Source: Buxus sempervirens (Eukaryota > Streptophyta > Magnoliopsida > Buxales > Buxaceae). From it: DNA of 64,000 nucleotides. Below are positions 1 through 64,000 of this stretch, piece after piece (position 1 is the first letter of the stretch; each line of letters opens with the position of its first letter). Position numbers and translations under genes: made by a program. The notes under the pieces were generated by a model that had not been told where the DNA came from, searched no databases, and saw only the letters and a program-made list of their open reading frames with translations. The stretch covers positions 32,097,829 to 32,161,828 of the forward strand of contig OX387187.1 in NCBI GenBank assembly GCA_947561395.2, read 5' to 3'.

Positions 1-540
1 ATACTTGTGAAATTGGCCTAATCTGAATCAAATTTGCGATTTGGGTTGGGTTGGTTTGGGTTTGGGGTTTTAATTTTATATTTTATTTGGTTTTTGGGTT
101 TGAGAAGATTGGTTTCAATTTGGTTCAGTTCAATTTTGGGTTAGCTTTCAACAAATTTTGTTTTGGTCTTTGATTGAGGTCAACCCGGTCCAAACTGAAT
201 CGAGTTGCACAGTTAATTGTGTTTGTCACCTTCTTTAAAGTTGAAGATGTTCATAAAAATACTTTTTAAAAATAAATAAATATATAATTTGATAACAATT
301 ATACCAAATAGCTTTTATGGGGGACGAACGTCCTTCTACAAACAGGGATAATTATCCAAGGCAAAATTTGCCAGGCCAACAAAGCTTCTTGTTTAATGCT
401 TCATTTTGCCGATCAAAGAATAGATGTTATATACATTGATAAAAGAATAACCTGACTGCGTAATTCCCCTACACAAACCATAGAGCATAACCCTTAAATA
501 ATAAGCCAAACTTTGCTATAGAAAAAGAATTTGCAAGACA
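1..540. other. Intergenic flank, G/T-rich then A/T-rich
   Basis: No supportable gene. Bases 1-220 are unusually rich in GGGTT and GGTTT runs, the composition often seen in degraded plant repeats; no terminal repeats or target duplication could be fixed. The rest is A/T-rich and resembles the sequence at 7300-7350, including a shared stretch around the words CATAACCCTTAAATAATAAGC, consistent with the local duplications described below. Confidence 0.4.
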
Positions 541-905
541 TAAAATTTTTCTATTTCAAAATTAACAGCAAACAATACCAAACAGATTGAGCTACCTAGA
601 TAACATAGATTGCAACCATTCTCATGTATATATAAGTTAGCTTACAGAATTTGCATTAAATTAAGAAACTCCCACAAACCTAGTAGCTCCAGCTATCTCT
701 TCTGCAGGCTTTTCAGGCTTGCTTGTGATGCTGGCTCTTGTCCCTCGTTTGGACCAAAAACTGAACTTTTGCTTTTGCTTAGCTTCTTTTTCACATCCTA
801 TGACAATTCAAATCATTAGGAGAAAATTTCTCATCTCATAAGAAAGGGAAAGAGAGAGCAACCCGACCTGAAGATATCGTTGAAGACTTTAACACGAAGA
901 GTCAA
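540..905 (-). pseudogene. Duplicated 3'-terminal gene fragment, copy 1 (34-codon last exon)
   Basis: Read on the minus strand, an exon runs from 797 to a TAG at 693-695 (34 codons). It is preceded by a good acceptor (CATAG at 798-802) and, about 70 bases further upstream, a donor-like CAG/GTCGGG near 869. The peptide is Lys/Ser-rich (begins DVKKKLSKSKSS) and I do not recognise it. Diverged copies occur near 8630-8730, 9110-9205 and 62495-62610, mostly with broken frames, so this is the best preserved copy. It may be the 3' end of a duplicated gene of the resistance cluster, or a non-coding tail; I cannot decide between these. Confidence 0.4.
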
Positions 906-1141
906 CTACCTTATGGAATACAGTTCCAAAATTAAAATTTTTTTTCTTGATCCCATTCGATCCGATTATGTAATTTCTGATTTGTCCAACTTATTTGAAA
1001 CCAAGATTTGACAAAATAGTGACATAATGAAAAAATCATTGGAAGTAGTTGTTATCACATATGATATATGAATCAACTAGATACCAATAGTTGAGTTATA
1101 ATCAGGTCAGTTCGGGTTGAGGGGTCAAACCCGAATCCATC

Positions 1142-4100
1142 TGTAACGCCCCAGATCCGGGTTACGTAATGGAACCGTAACTCGTACCCGAGGGTTAGAT
1201 AAACAACCCGCAGGATCCATATCAGAGTGTAAGAAAACATGAAATTCGATTTATTATTACCAACAGAATATCAGAGTTTGCTAAAATATCCCAATCACTC
1301 AATCACCATGAATTGAAAGAATTACAATTCAAAAACTACTCACTATCTCAAATGAAAATAACAGCTAAAATGAATCTCAGGGGTCACTCGACAAAATAGT
1401 CCTCTCCCCTATACTCAGGGTAAACCGCAACAGGCTCAACCCTGCGAGTATCGTCCTCACCAAGATCTGAAAGCAAAACAAAACAAACGGAATGAGATAC
1501 GAATATCTCAGTAAGTATCAAATGCATGCATAAAACATTTAACAACAGTTCTCAAACATGCTCCTAGAATAACCGTGCATTAATAACAATCACCAAGCTT
1601 GCCGGTTAACCCGAATAAACCGGTAACAACATATACTAATAAAGAAATATATTAACAATCACCGTGTAACCGAAAACAATACTGTGCACTCATTGGAGGT
1701 AAGTCCGTGTTGGACTCATGGAATAAATCGCCTTTAACTAGTGTAATACCAAGCTCACTATGCCACCTCCCGGCTTATGTGCGAAGCCGAGCTACACGGT
1801 CATCGACTTATTGCGGGAGAACCCATCCAGATACAGGATGAGTTGGCATGTACTATCCTAACATAGCCGCAGCCAACCAGATACAGAGAAGGCCTCATCG
1901 AGATACACGATGGAACGCGTACGTGAAAAAAGTGTTACAACTAGCAAAGAAACGATCTTTTCCACTATCTAGCTCCTAACATGGATCCATATTGAGCTAT
2001 GCCCACTAGACTCTAACACCAAACCAACACATAAATCCGGTAAGCACAGCTCATCTCAATTTCAAATTATATCATCCCGAGCTACACGGGCATCTCCGAG
2101 ACACCTGGAGGAAAATAACTATCATTCCATCAAATGCAATAAAACCCAAAACATTGTTCCAGTGTAGGGAAAAAAAACAATTAATCCCATTAACCAAAAA
2201 TAATTTGATTCCAAACTAGTTTTCAAATTATTGCATAAATTTCCTTTATATAGTCACAGTTTGGTGTAATTGCTCAATTTCAGCTAAATAGGCAAATTCG
2301 AATGTTCAAAACAAAATTTAACTTCATGTTCAAAATTAAGCTTGTATTACTTGTTCAAATCCCAACAGTAACTTACATGCAGAATATTCCTTTTAGTTTA
2401 CACTCTTTTTCATTACTCTTAATGCTTTCTAGTAATACAATTAACTTACCCATGAACTCCTACAATTTCTTACTCTGGTTTACCCTAAATTCAGTAATTA
2501 ACTACCAAATATGTTTTCCCCTTTTGTAACTTCTGTTTTCTCCACTCCCTTTCAATTTTCTCTATTTGATTCTATAGGTAAATTCAACACCTAAGGTTTA
2601 CCATTTTATAAAGTGCAAGAGTTGACAAAGTTCAGAATTTTTAATGACTCTCAGCCTATTTACAATGAATGTTCCTGCATATAACTGTTACTCCTTAATA
2701 AAACCCCAGCTCCAGCACCTTAAATTTTATGTTTTAATCCTTAGAAATGTGAGGATTTTGGTAAACCCAATGGTAAGCCCATTCCTCACAACATGGTGAA
2801 GTTAAGGATGGGATGAGGTCGTTCTCTTACTACTGTAGATGCAACACAGACCTGGAAATTTTTAAAGGAATTGGCTTAAGTAAAATCCTAACGTGCCACC
2901 ACAGTTTCTAGACCTATACAAATGCTACCCTCAACCAAGGTTTTATGATTCGGTGCCGGTGGGCGTGCCGCCCATCGGCCAAAACGAAATTTCGGCGGCA
3001 CGCCGGCGGCGTGCCGCCGAAACGATGGAAAATTAAAAAGGAAAAAATCGGGTTTTTTTTCGTGCCGGTGGAAATTTCGTTGGCACGCCGGTCCGTGCCG
3101 GTCCGATTCGTGTATAAAAACTGATTTTTTTTTCTGTTTCGTCCGTGCCGGTCCGTGCCGCTCGGCACGCCGCTCCGTGCCGTCGAAATTTCGGTGAGTT
3201 GCTACCGATGCACCCAAAACGATTTTCCCCCGGCGAAACGCATCGCCGGGGGTCCCTGCACCGAAATTTCGGCGGCACGCCGCGGCGTGCCGCCGAAATT
3301 GTAAACCTTGCCCTCAACTCAACTGGTCCGGCTTAGGCTACCCATTTAGAGATCCCTACCTGAGGGGAATGAAAATTGGCAATGATATTCTCCAGGTTAA
3401 GCATGACTTAGCTGAATAAAATAATAAAGTCAACATATCAAATTGTTAAGTTCTTCCAATGAGGAAAACCTTAGGAACAAAACTCTTCTCTACAAGTCCA
3501 TTATAATATGTGGAAATCTGAATCATGCAAAATATGTATATTAATGACTTCTCATTATGGTTAGTGTTCTGCACATATCCCTATCCTGCAACCAAATTGT
3601 GACTCGTGCAGTCCTTGTGTGACCAAATGATCTTGAGTTGTAAAAGAAATGTTGAGCAATTTATGTTATAAAATTATACATTTGATATCTTATAAGATGT
3701 ACTTTCCCCTAAAAATAAAGAACAACCATGCTAACCATGAAACTTCAAATAGATAATGGATCAACAAGAAATCAGAGAAACTGAAAGAACCATTCAATAC
3801 TTACCCAATCCTCACAGAGTTTCCAGATTCCTAATTTATTTCCTTAGCAGAAATTTCTTTCACTAACCAGTTCCAAATTTTTACTTATTCTCCACTGTTA
3901 TATCTCCAGATTTCCAGCCCTTACCTTTCCTCAAATGTGCATTGATCTCATGCATTGAAATTCCCCAAGAGTAACTCCATTAACAACATTGATAACTACC
4001 ACATATTTTTATCTATATGGAACCAATTCTGCTCAAGACAACAGCTGGTGGAGAAGAAAAACAAAACTGGAACTGAATCCCAAGGAAGTATGAGCCTCTA

Positions 4101-5585
4101 CCCAACACTCAACACCAGGTCCCAGCAGCTCACGCCCAGGCCCTTGTGCTCAGTTCCAAGTACCTTCCTCTCTAACTTAGTCACAACCAAACCACCATAG
4201 CAAGGACTAAATATAGATTGGTAAATTCAGCTATACCAAGGCTCATCTAATCACTATAAATATACCTTAAACACTCATTCAAAATTCTGTAGTCATCAAT
4301 CCATAACACTCTCATTAGCTGGGCATGCCATTTCTCTGAACTCAGTTCAGGTACAGCAATATGCATCCTACTTATAACCTGTATTTTCATGATATTGATA
4401 CAAAAATCATTTCCAACATCACACTATTACTCCTACTAACCTACAGCTTTGGCCTGAGAATTTATGTGGAACAAGTATAAAGTTTAAACAGATTTGGATT
4501 CAAGACAGTAAACAGGATTCGGCTACTCCCTTTGAATTTATTTAAGTAGTTCAGACCTTATTACAAACATCAACTACCCATAGAAATTCATTTACCAATT
4601 CTGCTACATCAATAATATGCTAATTCCCCAATCAATTAATCCATGTGTTCTCCTATTCGTCATTTCCAATATAGTTTAATACACTTGCTAACTCAGCAAT
4701 CCTATGCTGAATTCTTGCTTGAAATCAATTTTAGAAACCCTCCCTGCCCAATCGTTCATGACTAAACACAACCAGGAAAATCAAATTTCGCATGCTCATT
4801 CATAAACACATTTCCAGGATTTCATTCAATCAACCAGTAGCTGTTAACCAAGTGTGGAATGCCAATTCTGTATACTCAGAACCATAAAACTCCAGCTTAA
4901 GACAAACTCCATTTCTGATTTTAAACAACTAAACCGAAAGTATAAAATGATACTTACCTAGCTACTGAATCAATTTTGCTAAGCCTTCAATTTGCACAGC
5001 CAGCCTTCTAGATTTGCAGTTCCAATTCCCCACGCTCAGCACCGATCTGAAGTTCGCACTCAGATTGGACGAGAACTCCAATTCTGATCTGAACTTTTGG
5101 TTGCAAACGGCAAGGCTGCTTCACCTCTTACTAACCGAAGTTACTCATACCACTCGAGCTCTCCACATACTGGAATTCCTCCAACTCAACTCCCATGCAA
5201 TGGTGCTGCTCTCCTCTTTCCTCTGAGATCCCAATCAATTTGTTCAAGAGCTCCGACCAAACCAGCAACATTTCCCCTCATTTTATACTTGCCGCCCAAC
5301 CCATTTTAACTCCTGATTTGCTGCGATGCCACACTACCGCATTTTCCTATACTAGCAGCTCTTTAACATTAATATTATTTATTTGCCACCTCATCCTAGC
5401 AAAAATCAACTAAATAAAAATTCTGGAAATTTCTCATACATAATTAATTATAATTATATCCATCCGGTTCACTCGAGAATCCGATCAAACCCTTTCGATC
5501 TCCAACTCTGTAAATTTTTCCAATTTAGCATTAATTAACTACTAAAATAATAAATTTTAATTTCATTAAAATTTGGGATTTTACA
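1142..5585 (-). mobile_element. Solo LTR, about 4.4 kb, TGTAAAA...GGCGTTACA type, TSD CCATC
   Basis: The element is bounded by TGTAACGCCCC at 1142 and TTTTACA ending at 5585, and flanked by a perfect 5-base duplication CCATC (1137-1141 and 5586-5590). Read on the minus strand it starts TGTAAAATCCC and ends GGGGCGTTACA, like the solo LTRs at 10174-13164 and 57669-60640, so all three belong to one broad group of long plant LTRs. No gag or pol frame is present. It shares with the 10174 copy a conserved TGAGAT...ATCTCA block followed by a CATTCCG/CACTCCG word (about 1485-1515 here). I call it a solo LTR formed by recombination between the two LTRs of a full element. The ORFs inside are not genes. 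Confidence 0.85.
2936..3310. mobile_element. hAT-type MITE nested in the solo LTR, TSD CCCTCAAC
   Basis: A 375-base, very GC-rich insertion starts CAAGGTTT and ends with the inverted copy AAACCTTG. It is flanked by a perfect 8-base duplication CCCTCAAC at 2928-2935 and 3311-3318. An 8-base duplication with CA...TG termini is the hAT signature. The inside is packed with palindromic GGCGTGCCGCC / GGCACGCCG words and copies of AAATTTCGG, as in foldback-like non-autonomous elements. There is no transposase. The overlapping ORFs on both strands (2888-3336) come from the stop-poor GC-rich sequence and are not genes. Confidence 0.8.
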
Positions 5586-5590
5586 CCATC

Positions 5591-6286
5591 CCACTGGGTT
5601 GAGAATTGCAAACCCAAACCCAAACCCAACCCACAGGTTGAAATAGTCAACTCAAATCTGCCTTAAACCGGGTGGGTTGGCAGGTGATGGGTCACAATTG
5701 CCACCTCTAGTGTATACAGCCCCCCACTGTAGACAATTTCCATTGTATAAAAACGACTACAACAATTATAGCAATGCTACGCAATTGAATTCAACAGTTT
5801 CTGGCTGCAGATGTATGACCAGCACCAATTTCATGATACGCCACCATTGTCCACTAATTGCTTGTGTTATGCTAGTGCCTTTCTTGCTTTTACGATCTTG
5901 GAGTTGTGACTTGGAATGAAGTTGTACAGGCTATAATTGGACGTGGATTAAAGTTGTATAGGCTACAATCAATCATGCTCAAACCTTGCAAGTTTTAATT
6001 ATTTAGCTTTTGGGTTTTTCACCATATGCAATAGGAGAATGTACAAAAGGAAAATAAAATATGATTGTTGTGGGAGTAATATTACCAAAAAACATAAGTA
6101 TCAGTCAATTTATAGACTGGTAGAAACAAAGCTTTTTGTTTAATGTTTGATTTTGTCAATCAAAGAATAGATGTTGCATTGATAAAAGAATAGTATGAAG
6201 ATCCAGTAAAATATCCACAGAATCAGAGGAGACTACTGATACAAAGTTACCTAGAGAAAGAGAGTAATCTACCAAGCCACCCTTGA
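5591..6286. other. Intergenic flank, fragment of a CCCAAA-rich repeat
   Basis: The first 120 bases continue, across the solo LTR, the repeat interrupted at 1141. It contains AACCCAAACCCAAACCC-type runs and, read on the minus strand, the word TAGAGGTGGCAATTGTGACC near 5690-5709, which resembles ends of plant hAT-derived repeats. I could not find its other end. The rest is A/T-rich with no supportable gene. Confidence 0.35.
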
Positions 6287-6300
6287 GGGGTGTAAGCATT

Positions 6301-7145
6301 TAGATTTTTTTTTTTAATCCTTGAAAATCTAAATGTTTTCTCCCCATCAGTCTCTTCATCAAATGCCAAATTTGTTTGTTGGAAAAGAACAAGAAACCAT
6401 GCTTTTTATCTTGAATGTCGATAGTGCTTCAAAAGGGAACCCAGGTTTAAGTGGAGGTGGAGGAATTATTAGAGACATGCATGGTAATTTTGTAACAGCT
6501 TTTTCTGCTCATTATGGTGTTAAATCTAACATGATAGCAGAGCTGCTGACTTTAGGTGACAGCCTCCGCATGGTGGATAGCAAAGGTTTTCAAGATCTCC
6601 AAATTGAATTTGACTCCAAAATTCTGGTGGATTTCATTAATGATATGGCCTCCATCCCTTGGAGTTTTTTAATTTGGTGGAAAGAAGTAAAGAAGAGATT
6701 GAGTTCCTTCAACCGGGTTGTTACCCATATATACAAAGAAGCAAATTCTGCGGTGGGTTCTCTTGCACATGAGGGATGTTTTCATGCTAACAAAAAGTTC
6801 TTTCATGCCTATTCCAAATTATCTCCTCATGTCACAAGATGTGTCTTCAATGTTCGTACTGGCCTTTATGTCATTAGAAACTAATTTTCTTCTCTTTGTC
6901 TTAGGTAGACTTAGGTTTTCCATGCTTGTATTTTTCTTCCGAGTTCTTTGTTTCTTTTGATTGGGGTAAGGTTTTATGTCCCCCCATGATGGTTCTTTTG
7001 ATAGGGGTAAGGTTTTATGTCCCCCCGAAGAAGTTGTATTTTTTTGTGGATTTAATACAAGTCGGGGTCTGCCTCAACCCTCTTCCCACCGTTAGAGTGC
7101 CACTAAGGTTATTCCTACCTTAGTGGGTTTTCTTTAAAAAAAAAA
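6301..7145 (+). mobile_element. 5'-truncated L1-type LINE with poly(A) tail, 14-base TSD
   Basis: The insertion is flanked by the identical 14-base direct repeats GGGGTGTAAGCATT at 6287-6300 and 7146-7159 and ends in an A-run (about 7134-7145). These are hallmarks of target-primed reverse transcription. Only the 3' end of the element is present: the RNase H part of ORF2 followed by about 250 bases of 3' untranslated region with two copies of a TTTGATTGGGGTAAGG-like phrase (about 6957 and 6997). The perfect duplication suggests a fairly recent insertion. Confidence 0.9.
6333..6884 (+). pseudogene. LINE ORF2 C-terminal fragment: RNase H (RVT_3-like) domain
   Basis: This frame of 183 codons encodes a reverse-transcriptase-associated RNase H domain. 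The first strand carries NVDSASKGNPG with the first catalytic Asp. An IAELLTL segment (about residue 70) carries the catalytic Glu. FDSK (about residue 93) carries the next Asp, and YKEANSAVGSLAHEG resembles the C-terminal N-x-x-A-D-x-L-A motif but has Gly where Asp is usual. In plant L1 elements this domain lies at the end of ORF2 and removes RNA from the cDNA hybrid. The RT and endonuclease parts are missing through 5' truncation and the first ATG is fortuitous, so the frame is a remnant. A host RNase H-like gene is excluded by the LINE tail and flanking repeats. Confidence 0.8.
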
Positions 7146-7249
7146 GGGGTGTAAGCATTCAAAGAATAAAAACAAACTCCAAGAACCCAAATGGCCCATG
7201 CAAAGCTATGAATATAGGGATGGGAATCAATGCAGACTCATTTTCAAAA

Positions 7250-9240
7250 CCACATACCCCACAACATTTTTTTAGTCTATGAGATCAGATTTAGCCTAGA
7301 CCATAAATTCCCCTGGACAAACTACAGAGCATAACCCTTAAATAATAAGCAAACTTTGCTACAGAACTTCAAATATTGACTCTGTAATTCCAAATGTTTT
7401 TGGCATTGTAACCATCTCTAATAGCCACACAACAAATATAACGAACTGCCCATGATATGATCATTTCCTTCAATAAAGTACTACTACGACTCTCAATACC
7501 ACCATCAAAGGCGCACCTTGCCTAGCCCAAGGCTGTGCTTTCGTTGCATTCAGGTCTAAGACAGTGTACCCCAAGAACCCAGTTTGGCGCAAAAATTAGT
7601 TTAGGTTGATAAATATTTGATAAATAAAATGAACTTGCAAGCCATAAAGTTTTTCTAGCTCTTAAAGATTCACAATGCTTTAATGAAAAAAAAATGTAAT
7701 AGAAGTAGGTTGTTGCTAAAATATTGGGTTGTTTTATACCAAAGAAATTTCATCTTTTTATTTTTCAAATTTTCTATTGAAATTTTTATCGAATGTTTTT
7801 ATATTAGTGATCTCTATTCGTAAACATCACATAATCTCAGTGACATTTTCATCTAAACCTCATTAGCTAAGTACCACTAATGCCTACTTTTTTTGGTAGT
7901 AAATCTGCAGGAGCACACAAGATGACGTTTGGTACATGTGGCAAATGACAACCCTTTCTAACCAAAGAATTTAAGAAGACTCCATGATTCATGCTCAATG
8001 GTGAGAGTTTTGTTGTAGAAAACCTTTCTTTTTCTGGGGCCTTTGCAACAAGTATGTCATTCCTTCCAAGAACAGAATCTGTAGAGGCAAAACCTACCTC
8101 ATCCCAAGAAGAGGTTCCAATTATAAATCAAAAGCGAGCATCCTTGTAGATCTTACAGAATATTATTGAGTATCTTTGTATCCGGGTGGTACCGATTCTT
8201 CAAATTATTTTAAGATGTGATAGATAGTAGCTGCAAATGAAGCTTTCTCCATCATGAAATGTAAAAAAAAAACTCGCTCCGTCAAGCGAAATCTGAAGCA
8301 TTTCAAGTTTCTAATATATCATTGAAAATAACAAAACATTAATTTTCGTACGAATGATAAATCTGAAGTAGTACTTATCACACATGATATGTGAAGCAAC
8401 TAGAAATCAACTAGAAATAAATCTGAAGTATAGTACAATCATCAATACATGTTATTGAAACGACATGCGATTTGTTGCAATACTTAGTACAATCATCAAT
8501 ACATGTTATTGGAGGTTTCTGTTCTATTTTAAATTTAACAGCAGATAACACCAAACAGATAGAGCGGTCTAGTAACATAAATTGCAAACATTCACAAATA
8601 TATATATAAATTAGCTTCAGCTATCTCTTCTGTAGGCTTTTCAGGGTTGCTTGAGATGCGGGCTCTTGCTCCTCATTTGGACCAAAAACTGAACTTTTGC
8701 TTTAGTTTTTTCTTCACATCCTGTGACAATTCAAATCATAAGGAAAAAAAATTTCTCATCCCATAAGAAAGGGAAAGAGAGAGCAACCAAATTTGATGAT
8801 ATCATTTAGGACTTTAACGTGAAGCATCAAGTATCTTACGAAGGAATGCATTTCAAAAATTTTTTTTTCCTTGATCGCATTCAATTCGATTATATAATCT
8901 CTGATTTGTCCAACTTATTTGAAACCAAGATTTCACAAAATAGTTGCAAAATGAAAAATCATTGGAAGTAGTTGTTGTCTCGCATGATATACGAATCAAC
9001 TAGATATCAATTAATCCCATAAAATTTGTTCGGATGGCGCTACCAATGAGAATTGCAATGCTTCACACATTCATCAATACCTGTTATTGGAGGTTTCTAA
9101 TCTCTTCTACTTTCAGGGTTGCTTGAAAAACTGAACCTTTGCCCCTCCTTCGGACCAAAAAACTGAACTTTTGCCTTTGCCTTATCTTCTTCTTCACATC
9201 TGCACCTGGAAGGAACTGTAATTATTTAGGGAAGGAGCCA
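7250..9240. repeat. Locally duplicated block, partner of 61290-62740 and 540-905
   Basis: No intact gene. Several stretches recur diverged on the far side of the composite retrotransposon. 7420-7660 matches about 61300-61590 (CCACACAACAAAT..., then GTTTGGCGCAAAAATTAG...). 8235-8400 matches about 61853-62000 (CTTTCTCCATCATGAAATG...). 8550-8830 matches 62370-62700, and also 560-890. A further partial copy is at 9060-9205. The order is roughly kept, so this is a segmental or tandem duplication of gene-cluster sequence that predates the large insertion. Confidence 0.65.
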
Positions 9241-9970
9241 CTTCTCAATTCTTCAAGATAATTAATAGAAGAACCTGTGGGGCAAAGACATCAACTTCTT
9301 AGCCATCTAAAATCAATAATGTTTGACAAGATTCCAATGCCCGTGCTTTTCAAAAAGAGATTAGGAGACAGGGGAAGAGTCCTGTATGATGAAGTTCTCG
9401 AGATTCAAGGGAATCCTTGTTTGTATATACTGGTGTTCACTGGAACAAACAGTACTTTTAAAGAGGTGCAATCCAGAATCTAAGCAGTAATTGGTCTCAA
9501 ATGGTGACTATACATAGTCATCTTAACACACAAAAAATTCAAATACCTTAGAAACACTCATTGGATTTTTCAAGATACATTTGGCAAAGAAACAAAGTTT
9601 AATTACCTTAGCAATTAAATGGCAGATATATGGGAGATGAGCTCTGAAAAAAAGGATATAGAATTGCTTGATATGCTAGTCTTTTTGGACATCAATGGAA
9701 TTGTTACCACTGCTTCATCTTTTTTTCCATTTCCTGTGTGAAGATTTAAATTATGAGCAGTAGAAACTTGCATTTGATAAAAGACAAAAGACTTTCTTGG
9801 TATGATATACAACCAGATGAGATAAAGAGAGATGAATTGAGAGTGAGGGAAAGGGGGAGCGAAAGCTACCTGGTTTGATGATGTCACTGAAGACTTTAGA
9901 CATAATCATTGATGTATTTTCGTCGATTATCATTGTATCTCAAAAATAGCACGTGTGGAATGTGGGCCAC
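9241..9970 (-). other. Presumed 3' untranslated and intron sequence of the LRR pseudogene
   Basis: Downstream (minus strand) of the LRR stop codon at 9971-9973. A donor-like CAG/GTAGCTTTCG is read on the minus strand near 9868-9872, matching in position the donor near 869 of duplicate copy 1. This suggests a 3' untranslated exon that is spliced, as in several plant resistance-gene clusters. The short plus-strand ORF at 9277-9483 has no recognisable product and I do not call it. Confidence 0.35.
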
Positions 9971-10105
9971 CTAGTACCACTCCTCTCCTCTCTCGTTCCT
10001 GCATCTTTCCTTTAGATGGGGACAGTCAATGATAGAAAGACATTTCAGTGTAGTGAGGCGTCTAATCTCTTCCACTGATGGCAGGCACATCAGATTGTGA
10101 TAACT

Positions 10106-10151
10106 CTCAATTTGTAGTGTTTGCAGTGCTCAATTTGTAGTGTTTGCAGTG
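10106..10151. repeat. 23-base perfect tandem duplication in the LRR pseudogene
   Basis: Two identical 23-base copies (10106-10128, 10129-10151; each begins CTCAATTTGTAG). Since 23 is not a multiple of 3, the duplication shifts the minus-strand LRR frame. Discounting one copy in the register, the final repeat reads open to the stop at 9971-9973. Confidence 0.9.
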
Positions 10152-10173
10152 CTAAAAGGTCCCCCAACCACTC

Positions 10174-13164
10174 TGTAAAACCCCAAATTTTCACATAATA
10201 AATAAATAAATAATAAATAAAAGAAATATGAGTTTAAGTCCTAGATTGAAATAAAAAGTGAAGATTAGAGGGTAAGTAATTTAAATAAGTAGTAAGTTGT
10301 AAATAAAGAAGGAATCTTGAAGAAATTAGCCAAAAAGGGTTAAAGGGTATTTTGGTAATTTTCAGAAAAGGGTAATTAATAAATAAAACATTAAATAATA
10401 ACTTGGATTAGAAAATAGAAGAAAATAATTTATTTAGACAAGTTAGAAATTAAAAGGAATTAATAAAAGCCCAAATGTGGAAAAAGGGTAATTAGGAGAT
10501 TTCAAGTCTTAATTTGGAGAAAATAAGGTTTTATGTGATATTAAGGTTTAATTAATTATTATGCACGAAAATATGTTATAAGTAGGAGTTTAGATGATAA
10601 GAGATTTAATTAATAATGTTTTAGTAGAAAAATAGAAGGTGGAGAAAAAGTAGGAATTAATTTGAATGTGTTAGACTTTAATTAGACCTTGGTTAGGTTA
10701 GCCCAAATTAAAGGAACCTATTAGGGTTGGTTTAAGACTTCTAAAGCCAAGTATAAATAGGAGATTAAAGTGAGACAAGAGAGGATTTTCGTGGGTTTTA
10801 TATTGAGAGAAAAGAGGGAGAGAAAGGAAGAAGGCTACTAATGGAGTTGTCTGACCAGCCATCATCAAATCTTGATCGGGGAAAATCCGTATGGTGGATT
10901 ACCTTAAAATTTTGGGGTTTTGTTCATGACTGATGGAACTATAATGTGAACGGTGGAGATTTGGATTAGAGAACTCTAGCTTGGTGCGTTTGGGATCAAA
11001 AGTCAAGTCTAGAATTAGAAGCTTCAATGGAAGAAGGATTTTAGCGTATAAGGCAAGTAGTAACCATTGGAAAGCTGGAGGAATTGCATGATTTCGTTTT
11101 CTATGATTTCGTATGGTTTGAACAGATTAATCGGAATTGGATTTACATAGAATCAAAGGATTTATATTTTAGAGTTTGGTATGCTTGAATGATTTGTTAA
11201 AGTAATGAAGAAAACTTGGTTTGATCATGCAAATAATCGTAGGATGATGTTTAATTAATAAGAATTAACCTAGAAGGCTTTAGATATGTTTTAGAACGTT
11301 ATTAGATTAATTTGAATCAAGGAAAAATATAGCAAAAGCCTAAAAATCCGAACTTTGCAAATCTGGGAATTTTCTGTTAAAAATTGCACGAGTGCCTAGG
11401 ATCGCCTAGGACCGCTATGCAGAATTTGTAGATTTTGGGGATTTTGTAATACGAATAAATATCCAATAATTTTTATGATAATTTAAGCATACTAGCATCT
11501 TTAATAAGACCTAATTAAAGTATAAAAATGTATAAAATTATATTTTGTAAATAAACAAGTAATTGGAGGTTTTAAGGATATGTTAGAATATGAAAGGGGC
11601 TAAATGGAAGGTAAAACAATGGGAATAATAATAGCTTGTATTTATGGATTAAAATTACCTTCTAAACTATATTTTAGGTCTGTAGGATATGCTAGAGAAT
11701 TAAAATACAGAAAAACTTAACAAGAAACTATCCTAAGCATTAAGAGGGGAACTTGGTTTATAATAAAAGGGGTTAATAAGGAAAACTCTAATCAAGATTT
11801 GATTTACTATTATTTGAGCTTTGAATATGAATATTGACTACTGGAATTGCATCAACTTTGAGTTTCATCGAACTTAGGATTCATGGGTTTTATTTTGAAT
11901 ATAATTAAAGAATTGCATATGTTATCATGCAAATGTTGTATTTGGGTTTTCAAGGATTGAATCATGGTTTTCTCTTGGAATTGAATACTTTGGTATGGAT
12001 TGGTATGTGATATGATGTTATTCACTTTACTTTTACGGTTGGGTGATACGGCTCCTGTGGTTGAGTTGATACTAGCTTTTACGGCAGAGATGGGTAATCC
12101 TCTGTGTAGAGATGTGTAATCCTTTATGGGTAAAAGTGTGTATGCCTCCTACAGTAGCGTATCCTCTCGTATGTGGTTTTATCGTGGTTTGTGTTAGTGG
12201 GCTTAGCTGTATATGGATCCATAGTTTTGGCTGGTTAGCTAAGTGGTATTTAGTTTGGGTTGAGTTACTCCTATATGCGAGTGCGCTTCCCTTGCAAGTT
12301 AGTTTGCTCTGGGAAGGTCCTATGTCTGGAGGGACACCCCGGTGCACCGCTGGTGATTCTCTATATATGTGGATAAGCGACCATCTCCATGTAGTGATTC
12401 TGGTGCTGCATGTTGGTGGTACATGCCAACTTTGTTGAGTTTGTGCGCAATAAGTCGGTGACTACGGCTCTTGTCTATAGCTGCGCTGCATGGGGTTTGA
12501 GTATCATTAAGTAGCACTACCCCTAAGCCGCATGGTGGTATAGCAGCTAGTTGAGTGTCATCTCAAAATACTTATCATCTTTGTGAGTCCTGCAATGGCA
12601 CGTGTTTTATTGCTTTTGTCGGTTTTACCCTGTTAACCTCTAATTACTAGTATTTGTACATGATCATCTATTTTATCGCTTTATTTGGAATTGTCTTGGA
12701 TAACTTGGATTTCTCGTTTTATCGTTAATTAACCGAATACCTCATGACTATTTGCTTACATTGGACTGTTTCTAATTGCATGCACCCGCTACTTGCTGAG
12801 ATGTAAATCTCACTCCGTTTTCCCCTATTTTTTTCTGGTTGCTGCTTGGAGAGAGAGAGATCGTGAAGATGGGGTTTATTTGATGGGTAGAATTGTAATC
12901 GATATAAATGTTCATATGTTGATTAGATAAATGTGATTGTAAAATGAATTGAATATATTGATTAAAGAATTGTTTTTATTGGCCACCAGAACTCTGATGT
13001 AATTAATTAGTTTTAAAATTTATTGTAAATCTTAGTTTGTATCTGACCCCAACTTCGTGGTAACACTTCGGGTTTGGTTGTTGAACCGAACTTGGGTTGT
13101 TACAGTAGCGAACCGGGTTCGGGTTGGGTGCCGGTTTGCACTGACCCGGGTTTGGGGCGTTACA
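10174..13164 (+). mobile_element. Solo LTR, 3.0 kb, TSD CACTC, inside the LRR pseudogene
   Basis: Starts TGTAAAACCCC and ends GGGGCGTTACA, flanked by CACTC at 10169-10173 and 13165-13169. LRR coding sequence stops at one side and resumes at the other, which confirms the insertion point independently. It shares with the 1142-5585 LTR the start, the end and an internal TGAGAT...ATCTCA block (about 12797-12815). No gag or pol. Short ORFs within (for example 12072-12517) are not genes. A TATAAATAGG box near 10752, followed by GA-rich sequence, fits an LTR promoter. Confidence 0.88.
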
Positions 13165-13332
13165 CACTCCGGCAAAGCCACTATACCATGGAATTTGCAT
13201 ATCACTAGAGTTTTTAAGGTAGACAGGTACTGAAGTTCGCTCGGCAAAGTCGTCAGTTTAGACCAACCATAGATTCTAAAGGTATGTAGGGAAGCAAGGT
13301 GTTGGATAAAATCTATGGCAGGAAAAGAATCC

Positions 13333-13384
13333 AACTCCATAGAGAAGGGGTCTATTTCAACTCCTTAGAGAAGGGGTCTATTTC
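13333..13384. repeat. 26-base tandem duplication in the LRR pseudogene
   Basis: Two copies of a 26-base unit (13333-13358 and 13359-13384) differing at one base. The unit starts AACTCC and contains AGAGAAGGGGTCTATTTC. It introduces a stop and a frame shift into the minus-strand LRR frame. Confidence 0.88.
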
Positions 13385-14499
13385 TAACTCCTCAAGAGTA
13401 GTAATGCCTTGCAACTCGTAGGGCAAAGAAATCAAATTCTTGAAACCACCAATTGATAATATGCAAAGAGATTGCCAGTCCCCCAGATCAGGCAAAGACA
13501 TTAGAGCAGGGCAATTCCATATGACCAATTCCTCCAGAGATATAGGGAGTCCTTGTTTGTGAACACCCTAGTTTTCATTTGGTAAAATAGCTTCAAGTTT
13601 GGAGCACTTTATAATCTTTAGTTTCCGAAGATTCATGTTTTGCATCAATTCCTTTGGCAAGGAGGTAAGACGTGGAGATTTGCTTATCTCGAGGAAGGTG
13701 ACAGAGTTCAAATCACTCATTGAACTTAATACTCTATCATTGCTTCCTTGGAAAGTAAAATCCTGGAGAGAAGGAAATTGAGTTTGAATGGTCTTCAGTT
13801 CAGGGCAGCCACATATAAACAATTCTTTGAGGCAACGGAAAGCTGGGAACACTTCTATCCATTCTACCAAATTAGGCAGCTTGGATAGTTCAAGTTTTTC
13901 TAGTGAAGGGAACAATTCATGTTCCGTTTCCATATCACTAGAACACCTCCCATCATAAAACTTGCTGCCAAAATAATCCACTGCAACCATTCCTTTTAGG
14001 ATAAGAATCTTAAGATGGGCTAGCTTACCAAGCATTGGAAGTTCCTGGCATCGCATGCAATTGTCCAAAGTAACCACTGCCAAATTATCAAGTAATGACA
14101 CATCCATCATCCATTTTGGAAAGTTGACGCACTTATATCGATTAATCTTTAAAATTTTCAAATATTGATGGGGTTCAAGGCCCTCCATGACATCTTCATC
14201 GGTCCTCGTATCATCACCTTCAATTCTTTTCCACGAAAGCATCGAATTGATAATTTTTGGCTTCCCGTTTAGATTTGCCTGTTTTGTTTCATTTCCACTT
14301 TTGACATTCCAAAGGTTAAATATACTCTATTCATCTTTGAGCGGCAAGTGTTCCAACAGTAGGAATGATTTGCACCCTTGCAACGATTTAGAACACTGAA
14401 TATCCTCTTCGTGAAACGCCAAATGGACTTGCTTAGCAACAGTAGGAAGTCCCACATGCAATCTCTTCAACCTGGAACTCCAAGGTAAGAGAAGAAGTA

Positions 14500-14949
14500 A
14501 GAACATAAGGATTGATAGCTCAAAAGAAGAAAAGGAAAAAAGTTTTTCTTCCTCACACAAGATGAACTAGGGTTCCAAAAACTACTTAAAAAGTGATTAG
14601 GAATGAACCCTAGAGGTTTATATAGGTTAGGTAGAAGTCTAGATAGAGTTGGATTTGAATTAGAAATTTTTGGAAAAAATATAATTGTTTTGGTGTATTG
14701 AACGTTCAAGCGCTCCTCTAACACGGCTCTCACGTTCAACGCGTGAAACAGTTTAATAATGTCTGGTTCGAATGTGGGTCTAACGCTAGGCTTCAAAACA
14801 CGCTCGCTCGAACATCAGCACTAACTCTTTCAAAGACTACTCTCGGGTTTCTTTGTCTGTCACTCAGAACTTCACTACTCGACAGCGTGAGATGCAATGC
14901 TCGAATGCTCCCCTTATATATCGAAAGATGCTCGAACAACAGCTCAAAC
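14500..14949. other. Unassigned flank of the composite element
   Basis: Between the LRR remnant and the 3' LTR. Contains many GCTCGAACG/CGTTCAACG-like words and a CCTTATATATCG stretch near 14912. The far flank at 61070-61200 has similar wording (CACGTTCGAACGCC), consistent with both belonging to one interrupted locus. No gene supported; the ORF at 14743-14985 crosses the LTR boundary. Confidence 0.35.
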
Positions 14950-14954
14950 CCTGT

Positions 14955-17468
14955 TGTGAGACATGGAAAAAATCACCAGAAATGATTCCCCTCCTTCAAT
15001 ACACGAGCTCAACGTAAAATGTGGGAGAGTCGCCACCCTTCAGATTTTTGGGGTGTGAATGGACACCAAAAGATTCAAAATAAGCAAAAAGAGCTAAAAA
15101 GGCAAATACTAGAGTAAAAATAACTCTACTTGAAAATCAAATCCAAATATGGGTAAGGGGATTAGATTATGAACGGGGGAAGGTGTTAGGCACCCCCATT
15201 CACCCACACAAGGTGGTTGCCAAGTGTTGTTCATGCTAAAAAATAAGAAAGTTGGCTAAAATCATAAAAAAACCTTGAAAAAGGATAAAACAAATGTATG
15301 ATATCTTCACATGAAAATCCAAATGAATTCCAGATCCTCTTTTATGTTAATATCACTTCTGGAATATTGCCAATAGATGGAAATCAAAGCAAAAGTTGCA
15401 CAAAACCAAGTTGAGTCAAATCCGGAAAATTCGGTAAAAGCAAGAACCATTTGTCTTGAAATCATTCAAATCTAATTTAAATTGAATCAAACCAAATTCA
15501 TTTGAAAGATTATGATAGATAGAAGGCTCATGTAAATTTTCAATCCATTCCGGTTAAAATCCTAGGAGTTATTCTTCTTTGAAATCTGCTGCAGGAGATA
15601 CTTAAAAGTGACAAGTGGGCAAGTTTGGAAAATCATTTAGAAACATCTGCTCCATATAAATCAATGAAATTTGGTGTGAATGAAGTATGTATGGCCATCT
15701 TTCAGATGAAAGTAGCTTCATACAAAAATTCATTCGGATGTGCCTTGGGTGACTTCCCGAACAGGCCCCGAGGATCATAGATTAACCCAGAAAAGTGCTG
15801 TTGAGCAGTTCTGAGTAAATCTGTTACCTACGACACAAATGGAGTCAAATAAATTATGAAACTAACTGAATTTGAAACTAAACTTCCAAAGGAAAACACA
15901 GAAATAAGAATCACTCGAATCGGACTTAAAACGAACACATGGCGCTCAATCGAAGTGACAGGTTCCGTATTCAGACCTGAACTGACCTATCAACTTCGAC
16001 AGAGAGGTGTCAAAAATCCACTTGATAGAAATTAATGAAATTTTACAGGCATAAACTAGACAGCCTCACCTTTCCCATGGCTCTGGAATCACTTCAAAAT
16101 TCATCCGGACGATGAAGTTACGAGTGCCCAAAGTTGGGGTACAGATGCTGTTTCGTTTTACCACTTTTGAGTAAAATCAATTTAAAACAGTGACCAAGTG
16201 TGTGTGTCCCGTGCAAGATGAATCAAAATCATTTGAAAAAGTGTTGAAGAACCTCTAGGAAAAATAGGGCACAAGTCTGGCTCACCATTCTTTCCGATTG
16301 GAGAGAATATGCCAAAAAGACCCAATATTGAACAAAAGTGCCCAAAAACCGAGAGGTTGGACCTAGAGGCCTTCAATACTCAACAAAACTTGCTTGAAAT
16401 CAATTTGAAAATCAATAAAAAATATCCCAGAATTTTTTGGGGCTATTTATTTTAGATATATCACAATGACGGAAATAGATCCAAAATATGAGCCAAATCC
16501 AACAAAACAAGAGCAATGTGTGCATGTGTAAAAATCCATTCAAGAATAATATAACAACATATAGCATGCATTCATATCAATCAAATGGGGTTCTAAAACA
16601 ACCTAGGGTTCCGTTCCATTATCGTTTCCATTAGTTCTCTCTCCCCGTTTAACGGTTCTTCGAGATAATCTTGGGGTACTTTGAATATGAAACGGTTTTC
16701 ATAGAATCAAAAGGCTTATTCCAATAAGGTTCTAACACTAGGATCAATCCCCAGTCTCGTTTCCCCTAGATCTTGCCTTCACGTTTTACAGCTAGGGGGA
16801 GTCTCGAGGTACTTTGAGTAGAGGAAGGGTTTTCACACACATAGAAGAGGCCTTATTCTACAGAAAGGTAGAAGAAGAGATTTAGGTCTAGAATGTAAAA
16901 ACAGAAAAATAAAGAGAGGTTTGAGGCTTACCTGGGCTTCTGGAAGCAAGACTGCAGCGGTTCCCCTCTTCACTCGGAGCTCTTTGATCTCCCACTTATG
17001 GCAAAAGTTCTTTGCAAAAGTTGTTGGTCATTTGCTTAAGAAGGAGCCTCCTATTTATAAGCAAAGGCTAAGGTTAGGGTTGGTGGGATGGTAGACACAA
17101 ACTAATGTCTAGAGCCCACCAACCTTAACCATAAGGCTATTTCCGAGATTTCCACTCCTTTAATGAAGGATATGATGGTAAAAAGTGAAAACTCTCGGAA
17201 AACCCTAATTTTCAGCAAAAATCATGTATCCGACATGTCAGGTCGGATACACAAGCATCTATGTGTATCCGACATATGATGTCGGATACATTAAGGTCTG
17301 CTTGTATCCGACAACTTATGTCGGATATAAAGGGATACGTTTGTATCCGACCTGAGTTGTCGGATACAAGAAGAAATGCATATTTCTCAAATTTTTGCTG
17401 GTTTCAAAGGAGATAATGATTTTTGCCTATTATTCATCATTTTTACTGTGCAATTTGGGGTGTTTACA
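14955..17468 (-). repeat. 3' LTR of the minus-strand Tat element (2514 bases)
   Basis: Starts TGTGAGACATGG and ends GGGGTGTTTACA on the plus strand; in element sense it starts TGTAAACACCCC and ends CCATGTCTCACA. It matches the interrupted LTR 52707-61069 along its whole length once that LTR's insertions are removed (about 2522 bases). The divergence is a few percent by eye, so the insertion is much older than the gag-only element inside it. In element sense U3 contains the palindrome array (17226-17367). A hairpin-rich stretch with a TATA-like CTATTTATA (read on plus near 17050-17058) follows. Confidence 0.9.
17226..17367 (-). promoter_or_regulatory. Phased palindrome array 1 (LTR U3, 4 units)
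   Basis: Four units start at 17226, 17265, 17304 and 17343: exactly 39 bases apart. Each is GTATCCGAC, 7 bases, GTCGGATAC. Three are perfect in both arms; the third has one mismatch. Spacers are ATGTCAG, ATATGAT, AACTTAT and CTGAGTT. The array lies upstream of the TATA-like box in element sense. It is shared with the other LTR (60826-60967). Confidence 0.92.
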
Positions 17469-17488
17469 ACTGTCCCTCTTTGCGGGAG
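17469..17488 (-). promoter_or_regulatory. Polypurine tract of the minus-strand element
   Basis: Adjoins the 3' LTR. Read on the minus strand it is a purine-rich CAAAGAGGGACAGT ending at the LTR start, matching the AAAGAGGGGCAGT of the gag-only element (42081-42093). It primes plus-strand DNA synthesis. Confidence 0.8.
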
Positions 17489-17990
17489 TTGAGAAGCAAT
17501 GAGCTGCAAAGATTAGACAAGCCCAAATTGCACTCCCTTAACCATGATTTGCTTGGTTCAATTTAATTTTGTAAAATAATTTTTGGATGAAGATTTGCCA
17601 AATGCCCTAACTTTAAGGGGCATCTCTCCAAGAGGTCTTAAATTCCACTGAGCTCTCGTGGCTATGAAGTGGATTTTAAGCCCAAAAATAAGATTTTTTG
17701 AAAATTGATTTTTTTATCAAACCAAGTTAAAACTTGAGTGAATATCTTCCTTTTGACCAGAACATTTCCTCAAGTTGTCCCAAATTCCACTGAGCTCTCG
17801 TGGCTATGAAGTGGATTTCCAGACAAAATAGGGTTTTTTTGTGTGAAAATAGCAGACTTTGGAGCATATTTTTTTTGCTTTTTCATTTTTTTCTTTTTTC
17901 TTTTTCTTTTTTTTTCTTTTCTCCTTTTTTTCTTTTTCTCTTTTTTCCTTTTTTCTTTTCTTTTTCTCCTTTTTTTTTTGTTTTTCCTTT
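17489..17990. other. 3' untranslated region of the minus-strand element, with T-rich tract
   Basis: Non-coding. The phrase GAGCTCTCGTGGCTATGAAG occurs twice (about 17650 and 17791). Its inverse, CATAGCCACGAGAGCTCA, recurs at 41870-41887 in the gag-only element, so this is a conserved 3' end block. A 120-base pyrimidine tract (17870-17990) explains the Phe- and Lys-rich ORFs there. Confidence 0.6.
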
Positions 17991-17991
17991 T

Positions 17992-18069
17992 ATATCCGAC
18001 TTTACTCGTCGGATAAGAAGAGTCTCTCTTGTATTCAACATCGTATGTCGGATACACTATGTTATATAA
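17992..18069 (+). promoter_or_regulatory. Two-unit palindrome array and TATA box of antisense accessory gene 1
   Basis: Two diverged units start at 17992 and 18031, again 39 bases apart: ATATCCGAC-N7-GTCGGATAA and GTATTCAAC-N7-GTCGGATAC. Eight bases downstream is a TATA box (TATATAA, 18063-18069) followed by a pyrimidine-rich leader. The geometry matches the array and TATA box of accessory gene 2. It marks a plus-strand promoter inside the minus-strand element. Confidence 0.75.
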
Positions 18070-18379
18070 GTCGCGCGCGACCGCTACTTTTCATCTTTCT
18101 TTCTTTCTTCTCCGATCGCAAACCTCGGACACATCTCTCTTGTCCTTCGTCCCCGATGAATCTCCTTCCTTCTCCGGTTCCTTCTGACAACTCCTTGAGC
18201 TCCGGCGACTAGCATTGACTTCGGCGACACACCCTCACTGCTGCGACCAAGCCCTGGTTCGGCATTTTGGGTTTTTGCTTAAACCCTTGCTTCCACTCGA
18301 TTCTGCTCGACAACTTCGCCCAAATTCCGGCGACTCCTTGCTTCGTCCATCTCCCTGTTGTTCTTGCCAATCAAACCAG

Positions 18380-19592
18380 GTCAGTGCACATTTTTCTTTG
18401 AATGTCTATTTGAGGTTTCATACGGATTCATGCAAAACTTGTTGTTCCTTGGTGATGTATTTCAATTAATTGCCTTGGATCAATTATGGGTGATGATTTT
18501 TGACCAACTAGAATGCTCGACATTGAATTTCTTGGTGCTTAAGTATCATGCTATTCTTTTTCTGCAATATGCTGGGACTCCACCATGAGTTCCACGATTA
18601 ACCACACAGCTTGCACGACCACCCCATTCTACTGGACTGTAGTAGGTGAAACAATTTTGATAAATTTTGAAGCATGCATACAGTTCTTGAGTCTTCATAT
18701 CGGCAGTGACTACGAACCCTTGATTTTCTACCGGAGGTGGCTTATTGAATGGCATGATTTCTTCAGATTTTGCATTCCCAATACTGCAGATGATGTCATG
18801 TTGTTTTTCTTTTTCCTTGTTCTGTAATTTGATTTGCCTTGCTAATTCTTGGCTTGCGATTCCTTGGACCTGATAGCAATGGTTTGTTTGGTTGGTGATA
18901 TCCTTGAATTGACAGCGTCCAGGAACTTTGGATTGCCTATCGGTGATATAGACTTGCTGATTGCATGCTTTTTTGGATTGTATGTTTCTCATGCTTTGGG
19001 TATCTGAATTGCTGATGTCTTTCTAGGATTTTTCTCTGCCATTTGCTTCAGTTTTCCATTCTGTCTTACTAATCCTTGACCTACAATTCCTTTGAGGCCC
19101 ATTGCCTTGATAGTATCCAAGAACCTTGGATTGCCTGCCGGCGACATTTTCCATTGCTTTTGAATCACCGGTGGTGAAAACCTTCCACATACCATGCTAT
19201 GATCTTGATCTGATTTTAGCATGCCTTTGACCAAAATAGTGCTTCAATTGCCAGGACTTTTCCTTGATTGGCCCTTGGGTTCCACAGCTTTGGTCTTTGA
19301 TCAGTTAAGACCTTTTGCATGTAGCAGTCCTGAAATAATTTAGCAAATATTAATCCTTGTAGATATCCTTAAAAAGCTTTAGAATCAGGATTTCACCAAA
19401 TAGAAATACTCATCATTTTAGAAAACTTTGAACTGAAGCAGATAAAATACCCTTGAGACACAATTCACGATAATTTTGAAAAAAAATCATGTAAGATTCC
19501 TGATGAATGTGAACTGAAACCTAGAATAAAAGCAAAGTAAAATTTCTGATAAATTTGAACTGAAATTCATAAAACACTTCCTTGTGACTTGT
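18380..19592 (+). other. First intron of accessory gene 1
   Basis: Bounded by a CCAG/GTCAGTG donor (18379/18380) and a TTGTAG/ATGG acceptor (19593-19594). Two minus-strand ORFs lie within it (18546-18992, 148 codons; 18989-19234, 81 codons). They have protein-like composition and weak similarity to each other (KLKQMAEK-like and QIKLQNKEK-like ends), but I recognise no domain. They may be a captured gene fragment or chance. Confidence 0.4.
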
Positions 19593-19793
19593 AGATGGCT
19601 AGGAGTTGTTCCCGTGTTCGGGAGGAGGCTGACCCTGCTGATCAGCCCTCCACTTCGCGGGCTCGGACAGAGGCGAGTTCTAGCGCCACCCTGTCGGAGC
19701 CCTCAGATGTTTCCAGAGAGAGCTCTGCTGAGGGCTCTGCTGAGGTAGGCTTCCCAATTCTCTCTTTCTTTTCTTGCTTTCCTTGAAACCGAC

Positions 19794-21944
19794 TGTGCGC
19801 ACGTCCCGGCGAGGCGCCGCATGGAATGCGTTGGGGTTTCGAGGTATCGGAGTCGCCACTGCCTGAGATGTGCAGGCAGACACTTGGGTGCCTATACAGG
19901 TCTAAGATTTGCTGGTCTGCGTCTTTTTTAGAGATTCGGGCAAGTTCTAGGTTACGGTCCGGGGAAGTCCGAAAACACCCCGGTCCGCTCCGTCAAATGA
20001 CGGGTCCCTTGGGTTTCCCTGGTTCTGAGTCAACTTAGTCTCACCCTGATCCTAGCCCAGCATGTATCAGATTAAGTCTGGTAGGGACCTTTGCAGGTGT
20101 AAGTCCCTTTTATTCATTTTTATCTTTTTATCCATTAAAGTGAAGTGGGTCGGAGGTGGGCCCCGTTGGAAGGCCCACAGTGGATCAAATTGGACTGTCA
20201 AATCCAAGGTCTATTTTGGGTTTTTGGGGTTGCTTGAAATTATGTGGGCCCCTGTGTGGGCCTACAGTGGTGCAATACTTAAAAAAAAACCTTGTTGATC
20301 TCCTACCAATCAAACCAAAAAAAATGAGGTGAAATGACAACATATTAAGAAAGGATTAAGGGGACTTAATAGGGGTACATTAGAATTTGAAGATGAGGAA
20401 GGGAACATGCTCCCTTTTTGAAAATAAAGAGAATGCCTTTGAATCACACTTTACCCCATACCATCGAATCATCTTTCTGTCATGGTGACTTCTTTGTATG
20501 TGGGAAAAGGGGAGAAAAATCCAACACATTTGCTAGAACAAAAGTTAGTGATTCCTGAAGAATTTCATTGATAAAAGTAGTTCATCTTTTTATATTTGCA
20601 ATGAAAACTTACCAGAAGCTTACCTAGGATTGCTTGAAGGTGTTGAATCCCTTTGAAGCTCTTCCGGCAGCGTAACAGCTCTATTTCAAGTTTGGGGGAA
20701 AGAACTTTAGACTTCTTTTGGGTTTGGAATGAAGGGGGGATGATGGAGAGGTTTTTTGGTATATTTGGACAGAACTTGGGGGCTTTGGCAAGGTTATAAA
20801 GAGGCTTTGGACAGCATAACGGCTCTACTTCAAGCTCAAAAGGTGATTTCTAAACCTATCTTTGGTTTGCAAGAAAATAAAAGAGATTTGGGTTTGACAG
20901 GGGTTGGCTGTAGCAGGGGTTTAGACAGGGAAGAGAGAGGGTAGAGAGGGGGCTAGCTTGCTTGAGGGGAGATCAAGGAGGAAGACAGAAAGGGGAGAAG
21001 AGAGGGGTCCTTTTTTTTCTCCTCCAAAGAATGGGGGTAGCCCTCCTTTTATAATGAAAAAAATGAACCAAAAGTAAATTATAATCACACTTGTTGACCA
21101 AATTTTAATTTTATATTTAAATGTAACTAAAACTTAAATAACTTTTAATCTTATCTTGGACACCTCATGGGGGACACGTATCCCCCATGTGCAAAATGCT
21201 TAATATTTTATTATTTCCTAATATCTTTTATTTTCTAATTATCTAAATTACAAGATATTTTTAGATTTTCTTATTATTTTATTTAGATCTTTTTGGTTTT
21301 TGAGCACATGCATGCTTTGATTTTTTATTTTCTTTTTTCTTTATTTTAAACCTCTTAATTAGGTGTTGTATGAAAATATTATTATTTTAATTGAAGATTC
21401 TTTTCTTTTTGCTGTTTTTGCCACATGTGCAGATTTTCTGAAACTTTGACTGCCCATATTTCTTTCATCTGGTATCCGATTTCACTCAGTGACGTTGGAA
21501 TCAGCTCGAGATTCCCTATCCACTGAACTGGATTTTAGCAGCAAATTCGGGTTTTTTAGCAGAAGTGCAAATTCGTGTCCCGGAGCCAGTTTTGCTCATA
21601 TCTCCTTATCCGGGACTCCGATTCCAGCAAACTCAGTTGCGTTGGAGTCGTGTCGATGCGCCCTTTTTGCTGATATCCAATTGAGCAGCTAATTCGGAGT
21701 TCTGCAGAAAGCCGATTTCTGCTATTTCCAAATTTGACCAGCCCATAACTTCTTTATCCGGACTCCGATTTTAGCAAACTCAGTTGCGTTAGAATCGTAT
21801 CGAAGTCCTCTTTCCGATGGTATGAAGTTTGGTGGTTAATTTACACCCAATCAAAAAGTCAACTTTTTGAGCCCTTCAGGTTTGACTTTTTCAATTAGGG
21901 TTTTATTCTTTCATTTTTGGGGGTGCAAAAATGAGGTGCTGACA
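19794..21944 (-). mobile_element. Solo LTR in intron 2 of accessory gene 1, TSD CCGAC
   Basis: Bounded by TGTGCGCACGTCCC and GAGGTGCTGACA, with CCGAC at 19789-19793 and 21945-21949. Read on the minus strand it starts TGTCAGCACCTCATTT, a typical gypsy LTR start. It has no gag or pol. It lies wholly between the donor at 19745 and the acceptor before 21975. Inside, a block around ACTCCGATTYYAGCAAACTC is repeated (about 21615 and 21765). It lacks the palindrome array. Confidence 0.87.
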
Positions 21945-24754
21945 CCGACTTCGCTTATTCATTTCTGTTTTTAGCCTGTTGTGGCTCCTGCTCGAGGTCA
22001 TGGTAGAGGCCGAGAGAGAGGCGGAGGCCGAGTTAGTGAGAGGGGCTGAGGTCGAACCGGAGCTTCAGGCCAAGAGGGTGCTGCTGTAGCCTTACACCTA
22101 GGGATCTCTGCGGAGCTGAGAGCATCTGTTCATGATACAGAGCTCCGTAGTGGTTTGGATAGCCACCCCTCCATGTGCATCTGGGCCGATGTCCCTCTTC
22201 CGTATCCTCCTTCTCATCTACGAGGCAGTTGGGGGAGATTTAGTGAGTTGGCGCAGACACTTTCTCCGGCACTCAGGCGTGAGTTTGGGAGGTGCCACCT
22301 GGATTATTTTCTCAGCATCCCTTCATTCCGAGCCGATCGTCCCCTCATCTTCGCTATGATGGAGCAATATTTTCCGGAGACCCAGTCATTCCATCTGTAG
22401 GACGTGGAGCTGGGGATCCGTCCTTCTGATTTTGTGATGATCACCGGCATTCCTCTGATGGGGTGGACTATTATTTTGGATCGGCCTTCAGTGGCGGACA
22501 TTGGCCTTCTCTTGGGCTTTCAGGACCTGCCTCATGCTGCTTGGGACGGGCGGAGTGGTCATATCTCGATTAGCTGGCTGCGGGAGAGCCTTACTCGGCA
22601 TTATGAGGGGAGACATGCGACCATTACTGTGGAGGATGCAGCCTTTGCACCCATCTTCCGACATGTGTTTCTGCTTCTTTCAGGAGGATACAACTAGTGT
22701 TAGTCCCCTATTTTTGGATGCTCTGACAAATCTCCATTAGACCCGCCAGTTAGCATGGGCTCGGCTCATATATGGGACTATCTTGGCCGGGCTATGCAAA
22801 GTAGTTCGGGGCCTGGCCGCTCCGAGAGGTGATGGAGTTAGCTGCCGATTCTTCTGGCAGATTTTGCAGGTACTAAATTCATCTGTCTTGTCTTATTCCT
22901 TAGGCTTTATCTTCTTTATCCCTGACTGATTTTTCTTTTGCCAGGTGTTTATGTACATCTACATGACTTTCTTCCGCCCATCCCCAGTGCCTGGTGTCGC
23001 GGAGTTCCTTGTTGCCTTGCGGTGATCGGCCCAGGTCCGAGATGCAGATAGGAGTCAGCCCCGTACTGCCTGGGTTCACTTGGATCGTGTCTGACGACTT
23101 GATGTAAATTCTTCGCCCCTTTTCTTTTTTATTTCTTTCCCTGTACCTTGACTGTATCTGACCATTTTTTCTTTTTTGCAGATTATCCTGGCACGCTTTG
23201 ATGACGTGGATATTGGGGTGGCCCGTGAGATGATAGTGCAGGATGCTTTTGATAGAGATCTCCGACGTCAGCCCTACCAGTGCTTCCTTGGGAGGCTTGG
23301 TGGGGTGATGTATTTAGGAGAGCGCCTGTACTATCAGTACACAGGCACACTTCGTATCCCAGTTCCCCCTCCTCCTGTGGGTCCTGACACACTCCTGCCT
23401 GGTTCTGATGTTGATCAGTTTGATCATTATCAGGAGGCAGATGAGCTCACAATAGCTGGGGATTATGACGAGTGGACCCAGAGAGTATCCATTGGGTGCT
23501 TGATGGATCGACCTACCCGTACTGGAGTGACAGAGATCGGCGGGATCTATATCCGGGTCCATGATGATACTGTGAGTTTTGTGATCTTCATATTTTTATC
23601 TGATTTCCTTCAACTCTGTATTTATGACCCTAATTCTGTTCTTATTGGCAGGTACATGAGTTGAATGCTTTGCGGGACCGGTTCCAGAGCCAGCGGGCCG
23701 CGATCGATGATATGATCGCAAAGCATGACGCGGTCGTGGCCCAGAGGGATGCCTGGATCAGAGAGCTGGAGGCTCTGGTTGTCGAGCTTCAGGCTAGACA
23801 GGTATTTGATTCTTTACAATTTTATCTCTTTCATTTCCATGTTTCTGTTGTTTTGATATAAACTGTTTTGGCTTTTGCAGGGCCCAGTCCCAGATTAGGA
23901 CGATGCCTTTGAGCCCGATATTCCTGTTCCTGATCCGTCTCCGGTTCAGGCTGCCGATCCTGAGGATGCCCCAGCTGCTGACCCGGTTGTAGCTGCTGCT
24001 GTAGTTGATCCCGTGGGCCCCTCCTCTCCAGTGGTGGTTCCTGAGCCGGAGGATATCCCTGCTTCTGACCCTGATCCGGTCGCATCTCCTGTACTTGCCA
24101 CTCCTGTGGAACCTGGGGCTCCTGCGGACCCTGCCGGCACCTCGTCTCCTGTAGTGGCTCTTGATCCTGCTCCTGAGGTCCCTGGTAAGTTTTCTTTAGT
24201 TTCCTCTCCTTGGTTTATTTTGACGCTTCCATTTCTGATTTTATTCCTGTCGACCCAGATATTTTTGTTCCTGGTCCTTCTTCTGATACTGCCGGGCCTT
24301 CTGGAGATGCGGGAGCGGAGACCGCTGTGGCTGAGGGTCCAGTTGAGCCTGAGGCTTCCTCCCCAGATTCTGCTCTTGATCTGCCTCCTAACCTCTCGGA
24401 CTACTGCTTGGAGTACCAGCTTCAGTCCATTGTGGGCCGGAGACTGCGTTACATGGCCGAGTGTCTGTTGGCATATTCTAGGCGTCGATCTCCTCGAGGG
24501 AGAGGTCGCAGAGGAGCGCGGGGTAGAGGACGCGGGGGTGATCCTTCACAGTAGTAGGAGATTAGGATTTCTATTTTTCATTATCATTGTACAAACTAGA
24601 CTTATATATATGAAAAGACTTTTTATTCATTCTCTCTTGTGTTGCTCTTTTTTCCTTCTCATTTTTATGCAATTATAACTTGTACACAGGTGAAACAGGT
24701 AAAAAATTCAGATTTTTCTCCATTTTCTCTTTTTTTTTTTTTGCATTTTTCTTT

Positions 24755-24916
24755 GTATCCGACCTATCAGATCAGATAAATTGATATTTGTTTGTATCTG
24801 AAAAGTTATACCGGATACACACAAATTTACTTGTATCCGGCATTTTCCATCGGATATGAAGAGATTCTTTTGTATCCGATCTGATATATCGGATACATTA
24901 AAAAATGCTATAAATG
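24755..24916 (+). promoter_or_regulatory. Phased palindrome array 3 and TATA box of antisense accessory gene 2
   Basis: Four units start at 24755, 24794, 24833 and 24872 (39-base steps). The last is perfect with a changed inner base pair (GTATCCGAT-N7-ATCGGATAC). The others are more diverged. Eleven bases after the array is a TATA box (CTATAAATG, 24908-24916), about 110 bases ahead of the ATG at 25027. Confidence 0.85.
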
Positions 24917-25026
24917 CAACCAGCCTCGGGATTTGTGTATTTTTTTACGAGTTTTTGAGTTTAGAAAACCCCTTTTTCGCCTTTTTCTTCCTCTCATTGA
25001 TTCTTAGCTTGCTCCCATCACCTCCA

Positions 25027-26265
25027 ATGGATTCCGGATCATCTTCTGCCCTACCATTGTCTGTCCACGCAGCCTCCCCTGCAAAACAACTGTATGCCAG
25101 GTTAGGGAGTGGGAGAAGTCGACTTGGCCTTTATCTCAGTTGTATGCCAGGTTAGGGAACGGGAGAGGTTGGCCCCTATGATTTTGGCAGGGATGTACCA
25201 GGCTTTGACTGACTGTTATTACAGGAAGAAGAAGCGCTTCCTATCATGTGCTCCCATCCTGTAGGTAAAAAAAAATTTTTTTTTTCTTTTGCTTGCCTTT
25301 TTTTTTTTTTTTTCTTTTTTTGCTTTTTTTTTTCTTTTACAATATGCTGAAATATCCCTCGTCCTTTGCAGCTTTGGTTACTTGACCACTTGAGTCAGAT
25401 TGAGGAGATCAATCGACACTTCTTCCCCAGCTTGAAGGTTCCTATTTTGATGAGCAACCGGGGGTGTCTTGACATTCCAGGAGGTAAACAGGGTTGGTTT
25501 ACTTTCTTGGCTACACTCTAGGATGATCAAGTGAGGTGGCCTGGTACTTATCAGCCCAATGCAGAGACCGTGATCAGCTTTCGAGACCGCAATTTTTTGG
25601 TTCTGGCTGGCTTGAGTCATGCTGTGCTTTACCTTCCTTTGTTGGTTCTTTGTTAGTTCAGAGCGACCCAGGGGATTATAATCCCAAGTGGGTACGAAAA
25701 CCATCTTGGGCCACTTTCACCAGCCACCATGAAGCTGAATGCTTGGTTGATGAGGGAGTGGTCCTATGTTCATTTTATGCGGAGCCTGGTCTTCTCAGAG
25801 TCCCATCTGAAGGACTATCTCTTTTGGATCAAGGAGCAGATACTGAGTCAGGCCCTAGAACCCGAAGATCCTCCTGCAGTTTTGGCTCCTACTTATGAAG
25901 ACATCCTGGAGTCCGAGAGAGCTTCTCACAAGCGACTTCAACAGATATGGGTACGAGAGGCCCAGGAGCTTAGGATACGAGGCCTTGACATGGAGAGGCA
26001 ACTTGCAGAGCAGGTATCCCGCCGTCTTGCTATGGAAAAGCAACTTGAGAAGCGGAGGCAGGCTCGCTACCTTGAAGTCCGAGTACTGCGGTAGAAGCAC
26101 CAGGATGCTTTAGCCAGCCTTAGGAGCATCAGAATCAGGCAGACTCTTTTAGATGAGGTCATTTCCTTCTTGAGTGACCCCGCTGCAGAGGGGGTTTCTG
26201 GAGTTATTGCAGCTCAGGCAGCTCGGATTCGAGAGCTTGAGGAGTGGCTAGGAGATAGAGACTAG
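25027..26265 (+). pseudogene. Antisense accessory gene 2: second PMD-like/coiled-coil ORF, decayed
   Basis: Opens with a short ATG exon (MDSGSSSALPLSVHAASPAK) behind its own TATA box. It is followed by a T-rich intron ending TTTGCAG near 25370 and a long 3' exon to a TAG at 26263-26265. The long exon encodes WLLDHLSQIEEINRHFFP and NAWLMREW pieces that look like the second half of a plant mobile domain. A charged, probably coiled-coil region follows (LDMERQLAEQVSRRLAMEKQ, about 25987-26046). In-frame stops near 25520, 25654 and 26092 show decay, and a small direct repeat (TGTATGCCAGGTTAGGGA at about 25092 and 25141) marks a local duplication. The N-terminal half is shorter than in accessory gene 1, so it may be a truncated relative. 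I do not know its function. Confidence 0.5.
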
Positions 26266-27265
26266 CCTTATTTCCTGCACATCTTTTCTTTTTTTTTCAT
26301 ACCTTTGTACGAAAGCAAACTCCAATAGTGGAAAGACAAAGGATTTAATTCAAAAATAAATTTTTTATATTATTGGCCTCAGAATGCTTAGATGCTTGTA
26401 AATACAAAGGTTTTATGAAAAGTATTTGATTTCTCATCACTGGCCAAAGTATAGTTTTTCTTTTTAAATTTTTTTTTATTTTTTAATTTTTATTTTAATT
26501 TTTTTGAAATTTGGTCCATGCACTTAATCACCCATAATTAAAGGAACTAAAACTAGGTTAAATAATAAAAAGGGTAATCGAAAAAATAATGAGAGATCAA
26601 AACCGTCAATCTTAGGACCTTTAGAGTCATCCCCAAATGCATTTTCTTCCAAAACTGACCCCATTGTTCTCAATTTGCTCAGTCTCAATATTCATGCTGA
26701 TTTTACTTCAGGCTTAGATCTCCATGGTCAACTCCACCTCTGATTTTTCTTTTACTCTTCTTTTTTTTTCTTTCTTTTCTTCTTGCCAATATTGCCCCTA
26801 GCGCCAGTTACGGTTTTCACTAGGGCCGGCTTCTGCATTCCGTCATCACCAATTTCACTCTGAAATTTGAATGAACATACTAAGATCACCGAGGGCTTAG
26901 AAATAGGACGTAACAAATGCTAGGCTCGGTTTATGAAAGAAAAGGTATTACAGGCTCAAAAATTTTCAAATGTGGAAATGGGTCAACCGGACTTACAGTC
27001 ACGATGAATCTAATCCTTTTTTCCCAAATTGCATTCTTTGCATCTCTTTTCACACTTGGCTTTCATTTGCCATTTTTCTTTGCTTTTTCTCTCCTTTTTT
27101 CGTTTTTCCTTATTTTTGCCCCAATTGGCCTTGCCCCAATATAAGACTGTAAGTCCGATTTAGGTTTATCAAAGAAACGAACTGGCTCAACTTGGCTAGA
27201 CTAGGGATTAAAATTTGAGGGAAATAAAGAAAAATGGCCTCGGATCATTTCCTAGTAATGTTCAC
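26266..27265. other. Gap between convergent accessory gene 2 and pol
   Basis: No gene supported. T/A-rich with long pyrimidine tracts (26455-26510, 26750-26790). It would hold the 3' untranslated regions of the two converging transcription units. Short ORFs at 26917-27152 come from the pyrimidine-rich sequence. Confidence 0.5.
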
Positions 27266-30200
27266 TCAAGGAAAATACCTTTTTACTGCATCAGAGTTAA
27301 TTGGCTCAGGAAAATCTGTCCCATCCATTTCTGTCAAGATGAGTGCACCCCCTGACAGGACCTTCTTGACAACATAAGGCCCTTCCTAATTGGCCTGGAA
27401 CTTATCACGAGGATCTTCCAAAAATGGTAAGATTTTCTTTAGCACCAAGTTTCCTTCTTGAAAAGTTCTAGGCTTCACCTTCTTATTGTAGGCCCGGGCC
27501 ATTCTCCTCTGGTACAATTGGCTATGACAAAGCGCCTTTAAACGCTTCTCTTCTATCAGGTTGAGTTGATCACTTCTTGACTGTATCCATTCAGCCTCCA
27601 TGAGCACTCCAAGAGATGGGATTTCTACTTCCACTGGCAAGACTGCTTCCATTCCATAGACTAGGGAATACGGGGTTGCCCCAGTCGAAGTCCGGATTGA
27701 GGTTCTGTAGGCATGTAGAGCAAGTGGCAGTATTTCATGCCAATCCTTGTAGCTCACTACCATCTTCTGAATGATTTTCTTTATGTTCTTGTTTGCTGCT
27801 TCTACTGCCCCATTCATCTTTGGCCTGTATGGAGCTGACTTGTGGTGGGTGATCTGAAATTGCTCACACATCTTCTTCATGTCCTTGTTCTTAATGTTTG
27901 AAGCATTGTCTGATACTATGGCACTTGGCAGTCCATAGCGACAAATGATATTGTGCTTCAAAAATTTAATAACATGGTTGCTTGTGATATTCGCATATGA
28001 GGCTGCTTCTACCCACTTAGTGAAATAATCGATTGCCACCAAGATGAATCTGTGCCCGTTCGATGCCTTAGGGGAAATCATGCCGATGACGTCTATGCCC
28101 CACATGGAAAAGGGCCATGGTGATGTCATGTTGTGCAACTCACTTGGGGGTGCATGCTTGTTATCTGTATATATTTGACATTGGTGACATCTCCTGAAAT
28201 GTATACAGCAATCATGCTCCATGGTCGACCAGTAGTATCCCAACCGCAAGATCTTCTTTGCCAGTATGTGACCATTCATATGGGGTCCACAAACTCCTCC
28301 ATGTACAGTCTCAATCAACTTCTCTGATTTAGCCTTAGCAACACATCTGAGCAGAATATCGTTATGTGACCTCTTGTACAAATATCCACCACATAGTAGG
28401 AACTGACCAGCTAATCTCTGTATTGTCCTTTTCTTAGTAGAAGTGGCATTTTCTGGCAAACTCCAACTGTTCAAGAAATTTTTGATGTCTTGAAACCATG
28501 GTGCTTCTTCTTCGGGTGCTCCCTCTAGAACGAGACAATAAGCCGGTTCATCCCTGACCTCAATTTCCAGAGGTTTGATGTCTATCCCTTTTGGCATGTT
28601 GACCATTGAAGCCAATGTTGCTAGAGCATCCGTGAATTGATTCTTGTCCCTTGGCATATAGTTGAAGGAAATTCGAGTAAAGTTTGTGCTTATTTCTTCC
28701 AAATACTGGTGATAGGGGATCAATTTATGATCCTTGGTTTTCCATTCACCAGTTGTTTGGAAGATGATAAGATTCGAATCTCCGTATACGTCAAGTTCCT
28801 CCACTTCATGATCTATGGCGGCCTGCAACCCAATTATACATGCTTCATACTCTGCAATATTATTGGTGCACTGGAATCTCAGCTTCATTGCGATTGGGAT
28901 GTGGGACCCATCTGGTTTGACCAAAACTGCCACTATTCCATTTCCATTCATGTTGGCGGCCCCATCGAAGAACATCTGCCATGAGCTTTCACTTTCCTCC
29001 TCTTTAGTAAACAAGATTGCCTCATTAGGAAAGTTGGTCTTCAACGGTTGGTATTCTAGCAAAGGATGTGCAGCCAGGTGATCAGCAATGGCTTGACCCT
29101 TAATTGCTTTCTGAGTGATGTACGTGAGGTCAAACTCGGATAGTAGTAACTGCCACTTCACCGTTCTACCAGTTAATGCCGGTTTCTCAAAGAAATACTT
29201 CAGAGGGTCCATCCGGGATATCAATAATGTGGAGTGACTAAGGAAGTAATGCCTTTAGCCTCTGAGTTGCCCACACTAGAGCAAAGCAAGTATTTTCCAA
29301 CGGTGAGTACTTGGCTTCATATTCTGTGAATTTTTTACTCAGATAGTAAATTGCCCTTTCTTTTCTATCAGTCTCATCATGCTACCCTAAGACACATCCC
29401 ATCGATGTTTCCAACACTGACAAGTACATGATCAGCGGTCTTCCTGGAGTTGGTGGCACTAGCACGGGTGGGTTCAGCAAATACTTCTTTATTGTATCAA
29501 ATGCCTGCTGGCAATCCTCATTCCAGACCATCGGGTTATCTTTCCTTAGAAGCTTGAAAATTGGTTCACATATAGCTGTGAGCTGTGCTATGAAACGGCT
29601 TATATATTGAATTCTTCCAAGGAAGCCCCGAACCTCCTTCTCTGTTCTGGGTGATGGCATTTCAATTATGGCCTTGGCTTTAGCCGGGTCAATTTCAATT
29701 CCTCTTCTGCTCACTATAAATCCCAGCAACATTCTTGATGTAGCCCCAAAGATGCATTTAGCCGGGTTAAGCCGTAGACTGTACTTCCTGAGTTGATCAA
29801 ACACTTTCTTTAGATTGATCAAGTGGTCCTCTTCTTTGCATGATTTGGCAATCATATCGTCCACGTAGACCTCCATCTCCTTGTGGATCATGTCCTGGAA
29901 TAGTGTTGTCATGGCCCGCTGGTATGTTGCCCCAGCGTTCTTAAGCCCAAACGGCATGACTATATAGTGGAAGGTGCCCCAAGGTGTGATAAACGCTGTT
30001 TTTTCTTGATCTTCCTTAACCATTTTGATCTGATTGTATCCCGAGAAACCATCCATGAACGAAAATAGGCTATGTACCGCAGTATTATCGACCAGAATGT
30101 TGATGTGTGGAAGTGGAAAATCATCCTTTGGGCTTGTCTTATTCAAATCTCTATAGTCCACGCACATTCTGACTTTCCCGTCCTTCTTTGGTACTGGCAC

Positions 30201-30543
30201 TATGTTTGTGAGCCACTCGGGGTATGTAGAGACTGCCAAAAATCCGGCTTGAAATTGCTTGACCACTTCGTCCTTGACCTTCAAGGTCCATTCAGGTTTC
30301 AATCTTCTCAGCTTCTGCTTAATTGGCTTAACCCCTGGCAAAATTGGCAACTTGTGCACCACCATATCAGTGTCCAGCCCCGGCATATCCCGATACGACC
30401 AAGTGAACACATCCTTGTAGTTTGCCAAAAACCGTAACATTTCATTTTGATGCACATCAGACAAGCATGCCCCGATTTTCACTATTTTTGGGTCATCTTC
30501 GGTTCCAAGATTTATTGAAATGGTCTCCTCAATATTAGGTTGG
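27266..30543 (-). pseudogene. pol: pol, 3' part: RT, RNase H, archaeal-type RNase H, integrase (Tat lineage), decayed
   Basis: Read from 30543 downward. RT begins after a leader containing DMPGLDTDMVVHKLP, and its catalytic box YVDD lies near 29856-29867. The Ty3/gypsy RNase H follows to about 29090. Next is a second, archaeal-type RNase H (FFDGAANMNG, NNIAEYEA, YGDSNL), the mark of the Tat lineage. Integrase follows, with a His-His-Cys-Cys finger (HGGVCGPHMNGH...CHQC) and the D,D,E core (GIDVIG, SDNAS, GAVEAANK), and a C-terminal tail to a TGA at 27266-27268. Inactivating changes seen: TAG at 29382-29384 at the start of the first RNase H, a stop and frameshift near 29225-29245, TAG at 27386-27388 where Trp is expected, and severance from protease by the insertion at 30543/44880. 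Confidence 0.9.
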
Positions 30544-30991
30544 TGTAGACACCCCAAAATTGCATGACTTTTGATAAATCTTGAAGGAGAGAAATATTTT
30601 ATTGGAACTTTCAATTCTTTGCATTGGGTTTGAGATACTTAACCCATTTGAATCCAAAACGGAAAAGGAAAAGGCCCGAATTCAATCTTTTGTGCAAAGT
30701 CAAACTTTTTCCGGTTGAATTTTGTTGACTTTTGACCCCAGAAAATGAAATATTTTTTAAAGCCAGATTTCAAGATAATTTTTCCCGGTAATCAGGTTTT
30801 TAGCCATGTTATTGCATAAAAGAATTTTTTGAGATTTTAAATCTTGGCGAATACCTTGGTTTTAACATATTGAACCTTTTTTCCAGACCTGAAAAATCGG
30901 AATTTTGCCTAGAACTGGAAAGTTGACTTTTTATTCACTTGGAATTTGGGTCTGGAACTATTTTTAATGGATTCAAATGGGGGGGTGTTTG

Positions 30992-31073
30992 CTTATTTAC
31001 ATGTAATATCTTAAGTAAATGGAGATTAAAAAATACGAGGACATTTACTTAAACGATATTACATGTAAATAAG
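30992..31073. repeat. 82-base palindrome in U3
   Basis: Arms CTTATTTACATGTAATATC... and the inverse ...GATATTACATGTAAATAAG enclose about 20 bases. The arms run on through TTAAGTAAATG / CATTTACTTAA with a two-base bulge. The same palindrome is in the 3' LTR (42542-42623) and in the solo LTR (about 56776-56858), but not in the older element's LTRs. It is a subfamily feature and could extrude a cruciform or form an RNA hairpin. Confidence 0.85.
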
Positions 31074-31134
31074 TATTGCCTGTGTTAAAATTCGAATTGC
31101 CTGTGTTAAAATTCGAAAAAAGGCTTTTTTCCTT

Positions 31135-31276
31135 GTATCCGGCAACTCAGGCCGGATACAAGTGTCCTTCTTTGTATCCGGTGGACGATGCCGGATACAA
31201 GTAGACCTCAGTGTATCCGGCATCATAGACCGGATACATTAAGGTACTTGTGTATCCGGCCTGACATGCCGGATAC
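31135..31276 (+). promoter_or_regulatory. Phased palindrome array 4 (5' LTR U3 of gag-only element)
   Basis: Units start at 31135, 31174, 31213 and 31252, exactly 39 apart. The consensus is GTATCCGGC-N7-GCCGGATAC; units 1 and 4 are perfect, units 2 and 3 have one mismatch each. Compared with the older element the innermost-but-one pair is G:C instead of A:T in both arms. Spacers are AACTCAG, GGACGAT, ATCATAG and CTGACAT. Confidence 0.93.
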
Positions 31277-31296
31277 GCTAGTTTTGCTCAAAATTA

Positions 31297-31451
31297 GGGT
31301 TTTCCGAGAGCTTTTCACTTTTACCATCATATCCCTCATTAAATGAGGGGAAATCTCGGAAATAGCCTTAGGGTTAAGGTTGGTGGGCTATAGACATTAT
31401 GTTGTGTCTACCATTCTCACCAACCCTAACCCTAACCTTTGCCTATAAATA
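31297..31451 (+). promoter_or_regulatory. LTR core promoter: nested stems, telo-box-like repeat and TATA box
   Basis: In order: TTTCCGAGA pairing with TCTCGGAAA, enclosing CCCTCAT-TTA-ATGAGGG. Then GGTTGGTG pairing with CACCAACC, enclosing TAGACA and TGTCTA. Then AACCCTAACCCTAACC (31422-31437, telo-box-like), and a TATA box CTATAAATA (31443-31451). The outer stem and TATA box are conserved in the older element's LTRs (inverse near 17045-17130). Confidence 0.75.
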
Positions 31452-33332
31452 GGAGACTCCTTCTTAGGCAAAGGGCACACAACTCTTGTTTTGAATTCTC
31501 GCAAAGAAGAACTCCAAGAGAAGAAGGAAACCGCTGTGGAATCGCCTCCAGCACTCAGGTAAGCCTCAACTTTTCTTTTTATTTTCTGTCTTTACATTCC
31601 TAGATCTAGATCTCTTCTTCTACCTTTCTGTAGTGTAAAGCCTTGTTTGTATGTGTGGAAATCCTTCCCTGGCTCAAAGTATCTCAAGACTCCCCTAGCC
31701 GTAAAACGTGAAGGCGGATCTAGGAGAAACAAGACTAGGGATTGACCCTAGTGCTAGAACCTATGTAGCATAAGGCCCTTTTGATTGATTGTAAACCGTT
31801 CCATATTCAAAGTACCCTTGATTATCTTAAAGAGAACAGAGGGAAACGATAATGGAACGGAACCCTAGGCTATGCTAGAACCTATTTTATTGAATCTATA
31901 TGCATGTGTATGGATCTTGCTAGGTTTTTTTCACTTTTGCACACATATCACTATTTTGGCGGGATAGGCTCATATTTGGGGTTTATTGCATTTATTGTGA
32001 TAAATCTCAAATAAATGGCCTCAATCAATTCTGGAATGCCTTTCGGATGATTTTAAAGTATTTGTGTTCATCTTGCACGAATTTCATTTTTATCAATTTT
32101 CGGACTTGGTTTTACTCAAAAATGGCTTAGCTTGACAGCACCTGTACCCTTACTTCGGACGTCCGTAACTTCATCATCCGGATGAATTTTGGGGCGATTC
32201 CAGAACCATGGGAAAGGTGAGGCTGTCTAGTTTATGTCCACCAAATTTCATGAATTTCTATCTAGCCGATTTTTGACACTTCTCTGTCGAAGTTAAGTGG
32301 ACAGTTCAGGTCCAAGTACAGAACTTGTCACTTCGACGGACCGCCATGTGTTCGTTTTAAGTCCGATTCGAGTGGTTTTTATTTCTGAGTACTCCTTTAT
32401 GAGTCTATTTTCAAATCCAGTTGGTTTCATAATTTTTGGACTCCATTTGAATTATTGGTAGCCGATTTACTCAGAACTGCTCATTTGCATTTTTCTGGGT
32501 AAATCCGTGATCTTCGGGGCCTGTTCGGGAGACCACCCAAGGCACGTCCGAAGGGATTTTTGTATGAGGCTAGTTTCTGTTGAAAGATGGCCATACAGAA
32601 TTCAATCACACCAAATTTCGTGGATTTCTATGTAGTGGATTTTTCTAGACAATTTTCCAAAGTTGCCCACTTACTACTTTTAAAAATCCCCAACAGCAAC
32701 TTCAAAGGAGCATAACTCCTAGATTTTTCATTGGAATGAAGTGAAATTTTGCATGAGACTCTTATTTACCCTAATCTTTCAAATGGATTTGGTTTGGGTC
32801 AATTTAGAATTGGATTTGAATGATTTCAAGGCAAGTGGTATACTTTTTACCAAATTTTCCGAATTTGATTTAACTTGGTTTTGAGCAACTTGTGCTTTGA
32901 TTTACATCTTTTAAGATATTCCAGAAATGATATTGACATAAGAGAGGATCTAAAATCCATTTAGATCTTCATGTGAAAATATCATACATTTGTTCCTTTT
33001 TCAAGGCTTTTTCATGATTTTTAGCAAGCTTCTTATTTTCTTTTTAGCATGAACATACACTTGGCAACCACTTCGTGTGGATGAATGGGGGTGCCTAACA
33101 CCTTCCCCCGTTCATAATCTAATCCCCTTACCCATCTCTGGATTTGATTTTCAAGTAGGGTTATTTTTATCCTAGAATTTGTCTTTTGGCTATTTTTGCC
33201 TACTTTTGAACTCTTTGGTGTCCATTCTCACCCCAAAATCATGAATGGTGGCGACTCTCCCAATTTTTGCGTTGAGCCCGTGTGTTGACGGAGGGACGAT
33301 CACTCCGGTGATTTTTTCCCATGTCTCACAAC

Positions 33333-33350
33333 TGGCGACTCTGCTGGGTA
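33333..33350 (+). promoter_or_regulatory. Primer-binding site of the gag-only element
   Basis: Two bases after the LTR end is TGGCGACTCTGCTGGGTA, complementary to a tRNA 3' end carrying CCA. The same site lies beside the older element's 5' LTR. I leave the tRNA unassigned. Confidence 0.8.
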
Positions 33351-33599
33351 CTTGTGGATTTAAGCCGTTTTGTGTATTTGTTCATGCTTTTTCTTACTTT
33401 TGAATGCTTGCTATTTTGTTTACTTTATTGGTGCATATTGGTGCATTCTAAATCTGAATGGGATGCTTTTAAATTTTACATTGATAAAGGCATGTGTGTA
33501 TGCTTGGATATACTTAGGATCATGTTTAGGGCCTTACCTTGTTGTGCATGCCTACTTGTTTTTTTTGTTTGCCTTGTGTTAGGAGGTTCTTAGTGCCAT

Positions 33600-33970
33600 G
33601 ATTTGAGCATGAAAACATTGAGCAAAAATCTGTAAATACAGTAGCCATTAGGATGGTTTTCAAGCATGTTTTCCCTCATTAAAACACTTTTGTATCATGT
33701 CAAGTAGTTGCTAAATTTTTAGGCATTAATTTGGGGTATAAGGGAAGCACTTTTGAGCATGAAAATTCTGGAAATTTCAGTGTATATTTGGGGGGATTTC
33801 AAGCATGTTTTACCTCATTGAAACACTTTTGAACCATGTCAAGTAGTGCTAAAATTTTAGGCTTCAATTTGGGTAGAAATGGTACACTTTGAGCATGAAA
33901 AAGAGCATGAAATCTGGGATTTTAGGGAATGCTTTTGAGTTTCAAGCATGCTTACATAATTTAATGGTTG
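33600..33970 (+). repeat. Leader tandem repeats, about 140 bases, three copies
   Basis: Diverged copies each contain TTGAGCATGAAAA, CAAGCATGTTTTNCC and a CATGTCAAGTAGT-like phrase; TTTCAAGCATG starts recur near 33659, 33799 and 33939. The homologous part of the older element (51770-52450) has five copies at about 147-base steps. Confidence 0.7.
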
Positions 33971-34235
33971 TTTGTACAAATAACATATTTTGTATACCAC
34001 TTTTTGGGCATGTAATATTTTTTGTGCATATTTAGTTGTTTTGGTGCTTGCTTGCTTGTATTTAGCTTCATTATTTTTGTCATATGTACCTTGGCTTGAA
34101 ATTGAATGCATGGCTACGAAAAAGAGTGGCAAGGGGCTGGGACGTTGTGAATGTTACCACAATTTAAAATTGCACTTGAGCACTTGAAACAATTTGCACA
34201 GCCTACCCTTTACCTATTAGGAAGTTGAACCATGA

Positions 34236-34517
34236 ATGTGTGTAGCTTGGCGCACCGAGGTCGTGACTTCGGAAAGCGAAAGTGAAAACATTTACCTTAG
34301 AATTTGGGTCAATGATGTGATGACAATGGGATCTGTGATTCGATTCCGGGCATCACTAGACTTGAGTTCTAAGTTGCCAATTAAGCCAAAACCCAAAAAC
34401 CATACACTTGAAGGTGGAGAAACACGTTTTCGGCTAAAGCACACAATTGCGTTTGGGGAATTGGGTGTAAATGTGGGAAGGCCGTTTGCATGTTTTACAG
34501 GCCAAGGTATAATGTGA
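34236..34517 (+). CDS. Conserved small upstream ORF or RNA signal in the leader (93 codons)
   Basis: An ATG-started frame (MCVAWRTEVVTSESESENIY...) upstream of gag. The older element has the same frame on the minus strand (51492-51295), identical in most residues but stopping after 65 codons. The DNA of this block is conserved at roughly nine bases in ten between the two elements, while the neighbouring leader is far more diverged. That could mean a small protein, but an RNA packaging or dimerisation signal conserved at nucleotide level fits as well or better. I recognise no domain. No other long frame lies between the primer-binding site and the tandem repeats. Confidence 0.35.
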   Translation: MCVAWRTEVVTSESESENIYLRIWVNDVMTMGSVIRFRASLDLSSKLPIKPKPKNHTLEGGETRFRLKHTIAFGELGVNVGRPFACFTGQGIM

Positions 34518-34714
34518 ATACCATATTGAATGAAGGTAATACAAGGTGGCAAGGTAAAGCCATGTTCTTTTCCTAAATTTGGGGAATTTTGCAAGTATGA
34601 TGTCCAAGCCCAATTTGGGGCAAGTTTTGAAGGTCAAATTAAGGTGAATATCGATTGGGAATAAAAAAAAACTAATCGGGTGAAAAAAATGAGTCAAAAA
34701 AGGCCATTTCGGCA

Positions 34715-34856
34715 ATAACCGGTAACTCAGGCCGGTTAATAACAACTCTTTTCATATCCGGTATTTATTTCCGGATACAAAGGCATATGCGTATATCCGG
34801 TTCTGGTGACCGGATACAATAAGGCATATTCTTATCCGGAATATTATACCGGATAC
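34715..34856 (+). promoter_or_regulatory. Phased palindrome array 5 (leader of gag-only element)
   Basis: Units start at 34715, 34754, 34793 and 34832 (39-base steps). In unit 1 both arms have changed together from TATCCGG/CCGGATA to TAACCGG/CCGGTTA. The other units have a variable outer end on the left arm but keep CCGG-N-CCGGATAC. The first spacer is AACTCAG, as in the LTR array. Confidence 0.88.
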
Positions 34857-35175
34857 GTTCAAAAATGCACAAATTGGCTTTTCAGCCCAAATTTTCAGAA
34901 TAAAATGCCTAAAACACTGTGGATAATCCTTAGGCACCCCGAAAAGGACATAAGAAATGTTCCCAAAAATACAAAATCAAAGAAAAAAAAAACAAAGAAT
35001 AATAAAATAAAATATTCTTTCAGGATTTAACCTAAGTTTGAAAATCAAAGAGGAAACCAAGGTGTCATATTTTTTGACACCAACTCAACTCAAACATGTG
35101 TCAGTCAAACTTTTGAACTTGAAAACTGAGAAAATTCAGCAAATTTGAAAAAAACATATAAAAAAAAAAAAGAAA

Positions 35176-35600
35176 CCTTTGGTTGGTTATTTTTATCAAT
35201 CAAATCAAAACATTTGTGGGATACTTGGAAGCCCTAGAATATTCCAAGACACCTTTGGTTGGTTATTTTTATCAATCAAATCAAAACATTTGTGGGATAC
35301 TTGGAAGCCCTAGAATATTCCAAGACACCTTTGGTTGGTTATTTTTATCAATCAAATCAAAACATTTGTGGGACCCTTGGAAGCCCTAGAATATTCCATG
35401 AAAACCTTGGTTGGTTATTTTTATCAATCAAATCAAAAAAAATTGGGACCCTTGGAAGCCCTGGAATATTCCATGAAAACCTTGGTTGGTTATTTTTATC
35501 AATCAAATCAAAAAAAAAAATTTGGGACCTCTGGAAGCCCTAAAATATTCCATGAACCCTTGGTTGGTCTTCTTTTTACCAATCAAATCAAAAAATTGTA
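35176..35600 (+). repeat. Leader repeat A: about 5.5 copies of a 76-base unit
   Basis: Unit contains GGTTGGTTATTTTTATCAAT, then GGGACNCTTGGAAGCCCTAG and AATATTCCA. The first three copies (35176, 35252, 35328) are at exact 76-base steps and nearly identical, later copies more diverged. Each carries a short stem CTTGGAA / TTCCAAG around GCCCTAGAATA. The older element has the inverse-oriented counterpart at 49083-50395. Overlapping ORFs are read-through of the repeat. Confidence 0.88.
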
Positions 35601-35609
35601 GGCCATTTG

Positions 35610-36866
35610 AAAGCCTCTGAATTTCAAACATCAAACTTTTTTTGGGCCGTCTAAAAGCCTCTGAATTTTAGACACATTTTTTTGGGGCCATTTGAAAGCC
35701 TCTGAATTTTAGACACATATCCTTTGGGCCGTCTATAAGCCTCTGAATTATAGACACATATCCTCTAGGCCATCTAAAAGCCTCTGAATTTTAGACACAT
35801 ATCCTTTGGGCCATCTAAAAGCCTCTGAATTTTAGACACATATCCTTTGGGCCGTCTATAAGCCTCTGAATTATAGACATATATCCTTTGGGCCATCTAA
35901 AAGCCTCTGAATTTTAGACACAACCTTTTTGGGCCATCTAAAAGCCTCTGAATTTTAGACACAACCTTTTTGGGCCATCTAAAAGCCTCTGAATTTTAGA
36001 AACAACCTGTTTGGGCCATCTAAAAGCCTCTGAATTTTAGACACAACCTTTTTGGGCCATCTATAAGCCTCTGAATTATAGACACATATCCTTTGGGCCT
36101 TCTAAAAGCCTTTGAATTTTAGACAACCTTTTTGGGCCATTTGAAAGCCTCTGAATTTCAAACATCAACCGTTTTTGGGCCGTCTAAAAGCCTCTGAATT
36201 TTAGACACAACCTTTTTGGGCCGTCTATAAGCCTCTGAATTATAGACATATATCCTTTGAGCCATCTAAAAGCCTCTGAATTTTAGAAACAACCTTTTTG
36301 GGCCATTTGAAAGCCTCTGAATTTCAAATATCAATCTCTTTGGGCCGTCTATAAGCCTCTGAATTATAGACACATATCCTTTTTGGGCCGTCTATAAGCC
36401 TCTGAATTATAGACACCTATCCTCTGGGCCGTCTAAAAGCCTCTGAATTTTAGACACAACCTTTTTGGGCCATCTAAAAGCCTTTGAATTTTAGAAACAA
36501 CCTTTTTGGGCCGTCTATAAGCCTCTGAATTATAGACACCTATCCTTTGGGCCATCTAAAAGCCTCTGAATTTTAGAAACAACCTGTTTGGGCCATCTAA
36601 AAGCCTCTGAATTTTAGACACAACCTTTTTGGGCCATCTATAAGCCTCTGAATTATAGACACATATCCTTTGGGCCTTCTAAAAGCCTTTGAATTTTAGA
36701 CAACCTTTTTGGGCCATTTGAAAGCCTCTGAATTTCAAACATCAACCGTTTTTGGGCCGTCTAAAAGCCTCTGAATTTTAGACACAACTTTTTTGGGCCG
36801 TTTATAAGCCTCTGAATTATAGACACGTATCCTTTGGGCCGTCTAAAAGCCTCTGAATTTTAGACA
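35610..36866 (+). repeat. Leader repeat B: 31 short hairpin units with covarying arms
   Basis: About 31 units of roughly 36-46 bases. Each is GGGCC, a 7-8-base arm, GCCTCTGAA, the inverse arm, and a short linker. Three arm pairs recur: TCTAAAA/TTTTAGA, TCTATAA/TTATAGA and TTTGAAA/TTTCAAA. The arms change together in nearly every unit. A seven-unit block near 36003-36208 is repeated at about 36585-36788. The array lies between the leader palindromes and gag. It is not coding. Confidence 0.92.
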
Positions 36867-37112
36867 TTTCTCATTCTTTGGGACCTTTGGAAGCCCTAAA
36901 ATATTCCAACAATCAAAAAAACAAAACAAAAAATGGAAAAATATAAAAAAAAAAACAAATAAATCCAGACTTGTGTTCACCTAACCCACTTATCTACATT
37001 TATAGGTGTGTGACTCAGATTAAATGGGAGCTGACATGTTTCTTTGCTTTTCCTTATTCAGGTACACTTATTTGCAATCATTGCTCCCGTGACCAGATCC
37101 AAAGGCAGAGCT

Positions 37113-39173
37113 ATGAACACTGAAGAGAACCAAGCCCAAGCCACCGTACCCGCTCAAGACTTTGCTCTGCTACAGGAGCAAGTGGCTGGTCTGGCCAAGA
37201 TGCTGGGAGACCTACTGGCGGCTCAGGCCCAACAGGCCCAGGCCCAAAACCAAGCATCGACTTCCCATCAAGCACCACCACCTCAGGCCTACATTCCGCC
37301 TCCGGCTCAACCCATGCCTGAGCCCATTTCTAAACCAGTCCCTGAACCCATTCTGATCAGGGAAAATACAGCAGAATCCGAGAAAGAACTGGAGAAGGAA
37401 AAAGCCAGGGAAGAAACTGAAAGGAAAATGCTGCTCAGGATAGAAAGGATCCAGGAAGAACTGAAAGAGGTGAAAGGGGGAAATAGCTATGGAGGCACCA
37501 CTTTCGAGGATCTGTGCATGTATCCTGACGTATGTCTACCGGCCAAGTTCAAGTGCCCGGACTTCGACAAGTTCGACGGCACAGGCTGCCCTATGAGCCA
37601 TTTGAAACTATACTGCGGGGCTTTGTGCCAGTTTGGCCGGGATGACGACATATTGATCCAACTATTTCAGAGGAGTTTGACAGGATCGGCTCTTAGGTGG
37701 TTCGCCACAGTTGATCATGGGAAGATTAGAGGATGGAAGGATCTGGCAGACACCTTCTTAGACCAATACAAATTTAACTCGGAGATCGTGCCAGATCGGT
37801 ACGACATTATGAGGATGAGCAAGGGCAAAGATGAATCTGTGCGGCAATATGCCAAGAGGTGGAGAGAGGCTGCCTCCCAGGTCAGGCCGCCTATGCTGGA
37901 ACCTGAAATGATCTCAACATTCATGGGTACGCTGGGGCAGCCCTTCTACAATCACCTGGTGGGTCAGATCACCACCAATTTTGCTGCCCTGGTACAAGTG
38001 GCCGGCCGGATTGAGGATGGGATCAAATCTGGCAAGATAATTGATTATTCCACCATGATCAGTCAACAAGACTCCACTCATAACAAGGGAAATGGTAATG
38101 GAAAGAAAAAATCTGAGGAAAGGAGAGAAGCAGAGGTGAATATGGTGCAGCTTCCCAAGGGACCCGCTCAAATCAATGCCCATCCAGTTCCTTTGCTGCC
38201 TATCCAAATTAATGTCCCCTCTGCACAGCCTGTGAAGGAGGAAACAGAAGTAAGGAAGAGAAGGGAGTTTTCAAAACTGCCTATGAGACCATCTGAACTT
38301 TTGCCTACCCTACTCCAAAAGGGTTATGTGACTTTGAGGTTGCCAAATCCTCATGCAAGCAAGGGGAAGGGTTATGATCCATCTGCAATCTGTGAGTATC
38401 ATATGAGCACTCCAGGGCATACCACAGATCGTTGCTTGGCCCTAAAGCATGCAATTCAGGATTTGCTGGATAATAACTCTTTATCATTCAATTCAGTCAC
38501 ACCCACTCCTCCTCCCACCAGCAACAATGGGGCAAGCAGCTCAAATGCAATAGGGTCAATTTTTTCAGGAAAAAGAAGATTTGACCCTTCTCAACTTATT
38601 GCTCCGGTTGGTATCACAGTCCAGGTTTATTTTGAAAAAGAAGATGAAGGGGGCCATGTGGAGAAAGAGACTCACACAGGGGCAGATTTTAAGCCGAAGG
38701 TGAAAGAAAATGAAATGACAGGTGAAAGGGCAAAGGAGGTGCAAACAATTCCATTTGAGCAGTTTGAGCAGACAAATGGCATAGCACTGGATGTTGAACA
38801 AGAGTTCAGTATGGACAAATTGGATTGTCTGAAGGGTATCTTCATACAAGAAGGAAATGAAGCAGAGGCAACTGAAAAAGGAGAATCCCAGGAAAGAAAA
38901 GAAGAAGAATCAAAAGAAAAGATTGAAGCCAGGTTTAAGCTGCCATTGATTGACTGGGCTGCTATCCAGTTTCCGTATCAAGGAATGCCACTTCTTTCAG
39001 AAACTGAGCACAATACCCCAAAGAAGGGGATCATCCCAAATCATGAAAAGAGAAACTTGCCTCACTCAGCAGCAGAAAGAAATTTTCTGAAAAAGAAAGA
39101 AAAGCTAGCTTTTACCTTTGAGAACGGGGGCAATTTTCAAATTCCCTTGTTCTCTGAAAAGAAACCCCCTTAA
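37113..39173 (+). CDS. gag: Gag of the gag-only element, intact (686 aa)
   Basis: The first in-frame ATG is at 37113 (MNTEENQAQ); the open frame starts further upstream at a TTG, not a plausible plant start. A TTATTCAG just upstream (37053-37060) could be a splice acceptor joining gag to an LTR leader. The protein forms the capsid-like particle. It has an N-terminal Gln-rich coiled coil (about 8-45), a Pro-rich linker (50-85) and a charged helix (90-125). The retrotransposon gag domain (about 140-290) contains CPDFDKFDGTG and LTGSALRWF. A CEYHMSTPGHTTDRC finger lies at about residue 426. The acidic C-terminal tail ends at a TAA with no protease. The gag domain is about 94% identical by eye to the older element's decayed gag. 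Confidence 0.92.
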   Translation: MNTEENQAQATVPAQDFALLQEQVAGLAKMLGDLLAAQAQQAQAQNQASTSHQAPPPQAYIPPPAQPMPEPISKPVPEPILIRENTAESEKELEKEKAREETERKMLLRIERIQEELKEVKGGNSYGGTTFEDLCMYPDVCLPAKFKCPDFDKFDGTGCPMSHLKLYCGALCQFGRDDDILIQLFQRSLTGSALRWFATVDHGKIRGWKDLADTFLDQYKFNSEIVPDRYDIMRMSKGKDESVRQYAKRWREAASQVRPPMLEPEMISTFMGTLGQPFYNHLVGQITTNFAALVQVAGRIEDGIKSGKIIDYSTMISQQDSTHNKGNGNGKKKSEERREAEVNMVQLPKGPAQINAHPVPLLPIQINVPSAQPVKEETEVRKRREFSKLPMRPSELLPTLLQKGYVTLRLPNPHASKGKGYDPSAICEYHMSTPGHTTDRCLALKHAIQDLLDNNSLSFNSVTPTPPPTSNNGASSSNAIGSIFSGKRRFDPSQLIAPVGITVQVYFEKEDEGGHVEKETHTGADFKPKVKENEMTGERAKEVQTIPFEQFEQTNGIALDVEQEFSMDKLDCLKGIFIQEGNEAEATEKGESQERKEEESKEKIEARFKLPLIDWAAIQFPYQGMPLLSETEHNTPKKGIIPNHEKRNLPHSAAERNFLKKKEKLAFTFENGGNFQIPLFSEKKPP

Positions 39174-42075
39174 GAAGAATGCACATTTCCTGAGGATCCT
39201 AAGGAGCCTTGTTCTCAGGAAGTGATTTCAATAAAGGCTCTTTCAAAAAAAAAAAAAAAAAAAAGAGTTTTCCTTTAAGATTTTTGTTAAAAAAAAAAAA
39301 AAAGATTTTCCCCTTTAACATTTTTCTAATAGAAAAAAAAAAGGTTTTCAACAAGGTCCTGTTTTACTTATGAGTCATATCTCTCATTGAATTTCATTAA
39401 TTTGAATATGACTTCGACATTGGGCTCAATTTTGAGACCGAAAGCGAAGAAAAAGACATTTTATATGAAAGTTCAAATCTTTTTAAGTGTCATGAGAAGA
39501 ATATTTCTGCAAAATTTTGAAGTGACCAATCTTATGGACTTTAGAACCAAAGATGACCTAAAGTTTTCACTTGAAAGCAGCAAGTACAGAGAGGATCGCA
39601 TCACTTGCTCGTCAAGGAAAAGCAGATGGAGAAGAAACTGAGAGATGAAATTTTTGCATTTGAAGATGACTCCTAGTTTGCACTCTCCAATCGGAAAATA
39701 TGGAAAGATTTGGATTGTGATTTAAGAGGCTGATCTGATGAGAAGGATGTTTTATGGTTGAAATTTTATCTTCCCAGGTGGCGGTGATCAAAAAAAAAAA
39801 AAAAAAAAAAAAAAGAAAAAGAAAAATCCTGAGCCAGTCATGTAGTACAACTCTGTCAAGTCTGAAAATTCAAACTTTTCTTAAAATGATAAGAGGCCTT
39901 TCTTTCTTATATCCCCAAAAATTTTGAAATCCCTAGTTAAACTCTTTGAGCTTAATAAATTTTTCCAAGTAACCTAAACTGAGAATTGCAACCCCACACT
40001 GGGGCAAATTTATTAAGGCATAAAAAAGAAAAGAATGAAGGGACAAGAGAAGGGGTGCATTATTGAAGTTCAAAAGGGATTTTGAAGATGTTTCAGAAAA
40101 GGGGGCAAAGAAATGAAAAAAAGAGGGAAGAAAGAAGAAAAACATATCAACAAATGCTATATCTTCAAAATTGTAAAGGGAAGAATGAGAAAAGAAGTTC
40201 AATAATGGGAAATAAGTTTTAAATGAAGAAATCAAAGTGGGTGAAGAACTTCATTACTGGGGGCAATTTTGTATTCATTCCGAGGGAAGAAATGCCTTAA
40301 AAATTGCAATTTCAGTTAACCCATTAGATAATATGGTATTTGAGCCTTTTATTCCTTTCCTTTCTAAACAAACACCAAGCCTTCGTTTCGTCCCATCCAT
40401 AAGTCCTCTTTGATTAAGAAATTTTGAATTAAGGCGGTTTTAACTACATAGCTGCTGGTGATGAAGGATAAAAAAAAAAAAAACAAAAAGAGAAAAATGG
40501 AGAAAATGTAGTGAAAACCTAGAAGGGCGCTACATGGCAAATAATCAGCTATCTACAAGAAGGAAATTGTCAGAGAGAAAAGTCCAGAATTGGCATAGAT
40601 CCAGGTGAAATCCTTAGGTTGGTGGTTATTTTTCACTCTTCAAGTGATTGAGGAAAGTCTTCTTTTCAAGATTGAAGCAAACATAATCAGAGCTATGGTG
40701 AACAAGTTGATGGCCATCAAAATTGCCATTAGGAAATCGTTGCTGAAGTTGAAATCATAAATTCTCATATCATGGATACAATGGAGAAACAATTGCTCTT
40801 CAATTGGATGAAGGAAAATTTCTTTCTAGACTGGGGCAAAATAGTCAAATTGAAAGAGTCGGCATATCTGGAGCATCAATTGACAAGCCGATGGTCATGG
40901 GAATGATTCTAAAGGTTCTGAAGGCTTATTTCGGTCTTTCTTCATTTTCTGAAATAATCTTCTCATTATTCAACTTGATTTTAATTCTTTTGGACTATAT
41001 GCTAATAAGTGATTGGATCATTTTTCAAAAAAAAAAAAAAAAAAAAGAACAAAAAAGCAAAAAATATATTTTTGGCCTATGATGAGCATCTATGTCTTTT
41101 CATAAAAACATTGGTTTTGCAAGCATTAGAGAATTCTGAGGCCACTAGTATAAAACCTATTTTTGTATTTGCATTCCTTTATAAGGGTTTCTTTTTTTTG
41201 CAAAAAAAAAAAAAAAAAGGAGAAAGAGAAAAAGAAAAAAATAAAAAAAGAAAAAGGTAAAAAAGAAGATCATCTCTGCTGAGGGGCAAATACTACTTCA
41301 AGCGATCAAAACCGGGGCATGCTCAGCGCCTTTCCCTCTGGGTTTTCATTGAAATAAATTACAGCATCTGGAAGAAGCAGTCAGGCCTTAGTCGTTGGAT
41401 TTGAAAGAAAAAAGAAGAAGCTTTGAAGCGGTTGCATGTTTCCTCCTTTAAACAAAGGTTTCCAATTCTGAAGAAGGATTTTACTGGAGCAGTAAGAAAG
41501 CATGAATGAGAGGTCATGGGTTGTAAGGGCATGAGGCTAGATCAACAGATCATGATCCATCAATCAAGAAGAGGCTTTCACTTGGGCAATTGAAAAGAAT
41601 GAAGGCAGGCTATGGGCATCAATGGCACATACATCCTTATTGAGAGAGCAAGAAGATGAAGAAGCAAAAGCAAGTTGCAGAATATTCAAGCACAGGTTTG
41701 GGCATCAAATGGCACCTAGGTAAATCAAATAAGATCGAAAATCAATCAGGAAAATTCTATAAAATATTTCCTTCCTTATTGTTGAAGAACATCAAAATCA
41801 ATTGAGTTTGCAGAGGTCAATTTTAAATCCACATTCTTTTCAAATTTTGCTTGTCTCAGATTTCTTTTCATAGCCACGAGAGCTCAAAGAAATCTGAGAT
41901 AAGGAAGAGACGCCACCCCGTCAGACTATACACAGCAGGGGTTTCATTGGCTATCTTCAAATCCATGTTTTTTATCACTCATTTTTTTGACCAAAGCAAG
42001 TTCAATTAATGAGGTGTCTTTCAAACGTGCAATTTTGAGTTGTGTCTATTCTTTGCTGTTCATTGTGCTACAACT
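39174..42075. other. Non-coding 3' region of the gag-only element
   Basis: It replaces pol. A short stretch at 39400-39480 (GAATATGACTTCGACATTGG...) is a diverged copy of the acidic linker that precedes RT in the older element (inverse of 45012-44900), so pol was lost by deletion after that point. The rest has A-rich microsatellites (39246-39264, 39289-39303, 39790-39813, 41029-41046, 41203-41218). The conserved CATAGCCACGAGAGCTCA block is at 41870-41887. The Lys-rich ORFs around 40804-41260 come from the A-runs. Confidence 0.7.
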
Positions 42076-42093
42076 CCAGCAAAGAGGGGCAGT
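42076..42093 (+). promoter_or_regulatory. Polypurine tract of the gag-only element
   Basis: AGCAAAGAGGGGCAGT lies directly before the 3' LTR start at 42094. It is the plus-strand primer site and matches 17469-17488 in inverse orientation. Confidence 0.85.
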
Positions 42094-44879
42094 TGTAGAC
42101 ACCCCAAAATTGCATGACTTTTGATAAATCTTGAAGGAGAGAAATATTTTATTGGAACTTTCAATTCTTTGCATTGGGTTTGAGATACTTAACCCATTTG
42201 AATCCAAAACGGAAAAGGAAAAGGCCCGAATTCAATCTTTTGTGCAAAGTCAAACTTTTTCCGGTTGAATTTTGTTGACTTTTGACCCCAGAAAATGAAA
42301 TATTTTTTAAAGCCAGATTTCAAGATAATTTTTCCCGGTAATCAGGTTTTTAGCCATGTTATTGCATAAAAGAATTTTTTGAGATTTTAAATCTTGGCGA
42401 ATACCTTGGTTTTAACATATTGAACCTTTTTTCCAGACCTGAAAAATCGGAATTTTGCCTAGAACTGGAAAGTTGACTTTTTATTCACTTGGAATTTGGG
42501 TCTGGAACTATTTTTAATGGATTCAAATGGGGGGGTGTTTGCTTATTTACATGTAATATCTTAAGTAAATGGAGATTAAAAAATACGAGGACATTTACTT
42601 AAACGATATTACATGTAAATAAGTATTGCCTGTGTTAAAATTCGAATTGCCTGTGTTAAAATTCGAAAAAAGGCTTTTTTCCTTGTATCCGGCAACTCAG
42701 GCCGGATACAAGTGTCCTTCTTTGTATCCGGTGGACGATGCCGGATACAAGTAGACCTCAGTGTATCCGGCATCATAGACCGGATACATTAAGGTACTTG
42801 TGTATCCGGCCTGACATGCCGGATACGCTAGTTTTGCTCAAAATTAGGGTTTTCCGAGAGCTTTTCACTTTTACCATCATATCCCTCATTAAATGAGGGG
42901 AAATCTCGGAAATAGCCTTAGGGTTAAGGTTGGTGGGCTATAGACATTATGTTGTGTCTACCATTCTCACCAACCCTAACCCTAACCTTTGCCTATAAAT
43001 AGGAGACTCCTCCTTAGGCAAAGGGCACACAACTCTTGTTTTGAATTCTCGCAAAGAAGAACTCCAAGAGAAGAAGGAAACCGCTGTGGAATCGCCTCCA
43101 GCACTCAGGTAAGCCTCAACTTTTCTTTTTATTTTCTGTCTTTACATTCCTAGATCTAGATCTCTTCTTCTACCTTTCTGTAGTGTAAAGCCTTGTTTGT
43201 ATGTGTGGAAATCCTTCCCTGGCTCAAAGTATCTCAAGACTCCCCTAGTCGTAAAACGTGAAGGCGGATCTAGGAGAAACGAGACTAGGGATTGACCCTA
43301 GTGCTAGAACCTATGTAGCATAAGGCCCTTTTGATTGATTGTAAACCGTTCCATATTCAAAGTACCCTTGATTATCTTAAAGAGAACAGAGGGAAACGAT
43401 AATGGAACGGAACCCTAGGCTATGCTAGAACCTATTTTATTGAATCTATATGCATGTGTATGGATCTTGCTAGGTTTTTTTCACTTTTGCACACATATCA
43501 CTATTTTGGCGGGATAGGCTCATATTTGGGGTTTATTGCATTTATTGTGATAAATCTCAAATAAATGGCCTCAATCAATTCTGGAATGCCTTTCGGATGA
43601 TTTTAAAGTATTTGTGTTCATCTTGCACGAATTTCATTTTTATCAATTTTCGGACTTGGTTTTACTCAAAAATGGCTTAGCTTGACAGCACCTGTACCCT
43701 TACTTCGGACGTCCGTAACTTCATCATCCGGATGAATTTTGGGGCGATTCCAGAACCATGGGAAAGGTGAGGCTGTCTAGTTTATGTCCACCAAATTTCA
43801 TGAATTTCTATCTAGCCGATTTTTGACACTTCTCTGTCGAAGTTAAGTGGACAGTTCAGGTCCAAGTACAGAACTTGTCACTTCGACGGACCGCCATGTG
43901 TTCGTTTTAAGTCCGATTCGAGTGGTTTTTATTTCTGAGTACTCCTTTATGAGTCTATTTTCAAATCCAGTTGGTTTCATAATTTTTGGACTCCATTTGA
44001 ATTATTGGTAGCCGATTTACTCAGAACTGCTCATTTGCATTTTTCTGGGTAAATCCGTGATCTTCGGGGCCTGTTCGGGAGACCACCCAAGGCACGTCCG
44101 AAGGGATTTTTGTATGAGGCTAGTTTCTGTTGAAAGATGGCCATACAGACTTCAATCACACCAAATTTCGTGGATTTCTATGTAGTGGATTTTTCTAGAC
44201 AATTTTCCAAAGTTGCCCACTTACTACTTTTAAAAATCCCCAACAGCAACTTCAAAGGAGCATAACTCCTAGATTTTTCATTGGAATGAAGTGAAATTTT
44301 GCATGAGACTCTTATTTACCCTAATCTTTCAAATGGATTTGGTTTGGGTCAATTTAGAATTGGATTTGAATGATTTCAAGGCAAGTGGTATACTTTTTAC
44401 CAAATTTTCCGAATTTGATTTAACTTGGTTTTGAGCAACTTGTGCTTTGATTTCCATCTTTTAAGATATTCCAGAAATGATATTGACATAAGAGAGGATC
44501 TAAAATCCATTTAGATCTTCATGTGAAAATATCATACATTTGTTCCTTTTTCAAGGCTTTTCATGATTTTTAGCAAGCTTCTTATTTTCTTTTTAGCATG
44601 AACATACACTTGGCAACCACTTCGTGTGGATGAATGGGGGTGCCTAACACCTTCCCCCGTTCATAATCTAATCCCCTTACCCATCTCTGGATTTGATTTT
44701 CAAGTAGGGTTATTTTTATCCTAGAATTTGTCTTTTGGCTATTTTTGCCTACTTTTGAACTCTTTGGTGTCCATTCTCACCCCAAAATCATGAATGGTGG
44801 CGACTCTCCCGATTTTTGCGTTGAGCCCGTGTGTTGATGGAGGGATGATCACTCCGGTGATTTTTTCCCATGTCTCACA
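42094..44879 (+). repeat. 3' LTR of the gag-only element (2786 bases)
   Basis: Near-identical to 30544-33330. It carries palindrome array 6 at 42685-42826 (units 42685, 42724, 42763, 42802), the 82-base palindrome and the TATA box in the same places. It ends CTCACA and is followed directly by the target duplication GTTGG. Confidence 0.95.
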
Positions 44880-44884
44880 GTTGG

Positions 44885-46750
44885 ACCCCCTTTTCATGAT
44901 GTTCCAATTGATATTCAATTTCTTTTGGAACGTCTTCTTCTTCGACCTCGGTCTCTTCTTCGATCCCCATGAGGTCAAAGTCGAGCTCCAGGTCGAAGTC
45001 ATACTCAACCCGGTCTAATTCGGTTTGCTTATATGGTTTATAAGTGGTTTGGACCTTTTTGAAAAACTTAAATTTTCTAGAAAAAGTAGAAAAATCTTTT
45101 TTGTTTTTTTGTGAGCCTTCTAAACATAATTCCCCTTAAGACAAAGGCTCATTAGGACCTTCAGGGAAATGGCATTCCACTATTGGAGTTTTTTTTTGGA
45201 AGCCGCGTCAGTCTGCCAAACAAACGCTGCTTCAAAGGTAATGGGAGTTTCCTCCCAATTGTTCAATACAAGATTTTTGGGAGCAGGGGAAATTGTGCAA
45301 GTTTGCTCCTCAAGCCCAGAATCCGATGCCATCATCACCGGGTGGGTACTGCCCTTTTCCGCTACGGGGCCCAGTCTAGATATGACCTCATCTGGAATCT
45401 TCACCACTGCCCAATCGATGAACGGCAGGTCCACATCAGCTTATGTCTTTTCGCCTTCAGTCATGGCGAAGAAAGCCCCAATATCTTCAGAGAAGTCTGT
45501 CTGCTGCTTGGGCCGTGGCCCAGGCCCGCCCACTATTTCCGGTATAGGAGATGGGTTGTAGGGCTGGAACAGAAGGCTTTTGAAATGGGTTGGTGTTGCG
45601 GTATGGAGGTTTGGATTGGTCCATAGAAGGAGATAGTTGGATTATATATGAGGGTTTAGGAAAATTTTCCCTTAAGTGAGGGAATTTTCCTTTACTTCTT
45701 TTCTCTCCTTCTTCATGCTTCATTCTTCTCCAGCCTTTGGGTTTAAACCCAAACCCTACTTTAGGGATCAGCTTCTTGGCTCTGATTGGCTCCACCATTC
45801 CCTACAAATTTATTCCTAGGCCTTTTCCCAGGTGAAAGTGGTATTTCTCCATCACTTTCCTCACCATCTTCTCTGCAGTAGTTTGTTTTCTTTCTCCTTT
45901 CTCACACCCCCAGGTATGAATTTGACCGTCTCAAACTGAAACGAGTGGAACGCAATCTTGTCAACAGTCAAATCCACATTTATTAATGGTACATCAGGTG
46001 ACACAATGGGAGACACCAAGTTCTTAGCTAGGACTGTTATCACCCTTTGCCCTCTTATGTATTTCACCCTTTGGTGGAGTGTGAATGGTATTGTCCTAGC
46101 CGAGTGTATCCACGGCCTTCCTAGGAGCAGATTGAAGGCTGCTGGAATATCCATCACTTCAAATGTGATGTTGAAAATATTCGGTTCAATTGTGACCGGA
46201 AATTCAATCTCCCCTAGGGAGTGTGTCTTAGAGCTGTCAAAAGCCCTCACTATCCTTCCATTCTACTTGATCTTTGACTGATCCAGACCAAGCTTGACAA
46301 AAGTGATTAACGGACAGACGTTTAACGCCAACCCGTTGTCAATTGATACCCGTGCGATCATACTGCCCTTACAAAGCACTGTGATGTGCAAAGGGTCAAC
46401 ATGATAACACCCACTTGGGCTTATCTCACCTTCGGACACGTTTAGTGACAAGATTTGACCAAACATTTTGCCTAGTTGGTCTGGATCGATGGTCTAGGAT
46501 ACATGTGCACTCTGTAGCATCCTTAACAATGCGTCCCTGTGCTTTTCAGAATTTAGCAAAAGGCCCAGAATTGAAATCTGGGCCGGAACCTTGTTTAGCT
46601 GATCCACAAGATTGAATTCACTTTTTTTATAATTTTTATGGGGCCTGATGCCTCATTTTCTGCACTCTGGGGGGTGTCTTCTCCCACTTTTGTTTTTCCT
46701 TTTAATTTTCTTTTTTCTTCTGTTTCTTTTCTTTCTCTCTCCACCTCTGT
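44885..46750 (-). pseudogene. pol: pol, 5' part: pre-protease, aspartic protease and acidic linker, decayed
   Basis: Minus strand, upstream half of the pol interrupted at 44884/30543. A pre-protease stretch leads to a retropepsin-like domain: the active-site box is IDNGLALNV (near 46350), where the usual residue after Asp is Ser or Thr and the following one Gly. The flap and C-terminal part follow, including FNLLLGRPWIHSA (near 46110). A basic stretch (GFGFKPKGWRR, about 45750) and an Asp/Glu-rich linker run to the insertion point. In-frame stops (46263-46265 and near 45861) and frame changes near 45480 show decay. The frame and the target duplication join cleanly to the RT half at 30543. Confidence 0.82.
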
Positions 46751-48882
46751 CTATTTTTCTTTCTCTACTCCTTCCGCACATTTTCCTGACCTCGTCATGA
46801 GGTTCACCTCCTCCTGGTTCTGGTTCCTGACTACTGGAACCGTAGCCGTGACCCCCTCGCTGTAATTCCATGGTACAGCTGCCTCAGAATAGGCTAGTTT
46901 AGGGACATTGACCACCAGTTGCTGGAGTTTGGACCGGGATGTATGGGCCGGTCTAGGGACACTGTAGGAAGCAGGAATGTTTACAACCATGGGTTGGAGT
47001 TTGGACCCAGATGTGGCTGATGGAACTGAAGAGGTGATGGATGCAGTGGTAGGGTCCAGGTTGATGACCAAGGGAGATTTTGGTGGCTTGGCTGGAGAGC
47101 AGGTGGGTGGACTGCAATTGAAGACCAAGGGAGGCCTTGCAATGTTTATTTGGGCCATAAGAGAGGAGACCCGGTTCAGAGAGGAGCTAATGTCCTCAGC
47201 AGTATGATCATTTTTCTGGGAGACCATATTGACCTCCTTTTCTTCTTTCTCTTGGAAGAAATAGACCTTGATCGAGGTCCCCACGGGAGCTATAAGTTGA
47301 GATGGGTCAAAGGCCATTCTCATGGTGGATATGGCAGTGATGGAGTTGGATGGGCTCGCCCCATTGTGGTAAGGCAGAGGGTTTTGCCCGATATCATTTC
47401 CCGACGGGGCGGGCGCAGCAGTATTAAAAACCAGAGCCTTCTGATCCAATAGATCCTGAACCGCATGTTTCAGCATCCAGAAAGTGTCAGTAGAGTGCCC
47501 TGGTGCACCCATGTGATAATCACAAGTGACCGCTGGATCAAAATTCCTCCCCTTCGAGGCATTTGGGTTGGGTTCCTTCAGGGTCACATACTCCCCTTTC
47601 AGCAGTGTCGATAACAGTTGGGATAGAGACACGGGAAGGGGAGTAAAAACTCTGCTCCTCCTTGCTGCCATTCAGGCATCCTTCTCTTCCTTGGTACAGG
47701 CCCTCCTCTGATTTGCAGGTATGGAAGGGGAGAAATTGACATTGAGTGGGGTCTGGTACAACTGCTGGGCCGGCTGGGCCTATTGTGTTTGTTGAGGTGC
47801 TGATATGTTGACATGGAGTGGTTTCTTGGATGGAGGAGCTTGTACCAGGTTCACTTCCCCTTCTTTCCTGGCTCCGTTCTTCTTGAACCCAGTTCCCTTC
47901 TTCTGTGCTAGGGAAGCGGAGGAATCAGATTGCCCCGTCAAAGTATAGTAGTCTATAAGCCTTCCTGACCTGACCCCTTCCTCGATCCGATTCGCCACCT
48001 GTACCAGGGCTGCAAAATTGGTGGTGATCTACCCCACCAGATGGTTGTAGAAGGGCTGCTCCAGTGTGTCCACAAACGTTGAGATCATCTCGGGTTCCAG
48101 CATGGGCGGCCTGACCTGGGAGGCAGCCTCTCTCCACCTCTTAGCATACTGCCTTACAGGCTCCTCTTTTCCTTTGCTCATTCTCATCATGTCGTACCGG
48201 TCTGGCACGATCTCCAAGTTAAATTTGTACTAGTCTAAGAAGGCGTCGGCTAGGTCCTTCCACCTTCTGATCCTTCCGTGGTCCACCGTGGCAAACCACC
48301 TCAAGGCTGACCCTGTCAAACTCCTCTGAAAGAGTTGGATCAGTATGCCGTCATCCCGGCCAAACTGACACAAAGCCCCACAGTACAGTTTCAAGTGACT
48401 CATTGGGCAACCCGTGCCATCGTATTTATCAAAATCCGGGCACTTAAACTTGGCCGGTAAGCATACATCCGGGTACATGCACAAGTTGTCGAAGGTGGTG
48501 CCTCCGTAGCTGTTTCCCCCCTTTACTTCCTTCAGTTCTTCCTGGATCCTCTCTATCCTGTGTAGCATTTTTCTTTCCATCTCCTCCCTAGCTTTTCCTT
48601 CTCCATTTCTTTCTCAGACTCCACAATGTTTTCCCTGATCAGGATAGGTTCAGGGACTGGCTCAGAGATGGGTTCAGGCATAGGTTGAGTAGGTAGTGGA
48701 ATGTAGGTTTAAGGTGGCGGTGCTTGATGGGAGGTTGAGGCTTGGTTTTGGGCCTGGGCCTGTTGGGCCTGAGCCGCCAGTAAGTCTCCTAGCATCTTGG
48801 CCATACCAGCCACTTGCTCTTGCAGCTGAGCAAAGTCCTGAGCAGGTACGGAGGCTTGAGCTTGATTCTCTTCAGTATTCAT
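46751..48882 (-). pseudogene. gag: gag of the minus-strand element, decayed
   Basis: Start codon at 48880-48882 (MNTEENQAQASV), aligned with the intact gag at 37113. The gag domain is recognisable (48580-48030), as is a CDYHMGAPGHSTDTF finger in which the last Cys of the finger is replaced by Phe (near 47500). Stops interrupt the frame near 48707, 48231, 48026, 47780 and 47670, and a one-base deletion near 48595 shifts it. Several stops fit a CAG to TAG or CAA to TAA change when set against the intact gag. The C-terminal third (from about 47200) has no counterpart in the gag-only element. Confidence 0.85.
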
Positions 48883-49082
48883 TGCTCGGGCTTTGGATCT
48901 GGTCACGGGAGCAATGATGGCAAGTAAGTGTACTTGGGGAAGGAAAAGCAAAGAAACATGTCAGCTTCCATTTAACTTGAGTAACACCCCTATAAATGTA
49001 GACAAGTAGGTTAGGTGAACACAAGTCCGGATCCATTTGTCTTCATTTTTTTTATTTGTTATTATTTTTTTTCATTATTTTG

Positions 49083-50395
49083 CTTGGAATATTCTAGGTC
49101 TTCCAAGCATCCCAAAAATTTTGGATTTGATTGGTTCTCGTGACCACACAAAGGTTTTTGGAATATTCTAGGGCTTCCAAATGTCCCACAAATTTTGATT
49201 TTGATTGATTCTTGTGACCAAAAAAAGGTTTTTTGGAATATTCTGGGGCTTCCAAATGTCCCAAAAATTTTGATTTTGATTGATTCTTGTGACCAAACAA
49301 AGGTTTTTTTTTGGAACATTCTAGGCTTCCAAATGTCCCATAAAATTTTGTTTTGAATGGTTCTCGTGACGAAACAGAGGTTTTTTGGAATATTCTAGGG
49401 CTTCTAAATGTCCCATAATTTTTTTGGTTTTGATTGATTCTTGTGACCAAACAAAGGTTTCTTGGAATATTCTGGGGCTTCCAAATGTCCCACAAATTTT
49501 TTGATTTTGATTGGTTCTTGTGACCAAACAGAGGTTTTTTGGGAATATTCTGGGACTTCCAAATGTCCCATTAATTTTTGATTTGAATGGTTCTCGTGAC
49601 CAAACAGAGGGTTTTTGGAATATTCTGGGGCTTCCAAATGTCCCATAAATTTTTTTGATTTTGATTGGTTCTCGTGACCAAATAAAGGTTTCTTGGAATA
49701 TTCTAGGGCTTCCAAGTGTCCCTCAAATTTTTGATTTGAATGGTTCTTGTGACCAAACAAAGGTTTCTTGGAATATTCTGGGGCTTCCAAATGTCCCATA
49801 AATTTTTGATTTGAATGGTTCTCGTGACCAAACAGAGGTTTTTTGGAATATTCTAGGGTTTCCAAATGTCTCATAAATTTTTTTTGATTTTGATTGGTTA
49901 TCGTGACCAAACAAAGGTTTCTTGGAATATTCTGGGGCTTCCAAGTGTCCCTCAAAATTTTGATTTGAATGGTTCTCATGACCAAACAGAGGTTTTTTTG
50001 GAATATTCTGGGGGTTCCAAATGTCCCATAAATTTTTTTGATTTTGATTGGTTCTCGTGACCAAACAAAGGTTTCTTGGAATATTCTGGGGCTTCCAAAT
50101 GTCCCATAAATTTTTGATTTGAATGATTCTCGTGACCAAACAGAGGTTTTTTGGAATATTCTGAGGCTTCCAAATGTCCCATAATTTTTTTTTTTGATTT
50201 TGATTGGTTCTCGTGACCAAACAAGTTTCTTGGAATATTCTGGGGCTTCCAAGTGTCCCTCAAAATTTTGATTTGAATGGTTCTTGTGACCAAACAAAGG
50301 TTTCTTGGAATATTCTGGGGCTTCCAAGTGTCCCTCAAATTTTTGATTTGATTGGTTCTTGTGACCAAACAAAGGTTTTTTTTTTTGCTGAATTT
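49083..50395 (-). repeat. Leader tandem array of the minus-strand element, about 17 copies of 75-78 bases
   Basis: Each unit contains, on the plus strand, TTGGAATATTCTGGGGCTTC followed by CAAATGTCCCATAAATTTTT and TGATTTGAATGGTTCTCGTG. It is the counterpart of leader repeat A of the other element. Units carry the stem TTTGGAA/TTCCAAA or CTTGGAA/TTCCAAG. Two or three unit types alternate (tails CCATAAA and CCTCAAA), giving a higher-order period. A unit near 75 bases keeps several minus-strand frames open, which creates the long ORF at 49404-50453; I do not regard it as a gene. Confidence 0.85.
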
Positions 50396-50665
50396 TCTCA
50401 CTTTTCAAGTTCAAAAGCTTGATAAAAACATGTTTGAATTGAATTGGTATCAAAAATATGACACCTTGGTTCCTTCTTTGAGTTTCAAAATTAGGTTAAA
50501 TCCTAAAAGAATATTTTTTAGTTTTTGTTTATTTATTTATTTATTTATATTTATTTTTGAAACATTTTTATATTCTCTTTGGGGTGCTTAAGGATTATCC
50601 ACAGTGTTTTAGGCATTTTATTCTAAAAATTTGGGCTGAAAAACCAATTTGAACATTTTCTGCAT

Positions 50666-50807
50666 GTATCCGACATGAAATGTCGGCTAAGGCTATGTCT
50701 TATTGTATCCGATATAAATGATCGGATATATGCATAGGCCTTTGTAACCGATAAAGTGTGTCGAATACGAATAAAACTATGTTTAATCGACCTGAGTTGT
50801 CGGTTAA
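50666..50807 (-). promoter_or_regulatory. Phased palindrome array 7 (leader of minus-strand element)
   Basis: Units start at 50666, 50705, 50744 and 50783 (39-base steps). The last unit is TTAATCGAC-N7-GTCGGTTAA, with both arms shifted away from the standard at positions 1 and 4. Its spacer CTGAGTT is the inverse of AACTCAG, the first spacer of the other leader array, so position and orientation are conserved. Confidence 0.88.
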
Positions 50808-51229
50808 TGTCGAAATGGCCCTTTTTGACTCATTTTTTCACCAGATCATGTTATTTTCATTCCCACTTGATGTTCACCTTGACTTGGGCTTTTAAAAATA
50901 GTCTCCAATTGGACTTAGACACTATACTTGCACAATATGCACATTCATGAGGGTACTTGCCCCTTTGACAATTAGACACCAATTCATGGATCTTGGACAC
51001 TTGGTTGCCTCCTACATGGACTTTGGGCAGGATGACCTTTAAATTGAGTTGGAAACTCATCCTACGGGTTACACCAACCTTAGGCTATAGACATTTTTGG
51101 GAACAATTTCCTCCCAACCATATGGACACCATGGTTTTTAATTTACATGAAGATAATAAAAAGGATACATGGCTTTACCTTGCCACCTTGTGTTACCTTC
51201 AATATGGTATTCATATTATACCTTGGCCT

Positions 51230-51590
51230 GTGAACATGCAAATGGCATTCCCACATTTACACCCCATTCCCCAAACGCAATTATGTACTTTTAGCTAAAA
51301 ACGTGTTTTTCCACCTTCAAGCGTATGGTTTTTGGGTTTTGGCTTAATTGGCAACTTAGAACTGAAGTCTAGTGATGCCCAGAATCGAATCACAGATCCC
51401 ATTGTCATCACATCATTGACTCGAATTCTAAGGTAAATGTTTTCACTTTCGCTTTTCGAAGTATCGACCTCGGTGCGCCAAGCTACACACATTCGGGTTC
51501 AACTTCCTATAGGTAATGGGTAGGCTGTGCAAAGTGTTTATAGTGCTCAAGTGCATTTTGAATTTTGAGGTACATTCACAACGTCCCAGC
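51230..51590 (-). other. Highly conserved leader block (counterpart of 34130-34520)
   Basis: Contains the minus-strand frame 51492-51295 (65 codons, MCVAWRTEVDTSKSESENIY...). It is the best conserved non-gag part between the two elements. See the entry at 34236-34517 for interpretation. Confidence 0.6.
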
Positions 51591-51769
51591 CCCTTGCCAC
51601 TCTTTTCGTAGCCATGCATACAATTTCAAGCCAAGGTATATACAATCATCATATTGGAAGCAAAATACAAGCCAACAAGATAGTAAACACCCAAACATGC
51701 TCATGACCATCATATACCGAAAAGTGACACCCAAAACATGTTATTGTACAAACAACGATTGAAACATAG

Positions 51770-52450
51770 AAAGCATGCTTGAAACCCCCAAAGACATTAC
51801 CTAAATTTCCAGATTTTCATGCTTTTTCTCATGCTCAAAGTGCATTATTTCTACCCAAATTGAAGCCTAAAAAAAATACAGCAACTAGGTATTTTGTACA
51901 AGAAGTATTTATCTGGGGAAATATGCTTGTAACCCCTCCAAAACTCTACCAAATTCTGGGTTTTATGGTCTCATCTTCATGCTCAAAGTGCATTGTTTAT
52001 ACTCCAAATTGATGCCTAAAAATTCAGCAACTAACAATATGGTCCAAGAAGTGTTTTGATTAGGTAAAACATGCTTGACAATTCCCCAAAACTACACCAA
52101 ATTTCCAGGTTTTGTATTCTTCATTTTTATGTTCAAGTGACATTGTTTTATGCCCAAATCAAAGCCTAAAAATACAGCACCTAAATGTATTGCACAAGAG
52201 GTGTTTTGTTTGAGGAAAACATGCTTGAAAGCCCCCAAAAATGGCTACTGAATTTACAGATTTTTTTGCTTATTGTTTTCATGCTCAAATCATGTCATCC
52301 TATACCCCAAATGAAAGGCATGCCATAAAAAAACATTTAAGCTCACGAAAGCATTGTTCGAATCATGCTTGAATACCCCAAAATTTACACAAAATTTCCA
52401 GATTTCAGAAAATTTTTTTTTTGTTCAACTCATGTCATAACAACTTAAAT
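51770..52450 (-). repeat. Leader tandem repeats, about 147 bases, five copies
   Basis: The phrase ATGCTTGAAACCCCC or close variants recurs near 51774, 51923, 52070, 52221 and 52364 (steps 149, 147, 151, 143). Each is followed by a TTTCCAGATTTT-like phrase and CATGCTCAAAGTGCATT-like words. Counterpart of 33600-33970. Confidence 0.7.
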
Positions 52451-52686
52451 TAGAGCATGTTATCACAAAACACATCCAAATCATGTTTCTAGATAGGCTT
52501 CTTCTAAACACATTTCTAGCCAACATCAATCAACACATACATGCTTTTATCTATGTAAATTTTAAAGCATCCCAATCAGATTTAAAATACAACAATATGC
52601 ACAAATAAAATAGTCAAAATAGCAAGCATTCAAAAATAAATAAAAAGCATGAACAAAATACACCTATCATGGCTTAAATCCACAGA

Positions 52687-52704
52687 TCCCTAGCAGAGTC
52701 GCCA
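52687..52704 (-). promoter_or_regulatory. Primer-binding site of the minus-strand element
   Basis: Minus-strand TGGCGACTCTGCTAGGGA, two bases from the 5' LTR. It differs by one or two bases from the site at 33333-33350. Confidence 0.8.
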
Positions 52705-55700
52705 GTTGTGAGACATGGAAAAAATCACCGGAAATGATTCCCCTCCGTCAACACATGGGCTCAACGTAAAATGTGGGAAAGTCGCCACCATTCAGATTTT
52801 TGGGGTGTGAATGGACACCAAAAGATTCAAAATAAGCAAAAAGAGCTAAAAAGGAAAATACTAGAGTAAAAATAACTCTACTTGAAAATCAAATCCAGAG
52901 ATGGGTAAGGGGATTAGATTATGAACGGGGGAAGGTGTTAGGCACCCCCATTCACCCACACAAGGTGGTTGCCAAGTGTTGTTCATGCTAAAAATTAAGA
53001 AAGCTGGCTAAAATCATAAAAAAACCTTGAAAAAGGATAAAACAAATGTATGATATCTTCACATAAAAATCCAAATGAATTCCAGATCCTCTTTTATGTC
53101 AATATCACTTCTGGAATATCGCCAATAGATGGAAATCAAAGCAAAAGTTGCACAAAACATAGTTGAGTGAAATCCGGAAAATTCGGTAAAAGCAAGAACC
53201 ATTTTTCTTGAAATCATTAAAATCTAATTTAAATTGAATCAAACCAAATTCATTTGAAAGATTATGATAGATAGAAGGCTCATGTAAATTTTCAATCGAT
53301 TCCAGTTAAAATCCTAGGAGTTATTCTCCTTTGAAATCTGCTGCTGGAGATACTTAAAAGTGACAAGTGGGCAAGTTTGGAAAATCATTTAAAAACATCT
53401 GCTCCATATAAATCCATGAAATTTGGTGTGAATGAAGTATGTATGGCCATATTTTAGATGAAACTAGCCTCATACAAAATTCATTCGGATGTACCTTGGG
53501 TGACTTCCCGAACAGGCCTCAAGGATCATATATTAACGCAGAAAAATGCTGTTGAGCAGTTCTGAGTAAATCTGTTACCTATGACACAAATGGAGTCAAA
53601 TAAATTATGAAACTAACTGAATTTGAAACTAAACTTCCAAAGGAAAACACAGAAATAAGAATCACTCGAATCGGACTTAAACGAACACATGGCGCTCAAT
53701 CGAAGTGACAGGTTCCGTATTCAGACCTGAACTGACCTATCAACTTCGACAGAGAGGTGTCAAAAATCCACTTGATAGAAATTAATGAAATTTTACAGGC
53801 ATAAACTAGACAGCCTCACCTTTCCCATGGCTCTAGAATCACTCCAAACTTCATCCTGACGATGAAGTTATGAGTGCCCAAAGTTGGGGTACAGATGCTG
53901 TCCCGTTTTACCACTTTTGAGTAAAATCAATTTAAAACAGTGACCAAGTGTGTGTGTGTCCTATGCAAGATGAATCAAAATCATTTGAAAAAGTGTTGAA
54001 GAACCTCTAGGAAAAATAGGGCACAAGCCTGGCTCATAATTCTTTCCGATTGGAGAGAATATGCAAAAAAGACCCAATATTGAGCAAAAGTGCCCAAAAA
54101 CCGAGAGGTTGGACCTAGAGGCCTTTAATACTCAACAAAACTTGCTTGAAATAAATTTGAAAATCAATAAGAAATATCCCAGAATTGTTTGGGGCTATTT
54201 ATTTTAGATCTATCACAATGACGGCAATAGATCCAAAATATGAGCCAAATCCAACAAAACAAGAGCAATGTGTACATGTGTAAAAATCCATTCAAGAATA
54301 ATATAACAACATATAGCATGCATTCATATCACTCAAATGGGGTTCTAAAACAACCTAGGGTTCCGTTCCATTATCGTTTCCCTTAGTTCTCTCTCCCCGT
54401 TTAACGGTTCTTCGAGATAATCTTGGGGTACTTTGAATATGAAATGGTTTTTGTGAGACATGGGAAAAAAATCACCCGGAGATGATCATCCCTCCGTCAA
54501 CACGCGGGACTCGACGTAAAGAGTGGGAGTCGCCACCATCCATTTGTTTAGGGTGTGAATGGACACCAAAAGAATTAAAAACAAACAAAAAGAGATAAAA
54601 AATGCTAAAAGGCAAATTCTAGAGTAAAAATAACCCTACTTGAAAATCAAATCCAGAGATGGGTAAGGGGATTAGATTATGAACGGGGGAAGGTATTAGG
54701 CACCCTCACTCACCCACACAAGGTGGTTGCCAAGTGTTTATTCATGCTAAAAGAAAATAGAAAGCTTGCTAAAAAATCATGAAAACCTTGAAAAAGGACA
54801 AATATATGATATCTTCACATGAAAATCCAAATGAATTCCAGATCTTCTTTTATGTTAATATCACCTCTGGAATATCACAAAAAGATGGAAATCAAAGTAA
54901 AGATTGCACAAAACCAAGTTGAATCAAATCCGGGAAGTTTGGTAAAAGTAAAGCAATTTCTCTTGAAATTAATCAAATCCAATTTTAAATCAAATCAAAC
55001 CAAATCCATTTGAAAGATTAGGGTAAACAACAGTCTCATGCAAAATTTCAATTAATTCTGGTTGAAATTCTAAGAGTTATGGCTCTTTTAGGGTTGCTGC
55101 TGGAGAAAATTAAAAGTAGCAAGTAGGCAACTTTGGAAAATCACCTAGAAAAATCTACTCCATAGAAATCCGTGAAATTTGGTGTCAACGAAGTCTGTAT
55201 GGCCATCTTTTAACAAAAGCTAGCCTCATACAAAAACTCATTCGGATGTGCCTTGGGTGACTTCCCGAACAGGCCCCGAGGATCACAGATTGACCTAGAA
55301 AAGTGCTGTTGAGCAGTTCTGAGTAAATCTGCTTTCCACGACACAATTTAAATCAAAAAAATATGAAACAAATTGGATTTAAAAATAGACTCATAAAGGA
55401 GTGCCCAGAAACAAAAATCACTCAAATCGGATTTAAAACGAACACATGGCGCTCCGTCGAAGTGACAAGGTCTGTATTTAAACCTGAACTGACCAATCAA
55501 CTTCGACAGAGAGGTGTCAAAAATCTGCTTGATAGAAATTCATGATTTTTGGTGGGTATAAACTAGACAGCTTCACCTTTCCCATGGTTCTAGAATCACT
55601 CCAAAATTCATCCGGATGATGAAGTTATGAGTGTCCGAAGTTAGGGTACAGTTGCTGTCAAGTAAACCCTATTTTGAGTAAAACCAATGCAAAAATGTGA

Positions 55701-55991
55701 CAAAGTGTGTGCAATTCGTGCAAGATGAACACAAAACCTTTAAAAATCATTTTTAAACATTCCAGATTTGATTGAGGCCATTTATTTGAGATTTATCACA
55801 ATGAATGTAATAAATCCCCAAATGTGAGCCTATCCCGCCAAAATAGTGCAAAGTATGTGCAAGTGTGAAAATCCATACAAGATCAATACAACAATATAGC
55901 ATGCATACATATTCATCAAAATAAGGTTCTAAAAGAACCTAGGGTTCCGTTCCATTATCGTTTCCCTTTGTTCTGTCTCCCCGTTAAACAC

Positions 55992-56137
55992 GGTTCTTCA
56001 AGATAATCAAGGGTACTTTGAATATGAAACGGTTTGCATTCAATCAAAAGGCTTATACAAGACGGGTTCTTCAAGATAATCAAGGGTACTTTGAATATGA
56101 AACGGTTTGCATTCAATCAAAAGGCTTATACAAGATG
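55992..56137. repeat. 73-base tandem duplication in the solo LTR
   Basis: Two near-identical copies (55992-56064, 56065-56137), each beginning GGTTCTTCAAGATAATCAAG. Private to this copy. Confidence 0.9.
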
Positions 56138-56597
56138 GGTTCTAGTACTAGGGTCAATCCCCAGTCTCGTTTCTCCTAGATCCCGCCTCCACGTTTTACG
56201 GCTAGGGGGAGTCTCGAGATACTTTGAGCCGGGGAAGGATTTCCACACACAAACAAGGCTTTATTCTACAGAAAGGTAGAAGAAGAGATCTAGATCTAGG
56301 AAATTAAATACAGAAAATAAATGAGGGTTGAGGCTTACCTGGGGTTCTGGAAGCAATCCGGCAGCGGTTCCCTTCTTCACTCGGAGCTCTTCGATCTCTA
56401 AATTCTTGGCCATTTGCTTGAGGAGGAGCCTCCTATTTATAGGCAAAGGCTAGGGTTGTTGGTAGACACAACTTAATGTCTAGAACCCCCAACCTTAACC
56501 CTAGGGCTGTTTCCGAGATTTCCCCTCATTTAATGAGGGATATGATGGTAAAAAGTGATTTCTATCGGAAAACCCTAATTTTTAGAGCAAAACTTAT

Positions 56598-56739
56598 GTA
56601 TCCGGCATATCAGGCCGGATACACAAGGGCCTTAAGGTATCCGGCATATAATGCCGGATACACTAAAGCTTTCTTGTATCCGACATTTTCCACCGGATAC
56701 AAAGAAGGGTACTTGTATCCGGCCTGAGTTGCTGGATAC
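56598..56739 (-). promoter_or_regulatory. Phased palindrome array 8 (solo LTR)
   Basis: Units start at 56598, 56637, 56676 and 56715 (39-base steps). Three have the CCGGC form; the third mixes CCGAC on the left with ACCGG on the right. Spacers ATATCAG, ATATAAT, ATTTTCC and CTGAGTT. Confidence 0.92.
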
Positions 56740-57668
56740 AAGGAAAAAAGCCTTTTTTCCAAATTTTAACACAGGCAATACTTATTTACATGTAATATCG
56801 TTTAAGTAAATGTCCTCATATTTTTTAATCTCCATTTACTTAAGATATTACATGTAAATAAGCAAACACCCCCCCATTTGAATCCATTAAAAATAGTTCT
56901 AGACCCCAAATTCCAAGTGAATAAAAAGTCAACTTTCCAGTTCTAGGCAAAATTCAGATTTTTCAGGTTTGGAAAAAAAGGTTCAATATGTTAAAACCAA
57001 GGTATTCGTCAAGATTTAAAATCTCAAAAATTCTTTTATGCAATAACATGGCTAAAAACCTGATTACTGGGAAAAATTATCTTGAAATTTGGCTTTAAAA
57101 AATATTTCATTTTCTGGGGTCAAAAGTCAACAAAATTCAACCGAACAAAGTTTGACTTTACACAAAAGATTGAATTCGGGCCTTTTCCTTTTCCGTTTTG
57201 GATTCAAATGGGTTAAGTATCTCAAACCCAATGCAAAGAATTGAAAATTCCAATAAAATATTTCTCTCCTTCAAGATTTATCAAAAATCATGCAATTTTG
57301 GGGTGTCTACAGTTTTCATAGAATCAAAAGGCTTATTCCAATAAGGTTCTAGCACTAGGATCAATCCCCAGTCTCGTTTCCCCTAGATCTTGCCTTCATG
57401 TTTTACGACTAGGAGGAGTCTCGAGGTACTTTGAGTAAAGGAAGGGTTTTCACACACATAGAAGAGGCCTTATTCTACAGAAAAGTAGAAGAAGAGATCT
57501 AGATCTAGAATGTAAAAACAGAAAAATAATGAGAGTTTTGAGGCTTACCTAGGCTTCTGGAAGCAAGACTACAGCGGTTCCCCTCTTCACTTGGAGCTCT
57601 TTGATCTCCCACTTATGGCAAAAGTTCTTTGCAAAAGTTGTTGGCCATTTGCTTAAGGAGGAGCCTCC

Positions 57669-60640
57669 TGTAAAATCCCTAATTTTCTGGAAAATTAAAA
57701 ACTTATTTTTCTTAGGGATTAAATTAAGGAAAATTTGTGTTTTGCAGAAAAAGGGATTATGGGTAAATTCGGAAAGGTTGCTTGAGCATGTTGGAATATT
57801 TAAAAGTCAAAAAGGTATGAGAAATTCCATAATTGTAATTAGTAATTTTATGCTTGGATGAGGTGGCAAAAAAAATTAGTGGAGCTAACTTAATTTGAGC
57901 TGCTAATGTAGGGAGCTTGGTGTGGTGGCATATCAGCGGATGGTATTTAAGTTTCTGCTGGAGCGGCAACTATAAAAACAGGTCTTTAGAAGCTGCTGTT
58001 CGTTTTGGCATTGTTGGAGTCGAGCCTGGAATTTCAAAGAGGAGTAGTGGAAGCTGGGGATTTGCTGGAGCAGATCTGGAGGTGTGGAGTAACCTGAGTT
58101 TTGGTGCTGCCAAAGTCCTGTTCGAGAGAGAGAGAGTTGAGGAGATCAATTCGGCAGGCATGGAATTCCTCTAGATGCTGCAAATCTGGAGAGGTTAATT
58201 TGGAGTTCAGGTAAGGAAGGGTTCAAATGATTCTCATATGGTTAATTTTATCAAGCAAAGATTTCATTGGAAGAGATCTTATCCAATTCTACAAAAATTC
58301 AGATCTCTATTGATCGTTCAGTTTTGGAGACAGAGAAGTGGTCGAATGCAATTGAGGAATTGAGGAAAATTATTGGAGATTGGGCCTGAGCATTTAAGGT
58401 AAGTAGCAGTTTTACTTTGCTGATTTTCGTATGATTGGATTTGCAGCATGGAATTGTTAGATTTAGAAAAACAGTTTGATCGAAGGATTAGGAGGTGCTG
58501 TGTTTGTGTAATGTGCTGAATGACTAGTTAGATCTAAAGTAGAGTAAAATTTTAAAGAGAAGACTCATAAAATTTTCTGGAGAAATTTTGTAAGTAAAAC
58601 CTTTGTTTTGTGAAGGGTTGTATGCAGTAGAAGTTGAATTGAACTTCAGATTTGCAGTGGTAGCACGAGTGTGACCTTAGAAATATTAATTCAGATTATA
58701 GTTCAGCAAACCTCACTGTACAGAAACTCCTAAACATGATTTCAATGTAGGGAGCACTTCTTAATCTGGTTTTTGAATGACTTAAATTGAATTATGGATA
58801 ATGTAGGACTGAATTGAATCTTGTTTTCTCTGTTGTGTAATGGCCATAACTTCTAGTTTCGTTTAGCATGATCTCCTTGATTAACTAATTCCAAATGAGT
58901 GTTAAAGGTTGGTTTTGAGGTTTAAGATTACTCTAGAAGTGGTTCGAATGCTAAGCATTCGGTTAGTCCTAATGAATGTTACATTAGTCAAATCTAAATC
59001 TGGAAATTTGCATTGGTGCTGAGTGGTGAGGTCTGGAACCTACCTTCCCAGAGGTTGGCGCCAGCCTGATTTCTAGCAATTTTTCAAACAGTAGCTTATT
59101 TGTTTATGTAGTTAAATATTAGAGTGTTGATGAAGGAAGTGATCCATTTGTGTCCATACTCAGTTGTTGCTGTTTTTTTTGATTGAGGTGAATGCATGGG
59201 TGACGAGGTCTGTTCAAATGTTTAGTTGGCTAAATTAGTCCAATTAGGATACATGAATTTAACTAGATTTCTGTTGGAAATAACATGGATGTCAAGTGTT
59301 GTAAGTAGCATGTATTGAGCTGGTCTAGAGGTTTACCATTGAACTGTGGCACCCAATTTAGCATATGGAATTGTTTTTCCTGTTTTCTGGTTAGTCATGG
59401 ATGCCTATCATGAGCAGATTTTTTTTTGAAGATGGATCAAACAAGAATTAAAGGTAAGTTGCTGTTTTTATTAAGTGAATTGAATTGTGTTGGGAGTGTA
59501 GAACAGGGGAATGGACTGATTAGATACATTGGGAATTAAGGCCTTATTGTTATGGCAGAATTTTTAAAATGAATAGCATGGATATATGTTGCTGGTGCCC
59601 AGGTTTATTGAGTATGGCTGAGTGGTGTTCAGCTCATTCTCAATAATTGGATGTGGTGTTGCAGTTTAGTTTCAGCTCACTTAAATATTTTGTTGAATGT
59701 TACATGAGTTTTTCTTAGGAATTGCATTAGTTGATAAATTGCTGAACTTTTAAATGGACTGGGAAGAATTTAGAGGCTGTTATACTGTCATGAGTTACTG
59801 TTGGTGGGAATATGTTAGGTGCTGGTATATCATGATGAATCTAAACAGGAAAATAAGTCTAAGTTAAGAAAATAAATCTGATTAAGGGCTTAAGACTGTA
59901 ATGGTTTAAATTCTATAAGAGTAGTGGTGTTCCACGATTAACCATAAATAATATACTTAGGAATTGCTGTTATAGTTGCTGGAAAGAAGTAATGGGCATT
60001 GCTGTTGGCCTATCTACTTAGAGGTTAGCAGCAACTTTCAAATAGAAAAATTAGTATCACTTATGGGAAGTGAGTTAGAGTTTAAGCTCAAGAGACTAAA
60101 TTAGAAGTGGTATTCAGTAGGTAGGTGTGGGTGAGCAAAAAAATTTAGCAGCATAGGAGAAGTTATACATGCTGAATTCTGAACATCTGGGTAGATGTCA
60201 AGTGCTGAAGTAGTTGATGGCAGCCTTGGTCGATTTCTTTATTAGCTATTTCCAATTTCAAAGGTGGGAAATGATATCTAAGAAAGATATCTAAATATTG
60301 AAACCTTCTCCCAGGCATATAAATAATTGCAAACTACACCTGGGAAGTTACTTAAAGGATTGTATATATATAAATCAGTAATTTAGAAGTGACCTCATGT
60401 TGCTAAGAACTACTAAACTAGAGTATCTAGGAATTGTGGAGCATTGTTGAGTGGCACTCCACTCATGCTCATTAGTTGCGTATCAAAGACTAAATTCTTA
60501 CTGTTAGGAAATAGAAGAAGCTGAATTGAAGGTAATGGAAGTGTAAGAAAATCTGGACCTAGAGGAGAGTGGGGGTGTTTGGTGCTGTTATGTATGGCTG
60601 ATTATATACATATATAAGCTTAGGTTCAAGGGGCGTTACA
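57669..60640 (+). mobile_element. Solo LTR, 3.0 kb, TGTAAAA...GGCGTTACA type, TSD CCTCC
   Basis: Starts TGTAAAATCCCT and ends GGGGCGTTACA, with CCTCC at 57664-57668 and 60641-60645. It interrupts the 5' LTR at GGAGGAGCCTCC/TATTTATA, beside the TATA box of that LTR. No gag or pol frame. Related in its ends to 1142-5585 and 10174-13164, but the interiors differ, so it is a different family of the group. Confidence 0.9.
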
Positions 60641-60825
60641 CCTCCTATTTATAGGCAAAGGCTAGGGTTAAGGTTAAGGTTGGTGGGATGGTAGACACAA
60701 ACTAATGTCTAGAGCCCACCAACCTTAACCCTAAGGCTATTTCTGAGATTTCCACTCCTTTAATGAAAGATATGATGGTAAAAAGTGAAAACTCTCGGAA
60801 AACCCTAATTTTCAGCAAAAATCAT

Positions 60826-60967
60826 GTATCCGACATATCAGGTCGGATACACAAGCATCTATGTGTATCCGACATATGATGTCGGATACATTAAGGCCTG
60901 CTTGTATCCGACAACTTATGTCGGATATAAAGGGATACGCTTGTATCTGACCTAAGTTGTCGGATAC
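60826..60967 (-). promoter_or_regulatory. Phased palindrome array 9 (5' LTR of minus-strand element)
   Basis: Units start at 60826, 60865, 60904 and 60943 (39-base steps), CCGAC form, matching array 1 unit for unit; units 3 and 4 have one mismatch each. Confidence 0.92.
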
Positions 60968-61069
60968 AAGAAGAAGTGCATATTTCTCAAATTTTGTGCT
61001 GGTTTCAAAGGAGATAATGATTTTTGCCTATTATTCATCATTTTTACTGTGTAATTTGGGGTGTCTACA

Positions 61070-62928
61070 CCTCTCCAATGCTAGGTTCAGGTTTTTCTGC
61101 AACTCACTAAGTAAAGCCACGTTCGAACGCCACCTCAAACCCTCTCTAACGTCAAATATAAAATCTTCAATTTTGACCCGATTTTGACGCCGTATGAACC
61201 ATGACCTCTTTGACTCATCCTAACCAATTAATTTAAACACCTTTAAACACTCTTTTTGACACGGAATCAAGCCAACCTAAAATACTAAACCTAACACTAC
61301 CTCTAATGGCCACACAACAAATCTAACTAGCTATAATATGATCATTTCCATCAATGAAGTACAACTACAACTCCCAACATCCACACCATTGAAACGCACC
61401 TTGCCTAGACTAAATAATTACCCAACATTATGACAGTTTGGTTCTGCGTTTACCACAAGTTTGAGCCCAAGGTTGTATTTTGGTTGGATTTAGGTAGAAG
61501 CTATTGTAGCCCAAAAAACTTAGTCTGGCGCAAAATTTAGTTTAGGTTGAAAAATATTTAATAAATAAGATGAACTTGAAGCCAAAAGATTCACAATGCT
61601 TTAGTAAAAAAATTTAATGTAAGTAGATTTTTGCTAAAATATTGGGTTGTTTTATAACAAAGAATTTTTCTTCTTTTCATTTTTCAGATTTTCTATTGAA
61701 ATTTTTATGAAATTTTGTATTGAAATTTTTATATTAAAATTCTATATTAGTGATCTCTATTCATAAGCGTCATAGTTAAGTACCACTAATATCTACTTTT
61801 TTTTGTAGTGAATGTCCATGAGCACACATGATGAGGTTTGGTATATGTGTCAAGCTTTCTCCATCATGAAATGTAAGAAAAAACTTGCTCGAGCGAAATC
61901 TGAAGCCCTTTCAAGTTTCGAATATTTCATTGAAAATATTAGAACATTAACTTTTCATACTAAAGATAAATCTGAAGTAGTTCTTATCACAAATGATATT
62001 TGAATCTATTGGAAATAGTAGTTCATATTTTGGGTTGAGAGTTCCCTCCCATGTGCTGTGAAATGAGTTGGGCACATAGAGAACAATGGGGTTGAAGGGT
62101 GCAAGGGTTGGTATGGTAAAGGGTATTTTTAGGATTTCAAAAATATTGAGATATACATTGATGTAACCCTATTTGACATTTTTTCATAGTGGTAATTTTT
62201 CCGTACACAGTGAACATAGGCACATTGCCGAACCACTTAAATTTTCTGTGTTCTTGTTCTTCTTCTTCTTTCTATTTCTTTTTTTTTACTATTCATATTG
62301 CAAGATTCTCAACATAATCAACTAGAAATCAATTAATCACATCAATTTTTTGGTGCTACCAATAAGACTTTCAAACAACACCAAACAGATGGACCTACCT
62401 AGTAACAAAACTTGCAGCCGTTCATAAGTATGTATATGTTAGCTTATAGAATTTGCATTAAATTATGAAACTCACACAACACTAGTAGCTTCAGCTATCT
62501 CTTCTGCAAGCTTTTCAGGGTTGCTTGAGATGCTGACTCTTGCCCCTCATTTGGACCAAAAACTTAGAACTTTTGCTTTTGCTTTATCTCCTTTCTTTAC
62601 ATCCTGTGACAATTCAAAGCATAAGGAATGAAAAGTTCTCATCTTATAAGGAAGGGAAAGAGAGAGAAACCTAATTAGACGATATCATTGAATAAAGTAT
62701 CAAGTATCTTTTGAAGGAATGTATTTCCAAAAACCCACCGCTGGTGGTCCACCTTAAAGTGGATAGTTGGTGATGTATGCCTAAGAGTGAGGAGCTTGTT
62801 TTCTTCCTTGGAGGATCATAAACACGCATGGTTGTTGAAGTGCTGAAATGTTCCTCACATCACTCAGGCAAAGGCTCCAACCATCAGATCATGAAATTTG
62901 AATATCATTGGATATATATATATATATA
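61070..62928. repeat. Right flank: duplicated block, partner of 7250-9060
   Basis: No intact gene. It repeats the order of the left block (see 7250-9240). It includes a diverged copy of the 34-codon terminal exon near 62495-62610 with a broken frame. A stretch at 62740-62900, read on the minus strand, has LRR-like wording (NISALQQ), too weak to call. It ends in a TA microsatellite (62911-62927). Confidence 0.6.
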
Positions 62929-64000
62929 CTAGTAATGATCACGCGCGTTGCGCGTGAATAATGAGCAACAGAATGTAACAAGAAAAAGAAAAGTTATAGA
63001 TTTGCAATAAAATGTGCTGTCATAAAAATCAATTTTATAAGAAGTTTCAACATCAAATGGACAAAATAATTGTATAAATAAACACTGATTTTTTCTATAC
63101 AAAGTATGCTATATGTTAAAAACACTGTAACAGCAATTATTGACATGATTGTTATCAGGTTAGTTTTATATATCTGTACACAAAAGAGTTGCACTTCATC
63201 AGTAGCCATTCCCTTGAGATGCCTTGAATAATTCTAAGTTGGTCCATTTTGGAGAAACTCGGGTCCTTTTATTTTGGGGCATTTAAAGCAATCTGAACCT
63301 CTAAAAACAGGATATTGTCATTAAAAAATAAAATATTTCAGGTGCAGGTGGCAAAAGAGAGATGATCACGGTTACATCCATAATATGAACCACCTGGCTC
63401 ATGAACTTGATAATCTAAAAAGTGGCGGAACCGTGAAGACCAGTTGAGATTTCGTCCATGAAAAGAGATTTTGCTAGTCCAAGCAGCATTTTCCCTGGGT
63501 TTCAATAAAATCAAAGTTATGTAAGAGAAATACTAAACAAGCAACACAGTTTCTCGATTAAACACATCATTTTGGAGGTCTAAACACAAAATTTTGCATA
63601 CCAATCTTGACATATATACTAAGAAGAGTTCCGAATGTATAAATAACTGTTTCAGAGTTTTTAACTGGAGAAAAAGCCCTCATTTGGGCCAAAAACAAAC
63701 CAGAACAAACTGAATAGTACATATGGATATAAGCACAATATAGTACCAGTTTAATTAACAATCAGATAATGAGGATATGATACAAACTGAACAATCTGAA
63801 GGAACATAACAGTGATGGGTGCAGACAATTTGCTTGTTTCAATAGATGTTTTAATGGCATCTGATTAGATTAAAAAAAGTATCTAATTAGTGAAAAGAAA
63901 CTTTTAGAATAAAAAAGATACAAATGTCCAATTTTATGTTCAAAGATTCTCTTAGGCATAGTAAACTGTAAAATCTTAAAATTACTACATTCCTTTGCAG
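62929..64000 (-). mobile_element. Probable Helitron 3' end (rest runs off or is unmarked)
   Basis: Read on the minus strand, a 7-base-pair GC stem (CACGCGC-AAC-GCGCGTG, 62940-62956) is followed after 7 bases by CTAG (62932-62929) and a host T at 62928. This is the form of a Helitron 3' terminus inserted between A and T in an AT-rich target. The 5' TC end could not be found inside the window. Nothing else is recognised to 64000; the short ORFs there have no supportable product. Confidence 0.5.

Follow-up and report, generated by a model that had tools for sequence, protein, structure and literature searches.

Phased arrays of inverted TATCCG(A/G) half-sites, candidate sites for a co-evolving dimeric factor, in nested Tat-like retrotransposons of Buxus sempervirens

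The window, the whole stretch of DNA that was analysed, comprises 64,000 nucleotides of Buxus sempervirens (assembly GCA_947561395.2, contig OX387187.1, 32,097,829-32,161,828, forward strand) and contains two nested Ty3/gypsy, Tat-like elements together with the solo LTR of a third copy. The outer element (14955..61069, minus strand, ends set by eye) carries later insertions and has target-site copies CCTGT and CCTCT, alike at 4/5 positions. The inner element (30544..44879, plus strand) contains a gag gene (37035..39170, plus strand, PF03732) and has LTRs that are 99.7% alike and target-site copies GTTGG; no likeness was found between its 3' part and the outer pol. The solo LTR (54452..57311, minus strand, target-site copies GTTTT) sits within the outer 5' LTR. 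The outer pol part (27386..30638, minus strand) encodes reverse transcriptase (RT), RNase H, a second RNase H (RVT_3) and an integrase core, in the order RVT_1, RT_RNaseH_2, RVT_3, rve. RT before integrase and a second RNase H are features that we take to be marks of Ty3/gypsy and Tat, and the elements are classed as Ty3/gypsy, Tat-like by this domain order.

Two plus-strand genes, delimited by eye at about 18070-26265, run antisense to the minus-strand outer element. Antisense gene 1 (18070..24551, plus strand) and antisense gene 2 (25027..26265, plus strand) have approximate extents and both appear broken; searches were made with pieces of them. A piece of gene 1 (22050-22397) gave a weak match to PMD (PF10536; E=0.049, 13.2 bits, cut-off 34.9) and a piece of gene 2 (25106-25261) matched DUF7745 (PF24924; E=0.00068, 19.2 bits, cut-off 26); none of the pieces searched reached the Pfam cut-off for PMD. 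The inner element showed no likeness to these genes. For Grande, RIRE2 and Retand, antisense genes were published between 1997 and 2006, and their role is still termed undetermined in the available parts of PMC7264820 and PMC11963269. The latter, in the same parts, reports that 97% of Retand antisense-gene clusters encode TRP28 (PF04195), whereas 16 plus-strand pieces searched here, from genes that appear broken and with 18000-21900 covered by one piece, had no match to it. The LTRs differ in length, since those of the outer element (2,514 bases, outer 3' LTR, 14955-17468) and the inner element (2,787 bases, inner 5' LTR, 30544-33330) lie outside the 315-1,194 bases given there for Retand, and those parts of the paper describe no common promoter motif for the antisense genes.

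An earlier note on this DNA had described 34 palindromic units in nine arrays with a 39-base step throughout, located in the LTR U3, in the leader of either element and in front of the two antisense genes; every unit was found at its position and the locations were borne out. Five arrays of four units lie in LTRs: 17226..17367 (minus strand) in the outer 3' LTR and its near copy 60826..60967 (minus strand) in the outer 5' LTR, 31135..31276 (plus strand) in the inner 5' LTR and the identical 42685..42826 (plus strand) in the inner 3' LTR, each in U3, and 56598..56739 (minus strand) in the solo LTR. Four-unit arrays are also present in the inner leader (34715..34856, plus strand), in the outer leader (50666..50807, minus strand) and upstream of antisense gene 2 (24755..24896, plus strand), and a two-unit array stands upstream of antisense gene 1 (17992..18055, plus strand), its spacers and linker matching those of units 3-4, counted on the plus strand, in the 24755 array. 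Because the paired LTRs make 42685 a repeat of 31135 and 60826 nearly a repeat of 17226, the nine arrays reduce to seven non-redundant ones, in four kinds of place. A four-unit array spans 142 bases, close to the length of DNA in a nucleosome.

The units are clearly distinct from the rest of the window. At up to three mismatches 32/34 were recovered, compared with 0 in 100 shuffles; the remaining two, at 34715 and 50783, are more diverged but were seen as well. In a position-weight scan the 34 units scored 15.2 to 32.8 and the best other site 8.7, which is within the range of maxima from 10 Markov-shuffled windows (2.1 to 10.9); the seven non-redundant arrays, with their 52 half-sites, supplied the model and therefore score well by construction. 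TA at arm positions 2-3 is present in 52/52 half-sites. The inverse arms that had been noted in each unit are there, but they are often imperfect, with 36 of 306 arm pairs mismatched, 24 of these in the leader and antisense-gene arrays.

Most arrays stand close to putative promoters. TATA boxes follow all five LTR arrays by 156-172 bases in the sense direction, for example TATAAA at 17054..17059 (minus strand, 166 bases after the array) in the outer 3' LTR and TATAAA at 31444..31449 (plus strand, 167 bases after) in the inner 5' LTR. Candidate core promoters of the antisense genes are nearer still: TATAAA at 24909..24914 (plus strand) lies 12 bases after the 24755 array ahead of gene 2, and TATATAA at 18063..18069 (plus strand) 7 bases after the 17992 array ahead of gene 1. 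The inner leader array has no TATAWA within 250 bases on either strand, and the two TATAWA downstream of the outer leader array fall inside an A/T-rich run. The proposal that the arrays coordinate all transcription units is partly supported by where they lie, the leader arrays having no established promoter.

Comparison of LTR and leader arrays within one element revealed that the half-sites outlasted the sequence between them: 58/72 and 60/72 arm columns agree (81-83%), against 32/70 and 31/70 spacer and linker columns (44-46%). The phase was also retained. Four orthologous comparisons, not independent of one another, contained no indels inside the array where the flanks predict 2.1 to 2.6 each, although the 150 bases adjoining the LTR array are likewise free of indels. 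Both observations are in keeping with the suggestion that the units are sites for a dimeric protein. As whole sequences, however, arrays were conserved no better than their flanks in three LTR comparisons (0.789 vs 0.732, 0.873 vs 0.870 and 0.746 vs 0.793) and one leader comparison (0.697 vs 0.859), and the leader arms (53/72) did not exceed the neighbouring 100 bases (78/99 and 88/99). The view that the arrays lie in otherwise unrelated sequence is not fully accurate, as the arrays resemble each other outside the arms above the level of shuffles. Since all of them appear to derive from a single module, the fixed number and spacing of units, which had been offered as an argument for function, are not independent evidence; unit number and phase may simply have been inherited from one ancestral module.

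The two elements differ systematically at arm position 8. The outer element has A in 26/28 half-sites and G in 2/28 (A in 8/8 in the 17226 LTR array, 8/8 in the leader array and 4/4 in the 17992 array; the 24755 array is mixed, with A 6/8 and G 2/8), whereas the inner element has G in 16/16, 8/8 in the LTR and 8/8 in the leader array; the solo LTR array has G 7/8 and A 1/8. Position 8 accounts for 8/11 arm differences between the outer and inner LTR arrays and affects 8/8 half-sites, and it likewise differs in 8/8 half-sites between the two leader arrays. Only two elements display this contrast at multiple places, and a Fisher test on whole arrays gave 0.067, half-sites being mutually non-independent. 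Decay by deamination is, on theoretical grounds, an unlikely source of the A state, the arm CpG (positions 6 and 7) being nearly intact, at 50/52 half-sites each. The sites of each element appear to have changed in step, which suggests one DNA-binding protein acting on the whole element. A base common to LTR and leader arrays fits a common, co-evolving binder, as in VANC systems, and in that respect supports the earlier note's proposal of one protein.

From the observed positions, the half-sites that outlast spacers and linkers, the fixed phase, the parallel A/G state and the likeness of the arrays outside the arms, we favour, with confidence little above even, an explanation in which the arrays would be copies of one regulatory module bound by one dimeric factor that co-evolves with the element, possibly the product of an antisense gene. 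The module would consist of TATCCG(A/G) half-sites in inverted pairs, as a rule four of them, and on each pair would sit a dimer of a single sequence-specific DNA-binding protein. With the module at the LTR promoter, the antisense-gene promoters and the leader, this protein could act on the whole element simultaneously, as an activator, an anti-silencer or an autoregulator. Its preference for the base after CCG would have changed between the two subfamilies, with LTR and leader half-sites following suit. A co-evolving binder would most likely come from the element family itself, namely from one of the antisense genes, which have the module before their own TATA-like boxes; the inner element, which lacks likeness to these genes, would be served by its binder in trans. 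A defined DNA site that occurs at the LTR as well as at the promoters of the antisense genes themselves, apparently diverging with the element, offers a direct test of a regulatory role for these genes.

It is also possible, though we put it forward tentatively, that the arrays are enhancers for a host transcription factor, the element having copied a host-factor site to each promoter and the A/G difference reflecting two host paralogues or tolerated variants. CCGAC is the core of the drought-response element, and TATCC that of some one-repeat MYB sites. In the available parts of PMC2829016, the palindromic repeated motifs (RM) of Sireviruses, for which a host factor is likewise possible, have a CGG-CCG signature and stand upstream of the TATA box in the LTR and again ahead of an internal gene. 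Most of the factor sites that their authors recovered are stress-related, and the Citrus motif contains the half-site ATCCGGC. A host factor alone, however, does not predict a common base across separate arrays of one element. The common base might alternatively stem from gene conversion between an element's own arrays, as their agreement at position 8 would allow. Outside the arms, however, the leader arrays match each other at 46/70 columns and their own element's LTR arrays at 31/70 and 32/70, so that spacers and linkers follow leader ancestry; this argues against array copying, and we give conversion almost no weight. An inert module spread by duplication, which would explain why arrays are alike outside the arms and as a whole conserved no better than flanks, is highly improbable in view of the retained half-sites beside diverged spacers and linkers, the missing indels and the switch of position 8 in 16/16 half-sites compared.

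Hairpins of RNA or single-stranded DNA, serving the element itself or feeding into silencing by small RNAs, would account for several features of the arrays. The array at 31135-31276 has a predicted fold of -92.1 kcal/mol (z -13.19), and three others, of four folded among the nine, gave z -6.05 to -7.50. A dyad spanning all four units was detected in the LTR arrays and the 24755 array, in 35 tests (five possible centres in seven arrays) that also gave dyads at P < 0.05 centred on linker 1 in the two outer LTR arrays and on unit 3 at 24755. Some mirrored spacer and linker pairs that are paired in both LTR arrays have changed on both sides (1/15, 3/13 and 2/15), and small RNAs map to maize Sirevirus palindromes, according to the available part of PMC10760457. 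Against this, partner arms within units showed no covariation beyond shuffles (32 mismatches observed vs 33.3 with partners shuffled inside arrays), a comparison of low power where arms hardly vary; among the 306 arm pairs, G-U departures in the sense strand (11) were not favoured over A-C (15); and no whole-array dyad was found in the leader arrays. A satellite in the leader, unlike the arrays, does show stem co-variation. We have set hairpins aside as the main function and regard them as very unlikely; half-sites rather than stems seem to be kept, as a dimeric DNA-binding protein predicts.

Parts of this picture are already published, namely palindromic CCG/CGG motifs before the TATA box in Ty1/copia Sireviruses and motifs evolving in step in VANC/VANDAL systems. 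New here are the parallel A/G state, the apparent preservation of half-sites over stems, the indel-free arrays and the four-unit dyad in the LTR and 24755 arrays. According to the available parts of PMC2829016, Sirevirus RM are, like our arrays, short CGG/CCG palindromes; they recur upstream of the LTR TATA box and of an internal env-like gene, and the half-site of the Citrus RM AATCCGGCTWRCCGGATT is almost that of the G-type arrays. A CCG/CGG palindrome before the LTR TATA box is thus shared, but Sirevirus RM occur in Ty1/copia elements, whereas those studied here are Ty3/gypsy, with RT before integrase; the consensuses listed in those parts are 10-20 bases long with at least 8 copies per element, and most run CGG then CCG, whereas A-type units run CCG then CGG. 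A fixed 39-base phase, a leader array and an antisense-gene promoter are not described there for Sirevirus RM. On the favoured reading, palindromic CCG/CGG control sites would appear to have arisen, or been recruited, in both major plant LTR retrotransposon groups.

The arrays may resemble VANC/VANDAL systems, in which a short motif in several noncoding regions evolves in step with the subfamily (PMC5735166 and PMC10398659, available parts), a pattern seen here in two elements only. In the same sources, VANDALs are DNA transposons, their motif YAGTATTAY is non-palindromic, in one orientation and in changing tandem repeats, and binding and methylation loss are demonstrated, whereas the present arrays are known from their sequence. 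By analogy, VANC-like control might operate in an LTR retrotransposon, with an antisense-encoded, possibly PMD-like protein binding an operator at the LTR, its own promoters and the leader, operator and specificity co-diverging and each family thereby releasing itself alone from silencing; we consider this extension doubtful. The PMD proteins MAIN and MAIL1 are required for expression of genes with a common promoter motif, DOWN (PMC7156037, available part), but they are host proteins, and the link of the antisense genes to PMD is weak.

Among the matches listed for open-licence PMC papers (titles and abstract starts), none outside Sirevirus work described such arrays. RT and gag searches of viral_contigs revealed no relative. 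The one-unit pattern occurred in three viral contigs, one of which, over 180 bases, has a single unit and no array. The two-unit pattern, with 0 matches in viral_contigs, was present in genome_contigs at six bacterial loci, five with one match and one with two overlapping matches.

Searching the window for GTATCCGRC-N7-GYCGGATAC with up to three mismatches gave 32 matches, against none in 100 shuffles, and listing by 39-base steps gave 34 units in nine arrays, eight of four units and one of two. A weight model built from the 52 half-sites of seven non-redundant arrays gave the 34 units scores of 15.2 to 32.8 in a scan of the window, with a top score of 8.7 outside the arrays and maxima of 2.1 to 10.9 in ten shuffled windows. 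The palindromic units reported in the earlier note are borne out.

The arrays belong to an outer element (14955-61069, minus strand; target-site copies CCTGT and CCTCT), an inner element (30544-44879, plus strand; target-site copies GTTGG) and a further member of the family, present as a solo LTR (54452-57311; target-site copies GTTTT), the two elements being delimited by self-comparison, domains and ends judged by eye. The outer pol encodes RT, RNase H, a second RNase H (RVT_3) and integrase, an order typical of Tat elements. The inner element has an LTR pair 99.7% alike and contains gag; its 3' part, one piece of which was covered by the Pfam search, has no frame of 150 residues and no 100-base likeness to the outer pol in self-comparison. 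Two plus-strand, antisense genes (gene 1, about 18070-24551; gene 2, about 25027-26265; extents judged by eye) lie between the outer pol and the outer 3' LTR, and both appear broken. The outer 5' LTR is interrupted by the solo LTR and by a second insertion of about 3 kb (57669-60640; TG..CA ends, by eye), which has target-site copies CCTCC and adjoins the TATA box of that LTR (by eye). Upstream of the array there are 591 bases in the inner LTR (30544-31134), 572 in the solo LTR (56740-57311) and 101 in the outer LTR. Just beyond the outer element lies the leucine-rich repeat portion of a gene resembling plant disease-resistance genes (13571-14326; PF25019, E=9.5e-31).

In the sense direction, TATAAA follows the LTR arrays after 166 and 172 bases (outer; arrays at 17226 and 60826), 167 and 167 bases (inner; 31135 and 42685) and 156 bases (solo; 56598). 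Ahead of the antisense genes, the four-unit array at 24755 is followed by TATAAA 12 bases on, and the two-unit array at 17992 by TATATAA 7 bases on. The outer leader array (50666) has two TATAWA matches at 93 and 116 bases in sense, inside an A/T-rich run, while the inner leader array (34715) has none within 250 bases on either strand. Because TATAWA occurs about 1.1 times per kilobase and strand in the window, lone matches may be due to chance; chance is an unlikely source of the repeated LTR position and of both boxes at the antisense genes. The placement proposed earlier, in the LTR U3, in both leaders and ahead of both antisense genes, is supported.

The earlier note took fixed number and spacing amid unrelated sequence as a sign of function. 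The arrays are, however, alike outside the arms, so unit number and phase were likely inherited. Array 24755 matches three LTR arrays in 39-40 of 70 such columns (shuffles 19-21); with the two leader arrays it shares 29 columns (P 0.02) and 33 columns (P 0.002), where shuffles give 21. Within one element, the LTR array and the leader array agree in 31-32 (shuffles 19-20). The arrays thus look like copies of one module rather than separate inventions. Part of this likeness appears in reverse orientation too, as a whole-array dyad would give: about the four-unit centre, 17-21 of 35 spacer and linker pairs match in the LTR and 24755 arrays (shuffles 9-11; P at most 0.007 for all five arrays tested), while the leader arrays have no such dyad (11-12 of 35; P 0.30-0.43). 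The four-unit array could derive from inverted duplication of a two-unit half. Of 36 comparisons, the closest was that of array 17992 with plus-strand units 3-4 of 24755, which agree at 18 of 28 positions in spacers and linker (next best 15; 0 of 2000 shuffles). A relationship between the two antisense promoters is therefore probable.

Four orthologous comparisons, which have sequences in common, showed no indels inside the array, although the rate in the flanks would lead one to expect 2.1 to 2.6 per comparison (P 0.011 for the outer-inner LTR and leader comparisons combined); the 150 bases adjoining the LTR array likewise lack indels. Whole-array identity showed no overall rise relative to the flanks in three LTR comparisons (0.789, 0.873 and 0.746 versus 0.732, 0.870 and 0.793) and one leader comparison (0.697 versus 0.859). 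The conservation signal sits within the array, in arms versus spacers and linkers. With position 8 excluded, outer and inner LTR arms differ at 3 of 64 places, compared with 27% of places in spacers and linkers; for the leaders the figures are 11 of 64 and 34%. As the 100 bases adjoining the leader arrays are alike at 78 of 99 and 88 of 99 places, leader arms are no better kept than their surroundings, and leader spacers and linkers are kept worse, possibly through fast turnover. Outside the arms, the leader arrays (34715-34856 and 50666-50807) agree at 46 of 70 places, below the adjacent 100 bases, without indels.

All 52 half-sites have TA at arm positions 2-3, CCG at positions 5-7 is kept in 49-50 of them, and between LTR and leader of one element arm columns are 81-83% alike, other columns 44-46%. 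The four arrays folded as RNA gave strong folds (z -6.05 to -13.19). Arm-to-arm mismatches within units number 32, versus 33.3 with partners shuffled within arrays, so that stem co-variation does not go beyond shuffles (P = 0.37 for a count this low or lower), a comparison of low power where the arms hardly vary. Among the 306 pairs of all nine arrays, the mismatches read in sense comprise 15 A-C, 11 G-U and 10 other. The picture would fit half-sites read separately, not stems. In contrast, stems vary in step in a satellite of the inner leader (35601-36866; 41-base units, 30.7 copies), which looks like an RNA hairpin array: its loop AGCC[TC][TC]TGAA has 31 matches (28 AGCCTCTGAA, 3 AGCCTTTGAA), with full pairing in 29 of 31 and 6-base stems of three types (TCTAAA/TTTAGA 17, TCTATA/TATAGA 8, TTTGAA/TTCAAA 4). 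A satellite in the outer leader (49083-50381; 75-154 bases) has a comparable mirrored unit, CTTGGAA ... TTCCAAG, and by eye its loop shows apparent kinship with that of the inner leader.

In the outer element the base at arm position 8 is A (LTR 8/8, leader 8/8, 17992 4/4, 24755 6/8), in the inner element it is G (LTR 8/8, leader 8/8), and the solo LTR has 7 G and 1 A; the outer and inner elements thus differ at this column in all 8 LTR and all 8 leader half-sites. Fisher's test gave 3.7e-10 for half-sites, which are non-independent, and 0.067 for whole arrays (4 versus 2). Copying of arrays within an element is disfavoured, because the leader arrays are nearer each other (46/70 outside the arms) than their own LTRs (31 and 32/70). 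The apparent switch in step within each element is striking, with two elements only.

No description of this combination, namely a fixed 39-base phase in Ty3/gypsy elements, a module shared by the LTR, the leader and the antisense promoters, and what seems to be an in-step switch, was found among the matches listed in open-licence PMC papers. The present case joins features that are described for other systems. In Sireviruses, which unlike the present elements are Ty1/copia, repeated palindromes bearing a CGG-CCG signature precede the LTR TATA box and the env-like gene (PMC2829016), and in maize excess small RNAs map to clusters of Sirevirus palindromes (PMC10760457). VANC proteins bind short motifs repeated across VANDAL noncoding regions, and these motifs evolve in step (PMC5735166, PMC10398659). 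Retand carries antisense genes, most of them for TRP28, and a regulatory role has been proposed for these genes (PMC11963269), and the antisense gene of maize Grande is driven by a promoter upstream of it (PMC7264820).

The module may be bound by dimers of a single DNA-binding protein, which would act on both the LTR promoter and the antisense genes. Such a binder, as the earlier note proposed, is favoured by half-sites that outlast spacers and linkers and by the parallel A/G switch, which suggests that it would co-evolve with the element. Natural candidates for the binder are the products of the antisense genes, because the module stands directly before the TATA-like box of these genes, an arrangement that would also allow autoregulation; the sequence is compatible with activation, anti-silencing or repression. 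Pieces of the two genes gave weak leads, DUF7745 for gene 2 (E=0.00068, below the Pfam cut-off) and PMD for gene 1 (E=0.049).
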